From Sipunculus nudus (Eukaryota; Annelida; Sipuncula; Golfingiida; Sipunculidae): 64,000 bases of DNA. Below the pieces are notes generated by a model. The model saw nothing but the letters and a program-made list of their open reading frames with translations, was not told the DNA's origin and did not search any database. The position numbers and the translations under genes were made by a program. This document shows, piece by piece, positions 1-64,000 of this stretch. Numbering within the stretch: position 1 is the first letter of the stretch; each line of letters starts with the position of its first letter. The stretch lies in NCBI GenBank assembly GCA_026874595.1, contig CM049317.1:16787382-16851381 (forward strand). Reading direction: 5' to 3'.

Positions 1-816
1 AACAGGCAGAGGAGAGTAACGAGAGGGAGAGTTAATAGGCAGAGGAGAGAGTAACGAGAGGGAGGGTTAACAGGCAGAGGGGAGTAACGAGAGGGAGAGT
101 TAATAGGCAGAGGAGAGAGTAACGAGAGGGAGGGTTAACAGGCAGAGGGGAGTAACGAGAGTCAGTATTAACAGGCAGAGGAGAGTAACGAGAGGAAGGG
201 TTAACAGGTAGAGGAGAGTACCGAAAGGGAGGGTTAACAGGCAGAAAAGAGTAACGAGGGGGGGAGTGTAAATAGGCAGAGGAAAGTAACGAGAGGCAAA
301 GTTAACAGGCAGAGGAGAGTAACGAGGGGGGGGGGGGGGGGAATTAACAGGCAGAGGAGATTAACGGGAGGGAGCGTTAACAGTCGGAGGAGACTATCAT
401 GAAGGAGGGTTAAGAACCAGAGGAGATTAACCAGAAGCGTGTTATCAGTCAGGAGAGAGCAGCTAGAAGAAATGTAAACAATCGGACGAGAGTAACGACA
501 GGAGTTGTCACTCAGAGGAGAGTATAGAGGTGGAAGGTTATCAAGCAGAGAGAGTAACAAGAGGGATTGAAAACAGGCAGAGGAGAGTAACGAGAGGGAA
601 AGTTAACAGGCAGAGGAGAGTAACGAGAGGGAGAGTTAATAGGCAGAGGAGAGAGTAACGAGAGGGAGGGTTAACAGGCAGAGGGGAGTAACGAGAGGGA
701 GAGTTAATAGGCAGAGGAGAGAGTAACGAGAGGGAGGGTTAACAGGCAGAGGGGAGTAACGAGAGTCAGTATTAACAGGCAGAGGAGAGTAACGAGAGGA
801 AGGGTTAACAGTCGGA
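1..816. repeat. Local 604-bp-offset duplication inside the minisatellite
   Basis: The first ~210 bases recur from about 605 to 816 with the same order of variant units, including GTTAATAGGCAGAGGAGAGAG and the odd GAGAGTCAGTATTAACAGG junction. A run of about 17 G interrupts the first part near 324-340. This shows amplification in blocks of several units rather than one unit at a time. Confidence 0.8.
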
Positions 817-1707
817 GGAAAGTAACGATAGGGAGTGTTAACAGTCGGAGGAGAGTAAGAGGGATTAATAACAGTCAGAGGAGAGTAACGAGAGGGAGGG
901 TTAACAGTTGGAGGAGAGTAACGAGAGGGAGTGATAACTGTCAGAGGAGAGTAGCGAGAGGGAGTGATAACTGTCAGAGGAGAGTAGCGAGAGGGAGGGT
1001 CAATAGTGGAGGAGAGTAACGAGAGGGAGTGATAACTGTTGGAGGAGAGGGACGAGAGGGAGAGATAACTAGCAGAGGAGAGTAGCGTGAGGGAGTGATA
1101 ACAGTCAGAGGAGAGTAGCGAGATGGAGTGTTGACAGTTGGAGGAGAGTAACGGGAGGAAGGGTTAACAGGCACAGGAGAGTAACGAAAGGGAGGTGTTA
1201 AAAGTCGGAAGAGAGTAAAGAGAGGGAGTGTTAGCAGGCAGAGGAGAGTATAGAGGTGGAAGGTTATCAAGCAGAGAGACTAACAAGAGTGATTGATAAC
1301 AGCCAGAGGAGAGTAACAAGAGGGATTGATAACATTCAGAGGAGAGTAACGAGAGGAAGTGACAACAGTCAAAGGAGAGTAACGGGATTTAGTGTAAACA
1401 GTCGGAGGAGTGTAACGAGAGGGAGTGATAACAATGGGAGGAGAGTAACGAAAGGGAGTGTAAACAGTCGGAGGAGGATACCGGGAAGGAGGATTAACAG
1501 GCAGAGGAGAGTATCGTGCAGGAGTGGTAACAGTCAGAGGAGAGTAACGAGAGGGATTCTTAAAATTCAGAGGAGAGTAACGAAAGGGGTATTAACAATC
1601 GGAGGAGAGTACCGAGAGGGAGTGCAAACAGGCAGAGGAAAGTAATGAGAGGAAGTGTAAACAGGCAGAGGAGAGCAACGAGTGGGTATGATAATAGTCG
1701 GTTGAGG

Positions 1708-4559
1708 AGTGTTAACAGTAAGAGGACAGTAAAGAGAGGGAGTGATAACAGTCAGAGGAGAGTAACGAGAGGGAGTGTTAACAGTCAGAACAGAGTAACG
1801 AGAGGGAGTTTTAACAGTCAGAGGAGAGTAACGAGAGGAAGTCTAAACAGTCAGAGCAGTGTAACGAGGGGGAGTGATAACAGTATGAGGACAGTACCGA
1901 GAAGGAGGATAAATAGGTAGAGTAGAGTAACGAGAGGGATTGTTAACAGTCGGAGGAGAGTAAGAGGGATTAATAACAGTCAGAGGAGAGGAACGAGTGG
2001 GAGGGTTAACAGTTGGAGGAGAGTAACGAGAGGGAGTGATAACTGTCAGAGGAGAGTAACGAGAGGGAGTGTTAACAGTCAGAGGAGAGTAACGATGGAG
2101 AGTGATAACAGTAAGAGGAGAGTTAAGAGAGGGGGTGATAACCGATATAGAAGAGTAACGAGAGGGAGTGTTTACAGTCAGAGGAGAGTCACGAGAGGGA
2201 GTGTTAACAGTCAGAGGAGAGTAAGGAGAATGAGGATAAACAGGTAAAGGAGAGTAACTAGAGGGAGTGTTAACAGTCAGAGGAGAGTAACGAGAGGGAT
2301 TGTTAACAGTCAGAGGAGAGAAAGGAGAGGGATTAATAACAGTCAGAGGAGAGTAACGAGAGGGAAGGTTAACAGTTGGAGGAGAGTAACGAGAGGGAGT
2401 GATAACTGTCAGAGGAGAGTAACGAGAGAGGCCTTATTGTTGGAGGAGAGTAACGAGAGGGAGTGATAACTGTTGGAGGAGAGGAACGAGAGGGAGAGAT
2501 AACTGTCAGAGGAGAGTAGCGAGATGGAGTGTTAACAGTTGGAGGAGAATAACGGGAAGAAGGTTTAACAGGCACAGGAGAGTAACGAAAGGGGGGTGTT
2601 AAAAGTCGGAATATAACAGTCTGAGGAGAGTACCGTGAAGGAAGATAAACAGGTAGCGGAGAATAACGAGAGGGAGTGTTAACAGTCAGAGGAGAGTAAA
2701 AAGAGGAAGTGTAAACAGTCAGAGGAGATTAACGAGAGGGAGTGATAACTGTTGGAGGAGAGGAACGAGAGGGAGAGATAACTGTCAGAGGAGAGTAGCG
2801 AGATGGAGTGGTAACAGTTGGAGGAGAGTAATGAGAGGGAGTGTTAACAGTCAATGGAGAGTAACGAGAGGAATTGTTAACAGTCAGAGGAGAATAACGA
2901 GAGGAAGTCTAAACAGTCAGAGCAGTGTAACGAGGGGGAGTGATAACAGTATGAGGACAGTACCGAGAAGGAGGATAAATAGGTAGAGGAGAGTAACGAG
3001 AGGGATTCTTAACAGTCGGAGGAGAGTAAGAGGGATTAATAACAGTCAGAGGAGAAGAACGAGTGGGAGGGTTAACAGTTGGAGGAGAGTAACGAGAGGG
3101 AGTGATAACTGTCAGAGGAGAGTAACGAGAGGGAGTGTTAACAGTCAGAGGACAGTAAAGAGAGGGAGTGATAACAGTCAGAGGAGAGTAACGAGAGGGA
3201 GTGTTAACAGTCAGAACAGAGTAACGAAAGGGAGTTTTAACAGTCAGAGGAGAGTAACGAGAGGAAGTCTAAACAGTCAGAGCAGTGTAACGAGGGGGAG
3301 TGATAACAGTATGAGGACAGTACCGAGAAGGAGGATAAATAGGTAGAGTAGAGTAACGAGAGGGATTGTTAACAGTCGGAGGAGAGTAAGAGGGATTAAT
3401 AACAGTCAGAGGAGAGGAACGAGTGGGAGGGTTAACAGTTGGAGGAGAGTAACGAGAGGGAGTGATAACTGTCAGAGGAGAGTAACGAGAGGGAGTGTTA
3501 ACAGTCAGAGGAGAGTAACGATGGAGAGTGATAACAGTAAGAGGAGAGTTAAGAGAGGGGGTGATAACCGATATAGAAGAGTAACGAGAGGGAGTGTTTA
3601 CAGTCAGAGGAGAGTCACGAGAGGGAGTGTTAACAGTCAGAGGAGAGTAAGGAGAATGAGGATAAACAGGTAAAGGAGAGTAACTAGAGGGAGTGTTAAC
3701 AGTCAGAGGAGAGTAACGAGAGGGATTGTTAACAGTCAGAGGAGAGAAAGGAGAGGGATTAATAACAGTCAGAGGAGAGTAACGAGAGGGAAGGTTAACA
3801 GTTGGAGGAGAGTAACGAGAGGGAGTGATAACTGTCAGAGGAGAGTAACGAGAGAGGCCTTATTGTTGGAGGAGAGTAACGAGAGGGAGTGATAACTGTT
3901 GGAGGAGAGGAACGAGAGGGAGAGATAACTGTCAGGGGAGAGTAGCGAGATGGAGTGTTAACAGTTGGAGGAGAATAACGGGAAGAAGGTTTAACAGGCA
4001 CAGGAGAGTAACGAAAGGGGGGTGTTAAAAGTCGGAATATAACAGTCAGAGGAGAGTACCGTGAAGGAAGATAAACAGGTAGCGGAGAATAACGAGAGGG
4101 AGTGTTAACAGTCAGAGGAGAGTAAAAAGAGGAAGTGTAAACAGTCAGAGGAGATTAACGAGAGGGAGTGATAACTGTTGGAGGAGAGGAACGAGAGGGA
4201 GAGATAACTGTCAGAGGAGAGTAGCGAGATGGAGTGGTAACAGTTGGAGGAGAGTAATGAGAGGGAGTGTTAACAGTCAATGGAGAGTAACGAGAGGAAT
4301 TGTTAACAGTCAGAGGAGAATAACGAGAGGAAGTCTAAACAGTCAGAGCAGTGTAACGAGGGGGAGTGATAACAGTATGAGGACAGTACCGAGAAGGAGG
4401 ATAAATAGGTAGAGGAGAGTAACGAGAGGGATTCTTAACAGTCGGAGGAGAGTAAGAGGGATTAATAACAGTCAGAGGAGAAGAACGAGTGGGAGGGTTA
4501 ACAGTTGGAGGAGAGTAACGAGAGGGAGTGATAACTGTCAGAGGAGAGTAACGAGAGGG
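1708..4559. repeat. 1426-bp higher-order repeat, two adjacent copies
   Basis: About 1708-3133 and 3134-4559 are near-identical block copies (about 43 monomers each). They share private variants such as the run AGAGGCCTTATTGTTGGAGG and the GATATAGAAGAG unit at an exact 1426-base offset. A third, shortened copy follows from about 4560 to 5040, in which the matching markers sit 1066 bases away, meaning about 360 bases (11 monomers) were lost. The near identity implies recent unequal exchange or gene conversion. Confidence 0.9.
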
Positions 4560-5995
4560 AGTGTTAACAGTCAGAGGAGAGTAACGATGGAGAGTGATAA
4601 CAGTAAGAGGAGAGTAAAGAGAGGGGGTGATAACCGATATAGAAGAGTAACGAGAGGGAGTGTTTACAGTCAGAGGAGAGTCACGAGAGGGAGTGTTAAC
4701 AGTCAGAGGAGAGTAAGGAGAATGAGGATAAACAGGTAAAGGAGAGTAACAAGAGGGAGTGTTAACAGTCAGAGGAGAGTAACGAGAGGGATTGTTAACA
4801 GTCAGAGGAGAGAAAGGAGAGGGATTAATAACAGTCAGAGGAGAGTAACGAGAGGGAAGGTTAACATTTGGAGGAGAGTAACGAGAGGGAGTGATAACTG
4901 TCAGAGGAGAGTAACGAGAGAGGCCTTATTGTTGGAGGAGAGTAACGAGAGGGAGTGATAACTGTTGGAGGAGAGGAACGAGAGGGAGAGATAACTGTCA
5001 GAGGAGAGTAGCGAGATGGAGTGTTAACAGTTGGAGAAGAGTAATGAGAGGGAGTGTTAACAGTCAATGGAGAGTAACGAGAGGAATTGTTAACAGTCAG
5101 AGGAGAATAACGAGAGGAAGTCTAAACTGTCAGAGGAGTGTAACGAGGGGGAGTGATAACAGTAAGAGGACAGTACCGAGAAGGAGGATAAATAGGTAGA
5201 GGAGAGTAACGAGAGGGATTGTTAACAGTCGGAGGAGAGTAAGAGGGATTAATAACAGTCAGAGGAGAAGAACGAGTGGGAGTGTTAACAGTTGGAGGAG
5301 AGTAAAGAGAGGGAGTGATAACAGTCAGAGGAGAGTTACGAGAAGGAGCATTAACAATCAGAGGAGAGTAACGAGAGGGAGTGTAAACATTCAGAGGAGA
5401 GTAACGAGAGGGGGTGTTAACAGTAAGAGGAGAGTAACGAGAGGGAGTGTAAAAAGTCAGAGGAGTGTAATGAGAGGCAGTATTAACAGTCAGGGGAGAG
5501 TAAGGAGAGGGAGTGTTAACAGTCGGAGGAGATTTAAGAGAAGGAGTATTAACAGTCAGAGGAGAGTAACGAGAGGGAGAGATAACAGTAAGAGGAGAAT
5601 AAAGAGAGGCAGTGTTAACAGTCAGAGGAGAGTAACGAGAGGGAGTGTTAACAGTCAGAGGAGAGTTACGAGGAGTATTAACAGTCAGAGGAGAGTAACG
5701 AGAGGGAATGTTAACAGTCGGAGGAGAGTACCGAGAAGGAGGATAAACAGGTAGAGGAGGGTAACGAGAGCGATTGTTAACAGTCGGAGGAGAGTAACGA
5801 GAGGGAGTGATAACAGTAAGAGGAGAGTAACGAGAGGGAGTGATAACAGTCCGAGGAGAGTAACGAGAGGGAGTGTTAACAGTCGGAGGAGAGTACCGAG
5901 AAGGAGGATAAACAGGCAGAGGAGTGTGTATCTGGAGGGGGTGTTACCTGTCAGCGGAGGGTAACGCGACGGAGTATAAACAGTCAGAGGACAAT

Positions 5996-6356
5996 AACGC
6001 GGGAGCGTGTGTGTGTTTTTGTGTGTTTTAATATTCAGCGGCCATTAAAAGAAGAAAATAACACAATCAGAATAAGTGTATTTAGCAAGTGTTAATTGCT
6101 GTAAAAGTTGAGTGAATAATTACACTCAAAGAATAATGGAGCAGAGCAATATATCCGTAACCATATGAATGTACATTGATATTTAGAGAAAATAGAGCTA
6201 ATACGCTGAAAAACGCACCTTGACGCGCACACACCTACACACACGCATATGCAAACCGAGATATATTCATTTATATTTAGCGGACAAGAAAACCCAGGAA
6301 GATGGGCAGTGGATTGTCTTCGATCAGTTGAAAACACCGCATGACGCCTGTTGCAT
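5996..6356. other. Unique flank between minisatellite and candidate GPCR promoter
   Basis: A short GT run (about 6007-6030) is followed by AT-rich unique sequence. I see no gene, RNA or repeat unit here. It is the nearest upstream flank of the candidate first exon of the GPCR gene. Confidence 0.5.
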
Positions 6357-6362
6357 TATAAT
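6357..6362 (+). promoter_or_regulatory. Weak TATA-like box upstream of candidate GPCR exon 1
   Basis: TATAAT lies about 30 bases before a TCATTAG initiator-like string (near 6385). The DNA then becomes richer in GC, as expected for a 5' UTR, up to the ATG at 6524. The context is suggestive but generic in AT-rich DNA. Confidence 0.25.
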
Positions 6363-6523
6363 GACAGTGGTTTCGTTCAGAGGTCATTAGGATCTTTGCT
6401 TCATAAGAAGCCTGGCGGCGGCAGAGCCGCAGACAGACAGAAGACAGACGTCGGGAGACACGAAAGACGCCGCAAGTCCAATCACAAGTCTTAAAGCGAA
6501 GAGTTTGAGAAGGACATCAAGGC

Positions 6524-6555
6524 ATGACTGAAGCAAACCATTCAACCGTAGACAT
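6524..6555 (+). CDS. Candidate first coding exon of the GPCR gene
   Basis: The ATG at 6524 opens a 32-base coding stretch (10 codons plus two bases) that ends exactly at a strong donor, AT|GTAAGT, at 6555/6556. The peptide begins MTEANHSTVD and contains an N-glycosylation sequon (NHS), as is common in the extracellular tail of class A GPCRs. The two leftover bases join the G at 20395 to give ATG and continue in frame into the receptor exon, making a 371-residue protein. The stretch before it (about 6400-6523) is GC-richer than its surroundings and fits a 5' UTR. Frame agreement alone has a one-in-three chance, and the intron would be 13.8 kb, so the link is an inference. The 20396 ATG could instead be the start, with this exon belonging to something else. 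Confidence 0.42.
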
Positions 6556-6599
6556 GTAAGTTATAAATTTGTAACCCTGTAAACCGGGATCTTGTTGTA

Positions 6600-7190
6600 A
6601 TATGTTATGTTGTAACTCACGTTGAAATGTTACTCTGAATGGTATATATTATTTTTTTAAATGTTACAGTGCTAAGATTTCTAAAGAGATGAAGCATGAC
6701 TTTGGTGGAAACGTAATCATTGTTGAAATGTTACTTTATGTATTGTTTATTGATTAAATGTTATTTTGTTGTTTACGTTATTTCAGTGTACAGTGTAACG
6801 ATGCAATGTTACTCTGTTGTTAATGTTATTTTACAAAAAAAAAAATTAATGGTTAAGTGTTAATTTTTTGTTAATATTATTTTACTGAAATGATGAAATT
6901 TCACTATGTTGTGAATGGTGATATAAAATGGTGAAATTTCATTTTGTAAAATTTATTCACTGTGATATATAATGATAGATTGTGATCTCTTATGTGATAT
7001 TTAATTATGAAATTTATGTTTATGTAACATGTAAAGATGAAATGTTACTTTTATGTTAAATGTTATGTTGAAATGTTACTTCTATGGCATTTGTGATGTT
7101 CAGATATTACTGTTATGTTAACTTAACAATGATATGTTATTTCCTTGTGATGCTTAATGATGAAATGTTACTTTTTTGTAAAATTATTCC
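6600..7190. repeat. Degenerate short repeat around GATGAAATGTTACTT
   Basis: Variants of TGAAATGTTACTTTATGTT recur about ten times with 40-70 base spacing (for example near 6621, 6723, 6800, 6890, 7031, 7067, 7155). The spacing is irregular and the copies are diverged, so this looks like an old, decayed minisatellite just inside the predicted intron. Confidence 0.65.
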
Positions 7191-7920
7191 TTACTTGTGA
7201 TACATTTAATTCAATGTCTGTCTGCTAATAGAACATCAGTCAACCGTCTTTTTAAATCAATATAATTAAAGTTAATTTGCAACACTTGCGGTCTAATTTA
7301 AGAACACAAATGTATCATTATTAAGAGTATACGTGGGTAGCGACAAGGGAAATAAGAATGTCTGTTGGACAAATTGATTTCATAGGTATATATGTACACA
7401 TAGTAGACTTCTTGTACGAACTAAGCCATATTGTTTATACATAATTAATATTATAGTATAGTGTGCACTATACAGCAATGAAACCATTCATTTTGGCTTA
7501 TCATAAAGTATCATAAATAGGTACGGTTTAGCCCGAACTGGCCAAATTTAAACTGCTGCCACAGCCTTAATATGTGACTGTCATGTGACAGCAGCAAAAA
7601 AAAAATAATAATCAGCCATACAGTAGTGGGTAGGTATACCTGAGATATTTGCTTACACAAATTATAGTATGTTTACTTTCACGTAAACTATCAGACGATA
7701 TTTTGAAAACAGTTCAACATAGTATAGACTTATAGAGTCTTCTGTTTTTATCAATGAAAAAAGCCAAAGAGTTAATCGTTTCTGACTGGTAACGAGAAAA
7801 ATAATATTTAGGCTCACAGAAAGATCAACATAACTGCCCAATCTAAAGATAATATTGATGTACAACTCACATAATAATTGGCCAATTGAACTTTTGCAGT
7901 ATTTTCTTGAACTGACAGAT
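7191..7920. other. Anonymous AT-rich intronic DNA
   Basis: I see no coding pattern, RNA or repeat family. The open frames here are short and have no family resemblance. Confidence 0.5.
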
Positions 7921-8985
7921 CAGTGATCAGGTCTTGTCCACACCGTCGAGTTCCAAGTCCGAGTTCTCGAGTTTCGAGTCCAAGTCAACCTTCGTCGACT
8001 CCGAGTCAACTAGAATCCAGTCCGCGTAAAAAAAAAATCTCTTTGAATATAAAAAGAAATTTAAAGTGAAATCATAGAATGTCCCGTTTCAATTCAATCT
8101 AGTATGTGCTACGATAAATTTCTTCATATTATGAATGCAAACGGTGAATAATTTTGACTGAAACCTTTATGCGCTGAAAATACCATGTCACCTCAAAGAA
8201 TAGGCCGCGGTCGGTTGGCGCCATCTGCTTAAAAAATAAATAAACAGCATGCACATGATCAATATGTCGATAACAATTAGTAATAATTGGTGCATTGATT
8301 GAAAGCTTCAAGGTAAAATTGTAATCTGTAGCATTACAGATATCTGTCAGTCCCTTGGCGTTACATCAGTTGAATAAAGACATTGATATCTGAGTCGCAT
8401 CCTTATCTTTAAATGTCTGAATAATTTAAGTCAATCTTGTATGACGGACCGGTACACTTTTGTTCACTAAGTTCACCATTATGATGCACGCAATGGCTAT
8501 TCCAATAAATTATATGTACCCAAACATAGACTCATTTTAGAAATCATTTTATACCAAGGTCCCATTTTGTGGTCCTATTTCCTGTTTGATCATTTGTACC
8601 CGGACTCAGAGACCAAGATCGTTATATACATGGGCGAATGCTAACAGGATCTTACAAAACAGGCTGTATATGCCAAGATACAGGTCTGCATCATGTGCTA
8701 AATGCAATTACCCCATAAAGTATAAACCCTGTGAATGGTAGCATAGAAATACTTTATCTCAAAGTTACATTTTAAATTTCGTTTTATAAAAAAGAATATG
8801 GTTACCTCCAAGTTCCATTTAAAGTTTCTTTTTAAAAAGAGAAGTTTTTTTTACTCGGACTGGGTACCAGATGAGTTGGTCTCGAAAAAGCTGTACATTG
8901 ACTCGAACCTCAATGACTCGACTTGAATACGGAGTTGTAGGGACTTGACTCGGACTCAGATAATGTTCACTCGACTAGATCACTG
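7921..8985. mobile_element. hAT-like non-autonomous element with CGAGTCC-rich ends
   Basis: The left end reads CAGTGATCAGGTCTTGTCC and then a string of GAGTCC/CGAGTT words. The right end has the reverse pattern (CTCGACTAGATCACTG), so the termini are CAGTGATC and GATCACTG. The ~1.07-kb element has an AT-rich middle with no transposase frame. A shorter relative sits at 48205-48723. CAGTG-type ends are typical of hAT superfamily elements. No clear 8-bp target duplication is visible, so the exact superfamily is inferred. Confidence 0.7.
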
Positions 8986-9550
8986 CCAGTTGTGTGAGAG
9001 ATTTGGTTGGTAGCCTTTTACACATGAGAACTATGAGAATTTGGCATTAATTCAGATTATCTCTACCGATGGACGATGTTACATCAGTAAGCCCTACAGA
9101 GCTTAGGAATTTTGAAGAGATATATCACAGACTCGTTCAGGTCAGTTAAAACTATTTATTTTTTTTTTATTTAAGGGATAAAAAGTCTAAACAATGTAGA
9201 AAAAAAAACAAATGATATATTTCCCACGCACACAAGAGCTCTTGGCCGGTTCACTTTTTTTGAGCCATTGGCTCACACTGCCACAATTAAGAGATTCAGA
9301 CTTATATGAGACTTATATCGACAGTGCGTACGTTTTGTTGTGTAGGCAATACATTCTGGCACTTTCCTTGTAATATGAATTGTATCGTATGTTTTGTAAA
9401 TTTAAAGACTGACTGATATTCTAATTTTACTTTCTTAAGATTTACTTTTAAGAAGGTTTAATACTTTTAAATCTTTTCCCCGTTGGATTGATGCCAATTG
9501 GATAAAATCCCAGACAAAAACCAAATATTATAATAATAATGATGATAATT

Positions 9551-9597
<47 letters not shown>

Positions 9598-10611
9598 TAA
9601 TATAATAAAGATTATATATATTAGAGTTATACATATATGTATAAAATATAATAAATCATTAAATATCTCTAACGTTCAATTCTGTTGTTCAAGATTTTCA
9701 AATTCACGGGATTCCCAAATTGGAAATATTTTCGTAAAAAAAAACCTTCATGGAAAAGAGACCCCGTCGTCGAAAAATGCAATTGATTGATATTCGTACG
9801 AAAAGACCTTGTATTTAATCCGTAATCAAAGATAGCCTTTTTAAATGATATCTGATCTATCATCTGAAGTATCAGTGGTACGTGTAACAGCCAGTAAAAA
9901 AATTGTTTCTACTCGTTCGGTGTTCACTTGAGTGCCCGTCCAATCGTAACGGATATGCGTATTATTTTATATAATTAGTACATTTAATAATGTGTTGGTA
10001 TTTTGTTTGTTTTCGTCACTGCTGTGTTTATTAACAGCTTGTAGATAAGCTCATACATCCGTCACAGAGGCGTCATAAGTTTTTTTGTGAAAAAGAATGT
10101 TTCTAGATTTAATTAACATTTACGGAGAGTAATCCGGAAACTGCATAAATTATATAGAAAGAGAAAACGAATACCTTGCTGTAAGACATGGAGATTGGTG
10201 TTCGCAGGAATATTCAGAATATAAAGTGTATTTTTTTTTTTTACTTTGCAATACATGGATCACTCATATGATGCTCGATAAATCAGCTATTCATCAATTA
10301 CTGTGTATATAAATATGCTCTTAGTTGTATACTGATCTTATTGAATCAGCATCAGGGATATGACCTTTCTGACCTGAATATTTTTATTTTTGACCAATCA
10401 TCATGTAAAATAAGGTTGTAAAGCAGAAGCGGATCCCCTGGACCCCCCCCCCCCCTTTTTCAACCAGAGCATCCTTTTCTAAATGCTTTATATTAAATAT
10501 ATAAGGCTTTTATAATGTTACCGGTCTAGAATACGTAACGGGTGAAGGAATCCACTAATCTGAATGATTTTGATGTCAACTGAACAGTGGCCAAAAGAAA
10601 ACCACTCCCTA
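8986..10611. other. AT-rich intronic DNA with a TAA microsatellite and poly-C
   Basis: It holds a (TAA)n-type microsatellite at about 9531-9600 and a GCGGATCC-C13 motif near 10430-10454 that resembles one end of a hAT-type element (compare 15903). No gene was recognised. The 60-85 residue frames here are chance or microsatellite products. Confidence 0.6.
9531..9600. repeat. (TAA)n microsatellite
   Basis: An almost perfect run of TAA/ATA triplets. It creates a poly-isoleucine open frame that is not a gene. Confidence 0.95.
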
Positions 10612-11970
10612 ACAAGGTCACAAGCCTAATGCAAACCTGTGCAAAGTTTGGGAGTATGAATGGAGGTTAATTTTTAAAATTTAATATTGATCCTTTTATG
10701 TCCTGCATATCATCCTTAGTCCTTATGATTTCAGCAAAATGGACGTTATGGGGTTTCGGACTAGGACATTTTAAAGCTAGAATGTATTAGTCAGGATTTT
10801 TCGGATATAATCTTTTTGTCAGGGGGGATTGTTGGGACAGATGAATGGACAATTTGGCAGCATGGTTTCGGAGAAGAACATTTTTAAAACTTTTTTAGCT
10901 TCTTCCCTATAAAATCTAAGAGGATGCAGTTAGCCAAGAAATAAGCAAAATCCGATAGAATTTTTTTAGATGACAAACTTTTTCCCAAAATTTTGGTGAT
11001 GCTAGCTCCTGCCTGTTTTGAGATAGCTATGACGCACGAAGGAAAACGGTGGACGGACGACGCCACACCATAGCATAAGCTCACAGATTCGCTAAAAATG
11101 CAAACCAAGTTTTTTTTCAAACAGTTGAAAGATATAGTTCAAACAGTTCTAATCTGGGCATTCTGCGTCTAGATGTGTCGAGACGTCTAGACGCTGTGTC
11201 TAGACGTCTAGACACATTGTCTAGACACCAGAAAAAGCTAGGTCAGTTGCCATGGTGATGTCTGGACCCCACCTGGTTGTACTGAGTGACCTCTTGACTT
11301 GGCTGCTGAAACTCAGCATGTTGTCAAATCTGTTTTTAAACACAGAAAGCCTTTTTCAATTGCAGCAACTGGCAGAACCCTAACATAGAATAATTCTTGT
11401 AAAGTTTAAACCAATCAGCTTAACAGTTTCATCATAAAACAGTGTATAAGCTAGAAGAGTCTAATATTACATTTTCACTTGTAAAAAACAGATCAATGTT
11501 GGCGGCGCCACCAAGACCTCAATTTCCGATATGACATATGTGAGCACATTGACATTAAATCTGATGATAGCTCTAGCCATTTCTGAGATTGAAATTTTAG
11601 TGTGCTTTTTTGGACCGATGACTAAGTTCAACCTCCTGTAACTAGGCCGAAAATCTGGAACCATTCGAACAAATTCAAGAGATTGTTCCAGGGATCATTT
11701 CCGTGAAATATGGGACAATTTGGCTGGCAGGTTCGGAGAAGAAGATTTTTAAAACTTTTTTAGCTTTTCCCTATAAAATCTAAGAAATGCAGTTAGAAAA
11801 AAATAAACAAAATCCGATTTTCAGGTGACTGATTATTTGCAAAAAAAATTTGTGATGCTAGCTACCGCCGTTTTTGAGTTAGCTATGGTTAATTTACAGA
11901 CAACGTACGACGCACGACGGAACGACGGACGACGCCGCACCATCGCATAAGCTCACAGGTTCGCTAAAAA
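10612..11970 (-). mobile_element. Family A Helentron-like non-autonomous element, uninterrupted copy
   Basis: This aligns along its length with 51608-55551. Near the left end is GCAAACCTGTG, and the right end is CACAGGTTCGCTAAAAA. In the less decayed copy the two ends carry an 11-bp subterminal inverted repeat, GCGAACCTGTG. An internal terminus-like string (AGCTCACAGATTCGCTAAAAA, about 11069-11099) shows that the element is built from two modules. Short subterminal inverted repeats, terminal hairpins and no transposase fit Helentron-associated elements, whose 3' end would be at the left here. It contains a four-site GTCTAGAC cluster and one GGCGGCGCCACC palindrome-like block near 11501. Confidence 0.65.
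11185..11226. repeat. Cluster of four GTCTAGAC palindromes
   Basis: GTCTAGAC occurs at 11185, 11198, 11206 and 11219, with start spacings of 13, 8 and 13 bases. The middle pair forms overlapping TCTAGACGTCTAGA palindromes. The same four sites with the same spacing occur at 53896-53937 in the other family A copy. GTCTAGAC is the known palindromic Smad-binding element. A regulatory role here is only inference. Confidence 0.9.
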
Positions 11971-12767
11971 TTCAGGTGACCGTTTTTTATTTGTTTCATT
12001 CAACCGACTACAGTTCTTAGGTTGTATATGTATATATTAATAACACAAATAACCTCAAACTGAGTTAACTGATTTTTTTTAAAATTTGTTAGTACTGGTG
12101 TACATTTTATCAGCCAACCTTACTAATAAACCCGATGTCATGTATATTATGCATATTTGGGTAGAATTTCAAGATTATATGGGTTTTTAGACAATGTGAT
12201 GATGTAAGGATGATGTAAAAACGGTATCTTTGATATATAAAAAAAAAATCACGTACTTGTTGGCCGGTCTGACCTTGACCTTACTTAAGATGTCATCATA
12301 TATATGCTGCAGCTTATTTATAGTGTTTATGAAACTTAAATTGATAGCTTGAACATAACTATTCACTCAAGAAGGCTAGTAAAAGGAAACAAAATTATTA
12401 AAGAAAATTAAGTTATATGCACTTGTCTACCCCTGTGACTTTGACCTCTCACATAATATCATAAAGCATGATCTGAGGTTTAAAAAAAATATATAGGGCA
12501 ATTTGCCGCAATATACTAACAACTTAAGAAGGTATAAAGATTTCATTACCGCTATCTTATGATCGAGATTTTCAGGTTTTCATAGCCAGGGTGGTGTATC
12601 AACAAATGCTGTCACAAAATATCGCACCACTTTTCCACTTGAATCTGCCCTCACATTAATCCAGGGAATTGTAACTGATACCAATAATATGTAAATGAAT
12701 CTTAAATGGACAGCTTGAGTCAAACGTTTCACTCAAGAAAGGTAATAATGAAGCAACATTTTATAAG
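11971..12767. repeat. Degenerate repeat related to the GACCTTGACC tandem family
   Basis: It contains recurring phrases such as TGACCTTGACCTTACTTAAG, CTGTGACTTTGACCTCTCAC and ATTCACTCAAGAAGG (near 12353 and 12721). Phrases of this kind also appear in the ~290-bp repeats at 17.2-18.3 kb, though the copies are too diverged for clean borders. There is no coding content. Confidence 0.5.
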
Positions 12768-14254
12768 AAAACAAGTGACACGTGGGTCATGACGCTCAGC
12801 CGACTGACATGTTGACAATATGTCCGTGCACAGGAAACTAATTAAGTTAATATAGGTGGCATCATCATTCATGCATATTAGCTTAATTTCACCAAGACCC
12901 ATTAGCACACCAAATTTGATGAGAATCCAACCAGCCTTTCCTGAGGAACCTGGCAATTTGTGTGTATTTTTCATTACTTCTGGGATGCTTATACATACCC
13001 CTAAACTCTAAGATTATAGGTCACAGTGACCCAATTTTAGGTTTTGAGGAGAGAACTTTTGAGGAATTCTCAGGATGCATAGTGAGAAGATCCTTGGTTA
13101 TCATTTGGGCTCTTCTTTTGGTATCAAATTTTCAAATATTCTGGGGTGTGCTTATAAGCCCCATTGCTCGAAGATTATGGGTAACAGAGACCTAATTTCA
13201 TGCTTCAAAGGAAACATTTCATGGATCTCCCTGGATTTTAAGATTCTGGGTCCAATGTTTATAATTTGTGCCCTGCTTTGGTATCAAATTTTCAATTATG
13301 CTAGGGGTGCTTATAAGCCCCATAATTTCAGGTTTCATACGATATTTTTCATTGACCTCTCTGCCCTGATAACAGATGGCCGCATCTTTAAAGGTCTCAA
13401 AAATAGAGAGAAAACGCATACAAATTGGAAAAAATCCAGGTGACCCCACCAGTCTGCAAGAACTAATGAAACACTCCATTGTGAAGATGCATGCAAAGAA
13501 TCATGGCAATCAATCCACAATTTGTTGAGATACTAGAGCTTCTGTATAAAATTTTAAGTCATTCTTTGGGGTCTAAAGAGCCCCGTAGCTCAGAAATATG
13601 GGTAACAAAGATCTAATTTCAGGTTTCAAGGGATTTTAGTATTGAACTCCCAGCATGTCAAGATAGAAGATTCTGGGTCCAGTGGTTACGATTTGTGCCC
13701 TGTTAACAATGACCGCATCTTTTAAGGCCTCAAAAATAGAGAGAAAAAAATCATGAAAAATCGAAAAAATACAGGTGGCGCCACCAGTCATTAGGAATTG
13801 ATTGAACACACCATGATGAATATGCATGCAAAGAATCATGGCAAGCAATGAACTATTTGTTGAGATACTAGAGCTTTTGTATCAAATTTTTTAGTTGTTC
13901 TTGGGTGAACTTCAAAGCCCTATAGCTCAGAGGTTATGGGTAACAGAGACCTTCGTTTCCACGTTTCCAAGGAGTCTTTTAATGGGCCTCCCTGCATGTC
14001 AGGATAGACGATTCTAGGTCCAGTGGTCACGATTTGAGCCCTGTTATCAAATGACCGAATCTTTTATGGTCTCAAAAATTGAGAAAAATATTGTAAAATC
14101 AAAAAAAAAAAATACAGTTGGCGACACCTGTCCGCTTAAACCGATGAATCATTCCATGATCCATATCCATGCAAAGAATCATGGTTATCAATGCAATGGA
14201 TGACGGACAAAGGGTGATCGTTATAGCTCAGATAACTTACAGTCAGTTGAGCTT
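12768..14254. mobile_element. Family C element (1.49 kb) with tandem internal modules
   Basis: It starts with the motif GTGGGTCATGACGCTCAGC (12784-12802), shared with 31060, 45646, 50591 and 63113. It ends with a TATAGCTCAGATAACTTACA hairpin-type terminus and GTTGAGCTTA. GCTCAGC at the start and GTTGAGC at the end are inverted (best seen in other copies as GCTCAGCTG/CAGCTGAGC). Inside are about four diverged copies of a 190-330 base module containing the phrases TGGTATCAAATTTTCAA, ATAAGCCCCAT and GGTAACAGAGACCTAATTTCA. It carries GGTGGCGCCACC near 13775. All its open frames are shadows of the repeat. Confidence 0.7.
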
Positions 14255-14302
14255 ATTAGGTTTCATGTACTTTTAAACCCCTCTGACCATGACCTTTCAA
14301 AA

Positions 14303-15396
14303 CTAGAATACGGGTATTCGACAAGCGACTATGTGTATCCGCCAAAATCAGGGTGGAACGGGTTAAGTGAGGCATGGTTTGAGTGGCAAGGGGAAATAGA
14401 GTGAGGTGTGTTGCATATTAGCATGGATGTCTGCAGCCGAAATGTGTATATAGGTGGCGCCACCTGCCAAAAAAATCGAAATAGCTAAAAAGATGTATAA
14501 ACACGCAAAATTTTAGGCAGATAAGTAAAACCACTTCTGAGATATGAGTGATTTTAGGCCAAGGCAGACAAACAGACGGACGCTGTGCATAATGTTGGCC
14601 CAATCGTTCAAACGGTTCCCGAGATATAAGCTTGGATGTCTGCAGCGTAAACTAGAATGTAGGTGGCGCCACCTGCCAAAAAAAATCGAAATAGCTAAAA
14701 AAAGAACTATAAACCTGCCAAATGTTAGGCAGATATGTGAAACCACTGCCGAGATATGAGTGATTTTATCCAACGGCAGACAAACGGACGCTGTGCAAAA
14801 ATTGCATATGATAACGAGCTATGTGAGATCTATACACATGCAAATTTTCAGGAGGATACGTCAAACCAGTCCGGAGATATAAGCATGGATGTCTGTAGCG
14901 TGAACATGAATGTAGGTGGCGCCACCTGTCATAAAATCAAGAAAGCTATCCAGGATGTATACGCATGCCAAATTTCAGGTGAATTAGTCAAACCACTGCG
15001 GGGATATGACTGATTTTAACCCAAGGCCGACGAACAGATGGCCACTGTGCAAACATGGTTGCAGGTGGCGCCACCATTTTTTGTGTATGTTATAAAACTA
15101 TCCAAGGGCTACATTTGTAAAAAAATTATTCCTGATCGGTCAAACGCATCCTGAGATATGTGGGTTTATGTGTGGAAACAGACGCACAAATGGACGCTGG
15201 GCAGAGAGGAAAGGTCGAAGGTCAACGCAAATTGGTTAGGCACCAGTTCACATGTGACCCGATAATTGGTGTAAGTTTCGGAAAAAAATTAGTCCAGTAG
15301 TCGCAGAGGAGTTCTCCGGAAACGAATGCGGCGGCGGCGGAGGCGGAACCCGGTCAGAAACATAGTATCCGCAAAACTTCGTTTTGGCTCATACAA
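14303..15396 (-). mobile_element. Family B Helentron-like element, copy 1
   Basis: The left end reads CTAGAATACGGGTATTCG, then ACAAGCGACTATGTGTATCC. The right end is GTATCCGCAAAACTTCG, then GTTTTGGCTCATACAA. The CTAG, the nearby hairpin and the inverted GTATCCGCCAAAA/TTTTGGCGGATAC pair are the terminal signals of this family, here slightly mutated. On the minus strand the hairpin is followed by CTAG and then host T, as at a Helitron/Helentron 3' end. The interior holds 130-150 base modules, each with GGTGGCGCCACC (14451, 14662, 14914, 15063). No protein-coding capacity is visible. Confidence 0.75.
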
Positions 15397-15902
15397 ATAT
15401 CTTCAAGCATGATCTGAGGTCGAAGCAAAATTTCTCTTTCAACTGAGGGGCAATTTTTTTTCAATATATAAGATCCCTAAGAAGTTGCAGAGATTTTTAA
15501 TACCCCCAACCTGTGGTTGGGAACACTAATTTACACATTTTCACCGCCGGAATAGTGCATAAATACATACTCCCAGGAAAAATTACATCACTTGCAGTTG
15601 CTTCGACCCTGACAATATACTAGAGAAGGTTAGATGAAACCTTGTACCTTTGGAAATATTTAGGCGATGGGGAAAACAACAAACTTTAAATAAGTCACTT
15701 TTTCTCACTTAGCTCCTAGACTAATAGGCCTATTCGTACATCTTGGTATTCCTGGGTATATTAATATTTTTGTAGACCCTGCTTTGACCCGGCGTCTAAG
15801 CATTGCATGCTTCTTTATCAGGCCGGCGTTTAATAAAAAATACATTGTGAGGCTATGGAAGAAAAAAGCACAAAACAACACGTTGAAATAATAAAGAGAG
15901 AG
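15397..15902. other. AT-rich intronic DNA, no gene recognised
   Basis: Contains a short palindrome AAGCATTGCATGCTT near 15799 and a stretch resembling the GATCTGAGGT phrases of the neighbouring repeats. Nothing coding is visible. Confidence 0.45.
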
Positions 15903-16200
15903 CAGAGGCGGATACAGCTATTTAGAATGGGGGGGGGGGGGGGGGGGGCTCACATTGCAAGGCCGCGAAGCAGGTGGGCCGACGCTCGAAACGCTGAAAC
16001 TCTGAAGCCGTGCATACTTAGCTTAAGGATTATATAAATAAGCATTAAAAATTGGAGGTGGTTACCTCCACCAAAAAGTTTGAAAAAAAAGAAAAGTACC
16101 AATGTAAAGATTTGAAAAAGATTGGGATTGTTATATAAAAAATGGGGGGGGGGGGGTCCAGATTCCATGGACCCTCCCCCCCCCCCCCCCCCCCATCTTG
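15903..16200. mobile_element. Poly-G/poly-C bounded inverted element, probably hAT-type MITE debris
   Basis: The left end AGCAGAGGCGGATACAG followed by an 18-G run resembles the CAG-GGCGGATCCAG-type start of many hAT elements. At 16145-16195 a G12 block, a GGTCCA/TGGACC stem and a long C run form an inverted repeat. The right poly-C lies next to CATCTTGATCTG. The element looks like one or two degenerate MITEs that carry homopolymer ends. Confidence 0.45.
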
Positions 16201-16372
16201 ATCTGCTTGCCACTTACATAGTTATCGAGTATGAGGACTTTGGACATTGAAGAAAGTACTCGAGTGCTAGAACTGAGTACTCGATATAGAACTCGTGAGT
16301 ATGAGTACTACCATTGCAAATATTTTTTATCCAACTCTGCCAAATTGCTTATTTGTGTGTGTTTTAATATGC

Positions 16373-16819
16373 TATAATGTGCTGTGGTTGCCATTTCTTT
16401 CGCGAGGATTTCAAATTTGTGATATTCGCGAAGGGGAGAATATCAAGAAAAATTAAAACTTTGTGAAGAAGACGCCATACCTTCACTAAAGACGATTAAC
16501 TTATTCTATAGCCACGAAGGCATTTCATTTGAGCTGTTCATATCAATATTAGCATACTTTTTATGTTTCCCGTCATTCAAAGAGTGTTAATTTAAATAAT
16601 ATGAGTTCTTTTACCTGTTCAATTTTTCCTTTATCTCCTCATACAATTGATTCGACGTTGCGTGCGTATAAGGTATTTGATATTATAAAGGTTGATAAAT
16701 GTACATTCCGTAAGTTAATGTTTGGTAAAACGCGAAAGGAAATCCTCACAAAAGACCCAGGAAGTGAAACTCACGAATATTTATCCTCGCGAATATGAAG
16801 GCAACCACAGCATATTAGA
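16373..16819. mobile_element. MITE of about 440 bp with 18-bp terminal inverted repeats
   Basis: The left TIR TAATGTGCTGTGGTTGCC (16375-16392) and the reverse complement of the right end (16800-16817, TAATATGCTGTGGTTGCC) match with one mismatch. Similarity continues inward through TTCGCGAGGAT and a further TTCGCGAA/TTCGTGA block. Both ends begin with TA, which fits a TA target as in Tc1/mariner-type elements. There is no transposase frame inside. Confidence 0.75.
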
Positions 16820-17219
16820 GCAGATTTCCACGGAAGATTTACTGTTATATTATTGCCTCTAATATATTAAATTATATGAAAGTTCTTAAATATAAGTAAG
16901 TTTATTATAGGTTATATATTATGTTAATAAAACTTAAAGAAAGAGCTGTAAGAACTACAATACTGATAGGTCATGAAGGATCCCTAAAAAGGCCCATAGA
17001 CTTCCAGTGTGGGCTGAGTGATGCTTGAAAAAAAATAAGAAGGACCTGACTAAATGCAGGAACAGAGGAAACTGACCCAAAACAGTATCACACATCTGAA
17101 CCAAGATGTCAAGGTTTGATTCAGTAACAGTCGTATATGCACGTGTAGGAATGCATCTTTCGAATCAACAGAGACATAATTACATCTGATGCATTAAACT
17201 GTAAGCCTGGTGAGCATAT
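16820..17219. other. Anonymous intronic DNA
   Basis: No repeat family, RNA or coding pattern recognised. Confidence 0.45.
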
Positions 17220-18262
17220 AAATCAGTGGGATGGTCTTGTGACCTTGAAACTTGGGATGTCGAATTAATATGGTTCTTCGCTATTGTTAGGCAACCCAAA
17301 AGTGAAAAATGTTTGACTTTACATTTACAATACTTTAACAATTTTTTTAGGGATTTGGGTCAAGTGCCTTTCACCTATAACCTCCTGACCCTGAAATCCA
17401 AAGGGTTAGTATATTAGTGAGTAGCCATTAATAAAAACAGTTTGAAATTCATATGTCATTTCAAACTGGAGGTATCATATGGAAACAAGTTTGAGAACAG
17501 ATGGCTCCTGTGACCTTTGACTTTGTTACCCCAAGATCGATATGAATCTTCCTTTATTGGCAGGTGAGCTGTGTAAGATGAAAGGTTAACTTTGGAAAAG
17601 TGAAAATTTATATTAAAATTTACATTGCCTCAACGATCTGTGTAAAAAGTTGGGCCCTCTGGCCGTTACCTTTGAAATCAGACACCAAATTTAAGAGAGT
17701 TCTTCCTTTAGTGGTGGCTAAATTTAAGTGAAATTTGAAAGCATATGTTAGGCCAAACTTAACTTATCATCCGGAAATTAATTTGTGGATAGATGGCTCC
17801 TGTGACCTTGACCTTTGACATTGTGAATCCAATCGATATGGATCTTTTCCTATAAGGAGGTGAGCTATATGTGCAAGATGGAAGGTCTGGGATGGAAAGT
17901 AAGGCTTTGAACGCATCCAAAATCTTTTTAAAGATTTGGTCCTTTGGAACTTTGAACCTCATGACCCCAAAACCGGTTCTAGCGTTAGTGGCTGGCTATA
18001 TACAAGTTTATTGTAAGTTTGAAATCCAAACGTCAGCCAAACTGGAATTATCCTCTGGAAACTAATTTGTGGACAGATGGCCTATGTGATCTTGGCCTTC
18101 TTTTAACCTTGTTAATCCAATATCGATAGAGATCTTCCTCTATTAGCAGATGAGCTATATTTACAAGACGGAATGTCTAGGATAAAAAGTTGGGCTTAAC
18201 TGATCCATAATCTTTTACAGATTTGGGTCCTGTGACCTTGACCTTTGTCATTTATTTCAAGT
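17220..18262. repeat. Tandem ~290-bp repeat rich in TGACCTTTGACC (family D)
   Basis: Three to four diverged units occur with period about 290 bases. Each contains GGAAACTAATTTGTGGACAG, GATGGCTCCTGTGACC, a TGACCTTGACCTTTGAC block, ATCGATATGGATCTTCC and GAGCTATATGTGCAAGATGG. Relatives lie at about 45790-46085 and 55840-56700. TGACCTTTGACC(A/T) is a direct repeat of the nuclear-receptor half site with one-base spacing (DR1). No protein is encoded. Confidence 0.75.
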
Positions 18263-18485
18263 AAATACTAATGTTTTTAACAGATAATGTAAAAAATGTA
18301 TATAGACCTGTCTGCACAAGTTCAGAAATGTATAGAACTATCCGTTATAAAGGTGTTAATTTATTGACCACTTACAAATCAGCATTTGACAACACCACGT
18401 CTACGCTCTTTACACAGCGTTTTAACTATAGGCCTACTTCCTATATCGTAAGCGCTGTTTGTTTTGACCTCGTATCCTGAATTGC
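18263..18485. other. Unassigned intronic sequence
   Basis: A 69-residue frame spans this stretch but shows no family resemblance and no splice or start context. Not called as a gene. Confidence 0.4.
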
Positions 18486-19100
18486 AATACCAGAGGGGAG
18501 CACTGTATTTTTGTCTAATCAAATGAGACCTTGTGCTGGAAGACAGAGCCAAGCGAGGAATACACAGAGCAAATTATGTTCATTTCGTTTTGAGTGACAG
18601 CTCATCTCCCTGGTAACTGTCTGAACATGCCACAGGCTCAGAGAGAATTGCCCCAGTCGTGGTTTGCTTGGGATGCCCGGCCGGTGAGCTGTAATTCAAA
18701 CGAAACATAACAACAAAGGCTGCGTGCACACCTAGCTTGCTGGTTTCAGTTCTGCAGACAACAGATACATGTCTACGCTAACACAGTCATAATGTCATAA
18801 TCGAATCGGTCGATGATGCGAGAATACAGAGGGAGCAATTAAAATTCGACCGTAAACTGATATAAAGCGGCGCTTGAAGCGCAGCTATGGGCGGAGCCAG
18901 GATGCCTGTCGAGTGTTTGTTTATTGGCATCTGGTTGGCTGCTTGTCACATCATACGCACGTTTCTTTCAGCGGACAAGGAACTGCCATCTGGTGTCTAA
19001 ATATATCATAAACGGTCATCGCTGGCAGCGTGAAAATAAGTTGCTTCTTTAGAAGCGCAAGATTTCCGCTGCCTCGGGAGCGTTCACCGCGTCTATCTAC
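18486..19100 (+). promoter_or_regulatory. GC-richer island, possible internal promoter of the GPCR gene
   Basis: The base composition is clearly less AT-rich than the flanks. TATAAA lies at 18861-18866, followed by a GCGCTTGAAGCGC hairpin (18870-18882) and a GGGCGGAG GC-box-like string (18889-18896). It lies about 1.5 kb before the receptor exon, so it could drive a transcript that starts near 18890. I see no certain donor or upstream open frame to confirm it. It could equally be an old unrelated insertion. Confidence 0.3.
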
Positions 19101-20394
19101 GTGTTTGAGAAAGAGTGTTAAGCAGTTTTTAATGTATCAAAGTATATTCAATACAACACATTGCTATTAACTATTCATGCGTATTTTCTCTTTACTGCAA
19201 ACTTTTTCCTGTTTGCTCTGAATAATTTATGCAGTGTAAATAATGTTAGGGCTTATACATCTTTAAGGTCAACACCCCTTTGATAATGGGATAAAATGTA
19301 TACGTCCTCTTTGTAACATATCAGAATGTTTCGAAGCAGTTTCTATTTGTATTAGGCCTTGGTCAATAAAGTTCATGTTCAAGTTCAAATTGCATAATGT
19401 GTTGGAGGCCCCTACATCTACTGAAACAAACCAAGCAACATGTTGGTATCCAAAGTACAAACCTTTCAAAGTCCTTTTATAAATTGAGAATCCACAGCAG
19501 TGCGGACCAAATATAATCCATCACTCAGAAACATAGAACGCCTATAGACCACCACTCGCTTCGGACATTACTTAGTTAAACGAAAGTAATGTTTGCTCAA
19601 TGTACAACCCTCATTATAAGCTTGACGACGCATTCCATGTGCAACCATATGTTGCCCCTCCCCCCCCCCCCCCCAAAAAAAAAATAAATAAATAAAAAGT
19701 AAAAGTAAACCAACAGTACTTTTATACAAGTTATAACATGTGAGGGGGACATTCCCTCGTAAAACAAGGCTCGTAATACTTTAAGCTCATTTTTGTCAAC
19801 ACATGTAAAAGGAGTTTTGTTGATGCTATTTTACGTGGCTCTTGTGTGTTTTAGTGTGAATAGGATTGTCCTGTGCCATTTTTTTATAATTAGCCCCTCA
19901 GTTGCCATATTAAACTAGACGACTTGGGCCATTCTTGATTTTTTAGTTGTTTTTTTTTATGTGGGTGTTCTTTGTGTGGCCTTGTGTGGGTGCAGCTATG
20001 AAAGTGCAGTTCGTCACTAGGAGAACATTCAGTCAATTGGCCAGGGGCGTGAATAGAGGGGAGATACGGATATATATCCAACCACTTTAAAGCAAGTGGG
20101 GGTGGTCAATGTTGAGAGAATAATATTTCTACACTGAAAATGAAATATATATATAATGTCCATTTAGGACTTAGATTCCATTTCTGAGTTTAATATGAAT
20201 GTACAACTAAACTTGGTTTAGAAATAACATATACATATACTTAGCCATGCGGATGTCTTATATATGATGATTCTCAAATTAATGTTAAGTATATTTTTCC
20301 TTGATCTCTTCATTCAAACAGCAAAGGAATTTATATCTTTCATGCTTAATAGTTATACAATATACTATATAAATTATCTTTATCTTTCTTGTAG
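19101..20394. other. AT-rich DNA before the GPCR exon
   Basis: Contains a poly-C/poly-A block (about 19658-19685), a CAGGGGCGTGAATAGAGG string near 20042 like other element ends here, and the branch/pyrimidine region of the splice acceptor at 20394. No gene. Confidence 0.45.
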
Positions 20395-21478
20395 GATGAA
20401 CGTGCTACTGTCAACGGTGGCTAATAGTATTGTTAATGAAGCACTTAATGATTCCTACCAGTCCGTGCTGCCGACAAAGCTACCTTACACCATGAATACG
20501 GAAGACCCAGAGTATGCTGATGCGAACAAAAGCGCAACCAACGAACCTCCGCTTCCTTATTGGACGACTCAGGCTCTGACGTCATTGGATGATATCACGG
20601 CATCCGGTTGGGTCTTTTTCAACAATGCCAAAATAGCCCTAAAAGCAAGCAGCGTGCTGTTCAACTTAATTGCCATAGCACTGATTCTGCGAAAGAATAT
20701 CCGAAGCTTTGTCATTTCGTGGTACTTGGGTTGTTTATGTGTGGCACATATCATCCACTATATAGTAGATTTTACAATATATTTTAATAACACCACTTTA
20801 TACAACCTCAAAGGTTACAGATGCTTTGGGGCGGCAGTTATTATGACAACCGCTTGCTCTGTATCTGCGGCAAACACGGTTGCAATATGTGTAATGCAAA
20901 TGGGGGCTGTGGTGTTTCCCTTTAAGGCCAAAACCTTATGGGCGCACAAAAGAGTTGCATTGGGAGTACTTTGCACAGTTATTATCTTCAGTGCTCTCAA
21001 TTCAATTCTTTTACTTTTTGCAGGATCTGGAAATATAACATGTACCAATCATGGTGTTGGCATCACTGCCCTTGTTGTTTACCAGACAATAGCAGTTGTT
21101 TGTTTGATAATCTTAAGCATCATCACTCTGAGATATTTGATCATAAACAAACGACGGGGCCGAAGTCTAAACGCAAACACCCAGGACCACTTCAATGATG
21201 CTATCATCAAATTTAAGGTCACATCGTTCACAATATGTCTGGTCTTTTGCATTTGCAAATGTCCATTTATTTTAACATTTCTAACCCAGTTCTTCATGGA
21301 TAGTCAGTTGACCTTTGCCCGGACACTCACCAGTGTGTTCCCAGATATATTCCGAGCCAGTCCCTTCTTTGTCTACATTTGCACAAGTGCTTACATGAGA
21401 TCAGAACTGAAGCGGTGTTTTCTGAGACGATCCGTACTGACCGCCCAAAAAACCAATACCAAAATGTCGGCGAAATAA
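20395..21478 (+). CDS. Class A (rhodopsin-like) G-protein-coupled receptor, divergent; seven-TM exon
   Basis: The exon follows a strong acceptor (TTTCTTGTAG at 20394). The open frame also runs 131 bases upstream into AT-rich DNA, which I treat as intron. Translation starts either at the ATG at 20396 or in the exon at 6524, giving 371 residues in the joined model. The N-terminal tail has sequons at N29 and N55. Membrane segments lie near 93-111, 117-139, 152-177, 198-220, 234-260, 284-311 and 320-342. Family marks are N101 in TM1, the TM3-ECL2 pair C154/C227, CKCP (298-301) in TM6 in place of CWxP, SPFFVY (333-338) in place of NPxxY, and helix 8 SAYMRSELKRCF. Unusually, MQM (178-180) replaces DRY, the TM2 Asp and the TM4 Trp are missing, and the C tail is short. 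Ligand unknown. It resembles the divergent, lineage-expanded invertebrate receptors. It acts at the plasma membrane. Confidence 0.85.
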
Positions 21479-21543
21479 ATCGATCAGTTATCCTGAAAAA
21501 AAGCAATCGGAGAGATACACAAATGTTCTGTCAATATTTTAAA

Positions 21544-21597
<54 letters not shown>

Positions 21598-21660
21598 TTA
21601 AATCTATATCTAAACATGTAAAAATATCTTTGAACAATAAAGTAATCGGTATATAAAGTT
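21479..21660 (+). other. GPCR 3' UTR with (TA)n tract and poly(A) signal
   Basis: The stop TAA is at 21476-21478. An AATAAA hexamer at 21636-21641 lies 158 bases downstream, preceded by a (TA)n run at about 21546-21600. The transcript end would be near 21655-21665. Assignment is by position only. Confidence 0.6.
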
Positions 21661-21904
21661 TTCTATAAAAGCTATTATATATGACTTTCAAACATTTAAT
21701 GAATAGTCAAGTAAACAAGATTTTCTATGACTAATTTATCTGCAAACTGATATAATCAATCTGTTTACTGCTGTGATGTCGTGATTTTATCTTTTCCGGC
21801 GAAATCGGCGGTAGTTACTCAGATCTATCGCATACCTTAATATTATTTTGCAATGTTTCTAAAAATAGAACACTGTATGACCGCGGGGGAAAGACTGCAT
21901 TCTC

Positions 21905-21907
<3 letters not shown>

Positions 21908-21986
<79 letters not shown>
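21908..21986. repeat. (TA)n microsatellite, ~39 units
   Basis: An uninterrupted TA run, one of about nineteen long TA tracts in the window. Confidence 0.97.
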
Positions 21987-21989
<3 letters not shown>

Positions 21990-22135
21990 AGTTACTGTGA
22001 AAAATCAGTCAATTTGTAAATTGCCTGAAATTATCAGTCAATTTACAAATTGCCTGATTCACTCAGGCATTCTACAAAATGACTTAATTTTTCAGGCACT
22101 TACAAGTTGTCTGAAAAATCTGCGCTATTATTTGA
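21987..22135. repeat. Inverted-repeat cluster with CAATTTGTAAATTGCCTGA words
   Basis: Nested inverted words CAATTTGTAAATTGCCTGA, CAATTTACAAATTGCCTGA and GATTCACTCAGGC fold back on each other. The same words in opposite orientation (GCCTGAGTGAATCAGGC, then AATTTGTAAATT) recur at 24226-24258 and 24368-24400. It always sits next to a (TA)n run and is probably a small foldback/MITE family. Confidence 0.7.
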
Positions 22136-22984
22136 CAGATTTCGACAGATCTGAAACTTTGAATTTGAGTCAAACCAGTCATTTATTTAAAATAAATTAT
22201 AATTATGACATATATGTATTCTGATATGACAAACCTTGCTAATTTTGTGTAAACTTTATATTTTTTTCATCTTCTTTCTTAAACTACGTGTACTTATATG
22301 GAGTGATATATTTGATAAAGAGCATCGAGGATATTCACAGTTAAACTTATTAAAGTAAAAACGAAAACAATTCAAGTAATATTTCATTTGTTCCATATAC
22401 CTCACCTTTTCATAATATTTATGTATTGTGATATATTTCACATCATATTCTTTAGTTGTAATGTTTCACATACCGGTAACAAAAATGTATTGATTCCGAT
22501 TCTAGCAGAAGATCTTTATCATGTATTGTAAAATATTAACCTTTCTCAATAAAAGGTAACTTTGTCTCCACAATGGCTAACTAATTAACTCTACCAACCA
22601 TCACGTGGGGCTCTATTCAATGAAAGAAGATTGTACATGTATTTGACATGAACAATTTCATGATATTGGCAATTTTACTAAAACATATAACCCAAAGAGT
22701 CCATTTGGTTTCTTGTTCTTAGATAAGAAAACATAAGGTAATTACACATTACCAGTTTCAGTATTTATAAGGGCATGTCAAACTTCCTAACCTACTGTTA
22801 CATTTCAGTCCAGCCTTGAAACAATAACATTTTTCTGTCCACAGTCACACTTGGAATACCCTTGTCCACCACACTTGGACTCTTCTTGTACTTGTGTTAG
22901 ACTTAGAGCTGAGTACTAAATGAGCACCTGAGTCAGTTATGCACATGCCTTGATTAGAGCCAAACAAGGAGTGTTGTTAAAGTT
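22136..22984. other. Anonymous AT-rich intergenic DNA
   Basis: No coding, RNA or repeat family recognised. Short frames only. Confidence 0.45.
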
Positions 22985-23162
22985 TAGTAGATTAAGAAAG
23001 AAGAAGAAGAAAAAAATAAAGTTTACTCAAAATTAGCAAGTTATACCATATTACAATACATATAATACTTCATATCATATTATTACATATGTAGCTTAAT
23101 AAAGAGGAAGAAAAAATAAAAAGTTTACTAAAATAGGTAAGGTATACTATATTAAAATACAT
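22985..23162. repeat. Local ~110-bp tandem duplication
   Basis: AAGAAGAAGAAAAAAATAAAG and GTTTACTCAAAATTAGCAAG are repeated with changes about 110 bases later (GAGGAAGAAAAAATAAAAAG, GTTTACTAAAATAGGTAAGG). The solo LTR is inserted directly after the second copy. Confidence 0.6.
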
Positions 23163-23167
23163 ATATG

Positions 23168-24031
23168 TGTTACATCTGTCTGTTGACATTCTGGTTCGTG
23201 CTAGGCAGGCCCTGTTTTGTTGTGCTTAGGGGAATTGCATGCGTCTGTTAGGCAAGCATAGTCCGTTGCCATGGGAGACGTGCGATCCGGGCCGCCCTGG
23301 CCCGCTTGTGGGGTCTACAGTGTAAAAGACACAGCGTTCGTGCTAATCTGGAATTTTCTGGGCTGTTCGCGGTCTTGTTGTGTTCTTTGGACTGTTAGTG
23401 AAATGGAAAGTTGGGGGAAAGGTATAAATAGGGGCTGTGTTTAAAGCAAAGGGGAGAGATAGAAAAAAAAAATTCCAGTGGACACGGAAGAGTGTGAGTC
23501 AGTTTGTGGACCTATCCAAAAATTGCAGAATTTAAAGATATTCTTCGAAATTTTGAAACGGATTTTATATAGTCTTCAGTTTGCCTTTGGGATTATTGCC
23601 AGAACTTCACTTTTGTATTACAAAAGATTGATTTCGGGATTACATTGGACCATTATTCTCTGAGAAGAGTTACGTGAACTGTTCATCAGGATTATATGTT
23701 TTAAAGGACTTGTTGAGCTGTGACAGTAGTGGCATCCAGAAAAGCCTAGGATACGGACACTCTGGTACTGTAAACTTTATTTATTATACTGTGTAATTGT
23801 ATTGATTTACTGTTATACTGTTGTTTTATTGTGTAATTGTAATGATTTAGTGTGAGGGTTGTTTTAAGAATAAATTATTAGTTAACCAAAAAAAAAAACT
23901 ATTGACTTCTTAATTCATTCGCCTAGACATTTAACGCTGCCTAGTGTTACAGAATCTGATTCCATTTATCTCCGAATCAAAATTTATGCTCGTCACGACC
24001 ACGTGATCTGTTGTTACTAGATTCCATAACA
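23168..24031 (+). mobile_element. Solo LTR (864 bp) with 5-bp target site duplication
   Basis: The ends are TGTTAC and ATAACA (TG...CA with a short inverted end), flanked on both sides by ATATG (23163-23167 and 24032-24036). Inside are a TATAAATA box at 23423-23430 and an AATAAA poly(A) signal at 23869-23874, in the order expected for U3-R-U5. There is no gag, pol or second LTR, so this is a solo LTR left by recombination between two LTRs. A related LTR in the opposite orientation lies at 54124-54937, and similarity covers most of the length, including GGGTTGTTTTAAGAATAAAT and ACGCTGCCTAGTGT. The 61-residue frame inside (23478-23663) also has a diverged counterpart in the other copy, so it may be LTR structure rather than a gene. 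Confidence 0.88.
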
Positions 24032-24036
24032 ATATG

Positions 24037-24112
24037 TCATAACAACTTATATAGTTATACGGCTCTGGCCTAGTCTGTAGACCATGGAGCACTTTTCAAC
24101 GGAGGGTAACTC

Positions 24113-24175
<63 letters not shown>

Positions 24176-24257
24176 TCATTCATTAAAAGATTTTATAAAA
24201 ATATAATGTAGACATTTTGTAAAACGCCTGAGTGAATCAGGCAATTTGTAAATTTAC

Positions 24258-24323
<66 letters not shown>

Positions 24324-24398
24324 TTAAAAGATTTTATAAAAATATAATGTAGACATTTTGTAAAACGCCTGAGTGAATCAGGCAATTTGTAAATTTAC

Positions 24399-24442
<44 letters not shown>

Positions 24443-24537
24443 CTTATATAGTTATACGGCTCTGGCCTATACTGTAGGCCATAGAGCACTTTACAACGGA
24501 GGTTAACTCTACCTTTTATATATATATATATATATAA

Positions 24538-24574
<37 letters not shown>

Positions 24575-24630
24575 CATTCATTAAAAGATTTTATAAAAAT
24601 ATAATGTAGACAATAGATAGATAAATATAT
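24037..24630. repeat. (TA)n complex with duplicated unique blocks
   Basis: Four (TA)n runs (about 24118-24175, 24263-24320, 24402-24436, 24518-24571) are separated by duplicated blocks. GTTATACGGCTCTGGCCTA, GTAACTCTACCTT and the block between them appear at about 24053-24118 and again at about 24452-24514. TTCATTCATTAAAAGATTTT, ATAATGTAGACA and the GCCTGAGTGAATCAGGC hairpin appear two to three times. This is a local rearrangement centred on TA microsatellites. Confidence 0.85.
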
Positions 24631-24940
24631 GGATAGATAGATACACACCTTATTACAGAGTCAAATAAATTTTAGGGTTTTGATTCACAGTGTATGTCGC
24701 AAAATGGTTCAATGAAGTTTTTAAAATTGTAATGATTATAATTGGCGCTAGTGCAGGCACAGGTGTTTACATGATGAGAGCTGTACAAAATATATTGTAC
24801 AATAAATGAAATGTTATGGTCTTGAATTAAAGCATGCATACGTCTGAAAATATAGTAAGGATATTTTCAACATGCATATCGTAAATATGTCAAAATTTAC
24901 TTTTTGTGTAGTAACCTATATAGATCGATGATTCAACATC
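24631..24940. other. AT-rich spacer with first hints of the 37-bp repeat
   Basis: TGTATGTCGCAAAATGGTTCA near 24692 and TTTTCAACATGCATATCGTAA near 24863 are diverged relatives of the minisatellite that begins at 25.3 kb. This suggests the array once extended further left and that the SINE landed inside it. Confidence 0.5.
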
Positions 24941-24944
24941 TCTT

Positions 24945-25295
24945 GTCTAGAGGAGAACACAGGGCTCAAAGCCTGGATATCTTGTGAGTTCGAATCTAAA
25001 CCGAGACGGCAGGATTTTTCACGGTCGGTCCCCACCCAGGTTGAGCGCTCTGTATGCTTTAAGGGAATACTGTGCCAGACAATCCTGTTTCACTCACAAA
25101 CAAGTTCGCCTTTAGGGGGCTCCTTGGTGTTATGCCAAAAGTTGATAACACACACCCAGGCTCCGCAGGAGCGGTACACGGATCCAAATTGACACCAGAA
25201 TTATCGTGTGTAATCCCCTGTCTTGTAGTCCGTCACCGTAATGTTATCCTACAGATGTACATAGCACCCATTTAAGCAAGCATTTAAATGAAAGC
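24945..25295 (+). mobile_element. tRNA-derived SINE (type 1)
   Basis: The head is tRNA-like: GAGGAGAACACAGGGCTCAA is followed by a B-box-like GAGTTCGAATCTAAACC at 24985-25001, the RNA polymerase III internal promoter. A conserved-looking body follows, then CAGATGTACATAGCACCCA near the 3' end. The 67-residue frame at 25072-25275 is a passenger of the body. The precise family is not recognised. Confidence 0.55.
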
Positions 25296-25324
25296 GGGTA
25301 CCTTCACCAAAAAAAATTTTTTTT

Positions 25325-26160
25325 AAATCTGTCAATAAATATTTTCAACATATTATGTCAATGAAGATTTTCACCATTTATGTCGCACAATATGACACTT
25401 AGGACTGTCAACATGTATGTCTCAAATTATATGAATGAACATTATAAACATGTATGTCTAAATGTTCACCATATATGGCGCAAAATATATCAATGAAGAT
25501 GTTCACCATGTATATCACAAAATATATCAGTAAAGATGTTCAACATGTATGTCACAAAATATATCAGTGAGAATTTTAACCATGTATGTCGCAAAATTTA
25601 TCAATGAGGCAGTTGACAATGTATGTCGCAAGATATATAAAATCCTCTTGTCCCTTATTATGTCTTTGATGCACCTAATGTTTTTATGGCGCAAAATATA
25701 TCAATGAAGATGTTCACCATGTATATCACAAAATATATCAGTAAAGATGTTCAATATGTATGTCTCAAAATTTATCAATGAAGATATTCACCATGTATTT
25801 CGCAAAAATTATAAATGAAGATGTTCACCATGTATGTCGCAAATTATGTCAATGATTATTTTCAAAATTTATCAATGAAGATATTCACCATGTATGTCGC
25901 AAAATTAATAAATAAAGATGTTCACCATGTATGTCGCAAATTATGTCAATGATTATTTTCACTTTTTTATGTCGCAAGATATATCAATGAATATTTTCAC
26001 CATGTATGCCGCAAAATATATCAGTGAAGATGTTCTTCATGTATGTAAAACATATATCAATGAAGAAGTTCACCATGTATGTCACAAAATATATCAATGA
26101 GAATTTTAACCATGTATGTCGCAAAATTTATCAATGAGGCAGTTAACAATGTGTATCGCA

Positions 26161-26206
<46 letters not shown>

Positions 26207-26592
26207 TTCCTCTGGTCACTTATTATGTCTTTGATGCACCTAATGTTTTTAATTGTCATATTATATTGGACAAACCTGATACAAAAAAATTATGTATGAC
26301 GCAAAATATATCAGTGAGGATATTTACCATGTATGTCGCAAAATTTATCAATTAAGATGTTCACCATGCATGTCGCAAAATATGTCAGTGAAGACATTCA
26401 CCATACATGTCGCAAAACTGATCAATGAAGATATTTACTATGTATGTCGCAAAATTTATAAATGAAGATGTTCACCATGTATGTCGCAAATTATGTCAAT
26501 GATTATGTTCACTTTTTTTTTTGTCGCAAGATATATATCAATGAATATTTTCACCATGTATGTCGCAAAATATATGTCAATGAGGCTTTTCA
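25325..26592. repeat. 37-bp minisatellite (CACCATGTATGTCGCAAAAT type)
   Basis: Units of about 37 bases occur with the blocks TTCACCATGTATGTCGCAAA and ATATATCAATGAAGATG. Many diverged copies occur over 1.27 kb. A larger block with the words CAATGAGGCAGTTAACAATG and TTATGTCTTTGATGCACCTA is present twice (about 25590-25690 and 26120-26250). The second copy carries a (TA)n run at 26164-26202 where the first has ATATATAAAATCC. Open frames reading MYVAKYI are repeat artefacts. Confidence 0.93.
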
Positions 26593-27951
26593 ATACAGTT
26601 AAGATTAGAGGTGTAATCTGTTTAAAGAATTTTAATGTCTATAATTACAAAAATATAATCCAATTTTCCTCTTTTCATCTGTTATGTCTTTGAAGCACTT
26701 GATAATTTTGCAGTTTTTTAATTGTCATATATAAATCTCATAAACCTGATACAAAGAAAATATGTATGTTTGGATCATGTGATTACGAGGACAGCTCTTC
26801 AGCAATTTGTTTTTCTGTATTTTCTATAAAACCCCGCAATTCTTACCTGGTTAAAAATTGACATTCATATCTCAATTATATGTTAATGTCTGGTAGGGGT
26901 ATTGAGAGCGAGAGCAAAGGCGTTTATTATAGCTTCAAGTGTAGATTTTGAATGAAATATTATTGTCTCCGCCAGGACGGTATGCGTGTAATCCCGTTTC
27001 CGTGTGTGTGTTTGTCTGGGTGTATTTGTGTGATGTTGGGCGCTTGTTCACAACATAACTCACGCTATCATGGGCGGAATCTCATGAAAGTCTCACACAA
27101 TATGTGACTTGTAACGAGGCTAAGACAGGCAGAGGGCTTAGAACACCAGCATGAATACATGTGCCTAAGGGTCTTGTAATGCATGGACGTAAATAAGCCT
27201 GACTAAGTCTGTTATTACTTGCTAGCCAGCAGTGGTTTCGGATCCATCTTCATGTTAATTATCTCTCTGCCGCCAACAACCCGAACCACCATACAACACC
27301 CATGCTGAGTTTTCAGCATTAATTGGGATGTGCCTTTTATAATACACATCAGACGAAGACTCACAATACACATAGCACATCCATTTTAGTCTTTTGTTCC
27401 ACCCCTCAGCTTTGAATGGGTTAGTCCATCTGCTGCTGTTTGCAAAGTGGCAATGCTACGTGCGTGAAATTATTGATGATTTTCATTTCAATGCTAACAA
27501 TAGCGAGAACATACCTTCCGATGTCTTAAAGGTTCTGTTGGCAGCACCAGTCACGTATTTTTGGACCCAACTGTGATCATGAGAGAGTAAATTGCGCCTG
27601 AAGACCACCCAGTATTGTGAGTGCGAGTATTATTCTTGGTCAAGAGCAAGCCCTCCTTTTAAAATGATTTATTTATAGTATATAGTTTATAGTATTGTGC
27701 TGAGCAATATTAAATGTTGTTATTTTTAATGATTCAGGTGGTAGAATATAAGCACCTATTTGTTTAAAGTATATAAGCACGAATTGATTTATATAATATA
27801 AGAACGTATTTATTTATAGAATATGAGCACGTATCAGAGGAGGAGTGCCATGTATAGTGTGCACGAAACCTGCGGGTAGTGACAGTAATGCATTGATGAA
27901 TTTTATGAACTTATAGCAGCTCTACTTTTATGTATCGAGCACTTTGGAATG

Positions 27952-27956
<5 letters not shown>
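26593..27956. other. Intergenic DNA with small repeats
   Basis: Near 26966-27075 the words GGTATGCGTGTAATCCCGTTT, GTGTGTGTTTGT and CACAACATAACTCACGC match the start of lectin-gene intron 2 at 39690-39745, so this is an interspersed repeat. At 27740-27835 there are three to four short units like TATAAGCACGTATTTATTTATA. No gene was recognised. Confidence 0.55.
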
Positions 27957-27998
<42 letters not shown>

Positions 27999-28005
27999 CA
28001 AGGCG

Positions 28006-28049
<44 letters not shown>

Positions 28050-28242
28050 GGCGAAAGTATGAAGATGTGAATAACATGAAAGTGATACATTTATAATGAT
28101 TCATTTTTTTATTCTTATAATTCTTTTTATATCATATATAAATATTTACACACATTTATTTTAATTAACTTTTGCTCTTGGCTTTGTAAAAGTAGGGATA
28201 TAAAAATTAAATATATTTTCATTATAAATATATATATATATC

Positions 28243-28302
<60 letters not shown>
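27957..28302. repeat. Cluster of three (TA)n runs
   Basis: TA runs at about 27954-27992, 28010-28046 and 28248-28300 are separated by short AT-rich spacers. ATATCA(A/G)GGCGAA occurs after the first two runs, which suggests a small duplication. Confidence 0.9.
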
Positions 28303-28392
28303 AATTCCACTACCGAACGCCATCATCTGAGCCAGAGGAGTGCCCTGATTAGTTATAATAAGTATATGTACAATCCATGTAAAATAAATAGA
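28303..28392 (+). mobile_element. 3' fragment of tRNA-derived SINE (type 2)
   Basis: TACCGAACGCCATCATCTGA, GATTAGTTATAATAAG and TACAATCCATGTAAAATAAA match the 3' half of the fuller copy at 30561-30790. The tRNA head is missing, replaced by a (TA)n run at the break. Confidence 0.85.
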
Positions 28393-29360
28393 TTATATTT
28401 ACATCTCAGTGTGTTTCCGTGGAGCTATGGCCGAATATATGAGACGTCCTAGCAACTTTGTATAACGGATGTAGTTGGAAGTCATGTAAACCTAAAAGAC
28501 GTTAGTATGTAATACTATTGTAATAAATTTATTTGTTGTGAATTCATTGTTTGATTTTCCTTTAAATGTTGTGTGTAAAGGATGGATGGACCATGGGTTA
28601 ATTTCATTAATATTTGATAACGGTTAACTTTTTCATCACTTCAGCCCCTCACCATTCCTTGCAACAGAGAACAAAATAGAAAATGGTATAATCTTATTGA
28701 ACCTCAAGACGGAGGACATGTGTACGCAGTCATGAAACTCCTATTTTGGACCAGTGTGGTTGGTTTCAAATTTCGCAATTTTCACTTTTCAATGTTTAAC
28801 GAACTCAGATCTCATAATTTGAGAGACCTAAAGGCATTTTTATATGAATTGAACGTACAAGGTCTATTATCATTCATAACATAATGTCAATCGTTTACCT
28901 TTCATCTTGCCTTCGACGATGGAACTATTATATACGGTTTAATTTTCGCGATAATTCCCTTTCGCAAATTTCGTGAATTTGAAAACTAGAAAAAAAAAAC
29001 TATACTGTCACTATACCATTCCCTTTCTATAGCATATAAACACCAGATTGGCAGCTTACCTCCCCCCCCCCCCCCCCCTTCCCCACCCCCCACACCCAGG
29101 CCAACTAACCATCCCCCCCCCCCCGCAGGTTAGCGTAAATGGTAATAGGTTATAGTCCACTTCCTTGCAAAAATTAAATCAAAGGTCAAATCACAAACAT
29201 AAGGTTTAATCTTTTACCTATGACTAATTAATGTACAAAGATCAGCTTTTGAATATAAGACATGTATTGGAATTAAAGCGCAAATATGGGCAAAAGAAAG
29301 ATTAAAAGGGGAAAAAGTTGGTTTTCATTGTTTTTCACCTTGGGATCCACCGGCCTGTCA
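28393..29360. other. Intergenic DNA with poly-C blocks
   Basis: No gene. Two poly-C blocks lie at about 29060-29078 and 29112-29124. Confidence 0.5.
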
Positions 29361-29603
29361 GGGGCCTGGACAGTCGAGGAGTAAAACGCTTACCTCTCTA
29401 AGCTGGAGACCCGGGTTCTATACCCGGCGTGGCTATATGAGAGTGGCCCGCCGAGGCCGGTGGTTTTCTCCGGACCTTCCGCCTTCCTTCACCACTAGAC
29501 ATAGTCACGGCTACATTAGACAGTGACGCTATCTGCCAAATGTGCCAAGGAGAGGGCCTCGTTATAGTTACTATTTGTACAATCCATGTAAAATAAATAA
29601 AGC
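29361..29603 (+). mobile_element. tRNA-derived SINE (type 2), full-length-like copy
   Basis: GGGCCTGGACAGTCGAGG is an A-box-like block. GACCCGGGTTCTATACCCGG (29409-29428) is a tRNA-like T-arm/B box. A shared body follows (GAGGCCGGTGGTTTTCTC) and a tail TACAATCCATGTAAAATAAA. One B-box base differs from GGTTCGA. There is no open frame. Confidence 0.88.
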
Positions 29604-29954
29604 TTAAACTACTAAAACATTGCATAAATATTGATGTAGATACAAACTTATCCATCCCTTCAAACGGTCAAATCATGACCGCAGTAAATGATATAATCCT
29701 GTAAATATTGACTACATATCATTTATAAAATACCCCAGTTAAAATAATGCATTACAACTTCGATGACAAAATTAACACATGCGAATTAAGCTTGATAACC
29801 GCTCGTCATGTTTGCAGTAAGAACTCAACAGAAAATGGGGACCTAATCGATGACCACACCATGTACGTTGTAGTGATAAATGTCTCCACTCCAGTGACCT
29901 CCACTAAATAAACTGTATGGCCCTTTTGTTCTCTCTTGATCATTGATCAACTGA

Positions 29955-30015
<61 letters not shown>

Positions 30016-30560
30016 TGTTTCTCATGAAATGCAGGTTAACAGGTTAAGGAGTGTGTCCATGTGCGCGTAAAAAAATCGCTCATGTGAGTGTTGCTATGTG
30101 TCCGCAAGCGTGTATACGTATGTATGATATTTTCTCGCACATTGACTGTATAAACTCGGGGATTCGTGGTAAAATGACGTCACTTCACCATTTTTTTTTT
30201 TTTTTTGTGGAAGGCCTGCTCGATCAACTGCATAAATATGATAGTCGGCAGATTCCCGCATATACGCACACAATGAAACACACCTTATAGATGTTACTCA
30301 TGGAACAGTCCATCTAAAATTGCAGTTATTCTGGATCACCGTGTTGCTTTTTACACTGGATTCTTTACCATATAGAGGCCGCCTTTTTATCTGGCAGGTA
30401 GAAATTAGCTCTACCATGTCTTTTCTAACTTTAAAATTATTTTTTTTATTCAATAGAAAATTGAACTTATTTTTATTTAATTTCCATTACCTTCATGACC
30501 TCCACGCCAAATGCCCCATTTGAAAGATAGCCTGTCCCTTTTTCCTTGTTGATTCCATTA
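29604..30560. other. Intergenic DNA with (TA)n run
   Basis: A (TA)n run lies at about 29959-30009 and a poly-T near 30190-30206. The open frames are chance or TA-derived. No gene seen. Confidence 0.5.
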
Positions 30561-30792
30561 CGGGCTGGACAGCTGAGTGGCAAAACGGTTGGCTTTTGCT
30601 GGCGACCCGGGTTCGATCCCCGGCGTGGCTATGAGAGTGGGTTGTAGTTGCCCATCCAAGGCCGGTGGTTTTCTCTGGGTACTCTTGTTTCCTCCACCCC
30701 TGCAGAGTACCGAACGCCATCACCGGAGCCATGGAGAGTGCCTCGATTAGTTATAATAACTATTTTTACAATCCATGTAAAATAAATAAGTT
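30561..30792 (+). mobile_element. tRNA-derived SINE (type 2), best preserved copy
   Basis: GGGCTGGACAGCTGAGTGGC (A-box region) and GACCCGGGTTCGATCCCCGG (consensus-like B box) are followed by the shared body, GTACCGAACGCCATCACCGG and the AATAAATAAG tail. This copy defines the type-2 family in the window: head, body, then TACAATCCATGTAAAATAAA. It has no coding capacity. Confidence 0.92.
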
Positions 30793-30922
30793 TATAGATT
30801 ATAGTTTATTGTTATAGTTACTGTCTTACATTCAAAAGTCATGTGCATAAAATGCCAGAGGTCAGTACTGGTAACCCGGCTAAACAATACAATTTGACAA
30901 TCATCATATTAATAGAATATAG

Positions 30923-30973
<51 letters not shown>

Positions 30974-31059
30974 ATAATAGATAGATAATGCTTCATTTCA
31001 GACTCACGGTCCATATCCATACATGTTTATAGGCCAGTATACACATAATACGCATACAA
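30793..31059. other. Spacer with (TA)n run
   Basis: A (TA)n run at about 30926-30970 is followed by ATAGATAGATAA. Nothing else recognised. Confidence 0.5.
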
Positions 31060-31095
31060 CATGGGACCCATGGGTCACGGCGCTCAGCTGTTATA
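31060..31095. repeat. Family C/E start motif
   Basis: GGGACCCATGGGTCACGGCG followed by CTCAGCTG matches the start motif at 12784, 45652, 50601 and 63120. It contains the palindrome GACCCATGGGTC. It may be the start of a 2.65-kb element that ends at 33708. Confidence 0.6.
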
Positions 31096-32394
31096 TATGA
31101 TAAAAAATATGATTTGGGAAAGAGGCACATGCTTGTTTTGTGTGGTAATAAATAAAAGCTTTATTATGAGTTGTTGGTGTTTAGCTTATGTATGATTCTG
31201 ATAGTATCTTTGGAGACAGGGAAGAGGATTGATTTCATTTATCTTATTAACAAATGGAGTGCTATTGTCACACAGATTTTGACTTGGCCATATAACTTAT
31301 AAGCAGCACATATAATAAAAGAGTTTAACTATTTATTAAAATTTAATAACAAATATTGTGCCAATATAATTTTTATTTAAAAAATAATAAGAAAATCATA
31401 TGATTTTTTAAAATTAATATAACTGAAATGATTATTGAAATAATATTATAGAATATATTCATGAATGCATTCATGAAAACATTTTGAAAGTATCTGCACT
31501 GGTATTCAAATACTTTCATTTTTACCTGAATTCCCATTCTTATGCAATAAATTTTTTTAATGCAGTACATATTCATATTCGTATTCAAATACATTTGCAC
31601 AGCATTCGCACCATGTCTAGTATTTATTCAGTTTTAGCCAAACAATGATGTTGATGATCCGGAATATACAAAATTCACAAATTTAAATAATGATCATAAG
31701 TACCTGGTTTTATGGCTTTTATTTATGTTAAAAAAAATAAATGTAATATATTCACTTTGGACTACTTTTACATCAACTACACACTAGACACAGTAGGAAT
31801 CTAGATTAATATTATCAACTGCATCTTTGTCTATCATTAATTTCCTTCATATGATCCCTAATGATTAGTAATGAATAATATGATTTATTTTTTTATCATT
31901 AAAATTTCACTGAAAAATTCCATAGGTGACTGCATGGTGTTATTTGGAATAACATTGACATTGACATTCTATCCATCCATACAAGATTCTTACATCATCA
32001 GTAACAGCAAGTTAATTTTCTGTTACTCATCAACTAACAAATTCCTTTTCTATAAATTTTTCTTTAATTTGTTATAAAAAAAACAATACAAGATTATTAA
32101 TTTATTGTTTATTGCTATGTTGTTTTTCAAAACAACTACTAGAGGAGTTGGGTTGGACACCTGGATCAACTGTGGCTGGGCATTAGCTGCCTGGCTGCCC
32201 CAGTGTATGCTTCGCTCAAGCATGCATAATCTGATGAAAGGTCAACAAGGTCAACATACAGGTGACTGAAGAGGGGCTGGATAAAGCCTGGGTCTGACAT
32301 GGTCTCATAAAATCATTAATAAAAGCTACAATATTTGGCCAATTTCTTTCAGCTTTCTAAACAACAAAGATGAAATCCTTATGTGTGCATAATA
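31096..32394. other. AT-rich DNA between start motif and family E body
   Basis: No gene. It may be a variable interior of an element or a later insertion. Phrases near 32150-32290 (GGTCAACAAGGTCAACATAC) resemble neighbouring repeats but have no second copy here. Confidence 0.4.
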
Positions 32395-33708
32395 TGAAAA
32401 TTATATAAACAGTGCTCTCAGGAAACAAACGTGCCATGGTCAAAGTTGGGCAAAATTTAAGGTACTAATTTTATATTGATACTAATAACTTATAAAATTT
32501 GAAAACTTCATAACTAATTTTTGGTATTCAATTGAATCTTGATTAAATGTTACATCCCTGACAAAAAATCTCTAGCTTTAGCAATCCTCTTGTTAAGGGA
32601 GTAAATATATTTCTTGATTTTTTAAAAAGTGCATTATGTTTGGGCCCATAAATTAAAACAATTACTGACATCATTTCTGGCATGTCCATAGTGAATGAAT
32701 AAAAAAATATGTATATTATATATGATCAAAGTCAGATCAGTGGTTTTGATATTAGGCAGTCTTACAGTGGAACAATGGGTTTTTAATGGAAAAATGAATT
32801 TTTTCATTAATATTTCGAAGGAATTAAGTCCTAGTGATAAAACTCTTGGCATGGTAGGGGATTTTGGAGACATCTAACTGTATGCTAAATTTAAGGAACT
32901 TAGAGCTGAAGCTTGGGAGCTGAGCTCTAGCAAACTGCATAACACTAGCTCGATGTAAACTTGATGTGACATGGTGCTTGAAAACTTGAATAAAATCTAC
33001 AGTTTTTGATCAACTGGTTTCAAATTTTTGGTGTTAACAGACAAAATGCTAACAAAAACATGCTGTGAAAATTAAATCCACAGTACTTACAGGAAAAAAA
33101 CTTGCCATGGTCAAACTTGGGCAAAATTTAAGGTACCAATTTTATATTTTTGCCAATATTTAAAAATATTTAACAGATTTTGATCTAATTATTAGTATAC
33201 AATTGAATTTTGATCAATTAAAGTTGTATTACTGAAAAAAAGTCCCTACCTTTACACTTTCGGTCTTAAGTGACCAAATATCTTTCCTGATCTTTTTACA
33301 AAGTGCATTATGTTTGGGCCCATAACTTTTTTAAATTAAATAATACTGACCTAATTTCTCGCATGTACATAGGAACTATATAGAGGAATATGTATGGTAA
33401 ATATGAAGAAAACCAGATGAGTGGTTTTGATATTAGGCAGTCCTGAAGTGTGAAAATAGATTTCTAATAAAAAATTGAGGTTTTTCCTTAATATCTCAAA
33501 GGAACGAAGTCCTATTGAGCCAATTTTCGGCATGGTAGGAGATTTTGGGATCATCTAACTGTATAGCGAATTTCAGATTTGTAGGTCCAATGGTGTCGAA
33601 ACGTGCCTGTCTTACGGACGGACAGACGGACAGACGGACGGACGGACGGACGACGAGCAATGGACCACGACTATAGCTCAAATGACTTATAGTCAGCTGA
33701 GCTAAAAA
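32395..33708. mobile_element. Family E element: two ~665-bp copies with a family C-type end
   Basis: CTTGCCATGGTCAAACTTGG, AAGTGCATTATGTTTGGGCC, TTGATATTAGGCAGTC and CATCTAACTGTAT occur at about 32400-32890 and again at 33070-33565. The second copy runs into a run of GACGGACGGAC words and a terminal hairpin with arms TAGCTCA/TGAGCTA and TGACT/AGTCA (33674-33704), followed by AAAAA. This end is the same as that of family C, while the body is different, which indicates module exchange. No protein is encoded. Confidence 0.75.
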
Positions 33709-34380
33709 TGAATTAACCCTCTACTGATTATATTTATTTCGGACAAATTGTGAAACTAATTAAATTTACACAAAAGGGCATATGTTGTTCAGATTTTGTC
33801 GTATCCTCACCAATATTTCAATAGCTCCTACGGACAGGTATTAATTAGGATAACTGAACTCTGTGGAACTAAAAATAAATATGCAATATATTTGACCCTA
33901 GAGATTCTATAGTCATACGAGGGCTTCCTGCTTCCATTACTGAGTGATCTTGCTTATTCTGTGAACAGTGTAAAGGAAGTGTGACTGTCAATAACATTTC
34001 CGTGAACAGATGTGAAATAACTTTCCCGCAGGGCTAATTAGTAATTAGAGTGTCTCACAACGGATTTTCCATCCATTACTAAGCTCAAGATGCGAAAATC
34101 ATCGACCCTGAGACAAAATAACCAGCTTAAAGCCGAAATGGACAATGCTCATATTTGTACATGTGTGATATGCCCTCGAGCCCTGCTGACCCCGGAATGA
34201 CGTAACGATTGTACTGAGATAAGGAGAGCGGGCGGTGATAAGCATGTGTATGTAAGCGTACTTAGGTTTAACGTGTTGAAAATAACGACATGCATTACTT
34301 TTATATAGACCACCTTGCTTATTAGTCTATCTAAAAGGGTTCAGTCATTCTCTTTATTTATACTTCTACTAATGACTTAC

Positions 34381-34436
<56 letters not shown>

Positions 34437-35312
34437 ATAGCGCAAAACATAAACAAAGCGGGCACGTAGGCCTATACCGTACAATGATTTTCTAAGCTCC
34501 CAAACGCGTGTTTCTTCTTTCATGTTTCGTCTGAGTTGTCGGGCATGCGCATTATCGGACCTCTGGTCACTCAGTGACACACATGACTTATGTTTAATCA
34601 CAAACAGCTCAAAAGCAATCTCCAAAACAGGTTATTGGTTTACACTGCTGAGAAAATTTTTTATTGAGCAAAAAAGAATTAATAGCACGAGATAATACTC
34701 TTATATTTGCAATTGTTTATTTACCTTTAAACTGACAAGGCATCAATTTCTAGCAATTTTGAGCCGTCTTCCTTTAATGTGCATGAAGGACAATATTCTG
34801 GTTACCAATAAGATTAAGCCAATCCTAAAATAGCTTTCTGTAAAAAAAAATCACAAAAGCTCGATTAAACACACACTTAAAAATAATTAACTGAAAAGTA
34901 ATTTTATTGTACTCCGTTCCACGAACCATGCTACACGTGTTTATCGAGAGTGAGAAAAAGTAAAGTTAGGTATCATAACACATCTTATAAAATGGGGTAG
35001 AAGAAACATCTGCCTAATTTTCCATTAAACATATGGAACTGACCTTGCATATTGTTTTCGCATTCGATTTTTTTCTGAAATGTGAGAATTAGTCTACAAA
35101 CTTAGCTACAGTTTCTCCGGGAGGCGCTTGTGAACGGGTTAAGGACGATGCCCTGGATTGGCTGGAAGACCAGATTTACCAGAAGAGGTGAAATGGTTTA
35201 TGTCGTTCCTGTGCTGTGGGGCATATATCGTGTTGTTGACCGTGATGATCGTTAATGAGAATATCTACACATGTATAAATCCAATTTATAATGTAAATTT
35301 TATAAGAAACGG

Positions 35313-35373
<61 letters not shown>

Positions 35374-38214
35374 TGAATTTTTCATGAACTTTATCACATT
35401 TATTTTTGTTTAAATGAGATGCATTTTTAAAACTATAGGATTATATATTCTGTATTTATTGAACATCATGGAGATCACCTGGAACCATTTCCAATAATCC
35501 TATATCATATACATGTGTACATGTGTACTTATAATAAATTTAAATTTGTTATATTATTTATTTTATATTTATTCATATCAAATATATAATATAAATTTAT
35601 AATATATTTTCATTTTATCATATTATTCACTATATAATTAAAATTTATGATATATATATATATAAGGTATGTTCTTCTGACTGATGAAGGAATACAGAGT
35701 AGATGTAAAATTTTAAGTATAGAAATATGGGTCATACAGGGGCGTATGAAAAATCAAACAGCCGGGCATATTTTCCGGCATTTTATAATAATAAATTATC
35801 TCTGCGTTATGTATTAGCGTTCGGGTTCCTTAATAATTTTGGAAAAGAAAACTTCTGAAATTCACATCATCTCAAAAGTAAACAGATTGTCGCCAACTGT
35901 CTACTTAAAATATGGCATGTGTTAGGACTAAAACTGGTGCACAAGGACAATTTTCCACCATAAAATCGCATGAAGCAAACTAAAAGTGCGCAGGACTTAG
36001 AGTATATATATATATATATATATATATATACTCTATATATATATATATATATTTAGATATATAGCGTGTCTTTGATTGGCCCTCTTTATATGGCCACCAA
36101 TTGACAGGGTATAGCTTTCCACATAACAGTTAAACTGTCAATCAATTTCTCCCAAAATGAAAACGATAAGAACACCAGTGGGCTACCCTATATAATTGAA
36201 AATTGTCAAGTATAGGCCCCTACCGCTAATAAGACTAACAACAAATAATAAAACTTACAGGCCTTTTACACTATCTTTTAAGATAGTGACGATCGAGAAT
36301 ATATATAATTTCACCAATGCTTCTTGGGATAATTTATAGAAAGCTTAAAGCTCGAATAAAATACTCTCTTTCCATCGAATATAGGCCTATGCGGGAAGAT
36401 GCCATGCAGAGAATTTAACAATGACCCGGGCGGACAGAAGAATCAAGATCGACACCCTATTATTGACATTAAGGCATCAATGCAAGGTTTACTTGATATA
36501 CAAACATTGCCCTTGTTATAAAAAAATATTATCGATTAACAATGGATTAACATTTGTTCTTTAAAAATAATAAGCTAACTGACGTTGAGTAACAGGCGTG
36601 TATTGATCACTGCACAAGGTCTGCCGTACACGGGAGTTATTTTGTCTTAGATTTTTTTTGTTACACCTGATCCATAACAGCCTCTTTGCTGGATTTATCG
36701 GTATTTGATATTACCTGCTTACTGGTATCACTAGCAAGTATATGAAGTATTTTGGGATTTACAAAAGACGGCATTTTCTATTCACAGATATTACACAAAT
36801 CGGGCTTGACTGTAACTCAAATATGGAGCACACCCTCTCATTAAATCTATGGTGCTGTAGCCTATAAAGTTAGCCACATCTGACATCCTAGAGGCAAAGG
36901 CAAAATATTTTAACAATCCTGACCAAAGAGGTCGCAGCGCACCCTTCAGGTACCATGAGCAAGGACCTGACACCCCACCCAAGTTGTCGTTTGGCACAGT
37001 CGATCCTCTATGACGTGATACCTCCCCTCCCGCTATGGTTGCCGCATGGCAAGATTCAGATTTAGTATTATATACTTATACACGAACACAGGAGACTGGG
37101 TGCTCCATGAATGACAACTTCCTTGAATTTATATTCAACAGAGAAAGAAGCGTCAAAGGAATGACATGTACATGAGAATTGGCAAGTAAAATAGCACTAC
37201 AGCAGGCATTAATTTCCCGTCAGTCACTAGGCTGAAAACCAATTAGCGGACCCTATTATAAAAGACTGTTCAATTTACTTAACACGTAAGATAAATCAAC
37301 TTTAAAGTGACACGATAAAATAAGGGTCCCTCATTATTACGTCATACACAGAACAGCGGACCCTTACATATCTAGATTTATCAGACTATATACCCATGGG
37401 TAATTGATATTGATTTCAATATAAAGTAATTTTAACATCCATATGTCATTAGCACCCCTGTGTATCTATGATTATATTATCATGGTAATATTAACAGAGT
37501 TTAGTATCAAATGCGGGGACCAGGTAACTTGGAGGTTTGAAGAAGGTAAACAGAAGATACGTATGAAGTATCCTCATGTCTTCAGTGCAATATAAATTCA
37601 TTTATGCCTTATGGTTCATAAATATTAGTGCCACAAAGTCTGGCAAAATTCATTCTGATGTTGCATTTGTTATTATAAGGGTTAGGCCAAGAAAAGGTAT
37701 GGTTCTGGGGCATTTTTTTCAGAAATAAGTGCGGGCGGGCGATCTTTTTTTTTTTTTACCTTTTTTGTATGTTTCGATAAAAATGTCATATGATCAGGGA
37801 ACAGCATGATGATAACATATTTTTTGCTAAGCAGGTAAAAGGTCTCCATAACAAAGGAAATCTTATCAAAACTGAATTATTTTATCTTTTTGAAAGAAAT
37901 TTACGAGCGGCTGGTGCAAAAAAATTGATAAGTTTCTATTGAAAATCAAAATTTTTAAAACATTGATGCGGGGGGGGGGGGGGGGGGGGTTAAATTAATT
38001 CGCGCGGTGCCTGAGAATCATACCTTTTATTTATTTGTTCGGTCTAAATATATTATTTTTAATGAATGGGGAAAGCCAGTTGATGCTTCGTCGTTTCTTC
38101 AACACTGGCCTCCCATCTACCGATTTTTTTTGCCGGCCGATTTTTTTAAGCGGTCAGAAAAATTTACAAGTCTCGCCGACCGGCAAGTGCCCAAACAAGA
38201 CGATATTGAGTGCA
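33709..38214. other. Anonymous AT-rich intergenic DNA
   Basis: It contains (TA)n runs at about 34385-34434, 35317-35371 and 36001-36053, poly-T near 37746 and a 20-base poly-G at 37972-37989. A CAGGGGCGTATGAAAAATC string near 35738 resembles a hAT-type end, without a mate. No coding family or RNA recognised over 4.5 kb. Confidence 0.5.
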
Positions 38215-38412
38215 CATGCGGATCAAGGGGAGGGGTCCAGGGGGTCCGGGCCATCCTTTTCCAATCGCAGCAATTTTTACAAGGGTTTCAAATCAATTTT
38301 TTGCGGCCTGACCCCCCCCCCGCATCAATTTTTAAAAAAACTGGGAACCGGGTTTTTACGTTTTGTCATTATTCCCCTTGGGATGGACCCCTCCATTTCC
38401 TAAATCCTGGAA
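38215..38412. mobile_element. Short MITE-like element with G-rich/C-rich inverted ends
   Basis: The left end GCGGATCAAGGGGAGGGG then TCCAGGGGGTCC is mirrored by the right end CCTTGGGATGGACCCCTCC and AATCCTGGAATCCCT. GGATC(C)-plus-G-run starts are common in hAT-type MITEs. The two overlapping ORFs that cross it (38007-38423) are products of this element and its flank. Confidence 0.45.
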
Positions 38413-38659
38413 TCCCTATATAAATGTAGGCCTATCATATTATCATATTATATAACAAAACATAAGCACTGTCATGCCTCTTCCAACTGACCGCTACTTT
38501 GAATTATTAACTTTTTTATATTAAAAAAAATAATCAGGCCAAGGGTTCAACCAGGAAAAAAACATGAAATAGTAATGGATTTATGCACAATTTTAAATCG
38601 CAGTTCATAAAGAATTTCGGGTTTTTTTATTAACAGCAGTTGTTTGTACTTTCTTTTAT

Positions 38660-38687
38660 GGTGTCAACACCATTAAGGTGTATAAGA
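38660..38687 (+). promoter_or_regulatory. Candidate core promoter of the lectin-like gene
   Basis: TATAAGA at 38681-38687 lies 44 bases before the ATG of the signal-peptide exon, with the palindrome GGTGTCAACACC (38660-38671) just upstream. The expected start site near 38710 would leave a very short 5' UTR. Confidence 0.4.
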
Positions 38688-38730
38688 GATACAATGTAAG
38701 CTGTCATAATGCGTTACGAAAGCCAACACG

Positions 38731-38815
38731 ATGACGTCAACGCTGGGATGTGTAGGTTTCCTGGTGACCTTTTTCCTTGTCAAAGATGCAACAAATCTTC
38801 AAATAAGAAATACAG
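38731..38815 (+). CDS. Secreted C-type-lectin-like gene, exon 1 (signal peptide)
   Basis: The ATG at 38731 opens 28 codons plus one base. The peptide MTSTLGCVGFLVTFFLVKDA is a typical signal sequence: short polar start, hydrophobic core, small residues before the likely cleavage. It is followed by TNLQIRNT. The donor is ACAG|GTTCGT, a GT site that fits the consensus only partly. The single leftover base joins GG at 39380 to make glycine and keeps the frame. The ATG is preceded by a compact TATA region. The gene continues at 39380, 42647 and 43668. Signal peptide, phase-1 introns and CTLD exons together support a secreted lectin-like protein. Confidence 0.6.
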
Positions 38816-39379
38816 GTTCGTCGCACACCTTCTCATCTCAGACTAAATTAGATACTGTTGACTAATATGTATTGTAATTAATGCAAATTCTACTCCGATG
38901 TTAAGCATTGAATATAATTCCTTTTTATATGATAAGCTTGGCGTTTCTCTTAAACTGACATTGAAACATGTAAGGGAGTCCTTTAATATAAATTTTCGCA
39001 ATTTCCTTAAATTTGTGGAGAGGAACTTGACTCCCGCCCAATAGTTTATTTGGATACTATATCAACTATTCACAATTGTTAAAATTACAAAAGAAGTTGT
39101 CTGTTCATAAAAAAATATTTCGTATCACATCTATAGTAGTGATATACAGCAATAAAAATACAAAGACTATTAAATTTCTGTAATAAACATGGCTAAGTTC
39201 TCCGGAACGCTGATATTTAAAAACATTTCAACACTTTGACACATTTTTGTCTATAAGTGATTTATTTTTTGGATTCAAGGCGAAATAAGATTCTCATTAT
39301 TGGCTAAAAAAACAAACAAATATGCAGGTGGCTCCTTATTCGGGATATGATTTTTAAAACAGGTCAAATTTCTTTTTAG

Positions 39380-39685
39380 GGGCCCCTGCATTGACATTAA
39401 GCATCTGGTCACCGTGGGGTCCATGTATTCAAGGTTGGAAAAACAAGTATCGTGACGCTAGGTACGGCGTGAAACTGCATCACTCAAATCTTGGAAAGCA
39501 AATCGAGAATATAAAATGCAATAGTCAAAAGAAACATGAAGATCAAGATTTCATGTATCACGGTACTTCATATACAAACATGTCAGCAACCGGGCGAACT
39601 CGACAGTATGAACAGTATGAAACACATGCAGAATCACCGGGTAGGAACACCAAAGGAACAACAAGTACGCTACTAGAACGAAAGG
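39380..39685 (+). CDS. Lectin-like gene, exon 2 (thrombospondin-1-like start and polar linker)
   Basis: The acceptor TTCTTTTTAG (39379) and donor AAGG|GTAAGG (39685/39686) bound 306 bases, 102 codons, phase 1 on both sides. It begins GAPALTLS and then IWSPWGPC, which resembles the WSxW...C start of thrombospondin type 1 repeats, followed by GWKNKYRDARYG, similar to the GWxxRxR strand. The remaining cysteines of a full repeat are missing, so it is at best a partial TSR. The rest is polar, low in hydrophobic residues, with an NMS sequon, and looks like a linker. Intron 2 starts with an interspersed repeat (GGTATGCGTTCATTCCCGTT) only four bases after the donor. Function of this exon is unknown. 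Coding status rests on frame, splice sites and the downstream CTLD. Confidence 0.55.
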
Positions 39686-39779
39686 GTAAGGTATGCGTTC
39701 ATTCCCGTTCGTGTGTGTGTGTGTGTTTGTTTACAACATACCTCACGCAAACATAAACTGAATCTCACTCGATTTTCAG

Positions 39780-39827
39780 GGCATTTCGTCAAGGGCATGG
39801 GGCATGGAAGAAGCGGTAGAGCTTTTG
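39780..39827 (+). CDS. Optional 48-base exon of the lectin-like gene (doubtful)
   Basis: The acceptor CGATTTTCAG (39779) and donor TTTTG|GTATGT bound 16 codons, phase 1 on both sides, open in the gene's frame (HFVKGMGHGRSGRAF). The gene is in frame with or without it. The sequence continues the repeat that begins intron 2, so chance splice-like signals in a repeat are a real alternative. Confidence 0.25.
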
Positions 39828-40747
39828 GTATGTTGAAAAAAAGTGATTGCGTTCACACGGCAAAAAGTATAATTCGGCTAATTTGACCTCGAAGATCCTG
39901 GTTAAGGTCACTGGGTTTTATTTGGTGTACCAAATTTTAGGACAAAATGATAAATACTTCAAAAGTAGCGAGGTTAACAAAAAAATCAAATTTCGGTAGA
40001 TTGGACCTGGAAGATGAAGGTCAAGGTCAACGGCTTTCGAACTCCCCCCTAATTTTGGGATGAACAATGATTGTTAAATGTTTGGAGGAAATTAAGCAGC
40101 CCTTAAAAAATTATCGCGCTCATAACATTTCCTGAAAACGACGACGACTGACGACGAAGATGATGGCACTGAAAACAACTTCTCCCATGGGGAGAGAGGA
40201 GGGAGGGGGCGCGGGGAGAGGTATTATTAACACATCTGTTACAAGAATATTGTAATTAGTAAATTATTTAATTAATTGGTTGTAGTTTAAGGCTGGCATA
40301 CACGTTGCATACTGACTCTACTCAACAGGTAAAAACAAAGTTGTTAAGTCGCATCGCAGTTCTAATGCTTGAAAACGACGCGATTTAACCAAAGTCGCCA
40401 CCTGTCGGCGTCAGACCTGTGTGGGTGTGTGGCAGTGTCAGAAAAAAAGTGTCTTTTGAAGTCGTGTCGCTTAGGAGCACATTTCACAACCGATCACACC
40501 TAAGTCTCTGACAACATGAGTACCTAGGCCATGAACTCGCCTGGGCCACACATCTCATGGTATAGAGAGAGGCAATATTACAAAGGCACTGTGTCATTGT
40601 ATATTATTAGATTTGTACAGCCAGTATCCCCAATGCAATGGCAACATAATATCACATATAGAATATGTATTACAGGAAATCGACTATTATATTTTTTAAA
40701 CTTACATTATATTAAACTAATTTTTTTTCAGCTACAGGGTGGATAAA
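39828..40747 (+). other. Intron of the lectin-like gene, repeat-rich
   Basis: It contains phrases such as GATGAAGGTCAAGGTCAACG and GACGACGACTGACGACGAAG that belong to interspersed elements, and a G-rich block near 40190-40220. No coding exon with family resemblance was found. Confidence 0.5.
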
Positions 40748-40749
40748 AA

Positions 40750-42226
40750 CTAGAATACGGGTAGTCGACAAGCGACTACGTGTATCCGCCAAAATCAGAG
40801 AAGGACGGGTGAAGTGAGGCATGGATTGAGTGGCAAGGGGATATAGAGTTACATATGTAAAATATTAGTATTGAATCTCTGCCACATAAACATGATTGTA
40901 GGTGGCGCCACCTGTTATTTGAACGAGAAACTATCCAAGATATATACACATGCAAAATTTCAAGTGGAAAAGTCAAACCACTGCAGAGATATGAGTGATT
41001 TTATCCCACAGCAGACAAACAGATGGACGCTGTGCAAACATGGTTGCAGGTGGCGCCACCTTTTGTTGTGTATGTTATAAAGCTATCCCAGGGCTACATT
41101 TGTGTAAAATTTTTTTCCGGATCGGTCAAACGGTTCCCGAGATATGAGCTTGGATGTCTGCAGCGTTAACATGAATGTAGGTGGCGCCACCTGTCATAAA
41201 ATCAAGGAAGCTATCTAGGATGTATACGCATGCCGAATTTTAGGTGAATTAGTCAAACCATTGCAGAGATATGAGTGATTTTAACCCCAGGCAGATGAAC
41301 AAATGGACACTGTGCAAACATGGTTGCAGGTGGCGCCATCTTTTGTTGTGTATGTTATAAAGCTATCCCAGGGCTACATTTGTGTAAAATTTTTTTCCGG
41401 ATCGGTCAAACGGTTCCCGAGATATATGGGTTTATGTGTGGAGCGTTAACGTGAATGTAGGTGGCGCCACCTGTCATAAAATCAAGAAAGCTATCTAGGA
41501 TGTATATGTATTCCAAATTTTAGGTGAATTAGTCAAACCACTGCAGAGATATGAGTGATTTTAACCCCAGGCAGATGAACAAATGGACACCGTGCAAACA
41601 TGGTTGCAGGTGGCGCCACCTTTTGTTGTGTATGTTATAAAGCTATCCCAGGGCTACATTTGTGTAAAATTTTTTTCTGGATCGGTCAAACGGTTCCCGA
41701 GATATATGGGTTTATGTGTGGAGCGTTAACGTGAATGTAGGTGGCGCCACCTGTCATAAAATTGAGAAAGCTATCTAGGATGTATATGCATGCCAAATTT
41801 TAGGTGAATTAGTCAAACCACTGCAGAGATATGAGTGATTTTAACCCCAGGCAGATGAACAGATGGACACTGTGCAAACATGGTTGCAGGTGGCGCCACC
41901 TTTTGTTGTGTATGTAATAAAGCTATCCCAGGGCTACATTTGTGTAAAAAAAATTTCCGGATCGGTCAAACGGTTCCCGAGATATATGGGTTTATGTGTG
42001 TAAACAGACGCACAAACGGACGCTGGGCAGAGACGAAAGGTCAGAGGTCAAGGTCACTTGGTTAGGCACCAGTTCACATGTGACCCGATAATTTGTGTAA
42101 GTTTCAGAAAAATCTGTCCAGTAGTCTCAGAGGAGTTCTCCGGAAACGAACGCGGCGGCGGCGGCGGCGGCGGCGGAACCCGGTCAAAAACATAGTATCC
42201 GCAAAACTTCGTTTTGGCGGATACAA
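40750..42226 (-). mobile_element. Family B Helentron-like element, copy 2 (best preserved)
   Basis: At the left, CTAG (40750-40753) is followed by a perfect hairpin GTAGTCGACAAGCGACTAC (40761-40779) and GTATCCGCCAAAA. At the right, GTATCCGCAAAAC and GTTTTGGCGGATAC form a second hairpin (42195-42224). GTATCCGCCAAAA at the left and TTTTGGCGGATAC at the right are subterminal inverted repeats. Read on the minus strand, hairpin, CTAG and host T form a Helitron/Helentron-type 3' end. The interior has eight modules of alternating 131 and 149 bases, each with GGTGGCGCCACC or a one-base variant. Near the right end is a (CGG)n run (42152-42175). It lies in an intron of the lectin-like gene. Confidence 0.8.
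42152..42176. repeat. (CGG)n trinucleotide run inside family B
   Basis: About eight GCG/CGG triplets. The matching place in copy 1 (near 15327-15347) has a shorter GCGGCGGCGGAGGCGG run, so the tract has expanded or contracted between copies. Confidence 0.9.
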
Positions 42227-42646
42227 TGATTGAACGAGAATATAATGATTGATATATAAAATGACAAATGTAACAATGATTTTGCGTTCATGGCACTGAA
42301 TTATCTGAATTATCATTTATGTTAAATTGAACATGCTGCATCTGCTGTCGATCAAGTTACGTTTAGTGGTTAGGTGTATGCACCAATTGATTGCCAGTGA
42401 GCAGATTCAAAAACTTGGGTGGGGGGGGGGGGGGCGGGGGACTGTACAAACTGGAGGATACTTGCTCAGTCGGGACGATGAATCGGTTGGCGTCGCGACG
42501 CACGTGTTTTCTGGTTTTTTTTTATTTGAGAAACTCTCATTAATGACACAGCCTTCGGTCTTTTTTACAGCAGTCATGAAAAGTATGATGTAATCTCATT
42601 GTTTCTCTTCATAATGCAATAATCCACTGTGTCGATTGTCCCAAAG
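42227..42646 (+). other. Intron DNA before the first CTLD exon
   Basis: It holds a poly-G run (42420-42436). A strong pyrimidine/AG site at 42570 (CTTTTTTACAG type) would place stop codons before the CTLD in every frame. The only AG between the last upstream stop and the CTLD is at 42645-42646. Confidence 0.5.
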
Positions 42647-42844
42647 GGTTTTCAAATGGCTTCAGATATGGACATAAAGTAATAAACGGTACATGGATCC
42701 CCAGTTGCTATGCTCTTCAGTTCACCTTAGCAAATTGGGCCCAGGCTAGAAATGGATGTAGCAGACTGAAAGGTTCCCTTCTTAGCATAGAAACAGAGAG
42801 TGAGCAACGTCACATAGAGAAGTTGCTTACAAAGAAGAGAGAAG
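42647..42844 (+). CDS. Lectin-like gene, CTLD exon A
   Basis: 198 bases, phase 1 at both ends, acceptor CCCAAAG (42646), donor GAAG|GTATGT (42844/42845). The peptide shows the N-terminal half of a C-type lectin-like domain: SCY, then NWAQARNGC, LKGSLLSIETESEQ and HIEKLL. SCY and the cysteine in NGC are the usual C1 and C2, and GSLLSIETESEQ matches the conserved helix-2 region. Just before the chosen acceptor, the DNA reads CPKGF in frame, a common CTLD start, so the true exon border might lie a little upstream. CTLD proteins bind sugars or other ligands, and in molluscs many are secreted defence or matrix proteins. That role here is inferred from family. Confidence 0.8.
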
Positions 42845-43667
42845 GTATGTCCCTACAAGCAGTTCCTGTCCCAACTCTGTTGAGCCAGTAGGCTTTTTAT
42901 CTACTATCTACCAACGTATAGTATAACTTTTCCTAGCGGGCGCCTTCATAAAGCGGGCACCTATGTCTAGTGGGCAGTTATTGGCAGTCCCGTTTTTAGC
43001 TCAGCTTACTGAAAGTTAAGCTTTAGCGATCACTATTTGTTCGTCGTCCGTCTGTCCCTCCGTCTGTCGTACCGTCCGTCCGTTATTAGGGCACAAATCG
43101 TAACCGCTGGGCCTAGAAACTTCAAACTGAAAAATCATGGAGGTTAAAAAAATTCAACTTGGAAAACCTTTATCCTCCGAGCAATGGGGTTTTTGCAAGT
43201 AACCCGCAGAATAATAAAAAGAATGACACAAAGATGCAGTATCTGAATAACTAATGCATAGATTGCCATGCTTCTTTTCATACATATTGATCATGGAGTG
43301 TTGCACCAGTTCCTAAAGACTGGTGGCGCCATGTGAAATTATATTACATTTTCTCTATTTCTGAGCCCTTCAAATGAAGAAGTCTGGCCCTCAATAGGAC
43401 TCAAATCGCAACCGTTATACCTTGAAACTTTTAACTTTACATGAAGGGAGGTCCCAGGCAAATACCCTTTGAAACCTGAAATAGGTCATAGTGACCTATA
43501 TTTCAAATTCATCTGAGCGTCATGAACTTTGGGCCATCAATTTCTCCTCATTATCTATATCAATATAGAGGTTTAACCATATATATTTTTTTAATATATA
43601 CTTACGTAACAAAAAAAAGAGAAGAAAAAAACACTGTGCATTTGATATATCTTGGTTATTCTTTTAG
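42845..43667 (+). other. Intron between the CTLD exons
   Basis: Bounded by GTATGT and a CTTTTAG acceptor (43667). It contains a complete family C element in minus orientation. Confidence 0.75.
42992..43535 (-). mobile_element. Family C element, complete short copy (~545 bp)
   Basis: Reverse-oriented. The left end TTTTTAGCTCAGCTTACTG is followed by GTCCGTCTGTCC-type words. The right end CTGAGCGTCATGAA is the reverse complement of the family start motif. It contains the module phrases ATTAGGGCACAAATCGTAAC and GGTGGCGCCATG (about 43322). Having both ends, it is the smallest complete copy and defines the family borders. Confidence 0.75.
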
Positions 43668-43843
43668 AAGGCAAAACTAGATTATGGTGGACATCGGGAA
43701 AAAATGTCGAGGGAAAATGGATATGGCGATCAACTGGCGAACCCTTTGCTTTCAGCAACTGGGAAACAAGTCAAGCAGGCATCCAAGGGTGGCCAGAGTC
43801 TTCTCTTGTCCTGATGGCCAATAGAAAATGGTGTGGACTCTAA
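43668..43843 (+). CDS. Lectin-like gene, CTLD exon B with frameshift near the end
   Basis: The acceptor CTTTTAG is at 43667, and the leftover G of exon A plus AA makes Glu. The peptide continues the fold: LWWTSGKNVEGKWIWRSTGE, then PFAFSNWE, which match the WIGL and WxWxxG...NW core. The EPN/QPD and WND calcium-sugar motifs are absent, and a serine stands at the expected third cysteine (PESSLVLM). The frame stops at TAA 43841-43843 right after NRKWCGL. One base over, the expected domain end (NAYYICEC) runs on to TGA at about 43887. So the last strand and the fourth cysteine are lost by a small indel, or there is an assembly error. If real, the gene may be a pseudogene or make a truncated protein of about 254 residues (270 with the optional exon). 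Confidence 0.75.
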
Positions 43844-44085
43844 TGCTTACTATATTTGTGAATGTAGTGCTATCTGCACTTGAGTACATGTTGAACAAAA
43901 TATTTAAAAGGGCCTAAACCAACGTCTGTTACCTAAAGACAATCCCTTGAACCTTTCTTAAATATAGGCCAGAAAATGCTGATCCCACGATACACAGATT
44001 GTTCGTTCTGTTTATACCCACATACTTATAACATTAATGGGACCGACATAATAATTCAAGCAATTTCAACAAGAATAACTGGCGG
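43844..44085 (+). other. Downstream region of the lectin-like gene
   Basis: It includes the shifted-frame end of the CTLD (to ~43889) and presumed 3' UTR. The first AATAAA hexamer after it is at 44284-44289. No further exon seen. Confidence 0.4.
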
Positions 44086-44430
44086 TTATCGCAACACTCT
44101 GAAGGAATAACCTACAATAGAAGCACCGTCATAGGTAGAACGTTCGGCAATCGTTGGGCCGTCGTAGGAAAGTTCTACGATTCGTTGGGCCTCAGATAAC
44201 CAAAATAATCGTACGAAAGTCGGAGGTTTATCGTACAACAGACCTACTGATCGATCGGACATAAAGAATATCATACGACGCTGAATAAACATTAGAACAT
44301 GTTCAAAATTCTACAACAAGGATCTACGGGAGCTTTTTCTGTCGCAGAACACCTGAATTTACGACTGTCCTAGGAATTCCCCAATTTTCTGTCGTAGACC
44401 TGTCGTTTTGTGTTGTGCGATGTATGTAAC
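44086..44430. repeat. Interspersed repeat rich in TCG/CGA words
   Basis: Dense CGTCGTAGG, TCGTACGA, TTCTACGATTCG and GATCGATCGG words with CG dinucleotides well above the local level. The style resembles 46790-47720, which suggests one broad family with palindromic CG-containing words. No coding match was seen in either strand. Confidence 0.45.
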
Positions 44431-45645
44431 GTAGGCTTTAGGCTCTGGTGACCTTTAAACTTAGCACTTGTGCGACCAACCAACCTCAGTTACATGGTTT
44501 TTACGTTTGTCAACACGGGCGTATATGTCGTAGTTACTACCAGCACGTGGATAAGGTAAGGCATCCGTAACTGAGGCAATGTAAGAACATTTATTAGCAT
44601 GTCGAGCCAACAAGTCATTTATATGTATACAGAGTAAACTAGAAATGACATAACTTACAAACATGGCTGTTGAACAGTTTGCTTTTCATTGGATACAAGG
44701 CTCCCCAATATTAATATTTTTTTCCGTGGCTTACATTTTTTTTAAACTAGTCGCATCATGAAATAAAGTCGATATAGATGTCTGTTTATATGCGCATTAT
44801 GCTATTGGATTGCGAATTCAGAAAATGTCTTGAACTGGTGTGGTGATTATTGTGTATAGTTACAGCATAACATATTGTCATGTTCCTTCAAAGCGTAATG
44901 TTCTCTATGTCTGTGTCTATAGACTTGCAAAGGAATTAAGTGTACTGCAAAAAAAAATGTATCAAAAGTATCATTTGTCTTGTTTTTATTTTTGTATAGC
45001 TTCCGCCGAGTGAGGTCAATGTGTCATAAAATGATTAAAATGATATTTTACAATGTTTACTTTTATAATATAGTTATATAAATAATCAATGTCGCAAAGG
45101 CAACGTGTACGATGTCAACATTCAAACAATGTTAAGTTGGACCAACATAAAGTATACTTTCCATAACGAAGAAATCAAAACCCTATCACACTGTTTATAT
45201 ACAAATATATAATGACATGTTAAGTGTGTGATAGCAGGTATATTTGCCACGTGTCATGTTCAAATGTTTTTCCTAATTTCTTCTTTTTTTATTTAAATCA
45301 TAAATGTTATTACGGGTATAAAAATTCTTGCAATGAGCAAGTACAAGGAAAAATCCGAATATGTGCTTCCTGGGATCGGTTATAAAGTCTTAGTTTATGG
45401 GGCCTATCTCGATCCCTGGCGTCTATTAAGTAAAAAGAATTCGTTTTACATTTTATAAAATAGAACAGAAAACAGTATTTTGATTTGAATACCGGCTACT
45501 TTCATGTTTCGCAATTCCCGACGTTAATCGTTAGTAATTATGTAGTAGATAAATCATGTTATGATAGAATGGTTTAACATACCAACACCTAAAACCACTA
45601 GCGAAGCGTTTCTTGCTCTTAATTCTGCTTCCCCAGAGCCAGGAC
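44431..45645. other. Anonymous AT-rich intergenic DNA
   Basis: No repeat family, RNA or coding pattern recognised. Confidence 0.45.
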
Positions 45646-46747
45646 AAACTAGGGACCCATGGGTCTCGACGCTCAACAGAATTTGTCTATAAGTTTATAG
45701 TGATAGATATGTTTATTTGCCTTTTCAAAAAGTGTGATCATGTTTGAAGCTAATCTGTTAACCATACTAGATTAATGATCGATAAACCAATTTGTGAATG
45801 AAGGGACTCTTTGACCTTCGCCTTTGACATTGTGTTCCCAAAATCAAACAGAATTGTTCCCAATTGGCAGGAGCACCACATGTGGAAGATGAAAGATTTG
45901 AGATAAAAAGTTAAGCTTAAAATGCATCCATACTCTTTTTAAAGGAAAAGGTTCTGTGACCTTGACCGCTATCCTCTACACCAAAAAATCAACAGAATCC
46001 TGCTTTCGAGGTGGGCCACAAATATATGAAGTTTGAAATCCATATATCATTCAAAACTGGAATTATCTTTTGGAAACAAATTTGACGGACGTACTGAAAG
46101 ATGCACAGTCTGACAGACGGCCGGATAATAATAAACATAGTTTCAGGACACCAGATGTCACCACAGATGCGAATCTGATAGTATCAATATAATTTGGCAA
46201 TTTTGAAATAAAGGAAAAATGCAACAATAAAGAAAAAAAAACATGTGGCGTCACCAGTCTTCAGGTATTGAAGAAAAAAGTCAAAATCAATAAACACAGC
46301 AGGTTTAGGGACTCTATATGAAACCATCGACGAGAACTGTCATAACTGCCATTTGACAGTCTATAAAACACCAAAAAATCGTAAAAATTAAAAAAACATG
46401 GATGGCGCCACCAGTTTTCCTGAACTTGCAACACTGGTCATGGTCAATATTCAAGGCAAGATTCATGGCATTCCAAGCATTAATTATCAAGATACTAGAT
46501 GTTTTGATTCAATTTTTAATTAATCTGGGGGTACTTACCAGCCTTATGGTCGCAATGACCTAATTTAAGGTCTCAAAGGAGATTGTTTAGTGACCTCTTT
46601 ACATATTTACTTAAAAGTTTCTGGGGTTAGTGGTTATGATATGTGCCTTGCTAACGGATGGACAGACGGCGGGATGGCGAGGCGGCCGACGGACAAAGCG
46701 CCATTGCTATACCTCAGTATAATGACTTTCATTCAGCCGAGCTTAAA
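45646..46747. mobile_element. Composite element: C start motif, D module, C module and C end
   Basis: GGGACCCATGGGTCTCGACG at the left is the family C start. A family D unit follows (about 45790-46085: TTTGACCTTCGCCTTTGAC, TTGAAATCCATATATCATTC). Next come C-type modules with GTGGCGTCACCAG (46244) and GATGGCGCCACCAG (46402), a GACGGACGG-type stretch, and a decayed CTCAGTATAATGACTTTC/GAGCTTA end. D appears elsewhere without C ends, so this copy shows that modules combine inside one element. Confidence 0.65.
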
Positions 46748-46789
46748 ACCGTTCACGTACGATTCACCAGGGTAGCTCCCGGAGTTTCA

Positions 46790-47311
46790 TGGTTTCTTGT
46801 ACGGCTCAGTGGTTTGGTCATGGCTTCTCTCGGGTCGAATAAGCCTCGGTGAACCACTAATGCCGGTCTCAGCATCCTTCTCTTTAATTCTTGAAGCCTG
46901 CGTTACATATCCAACGGCCTCCGGCCGAATTCGAGGACCGCCAGAAAGTCGCCGACTTCCATGCCCGCCAGGAAGTTGGGCGTAATTTACGCTTAAAATC
47001 TTACCTGTCACATATTCGATCGGGATCGGGCGGTGTCCATTGAACAATGATGGTAAAAAAAATCGCCCGGCAGCCGTCGGTAGTCGGGCGAAGGCCGCCC
47101 GGCATAATGGCAGGCGCCGTCAGAGTTGCGGTCGATGTTCATTTGGTCTGTCGCTGCCCGCCAGACATCCGGGCAACGCCCGGGCAGGTTCCGCCTGACG
47201 TCCGCGCCTCGAGTATATATATGGCATGTTTAATGTTGGTCACATCATATTTCTGAAGTCTGCCAGAGTGAAGAGCACTGCACGCCTACTGCGCGATAGT
47301 GGCAAGCTAAG
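46790..47311. other. GC-rich island (left part), possible promoter or CG-rich repeat
   Basis: GC content is far above the AT-rich surroundings, with many CGCCCGG, GCCCGCCAG and CCGGGC words. On the minus strand, an ATG at 47047 is followed by MFNGHRPIPIEYVT and a GTAAGA donor near 46999, a possible but unsupported exon. On the plus strand, TATATATA at 47214-47221 lies about 90 bases before the ATG at 47312. A bidirectional promoter is possible. A CG-rich repeat like 44086-44430 is the alternative. Confidence 0.4.
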
Positions 47312-47366
47312 ATGCCGCCAAAGAAGACCAAGGGAGCAAAGAAACCAGTATCTAAGAAGGTGACAC
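47312..47366 (+). CDS. Candidate first exon of an unknown lysine-rich protein
   Basis: The ATG at 47312 gives MPPKKTKGAKKPVSKKVT, then a possible donor C|GTGAGC at 47366/47367 (18 codons plus one base). Read through, the frame stops at TAA 47384-47386. MPPKK-type lysine-rich starts are seen in many nuclear and ciliary proteins, so this could be exon 1 of such a gene. No second exon was found before 64000, and the sequence may belong to a CG-rich repeat. A TATA-like string at 47214 supports a start site near 47245. Confidence 0.3.
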
Positions 47367-48204
47367 GTGAGCCTTTATCCACCTAACGAAGCATGAACTG
47401 GGAGCTGAGTTGACAGGAGGAGTCCGGCCGGGAGCCGAAGTAATCGCGCGACGGCGGCCCGACACCAGCAAGGATCGCGCTCGCAGCACGTTCGACTTTG
47501 TACAAGTCGGGCGGGATACGGGAGGGCGTCGTTCGAGTATCGTGAGGAGCCCATGCGGAGGCTGCGTAGCTCCGTTGACCTCCGTCCGATTTTTAAGCAA
47601 AACTCGTCGGATTGCTGCACGATTGTCGATCGCATGTATTCCTGCCGATAAGCCCTGTTCAGCTTGCAGAGAAGTCGGACGGGCTCCGGTGGGATGAGTG
47701 TCGGCCCCTTGATCAACCAATCGTCCGACCATTTACCTTATAAATGGTGTCATGAGACCTTTTTTCATGTTTGTCTCTTTCTGCACCACTGGTTCCTGGT
47801 CACTGGCTGTTACTCTTGATCAGAATCGTAGCGGGAAACTTCCCCCTCTTGCTCCGTAATTTATAGGTGAAGCAAGGTCCCTGCACGTACATTGCATGAG
47901 TTTTATGTACATTCAATACCATGGCATAATGAAGACTAACGTTTATGAGGATTCAGGGAGGAAACTAACATTGTTGTCAATAGTCATTATGAGATGAATA
48001 ACTGAAAGATCATGTGTAACATAAAAGAAAGTTCGATGATGGAATCATCTTGCAATCCAGGAATACATTTTATTCCTATGAAAAGGTGATCCCAAAAGTT
48101 ACTCTGTCAACTTTCCTGAAAGAGGCCAATGTATAAATACGTAGTTATTTTGCCGATGCCTCGGCAGCACGTAACACAAGCTTATCCATGTTGAGATTAT
48201 AGAA
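47367..48204. other. GC-rich tail of the island, then ordinary intergenic DNA
   Basis: 47390-47730 stays GC-rich and gives three overlapping open frames on both strands, typical of GC-rich non-coding DNA rather than genes. From 47740 the sequence returns to local composition. No exon recognised. Confidence 0.45.
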
Positions 48205-48723
48205 CAATGACGTCGTGTCCACACCGTCCGAGTCCGAGTGCAAGTCAGAGTCAAGGCCACTCGAGTCCGAGTCTAATTCCGAGTCATTGGGTTTCGAGTC
48301 CAGAACCATCTTCTTCGAGTCCGATTCATTTGGAAGCCGAGTCCAAGTGCGAGTGCGATACAAATATCCCAAAAAAAGGAATTCAACATGGAAATTTCAG
48401 TAATTTTCATATTAGTTTACACATGCTTTTATTTTAATGATTAATTACGTCGAGCTCACGATGCAGAACTAAATTTTGGTATGTTTATGGTGTTATTTTT
48501 GACAATATTTATTGTGTCGATAGTTTGCAATTGCGTAAGTGTTTATAATACGTGACAGAGTATTCAGTACTGGACTCAAGATGGACTCGGTCTGATGTCT
48601 CGAATCATTTTATCTCGGATTCAGAGTATAAGTCCTAGTACGTAATCTTCGAGTCCAAGTCCCTTAAAAGTGAACTCGAATCCGGACTCGAGTGAAATTC
48701 CGAACTCTAGTCCTTCATCACTG
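48205..48723. mobile_element. hAT-like element with CGAGTCC-rich ends, short copy
   Basis: CAATGACGTCGTGTCCACACC followed by repeated GAGTCCGAGT words at the left, and CTCGAATCCGGACTCGAG and CATCACTG at the right. GTGTCCACACCGT is near-identical to the left end at 7921. The interior is only ~200 bases and has no transposase. Overlapping frames rich in DSD/SES residues come from the GAGTCC words and are not genes. Confidence 0.7.
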
Positions 48724-49189
48724 CAAAGGAAACCAGAATTTGAATGCATAAGTTTTCTTTATTAAATTCTAGGATCAGACTAAAGTTGGATGAGTATCCT
48801 TCTATAAAGGTAATGTCTTTTTTTGTTTAATTTTGTACAACGAATTAACCACCAAGAACCCCTGACAATAATCAAGCAATATCAGATCCTTTAGACCGCA
48901 CTGCAACGTTTAGGCTGCATTTGTATGTTCAAACAGTCGACTGCACGATTTCGGTCATGTCCAGGATGAATTGAAGGACCACGTTTAGAGCATAGGTCTT
49001 TCTAAAAGTCTTGGTGTATAAACAAAAAAAACTAAACCCATGTTCCTATAAAGAAAACAACTTATATCTGCCAGACCTTACTGAACCATTTATTCTAATT
49101 TAACCAGTATTAATTTCATCACAGTATGAAAGGACAGTCTCTACTTCACAAGCGACATCTGTTAGCGACAACTTAGTTTTTCGGTCTGC
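48724..49189. other. Anonymous intergenic DNA
   Basis: No gene, RNA or repeat recognised. Confidence 0.4.
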
Positions 49190-49470
49190 TATCCAACAAC
49201 ATAATTTGAGGATTTGGGGCGTGGTCCAAAATAAACCTGTATCCGATCTTATCCCGCCGATGCAAGTCCCCTTGCTGTATCAATCTCTATCAACGGATAG
49301 ATTCTCACCTGGACACTGTCCATACAGTACTTTTGTTTCGCATCTCTTTGCCATTATTGAACCCTAAAGGTTTTTTACTCCCAAATTTCTCAAATCCGCT
49401 CATCGGGGTTGCCACTTTACATACAGCCTAAAACCCGGATGTCACAAGCCGCCTCGCGAGATTAAGTGTA
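49190..49470 (+). repeat. Interspersed repeat H, copy 1
   Basis: Shares ordered words with 61187-61440: AATTTGAGGATTTGGGGCGTGGTC, TACTTTTGTTTCGCAT, ATTGAACCCTAA and CTAAAACCCGGATGTCACAAGC. The order and spacing are kept over ~250 bases but the sequence is diverged. Type unknown. Confidence 0.6.
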
Positions 49471-49700
49471 TATCTCTTCTATTGACAAAAAGATATTGTA
49501 TTTGTCGTATCTCATATAAGTATAGTTAGAAATATATTATATTCAATAAATTAAAGAGTCTGAAAGCCAGGCATGTATCGTGTCTTATTTAACAAACAAG
49601 CGATGCTGGGTCTATGGACAAGAACACAGCGGAGGACATTCAGGGGCGTAGTCAGGATTGAGGGAGGGGAGGGGCCGAAATAGTTGGCTAAGACAATTGA

Positions 49701-49703
<3 letters not shown>

Positions 49704-49745
<42 letters not shown>

Positions 49746-49772
49746 TTATATATAAATATATATATATATTTA
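49704..49772. repeat. (TA)n microsatellite
   Basis: A long TA run, then a second short AT block. It abuts the start of the decayed L1-type ORF1. The CAGGGGCGTAGTCAGGATTG string just before it (49642) resembles a hAT-type end. Confidence 0.9.
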
Positions 49773-49794
49773 CAAACTAGTTTCTAGTTTGAAG

Positions 49795-50245
49795 AGCTAG
49801 ATCAGCTGCGACAATGTTCTAGGGAAAATTCTGCTCGAACTACAAACACATGGACAGAACAGAGAGGCCAGGACACAGAAAGCATGGTTGTAAAAATGGC
49901 CAGAGATCACATGGACCTGGAACTTTCTCAACGGGACATTGAAAGCTCTCACAGAGTTGGGTGACAGGATTACATGGTAAACCCAGAGAAGTCCTGGTCA
50001 CATTTACTTCTCCAAAACAAAGGAATTAGCGACGAAGGCCAAATCAAAGCTTAAAATGTCAGGTGAGACAGCGAAAGGGATAACTTAATCAATAAATCCG
50101 AACACGACTGGCCAAGTTGCAGGCAGGATTACACCTCTAGCGTTATAATCTTATTAAAGACTGTTAGATCATCGACGGAGTCCTGTAAATGAGAAATCAG
50201 GCACCAAAGACACTTCGTTTTGCGATCCCACGCAGACTCGAGCAT
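49795..50245 (+). pseudogene. Decayed non-LTR retrotransposon ORF1 (L1-type RNA-binding protein)
   Basis: Across shifting frames the translation shows the L1 ORF1 pattern: ARDHMDLELSQRDIESSHRVG (helix and SHRVG), then PREVLVTFTSPK (RRM strand), TKAKSKLKMSG, a RTRLAKLQAG-like block and IIDGVL. These appear in the order of the L1 RRM and C-terminal domains. Several stops and frameshifts break it, so it makes no protein. The normal protein binds element RNA and chaperones its integration. Reverse transcriptase is not visible after it. Confidence 0.7.
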
Positions 50246-50590
50246 GGTCGGTGCACCTGAAACAAAATCCCCCAGCTACATACAGTAAGGCCATCTGTAA
50301 TTAGGGCTGGGTATCCCCTTCAAATTTCATATCGCACTATATTACGATATTTGGTAGCGCAACGCCATATGTATTGTGAGATTTACATTATATGTCATTG
50401 ATGTGAAATAAATATATATGTATACATTATTTTTTAAAATCCTTGTAATCATCATTATAATCATTATTGTAATTACTATTATTGACAATATTTATACATC
50501 GCTAAATCCAGAATACAATCCTAAAGCACTTTACAATAAAAAGCGTAAAAGTTACAGGAAAAGTATAATACTTTGAAAAGTCAGATAGAT
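50246..50590. other. AT-rich DNA with a TAGGGCTGGGTATC string
   Basis: TAGGGCTGGGTATCCCC near 50303 resembles a common hAT-type start, but no matching end was found. No gene. Confidence 0.35.
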
Positions 50591-51607
50591 AAAAAACAAG
50601 TGACCCATGGGTCATGACGCTCAGCTGCCAAGCACGACCTGCGACATCATGGGCTGAGATTAACAACTTCCAGTCAAATTTTGAAGAACCAATTTGCTAA
50701 TTTGTTGAAATTTTCTATGACAACAGAAATATATATCACCTATGTCTGGTTAAAACATAGTGAATTGATGGTGTGAGGAAAAATGAATGATTGTTAAGCT
50801 ATCAGGAACTATTCCCACAGCTTGCATGATACCTGTCAGTCTCAAAAAGAACACCACAAAGGGCAAATATAAGATCAAAATATATAGCAAAATCAAGGAA
50901 ATCCATGCAAGAATTATCGAGAAACGGGTGATTCTGTATGAATTTTTATTCAAAACAAGCCAACTACTGCACTTTTATAAATGATGGTAATATTTATTAA
51001 GAAATATTTGACCCAATCCTTTACAAGATTACATAAATATACATCCGACTGCATTCACTTAAACAGTTCTTGAGATAATATTATCAAAAGGAATTAAAAG
51101 ATGGTTGCCTGGTGGCCATATTGGACTTCTGACAGGTGTGAAATTAGACAACAAACATTCTCTTAATCGGACCAAACATTGAAGAAAAATCACTGAAACT
51201 GCACTGAAAAAAAGGATTTCTAAGGTGAGTAACTGGCAGACATAATGGATTTCTGACAAGTCAGACATTTGATATCACACACCCTCCAATAAGAGACCAA
51301 ACTTGGGGCAAATTCTCCAAATGATGTTACAGTAATGAATGTCCAAAAAAATTCAAAAGGCATGTTCAGGCCCTCATATAAGATTTATAGATATGCAATT
51401 GTAAAAAGTGTAAGTCCAATATTTTTTTGTTATCACTCTGCTTTTCAATGGGGTCAGCAGGGTAGGTAAACTGCCAAACCCGAAAGAAAAGAAATGCAGA
51501 AGCATGACTAAGAGACTTGAAATAAAAGAAAAGCTATTCTAAATCCAGGTACACATCCACATATTATGAGAACAAACACTTGCTTTTATATGTGGTGATA
51601 TATATAA
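50591..51607. mobile_element. Truncated family C-type element (start motif only)
   Basis: GTGACCCATGGGTCATGACG and CTCAGCTGCC form a well-preserved start motif with the GACCCATGGGTC palindrome. The typical TAGCTCA/TGAGCTA end is missing before the family A element begins at 51608. The interior does not match the C modules clearly. Confidence 0.5.
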
Positions 51608-51778
51608 CAAGGCCTACAGGCCTAATGCGAACCTGTGCAAAGTTTGGGAGTATGAATAGAGGATTATTTTTAAAATTTCTTATTGATCCTCTTATGTCCT
51701 GCATATCTACCTTGGTATTATGATTTCAGCAAAATGGACGTTTCGGACCTGCAAATTTCGGAATAGGACATTTTTAAA

Positions 51779-53500
51779 CTAGAATATAGGTAGTCGACAA
51801 GCGACTACATGTATCCCACCGAAATCAGAGTGGGATGGGTGAAGTGAGGCAGGGATTGAGTGACAAGGAGAAATAGAGTGAGGTGAGTTGCATATTAGCA
51901 TGGATGTCTGCAGCTGAAATGTGTATGTAGATTGCGCCACCAACCACAAAATCCAGAAAGCTGTCCAGGCTATATACTTATGCAAAATTTTAAGCAGATA
52001 AGTCAAACCACTACTTGTATATTAGTGATTGTATCCAACAGCAGAAAAACAGAAAGATGCTGTGCAAAAAATGATTACAGGTGGCGCCACCAAGTTTGCG
52101 AATGATAAAGAGCCATGTGAGATCAATACATATGCAAAGTTTTAGCCCAATCGGTCAAAAGTATCCCGAGATATGAGCTTGGATGTCTGCAGCGTAAACA
52201 TGAATGTAGGTGGCGCCACCTGTCATAAAATCAAGAAAGCTGTCCAGCATGTATAAACCTGCAAAATTTTAGGCAGATATGTCGAACCACTGCCAAGATA
52301 CGAGTGATTTATCCTACGGAAGAAAACAGACGGACCCTGCGAAAAATTTTTGCAGGTGGCGCCACCAGTTTTGCGTATGATAAAGAGCCATGGGAGATCT
52401 ATACACATGCAAAATTTTGGCCAAATCGGTCAAATGGTTCCCGAGATATGAGCTTGGATGTCTGCAGCGTAAACGTGAATGAAGGTGGCGCCATCTGTCA
52501 TAAAATCAAGAAAGCTGTCTAGGATGTAAAAACCTGCAGAATTTCAGGTGGATAAGTCAAACCACTGCCGAGATATGAGTGATTTTATCCCACAGCAGAC
52601 AAACAGGAGGATGCTGTGCAAAAATGGTGGCAGATGGCACCACCAATTTTGTATATGATTAAGAGCGATATGATTTCTATACATATGCAAAATTCAGGGG
52701 GATATGTCAAACCAGTCCTGAGATATAAGCCTGAATGTCTGCAGCGTAAACATAAAAGTAGGTGATGCCACCTGCCACAAAATCGAGAAAGCTAGCCAAG
52801 AAGTATAAACATGCAAAATTTTAGGCAGATATGTCAAACCACTGCCGAGATATGAGTGATTTTATCCCAAGGCAGACAAACAGACGGACACTGTGCAAAA
52901 ATGATTACAGGTGGCGCCACCAAGTTTTCGAATGATAAAGAGCCATGTGAGATCTATACATATGCAAAATTTTAGCCCAATCGGTCAAAGGTTTCCCGAG
53001 ATATGAGCTTGGATGTCTGCAGCGTAAACATGAATGTAGGTGGCGCCACCTGTCATAAAATCAAGAAAGCTGTCCAGCATGTATAAACCTCCAAAATTTC
53101 AGGTGGATAAGTCAAACCACTGCCGAGAAATGAGTGATTTTATCCCAAGGCAGATGAACAGATGGACGCTGTGCAAAATGGTTGCAGGTGGTGCCACCAT
53201 TTTTAGTGCATGTTATAAAGCTATCCAAGGGCTACATGTTTAGCCTGCTCGGTCAAACGGTTCCCGAGATATGTGGGTTTATGAGTGGAGACAGACGCAC
53301 AAAGGGACGCTGGGCAGAGAGGAAAGTACAGAGGTCAACCAAAAATGAGGGCGCAGCTCCTCACATGTGACCCAATCATAATTCCGAATTTAAAAAAATA
53401 CTGCCAAATGGTTCCGGAGGGGTTCTCCGGAACCTAAACGGTGGCGGCAGCGTCCGACTGAAAACAAAGTATCCGCAAAACTCTGTTTTGGCAGATACAA
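51779..53500 (-). mobile_element. Family B Helentron-like element, copy 3, nested in family A
   Basis: It starts CTAGAATATAGG with the hairpin GTAGTCGACAAGCGACTAC, and ends GTATCCGCAAAAC and GTTTTGGCAGATACAA. Comparison with the uninterrupted A copy (10770-10800) places the borders at CTAG and about ATACAA, and fits insertion between two T bases on the minus strand. It contains about ten modules alternating near 128 and 149 bases with GGTGGCGCCACC or variants (52080, 52207, 52357, 52909, 53039 and others). Confidence 0.85.
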
Positions 53501-53895
53501 CGAGGATGTATCAGTCAGAATATTTTGGATATGTTCTTTTTACCAGGGAGGATTAATGGAACAGATGAACGGAAAATTTGGCAGCATGGTATCGGAGAAG
53601 AACATTTTTTTAATGTTTTTTAGCTTCTTCTAAATCCAGTTAGCCAAGAAATAAGCAAAATCCGATAGAATTTTTTAGATGACAAATTTTTGCAAAAAAT
53701 AGGTGATGCTAGCTCCTGTCCTTTTTGAGATAGCTATGACGCACGACGGACGAACGAAGACGAACGAAGCCACACCATTGCATAAGCTCACAGATTCAAT
53801 AAAAAATGCTAATCAAGTTTTTTCAAACAGTTGAAAGATATAGTTCCAATAATTCTAATCTGGGCATTCTGCATCTAGACGATAAGTCTGTAGAC

Positions 53896-53937
53896 GTCTA
53901 GACGCTATGTCTAGACGTCTAGACACATTGTCTAGAC
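53896..53937. repeat. GTCTAGAC cluster, second copy
   Basis: Four sites at 53896, 53909, 53917 and 53930 with spacing 13, 8 and 13, as at 11185-11226, although the bases between some sites differ. Confidence 0.9.
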
Positions 53938-54123
53938 ACCAGAAAGAGCCAGGTCAGTTGCCATGGTGATGTCTGGACCCCACCTAGTTGTACTGAGTTA
54001 CCTCTTGATTTGGCTGCTGAAACTGGGCATGTTGTCAAATCTGTTTTCAAACACAGAAAGCCTTTTTCAATTGGCTACGCTGTTTTTACAGCTGCATTTA
54101 CCCAATCTATTCTTATAAAACTG

Positions 54124-54937
54124 TGTTACGGAACCTAATATAAACAGATCAAGTATGCATGATGAACACAAATTCTGTAACAAAGATGAAAAAAATCAGA
54201 TTCGGTGACACTAGGCAGCGTGAAATGTGTAGGGGAATGAAAAAGAAGTCAGTGGTTTTTTTGTTAACAAATAACTATAATTTATTCTTAAAACAACCCT
54301 TACAATACAATACACTAAATCAATACAATTATAAAATAAAACAGCGGTATAGCAACAAGTCAATACAATCACATAGAAAAATAACGTGCACAGTACCTGG
54401 ATACCAACACCGTCACCACGATAAGTCCTTTAAACGTAAACACTCGGAGAATGACAGTCCAGTGGAAAGTTCTTGCGACAACCCAGAAAGTAAACTGAAG
54501 TCCAAATGTATAAAATCCAGGAGAAAGTTTTTGAAAATCTATAATTGCCGCATTAGTCGGATAAGGTCCTAGAATCTGACACACGTTTCTGCGTCCGCCG
54601 GAATCTTCTCTGCTCTCTGCCCTTCCGTTCTAAAACACACCCCTTTATATATCTTCACACCTCAAACCGAGAATTTTCCACTTCTCGAATAGTCTATAAG
54701 ATCTTGCACAACACAGTCTACACGCATTTCAGGAATTCTCCAGAAAAAACAGCGCTGTGTATCTCCACATACCAGGCTCATCACGTGATCAACGACCAAG
54801 CGTGGAAACAAAAGGTTAAACATGACAACTAGAGTTCAACCAGTACGGATTAAACATAGAATGTAATACGCGGCCAGACACGAGCGCCACAACAGGAGCT
54901 TCGCCCGTCTCACACAATAAAAAGAGCACCTGTAACA
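54124..54937 (-). mobile_element. Solo LTR (814 bp), minus strand, nested in family A
   Basis: On the minus strand it begins TGTTACAGGTGC and ends TTCCGTAACA. The host bases ACTG flank both sides (54120-54123 and 54938-54941). On the minus strand a TATATAAA-type box (54644-54651) precedes an AATAAA signal (54281-54286). It is related to the LTR at 23168-24031 but diverged. The 137-residue plus frame and 71-residue minus frame inside are LTR sequence. No internal retroelement genes are present. Confidence 0.85.
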
Positions 54938-55551
54938 ACTGGCGGAATCCTACCATAGAATAATTCTTGTAAAGTTTAAACCAATCAGCTTAACAGTTTC
55001 TTAAAATAAGTGTATAATCTAGAAAAGTCTAAACTTACATTTTTTGCTTGTAAAAACATATCAATGTAGGTGGCGCCACCAACACCTCAATTTCAGATAT
55101 GACTCATGTGACAAACATTGGCATAAAATTTGGTGATGACAGCTCCAGCTGTTTCTGAGATTTCAAGTTCAGTATGCTTTTTTTTTGCACAGATGACTAA
55201 GTTCAACTTCCTGTAACTCGGTAAAATTTCAACAAACTTGAAAGAGATTGTTCCAAGGAACATTTCTTTGAAATATTGGACAATTTGGCTGGACAGTTTA
55301 AAAAAAAAAAGATTTTTAAAGGTTTTTAAGCTTTTTCTCTATAAAATCTAAATTAATGCAGATAACCAATAATAAGCTCCAGGGCACCAAGTTTCACACG
55401 TGACTAATTCTTACATGTAATTTGGAGCTGCTACCTCCGACGGTTTTTGACATACAGCCATGGACGGCGGAAAGCCAGCCCTGGACGGCGGACGGCGTAC
55501 GGCTGACGGACGACGCTGCGCCATCGCATAAGCTCACAGGTTCGCTAAAAA

Positions 55552-55839
55552 TATACAGATATCTAGGAAACTAAGTTTATTGCTATAATTCCATAAAATA
55601 AATTGCAAAATGTTCCTCATCTTATAAATCAGTAGCTAAACCTAAATACTATACTCTCATAGTCTAAATGCCTGGCTGAAGTATTCCGACAGCTGTGTTT
55701 TTTTGTGCAGTAACGAGGTACTTATCACTCAGCCTTATCACTTAACAGGCTGATACAAAAGGTAGTCTCATGTCACCCGTGTCACTCACAATAACAGCCA
55801 CACAGGGAGATGTACCAGCTGGAGTGAAATGGTTATATA
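55552..55839. other. Spacer between family A and the next composite element
   Basis: No gene or repeat recognised. Confidence 0.4.
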
Positions 55840-56947
55840 TACAAGAAAAAAGGAGATGGTCTACAAAATAAGTAGTTGTGAACATCCCTGACCTATGACC
55901 TTGGCCTTTTGCCCACATATCAACTGGATTCTTTCTAAATGATGGGTAACTACAAACCACTTAAATCTGGTGTGATTACTTGGCAGCCAATGAGTGAATA
56001 AATTTGACCTGCAACCTTTAACTTCCTGACCAGCCGATCCAAAAATCAATAAGTTATTTATTCAAGCAAAAAGACCCATAAATATGAAGTTTGAGTCAAA
56101 TTGAGTGATGCATAGATGAAGCATATGTGAAAGACTGAAGGTTTGGATTGAACAGTTACACTTGAAATATGTTCACAGACATTTAGAACAATTTACTATT
56201 GTGACCTTAGCCTTTGACCTTTTGACCTCAACATCAATAGGCTTCTTCGCCTATTGGAAGGTAAGCCATATATGATAGATGGAAGGTATAGATTGAAAAG
56301 TTTGCCTGAAAATGACTCCACGCAAAAAAGGGTGAGCTGTGAACTTGACCTTTGACCTCAAAATCAACAGCTCTTTTCCCCTGTTGGCAGAGAAGCGATA
56401 TCAGTGCTGGAAGGTTTGGAATAAAAAGTCTAGCTTGAAATGTGTGCCCAACCTTTTCAAAGAAGTGGATCTGGTGACCCTGACCTTTGACCTTGTGACC
56501 TCAAAATCTATAGGATTCTTCTCCCACTTAGTAGGTGAGTTATATGTGAAAGATCAAAGAATTGGGATGAAAGGTTTGGGTTAAAATGCATCCACAGGCT
56601 TTTCAAAGAAGTGGCTCCTGTGACTTTGACCTCAAAATAATTATTGTTCTTCCCTGTTGGTAGGTGAGCTGTATGTGAAAGATGGAAGGTTTGGGATGAA
56701 AATTTTGGCTAAAGAATTATTTCTGGGGGGGGGGGGGATGCAAACACTCTGCAACTTCGAGAATATAGGTCACAGTGGCCTAATTTAAGGTTTGCAAGAT
56801 CTTTTTAGAACCTCTAAGACTACATAGGGTTCATGACCCTAGCCCCTACGGTTACGATTTGTGCCCTGCTAACAGACGGACAGACGGAAGGACGATGGAC
56901 AAAGACCCATTGCTATAGCCCAGCATGACTTAAAGTCAGCTGAGCTA
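55840..56947. mobile_element. Composite element: tandem D units with a family C end
   Basis: Five or so D units of about 120-140 bases carry TGACCTTTGACCT-type strings (exact DR1 at 56346-56358 and 56481-56493) and GGTGAGCTATATGTGAAAGA words. A C-type module follows (GGTCACAGTGGCCTAATTTA, TTACGATTTGTGCCCTGCTA), then GACGGACAGACGG words and a terminal hairpin ending CAGCTGAGCTAA at 56947. No coding content. The 81-residue frame at 56339 is a shadow. Confidence 0.7.
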
Positions 56948-56991
56948 ATTAGTGCATATAAGAGTTTGATTAGTATGATTTAAATATGTAG

Positions 56992-57180
56992 TGTCTTAGG
57001 CAGGTGGAACTCAACAAGACAAGATGTTGTCATAATCTCTTTATTGTTTTACACAGACTGCAACATGCAGCTCGTTACTGTAAAACTGGTCTAAAATAAG
57101 AACTCATAGCTCATACCGGTAGATAGCGCTACCCCATCAACTTCACTATGATGCATTTATCACTCTCCTCCCTCCTTTAT
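56992..57180 (-). mobile_element. Possible 3' LTR fragment of the Gypsy-type element
   Basis: Located directly downstream (minus strand) of the pol remnant. On the minus strand it has an AATAAA hexamer (from TTTATT near 57040) and ends with CCTAAGACA or GACAACA, either of which could be a CA terminus. No second copy exists in the window to confirm it. Confidence 0.3.
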
Positions 57181-57182
57181 AA

Positions 57183-57186
<4 letters not shown>

Positions 57187-57254
<68 letters not shown>

Positions 57255-57269
57255 CACACATATATATAA
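57187..57269. repeat. (TA)n then (CA)n microsatellite bounding the pol remnant
   Basis: A TA run followed by ACACACACACA and another short TA block. It lies just after the end of pol. Confidence 0.95.
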
Positions 57270-57293
57270 CAGAATAGTAATCATAATACAATT

Positions 57294-59863
57294 TTAAATC
57301 TGCTCAATCAGTCTCTCTGGTGCTTTACGATTACGAGATGGATTGCGGCGAATAGGAAATGAGTCCATAGAAGATAGTGAAGTGTCCACAGAGTTCGGTT
57401 CTGCAGCTATCTCAGGTGTTGACTCACGAGCAACTATATCAGAATTATGACCCGACGTTGCGACAACCTCTTGGGTGTGGTCATCATGCAAGTCAGAGGT
57501 TGAATCTTCCCGAGTATCAGGCATCGGCTCTCGTGTACGTGACACATCAATCATTTGATATATGTGACGCTTCCAGAACATATTCTCGACTTGCACTCTG
57601 TATGTAACAGGGCCAAGTTTCGCAATAACCACTGCCCCAATCCCCTTTGTACTACCAGTGCGGTAGTCTCTGACCAACACTACATCACCGACGCACAATG
57701 ACTTTGAGACAACAACTGCTGGGGACGCCTTTCGCATTATGTCGTCCACTTAATTTGGACGAACAAAATCTAGCTTGGTTCTTAAGCAACGTCCCAAGAA
57801 AAGTTCAGCTGGGGTAGATTTTGTGGTACAATGTGGGTTAGACCTGTAAGTCAACAGAAAACAACCAAGTTTCTGACTTAAAGTTCCCGTGTCTCCCTTC
57901 ATAGACTTCATTGAAGTTTTGAATATTCTGATCATATGCTCTGCTGTACCATTTGAGCTCGGGTGGTTGGGCGCCGACAAAATATGTCGTATTCCATTTT
58001 TAGTAAGAAATTCCTCGAATTCCTGGGAAGTAAATGTAGGGCCATCATCCGAGACCAGCTTTTCAGGTATCTCATACGCGCTGAAAATTCTCTCAAAACT
58101 TCAATGGTTTTGGTGGATTTAATACTAGATATTGGTTTAATTTCAGGCCACTTTGAACAAGAATCTATCAATATCAGAAACTGATGTCCCAGAAACAGGC
58201 CTGCAAAATCAATATGTACCTCTAGAAAGACCCTTGGGTGCCATATCCACGGATTGGTAGGTGTTACAGGTTTACACTGCTGTGTCTGACACATATTACA
58301 TGCACACACTGACTCTTCAATGTCACTTTCGGTATTAGGCCACCAAACATGCATCCGCACTAGTGATTTCATCCTGACTATTCCTGGATGAACATCATGA
58401 AGATACTCTACGATTTCTGATCTGAACTTCTCCGGAATTACTACATGGATGCCCCATAGCAATACTCCTTTCTCAACAGTGAACTCATCCTAGCGTTGAA
58501 ATATGGCATATTCTCTGGTGTAATGTTATTTCCAGGCCTACCATGAGTAATGTAGTATATGACTCTGGACAATGCACAGTCTTTAGCTTTAGCCATCCTG
58601 ATTTTGTTTGCATCAATTGGTATTTTGTCATTTTGGTTGATATTTAACAACGTAGCTTCTTTAGTCCATAGATTTTCACTGGGTTGAGCATCATTACGCA
58701 TTTTCTCAGCCAAAGGAACTCTGGAAGGTCCATCAGTAATAGCATTGTTTGCTGAAGTCACATACTGAATATCATACTGATATGCGGACAATTGAACTGC
58801 CCACCGTTGTAACCTTGATGCAACCATTACTGTAATCCCAGCTTTAGGTCCAAGAATCAATGATGACTTGTGATCCGCAAGTAATGTAAAATTGCAACCG
58901 TACAAGTAATAAAGAAATTTCTGTAATCAAAACACTATAGCCAGGACCTCTTTCTCAATCGGGCTGTAAGCTATCTCTGCCTTCGTCAAGGAACGCGATG
59001 CATAAGCAATTGGTTTCTCTCCAGCTTCATCAGTGTGTGATAAGATGGCTTCTAAATCGTATAGAGAGGCATCTACATCCATGGTCACATGCTTTGAAGG
59101 GTGATAATGAGCAAGAGCATCTTCAGACGTCAATGCATCCTTTAACTGCTGATACATGTTCACATTCTTTGGTCCAAACGAATTCAATATCTTTCTGTAA
59201 TAATCTCTTCAATGGACTGGCCAGCATTGACAAATTCTTGATGAACTTTCTGTAGTTGTTCACTAAGCCTTAGAAACTCTGTAACTCAGCTACTGATTCA
59301 GGTCTCCTGGCATCTTTTATTGCTTTCACTTTGTCCGGCTGTGGATGTATGCCATCTAAATAAATGAATCCTATCAACTCGACAGATTTCTGACAGAACA
59401 AACATTTGGCTTTATTGAGCTTAATTCCGTGAGCCTCCAACCTAACTAGCACAGCAGTAAGGTTGTTCCAGTGCTCTTCATCACTATCTCCCTTTAAAAT
59501 CAAATCATCAAACATACACTTGATTCCTCTGAGCCCTTGTAGGACTGTGTCCGTCACTTTCTGGAATACCGCGGGAGAAGAAGCAAGTCCGTAGGGTAAC
59601 CTGGTCTCATCCAGAATACCCTGCTGGAATGCACTGGGCAGGTCAATTTTGAGAAAACCCTTCCACCATTCAACTCCGCGAAAATGTCCTGTGATTGTCC
59701 TGGGATTGGATACTTTGGTACCTCTAGATCTGGGTTAATTGTAACCTTGAAGTCACCGCAGAGTCTAACATTTGAATCAGCCTTAATTACTGCAACGATA
59801 AGTGCAGCCCAGTCACTGTACTGTACACGTTCTAAAACACCCATACGTTCTAAGCACTGTTTG

Positions 59864-59868
<5 letters not shown>
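57294..59868 (-). pseudogene. Broken Ty3/Gypsy-type retrotransposon pol (RT, RNase H, integrase)
   Basis: Read on the minus strand in order: reverse transcriptase start with GDFKVTINP (59560-59868), then FDDL in place of YxDD (59270-59557). RNase H follows (58927-59187, DASLYDLEAILSH and ASRSLTKAE, then TLLADHKS at 58441-58905). Next are the HHCC zinc finger (HDVHPG...CNMCQ) and integrase core (HIDFAG, SKWPEI), 57932-58462, the NHPSSNGTAE block (57750-57980), and the C-terminal part (57294-57749). At least four breaks separate these: frameshifts near 59560 and in the integrase core, and stops near 59190-59270, 58910 and 57750. The 5' part of RT, protease and gag are missing and the sequence ends in a (TA)n run. 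It is similar in style to K02A2.6-type Gypsy elements of invertebrates. It makes no working protein. Confidence 0.9.

Positions 59869-59924
<56 letters not shown>
59869..59924. repeat. (TA)n microsatellite at the truncated RT end
   Basis: A long TA run begins within a few codons of the RT fragment start. It gives poly-Tyr/Ile frames on both strands. Confidence 0.95.
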
Positions 59925-59926
<2 letters not shown>

Positions 59927-60842
59927 AATACATAGCATGTGTGGTGGGATTGGTGGATTTTCGTCTAGTTTTATCAAAGATTTATCTTAAGTTAACAGAT
60001 GACATATATTGGAATAGCCCCCTTTAAGCAACACGGGACTTAGGAAAAATATATAATATTATAAAAATAAATAAAAAAAAACAGATTTATACAGAGAGGT
60101 ACGTAGCTTAAAGTCTCTGCCTGCACAAATTATTATTATTTTTTTAAATTCTTTATAACCAGAAAACTGTCATATATATGCCATGTTGGCAGGTCTTTAT
60201 ACAGGGTGTCAGTGGCAGGCACTACAGTGATAAAAGACGGACCTCATATAACAGCTCCGATCATTAACAGAACCAGTATCCCTGTCACATTATGCGGCAG
60301 AGCTGGAGTACAACCAAAGCTCAATTTTTCAAAATTGGTCTTCACTGGTTGATGCCATGCTTGTGTACGTGTTTTTCTCAATCCATTTCTACTCACGTTT
60401 TATTTGGAGTACGCCATTGGGGTTTCGATTTTGTAAAAATAATTCAGGATCAGAGTTATTTTGTAATTGTAAATCTATATGATCTGCTGGGTTAATAAAT
60501 ATTATTGACTACACTGGGGCTTAGAGTGACTATAATTTCCGTGTGTATGTGTGTTTGAGTTCGCAGGTGTAGCTAGAACTAGGTCTATCGATACTCTATT
60601 GAACCGAGCATTGCCAATCCTGACTTTCAGTAATGTCCTATATACCTGCATATAGTACATCAGCCAGAGGGTTCACTGGTACCAAACAGGTGACAATTGC
60701 TATCAATGTTTTTTTGAAAGGTGTATGTGTGTAGATAATAACAATGCTTGATAGCAGTCTGAAAGTGGTAGCTTTCTGTAAAATATCAGCCTGTTTTTGA
60801 AATGTACTTGTACCGAACTTGCAAATTTGCGGTACATACTGT

Positions 60843-60846
<4 letters not shown>
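59925..60846. other. Anonymous AT-rich intergenic DNA
   Basis: No missing RT sequence, gene or RNA was recognised. Confidence 0.45.

Positions 60847-60891
<45 letters not shown>
60847..60891. repeat. (TA)n microsatellite
   Basis: A TA run of about 22 units. Confidence 0.95.
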
Positions 60892-60894
<3 letters not shown>

Positions 60895-61186
60895 TAGTTA
60901 TACATCTTAAATAATGCCTGTTTTAAAACAAGTTGGATGTAAGTTGATAGTAGACATTAATAGCTTTTATCTGGTGTGTTATTCATGTATATAGTTTTCC
61001 AAATTCTAAAGATGTAAATACTTTTCCTCACCCTGAATCATAGCAAATTTGTATAATTTTAGCTAATTTGTTAAAAAATACATGATGTATTTCTGATTAG
61101 ACCAACCGTGACCAGTTTTTTTTTTTTTTATGAAGTGACCAATGAAGACTGTAGTCTTCTAGTTTAAAAAAAAAACATGTTTTGCT
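60892..61186. other. AT-rich spacer with poly-T and poly-A
   Basis: Poly-T near 61117-61130 and poly-A near 61165. Nothing else. Confidence 0.4.
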
Positions 61187-61440
61187 CCTAACTACAATTT
61201 GTGGATTTAGGCGTGGTCACAGAAATTTGTTATTCCGTTCTAAAGTTAGCCGATACATGTTCCATTACCACCAATGTCCGCAAAAACAATTAATGCCTGG
61301 TTGATGTTTTTGAGTACTTTTTTGTCGCATACCCATGCACTTATCGAACCCTGATTGGTTAATATATAGACTGAAACCCGGATGCCGCAAGCTGAATGTC
61401 ACTCATGACATATATGCAGACACGGGTACTCGGCTAGTTG
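61187..61440 (+). repeat. Interspersed repeat H, copy 2
   Basis: Shares AATTTGTGGATTTAGGCGTG, GTACTTTTTTGTCGCAT, CTTATCGAACCCT and CTGAAACCCGGATGCCGCAAGC with 49190-49470 in the same order. Confidence 0.6.
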
Positions 61441-64000
61441 TTTAAATATATGTTTTTGCATGTCTCCGGTTGAAAAAAGGGAAAGGGCGACAAGTCATTT
61501 TGAGTAGTATATTTTTATTTGTAAGTTTGTGTTATATTGGTGCCTAAGTCACTTGTGATATGGTACAAACTAGGCCGCCGTATCTGCACTTCTGGCCAAA
61601 TTCGCTTTCATACACGAAATATAAAAGAACCGAGAGAGGGCTATGTTTTCTGCTGAAATATTTCCATGCAAATATTTCCTACAAACTTAACATATAAAAT
61701 CAAGGCAAGAGCAGTAACTGTACCTACAACATTTTGCTTGGGTTGCACCATAAATAAATGATAGTAATTGCAGTTTGCCTTTGTGTCAGGACTAACTGTG
61801 AAGGGGAGCTGTAAGTTATTCATTCTGAGTTGCCTCTGATTATACTGTTGACCTTTTACTACAGGAGAGAGATTTCTTAATAAATACTTCTTTCTGTAAC
61901 GGAAACTAAATGTTTATTCGAACCGTGGGGCAAACAGAGTTTTAACATGAATATATACTAGTTTGCTACATTGCAAGCAAGTGCAATGACTCATCCTGTT
62001 CCGGTTTTATGTTAACACAAAGTTTAATAAACGCTAATAATAAGCCGAAATTAATAAAATCAGTTGTTGAACAAATCTAATTTAATTCTAACCTGCTTTG
62101 ACTCATGAGTTCAGGGATTATGTCTCACACAAAACCTTAGCAGTCCAGTGTCAGCTAACTTTAGAGAACTGGAAGACATACATGGTTCGCCTTGGGCTAT
62201 ATACTTGCACCACAGAGCGTCATTAAGATCCGTTGTTTAAATCTTTAAAATGCAATTTTTCAGCAGCTTGTGGCCCTGCCATTCCCCAGGTTTTAGGGAG
62301 ATAATGTTAATCACTGACTGTTGTACTGGCCTTACAATTATAACATCGATGGGGTTTATGGTTTTGCCCTTAACGGAATATCATCTCATGTTAATTAGAA
62401 TATAATTGTAACTGTTAGATTACAAAATAGGATATATATTCTAAATATTTTTCTTCATATTATTTTCTTTAATCTAAACATTTAAGTAGAAACACACATG
62501 ATAATAAACATGAAAATAACTGATTTGTCGTTCTTCTGGTGATTTCTGTTTTAATTCTTTGCAAGTGTTAACTTTCTTATGATTTAATTTGGCAAGGTAG
62601 CTAGGTTTGAAATAAATATAAGATATAATAGACTTATTAAAGCCCCAGTAATAATCCAAAATAAAAAAAAAATAAAATGATTTTCATATTCCATCGATGT
62701 TATCTTTCCAACCATGCAAAATAGAACTCATTAGATCTGATGTTTTTTTCTGTCAGAAAGCGATTGCATATATTTATATGATTATGAACATATAAACTGA
62801 TATTGCTTATTTTCCCTTTAAACCTAACATTAAATATTACTTAGATTATTACTTAATAATAAAATATTACTTAGTTTTATTTTAATATAATATTACTTGG
62901 TTTTATTTTGGAATATGTAAGTTCAAAATACACAAGGGCCTAATTGTGGAATAATCAATGTAACAATAAACAATTCTTTACGGAGTCTTTATCACACAGC
63001 GAACATTCACGCTGAATAGTGAAACTTTACGTAATTAAACAAATTCTATATCTTAAATATATCATAATTGTAATCTGTTACCTCTTCTGTTGATTTTAAA
63101 TGTTTAACTTTACTAAGTATCCCACTGGTCATAATGCTCAGCTGAATCTATATTGGTTAGTGATCTAATTTTATCTACTAAGGATAATTTAAGAGAACCT
63201 GCATACATGCACAAAGTCTGAACATCCCAGTTCTAGCGATTAGGAGTTGTTCCTTGCTATATACATCACACTGATAGTTGCAGTCTGTCATTCACAAAAA
63301 AAGAAACTTAAAAGTCTTACATTATCTTTTTGCATTGTTCATAATCGCGAATAATGATGGAACAATAGAGAGTGAAACAAAGAAATACCATTTCAGCTCT
63401 AGTCCATCATAATCGGTAAGCTACATATAGATTAAATTTTGTAACCATTCAGAAAAAAAAAACAGTTTTGCGCAATGGTTTTGTTTGCAGAAGAAAGTCA
63501 AACATAAATGGTGCCATCTGTAGTTTATATACTCGTAAAAGTCACATGGTCAATGTTTGGTAAAGCTCATTAGGAATTGTAGGTAATTCATTCTATATTC
63601 TATAACTATCCCTCACGTAAAATCTATTTTTTTTTTGTTTCCTGACTTGAATAGAAAGAACGGAAAAAGATCATTTTGACTCAAGTCAGCATACGTGGCG
63701 ATACTTGCAATTAAGTCATGGGATCAATACGCTGGGTACTGGTCATAAAATTATGAATACAAACACTTGTGATCAGCAATTTTAAAATAAAGTAAAGACA
63801 AATCTTATAATAATTCAGCAAACCTCACATTTATTTAGTCATCTGTAGATCATCTCAAACGAAAGGAGTTATATTTTTGGCTTGCACAAGTTAGGACAAC
63901 CTATAGCTTACAAACAAAATACCAGTCACATGATCAATATTACCACATAACTCGGAGCTGACAGTTGCGGCAGTTCCTGCTGTTTTCGGTTACCGACGTA
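61441..64000. other. Anonymous AT-rich intergenic DNA
   Basis: A diverged family C start motif (CCCACTGGTCATAATGCTCAGCTGA-like, shorter core ATAATGCTCAGCTG) lies near 63120-63144 without its end in the window. No gene, RNA or tandem array recognised. Open frames are short and unsupported. Confidence 0.45.

What the first reader, a model, noticed from the sequence alone, without database searches (positions are those of the whole stretch)
10612..56947. Three different repeat families share the 12-bp palindrome GGTGGCGCCACC
The palindrome (or a one-base variant) occurs about 25 times and is strongly concentrated inside families A (near 11501, 55070), B (once per ~140-bp module in all three copies) and C (13775, 43322, 46244, 46402). 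Outside these modules the families do not align, yet the core is kept while surrounding sequence drifts. That pattern suggests a retained module exchanged between elements, a protein-binding or structure-forming site, or a replication/rolling-circle signal. The observation is direct. The function is inference.
Basis: partly seen in the sequence, partly recalled or inferred. Interest (0 to 1): 0.72.

Follow-up and report, generated by a model that had tools for sequence, protein, structure and literature searches.

The report
Palindrome shared by Helentron-type repeat elements
Three families of mobile DNA in this animal genome carry the same 12-letter palindrome inside their internal repeats; the families look like known non-coding rolling-circle transposons, and the palindrome is a conserved part of their shared repeat unit, with a function still to be shown.

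Summary
GGTGGCGCCACC occurs 18 times exactly plus 5 times with one mismatch in the window (0.02 expected), all 23 inside families A, B and C; the 1.43-Gb genome holds 111,729 exact copies against 14 for the reversed control. A, B and C have the main anatomy of Helentron non-autonomous elements (HINEs): sub-terminal inverted repeats, a 3' palindrome, mostly A/T-rich insertion sites. Their ends are unrelated, but their central repeats look like one diverged superfamily, marked by the palindrome and a GAGATA box 66-80 nt away (49 of 74 exact copies; 1.4% of 5,000 random positions). So 'the families do not align' is only partly right. With the palindrome masked, B modules keep it better than their flanks (5.6% against 13-18% mismatch), though a few flank windows do as well; in C the effect is weak. 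I read it as an inherited, constrained protein-binding box in double-stranded DNA (inference). Folding gives no excess structure. A partial match to the CTCF consensus is an untested lead. The autonomous partner was not identified (2 of 143 candidates looked at).

The parts
10611..11971 (-). Family A copy 1 (HINE-like): 3' end on the left with decayed palindrome and subTIR GCAAACCTGTG, 5' end on the right with CACAGGTTCGC (plus-strand letters)
11501..11512 (.). Palindrome in A1, one mismatch (GGCGGCGCCACC)
12770..14255 (-). Family C copy 1: 3' end AACAAGTGACACGTGGGTCATGACGCTCAGCCGACT (decayed), three C modules, 5' end TATAGCTCAGATAACTTACAGTCAGTTGAGCT
13774..13785 (.). Palindrome in C1, exact; two-mismatch module copies at 13439 and 14117
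14300..15396 (-). Family B copy 1 (HINE-like), 4 exact palindromes (14453, 14662, 14915, 15064)
40747..42226 (-). Family B copy 2, ends best preserved: 3' end ACTAGAATACGGGTAGTCGACAAGCGACTACGTGTATCCGCCAAAATCAG, eight alternating T1/T2 modules, 5' end GTATCCGCAAAACTTCGTTTTGGCGGATAC
42995..43545 (+). Family C copy 2 in the opposite orientation, between two stretches that read by eye like C-type lectin; palindrome at 43322 with two mismatches
46244..46749 (-). Family C copy 3, right part with 5' end; left boundary not resolved; palindromes 46244 (two mismatches) and 46401 (one mismatch); the C model itself matches 46353-46506
51606..55552 (-). Family A copy 2 with 3' palindrome AGGCCTACAGGCCT and subTIR GCGAACCTGTG at both ends; holds B3 and an insert of about 860 bp (54073-54936)
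51776..53500 (-). Family B copy 3 nested in A2, ten modules, 7 palindromes with at most one mismatch
55069..55080 (.). Palindrome in A2, exact

Best explanation
Families A, B and C are Helentron-type non-autonomous rolling-circle elements (HINEs) with unrelated ends. What they share is the central satellite-like repeat unit. Its variants descend from one old sequence, of which mainly the palindrome GGTGGCGCCACC and a GAGATA box 66-80 nt away are still recognisable. Shown here: the anatomy of the ends, the copy number, the fixed spacing, and the better average preservation of the palindrome in B modules. Inferred: B modules depart from their consensus at about 13-18% of flank positions but at only about 4% of the ten non-CpG palindrome positions, so the palindrome was held constant in the lineages that went on transposing. 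The likeliest reason is that a dimeric, or twofold-acting, DNA-binding protein of the host or of the autonomous partner reads it as double-stranded DNA and helps the element amplify or be expressed. Nesting of one HINE in another then passes modules between end types.
For: Ends: set against the published HINE plan (PMC7492417, PMC4067079). Copy number. Conservation with the core masked: 91 of 96 modules (5 with gaps dropped), 61 substitutions in the core, 5.6%; 22 of the 61 are C>T or G>A at the central CpG. Windows of twelve columns as conserved as the core: T2 0 of 108 in both groups, T1 3 of 107 and 8 of 107. Spacing of GAGATA. Shared boxes over ten representatives. Rank among dispersed 12-mers. 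Nesting and composites. No excess folding. Helitron_like_N domain matches in the host.
Against: In family C the palindrome is barely better kept than its neighbours. In B other windows are as good in T1 (TATGAGTGATTT), and in T2 too when window and picked stretches are scored apart, each with its own consensus (4 of 107 and 5 of 107). GATGGCGCCACC is found 4,761 times forward and 4,764 reverse; independence predicts about 203 copies of the matched double GATGGCGCCATC, 431 are found. That could mean compensatory change in a hairpin, or only that old copies carry more changes; the non-complementary control did not complete. The palindrome folds as a short stem in four of five predictions. No binding or expression data. 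Upstream DNA of 2 of the 143 listed Helitron-like matches shows no A, B or C end. Modules are related copies, so counts are not independent, and the T1/T2 models were built from window modules located by the palindrome.
Confidence: 0.64

Rival explanations
1. Pure shared descent: the module spread between HINE families by nesting and capture, and the palindrome has no function; it looks conserved because of chance and homogenisation within arrays.
For: Nested composites at the same offset; in C the palindrome is hardly better kept than its flanks; other boxes of the module are kept about as well in B.
Against: Flanks of the ten representatives are 33-62% identical between groups (D1 and D2, 81%, are one group) although the palindrome is kept (exact there by choice of representatives); B core 5.6% against 13-18% mismatch.
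Confidence: 0.27
2. The box is a binding site for the insulator protein CTCF (or a relative with the same fingers), spread by HINEs.
For: The plus strand reads (G)YAGGTGGCGC, which fits SYAGRKGGCRS, 11 of the 14 positions of the human consensus CCASYAGRKGGCRS (PMC6746451); GTA or GCA precedes the box in 78 of 91 B modules. Molluscs are reported to have CTCF orthologs (PMC10658182, passages).
Against: The three outer bases CCA are not matched, and in C and D modules the S position is A. Substitutions at positions 4 and 6, which the consensus fixes, are among the commonest. A post-hoc match among many known motifs. The host's own CTCF was not looked for.
Confidence: 0.12
3. A structural signal: the palindrome extrudes or folds and acts as a pause, nick or recombination site in rolling-circle replication or array expansion.
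For: Carriers are rolling-circle elements; in another bivalve satellite 13 of 16 junctions map to a 12-bp palindrome (PMC5139131, passages); the palindrome forms a short stem in four of five predicted folds; two of 91 B modules carry a matched change on both arms; matched doubles in excess.
Against: Whole modules fold no better than shuffles; the two matched modules have the same core letters, so may be one lineage; the excess lacks its control.
Confidence: 0.13

Closest known systems
Cg_HINE elements of the Pacific oyster (PMC7492417; passages, and part 1 of the Results and of the Discussion read)
   Same: Same plan: 5' subTIR with IR, microsatellite (GTCY types among them), short array of mostly 140-180-bp satellite-like repeats in fixed orientation, 3' subTIR and palindrome, oligo-T insertion sites, no target duplication. 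The paper also reports two conserved segments shared by monomers that are otherwise dissimilar (CL4 and the CL1/2/10/13 group), a precedent for shared boxes
   Different: That precedent is among elements similar in their flanks; its group 3 is called unrelated in all modules. Here elements with unrelated ends share a palindrome box. No sequence comparison with oyster elements was possible with these tools
DINE-1 and mite HINEs (PMC4067079; passages read)
   Same: Sub-terminal inverted repeats, 3' stem-loop, central repeats, T-T insertion
   Different: The passages read mention no palindrome box in the central repeats
BIV160 / Cg170 satellite family of bivalves (PMC5139131; passages read)
   Same: Family of diverged repeats that share two well-conserved motifs, linked to pearl/HINE-like elements
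   Different: Consensus not available here; the two BIV160 primers give only ungapped matches of 18 of 25 and 16 of 21, which I take as chance level without a formal test

Membership tests
HINE (non-autonomous Helentron) | Sub-terminal inverted repeats of about 11-15 bp at both ends | tested here: met
   B2 GTATCCGCCAAAA at both ends; A2 GCGAACCTGTG at both ends; C in L037 GCTCAGCTGACT at both ends. Other copies are decayed to various degrees
HINE (non-autonomous Helentron) | Inverted repeat complementary to the 5' subTIR close to it | tested here: met
   B: GTTTTGCGGATAC; C: AGTCATCTGAGCT or AGTCATGCTGAGCT. Not resolved for A
HINE (non-autonomous Helentron) | Palindrome near the 3' terminus, outside the 3' subTIR | tested here: met
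   A2 AGGCCTACAGGCCT; B2 GTAGTCGACAAGCGACTAC; C (L037, L046) TGACCCATGGGTCA; decayed in A1 and C1
HINE (non-autonomous Helentron) | Microsatellite near the 5' end and central tandem repeats in fixed orientation | tested here: inconclusive
   By eye: GTCC/GTCT repeats in C, an imperfect GTC-rich stretch in A, GCC repeats in B. Tandem arrays in B and C; A copies hold one palindrome module. Module strand agrees with the directional B 3' end in 12 of 12 cases where both were called, all on the plus strand
HINE (non-autonomous Helentron) | Insertion in T-rich sites without target duplication | tested here: inconclusive
   By eye many ends abut A/T runs. One comparison, B3 in A2 against A1, shows no duplication beyond AA, but that insertion is shared by an amplified composite
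HINE (non-autonomous Helentron) | Autonomous Helentron partner with the same ends | tested here: inconclusive
   143 Helitron_like_N matches listed, 150 of 195 candidates scored; upstream DNA of 2 of 143 inspected, no A, B or C end found
CTCF binding site | Consensus CCASYAGRKGGCRS | tested here: inconclusive
   11 of 14 positions fit in B modules with GTA or GCA before the box (78 of 91); the outer CCA does not
CTCF binding site | Binding in vivo or in vitro | not testable with these tools
   No chromatin or binding data
BIV160 / Cg170 satellite family | Sequence similarity to the family consensus | tested here: inconclusive
   Only two primers were available

The most novel reading that the evidence does not exclude
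HINEs of several kinds in this genome have converged on, or inherited, one essential duplex box that recruits a host architectural zinc-finger protein of CTCF type, so that rolling-circle transposons have seeded about 110,000 exact potential binding sites, in palindromic two-way form, across a 1.43-Gb animal genome.
Probability: 0.1. Interest if true: 0.85.

Novelty: new variant of a known kind. Interest (0 to 1): 0.5.

Why it matters
HINE central repeats are thought to be a source of satellite DNA, yet why particular repeats keep riding in these elements is open. A box kept across elements with unrelated ends gives a concrete handle: find the protein that binds it and one learns whether the repeats help transposition, expression or the host. 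If that protein were a host architectural factor, the elements would have placed its sites on a scale that matters for genome folding. It also shows that rows of 'different' repeat families in such genomes may be one superfamily of modules behind different ends.

Tried and rejected
Rfam at gathering thresholds: 0 matches in the window. IMG/VR scan for palindrome plus AWATTTYRG: 2 contigs; the stretch around each match looks by eye like ordinary coding DNA, with no sign of an element. GTDB scan for palindrome, AWWTTY and GAGATA: 4 contigs; two of four were read (L004, L006), no sign of an element; L003 and L005 were not read. IMG/VR scan for the B 5' end: none. Papers holding the exact 12-mer: one, on an endochitinase, seen as a listing; GGCGCCACC with satellite and mollus: none. 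A search for shared motifs in Helitron central repeats listed eight papers; I saw passages of five (PMC7492417, PMC4067079, PMC5139131, PMC8268682, PMC11136912) and only the listing of three. That the box across unrelated ends is undescribed rests alone; most subscription papers are not held, and figures with consensus sequences are not held either. BIV160 primer comparison: no good match.

The first core count was off by one column for T1 and was corrected; the T2 figures stand. The first C model was misaligned at the core and was rebuilt, where one seed (L054) is still shifted by four bases at the core. Rows dropped: 5 of 96 B modules with gaps; 2 of 41 C rows in the positional count, contexts too near a stretch end and repeated contexts. 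The group called unbiased holds the 20 picked stretches plus the window.

A compensation test was begun: single variant and complementary double. The control double and its single were asked for several times and never answered. A count of TGACCTTTGACCT and a search for the host CTCF gene were planned and not run.
Full report
What was checked. The 12-mer GGTGGCGCCACC occurs 18 times exactly and 5 times with one mismatch in the 64-kb window, against a mean of 0.02 in shuffles (my notebook entry gives 17 and 6 from memory of the table, which is wrong). Every one of these 23 lies in families A, B or C. The whole genome (1,426,538,692 bases in 153 contigs; the window is C12:16787382-16851381) holds 111,729 exact copies, against 14 for the word read backwards, and 218,178 against 575 with up to one mismatch. 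In 20 stretches of 10 kb at hand-picked places on C1-C12 there are 22 exact copies in 7 stretches. In the same stretches AGGTGGCGCCAC has the most copies of any 12-mer that passes my simple-sequence filters and is in at least 4 stretches (34 copies in 8). By number of stretches the first is AGTCAGCTGAGC (17 copies in 12), which lies in the 5' end of family C.

What the families are. Read on the minus strand, each family has the plan of a HINE as described in PMC7492417 and PMC4067079 (passages and sections seen). B2 begins GTATCCGCCAAAACGAAGTTTTGCGGATAC, a subTIR and its inverted copy, and ends with TTTTGGCGGATAC followed by the hairpin GTAGTCGCTTGTCGACTAC. A2 has GCGAACCTGTG at its 5' end, its inverse near the 3' end, then AGGCCTGTAGGCCT. 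C copies such as L037 have AGCTCAGCTGACT with an inverted copy at the 5' end, and the inverse followed by TGACCCATGGGTCA at the 3' end; the window copy C1 is decayed. By eye, GTCC/GTCT repeats follow the 5' end in C, an imperfect GTC-rich stretch in A and GCC repeats in B. These ends recur with different neighbours: pattern hits over window, 20 stretches and 12 merged C1 stretches are 20 for C 5' ends, 14 for B 5' ends, 12 for B 3' ends, 8 for A 5' ends and 2 for A 3' ends (near-palindromic 5' ends can be hit on both strands, so these include doubles). Window copies: B1 14300-15396, B2 40747-42226, B3 51776-53500, A1 10611-11971, A2 51606-55552, C1 12770-14255, C2 42995-43545 (opposite strand) and C3 ending near 46749.

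Nesting. B3 lies inside A2. Copy A1 shows the uninterrupted site, with no duplication beyond AA. Nesting at 187-188 bp from the A 3' end is seen at two loci (window, C1m_197417), at 289 bp in a third (L054), and B lies 193 bp from a C 3' end at two loci (L037, C1m_329749). So composites have amplified, and B3 in A2 cannot be used as a clean single insertion. Module types also cross end types: a further module lies between A ends in L040, another downstream of a B 3' end in L038.

The module. B arrays alternate two module types, T1 and T2, about 149 and 131 bp long, 61% identical outside the palindrome. Of 73 distinct contexts of exact palindromes in the fetched host DNA (those too near a stretch end left out), 67 score above 25 bits against a T1, T2, A or C model with the core masked (29, 23, 6 and 9); 6 do not. 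One of the 67 (L040:3071, 28.5 bits) also looks like a separate group. Together these seven fall, by eye, into about five further groups, D to H. Aligned representatives are 33-62% identical outside the core (D1 and D2, 81%, are one group), yet share boxes: A before the palindrome, a CATGC..AAATTT region near +45, and GAGATA (the core is identical there by choice). GAGATA starts 66-80 nt from the palindrome, on either side, in 49 of 74 exact copies, against 1.38% of 5,000 random positions in the fetched stretches other than the window. Copies of one family are not independent, but groups D and H show it at +76 too, and E and G with one mismatch at +74; F does not.

Is the palindrome kept better than its flanks? 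T1 and T2 models with the core masked found 96 modules; 91 without gaps have 61 substitutions in the core, a rate of 5.6% both in the picked-stretches-plus-window group (48 modules, 29 exact) and in the C1 group (43 modules, 22 exact), while the remaining columns depart from consensus at 13-18%. Windows of twelve columns as conserved as the core: for T2 0 of 108 in either group, for T1 3 of 107 and 8 of 107. Against this, when T2 modules of the window (11) and of the picked stretches (13) are scored apart, each with its own consensus, 4 of 107 and 5 of 107 windows are as good. So the palindrome is among the best-kept stretches of B, not the only one. Of the 61 changes, 22 are C>T or G>A at the central CpG; the ten other positions differ at about 3.8% (35 of 910). 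In family C the result is weak: core 0.877 against 0.817 elsewhere with 16 of 153 windows as good (29 rows), and 0.854 against 0.845 with 66 of 153 (12 rows); the G of the central CpG is the main loser. With C-flank probes that do not hold the palindrome, 34 places were found, 20 with at most one mismatch and 7 exact; in the picked stretches alone 13 and 4 of 19. The A-flank probe gave 10 hits, 9 with at most one mismatch, but only one lies in the picked stretches.

Mechanism. After insertion all columns should decay alike, CpG excepted. The extra divergence of the flanks therefore reflects differences between source lineages, and the palindrome was spared in them (inference). A hairpin is not supported by whole-module folding: five strands of 141-146 nt from four modules fold with z from -1.31 to +0.77, although the palindrome forms a short stem with a four-base loop in four of the five predictions. 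A complementary double variant is found 431 times where about 203 are expected from the single variant, but old copies carry more changes and the control did not complete; two of 91 B modules have matched changes on both arms, with the same letters. I therefore favour a protein that reads the duplex. The nearest named motif is CTCF: GYAGGTGGCGC fits 11 of 14 positions of CCASYAGRKGGCRS, with GTA or GCA before the box in 78 of 91 B modules. The outer CCA is absent, C and D modules have A at the S position, and positions 4 and 6 change often. This stays a lead.

Who moves them. The genome gives 143 listed matches to Helitron_like_N (150 of 195 candidates scored, so a lower bound), seven of them in open frames of more than 2,200 residues. 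DNA upstream of two of the 143 shows no A, B or C end and no palindrome with up to two mismatches. The partner is not identified.

Limits. No other mollusc genome could be searched. The palindrome-masked T1/T2 models were seeded with window modules first located by the palindrome.

Noticed in passing
window 1-5999: A/G-rich satellite-like array of 33-bp units (AACAGTCAGAGGAGAGTAACGAGAGGGAGTGTT), also read as 66 and 99 bp.
   Followed up: no
window 56137-56948: A C-type 5' end next to repeats with TGACCTTTGACC-like words instead of the palindrome; similar repeats at 17.4-18.2 kb and 45.8-46.1 kb. The word resembles a nuclear-receptor DR1 site (recalled).
   Followed up: no
window 42601-43860: Two stretches that read by eye like parts of a C-type lectin domain, with C2 between them; frames are interrupted. 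No family search was answered for them.
   Followed up: partly
window 57932-58459 (-): Open frame with an Integrase_H2C2 domain (E 6.3e-14), probably a retroelement remnant.
   Followed up: partly
window 20264-21478 (+): 404-residue open frame with a 7TM chemoreceptor match below the curated cut-off (E 0.0026).
   Followed up: partly
window 32295-33564: Tandem duplication of about 590 bp, 73.7% identical.
   Followed up: no
window 11167-11226 and 53874-53937: Dense TCTAGACG palindromic repeats inside both A copies.
   Followed up: no
L046:6963-9998, L051:7326-10000, C1m_329749 (merged from L023-L026): Composite elements: the B 5' end is joined to the same C-array sequence just before a palindrome variant at three loci.
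   Followed up: partly
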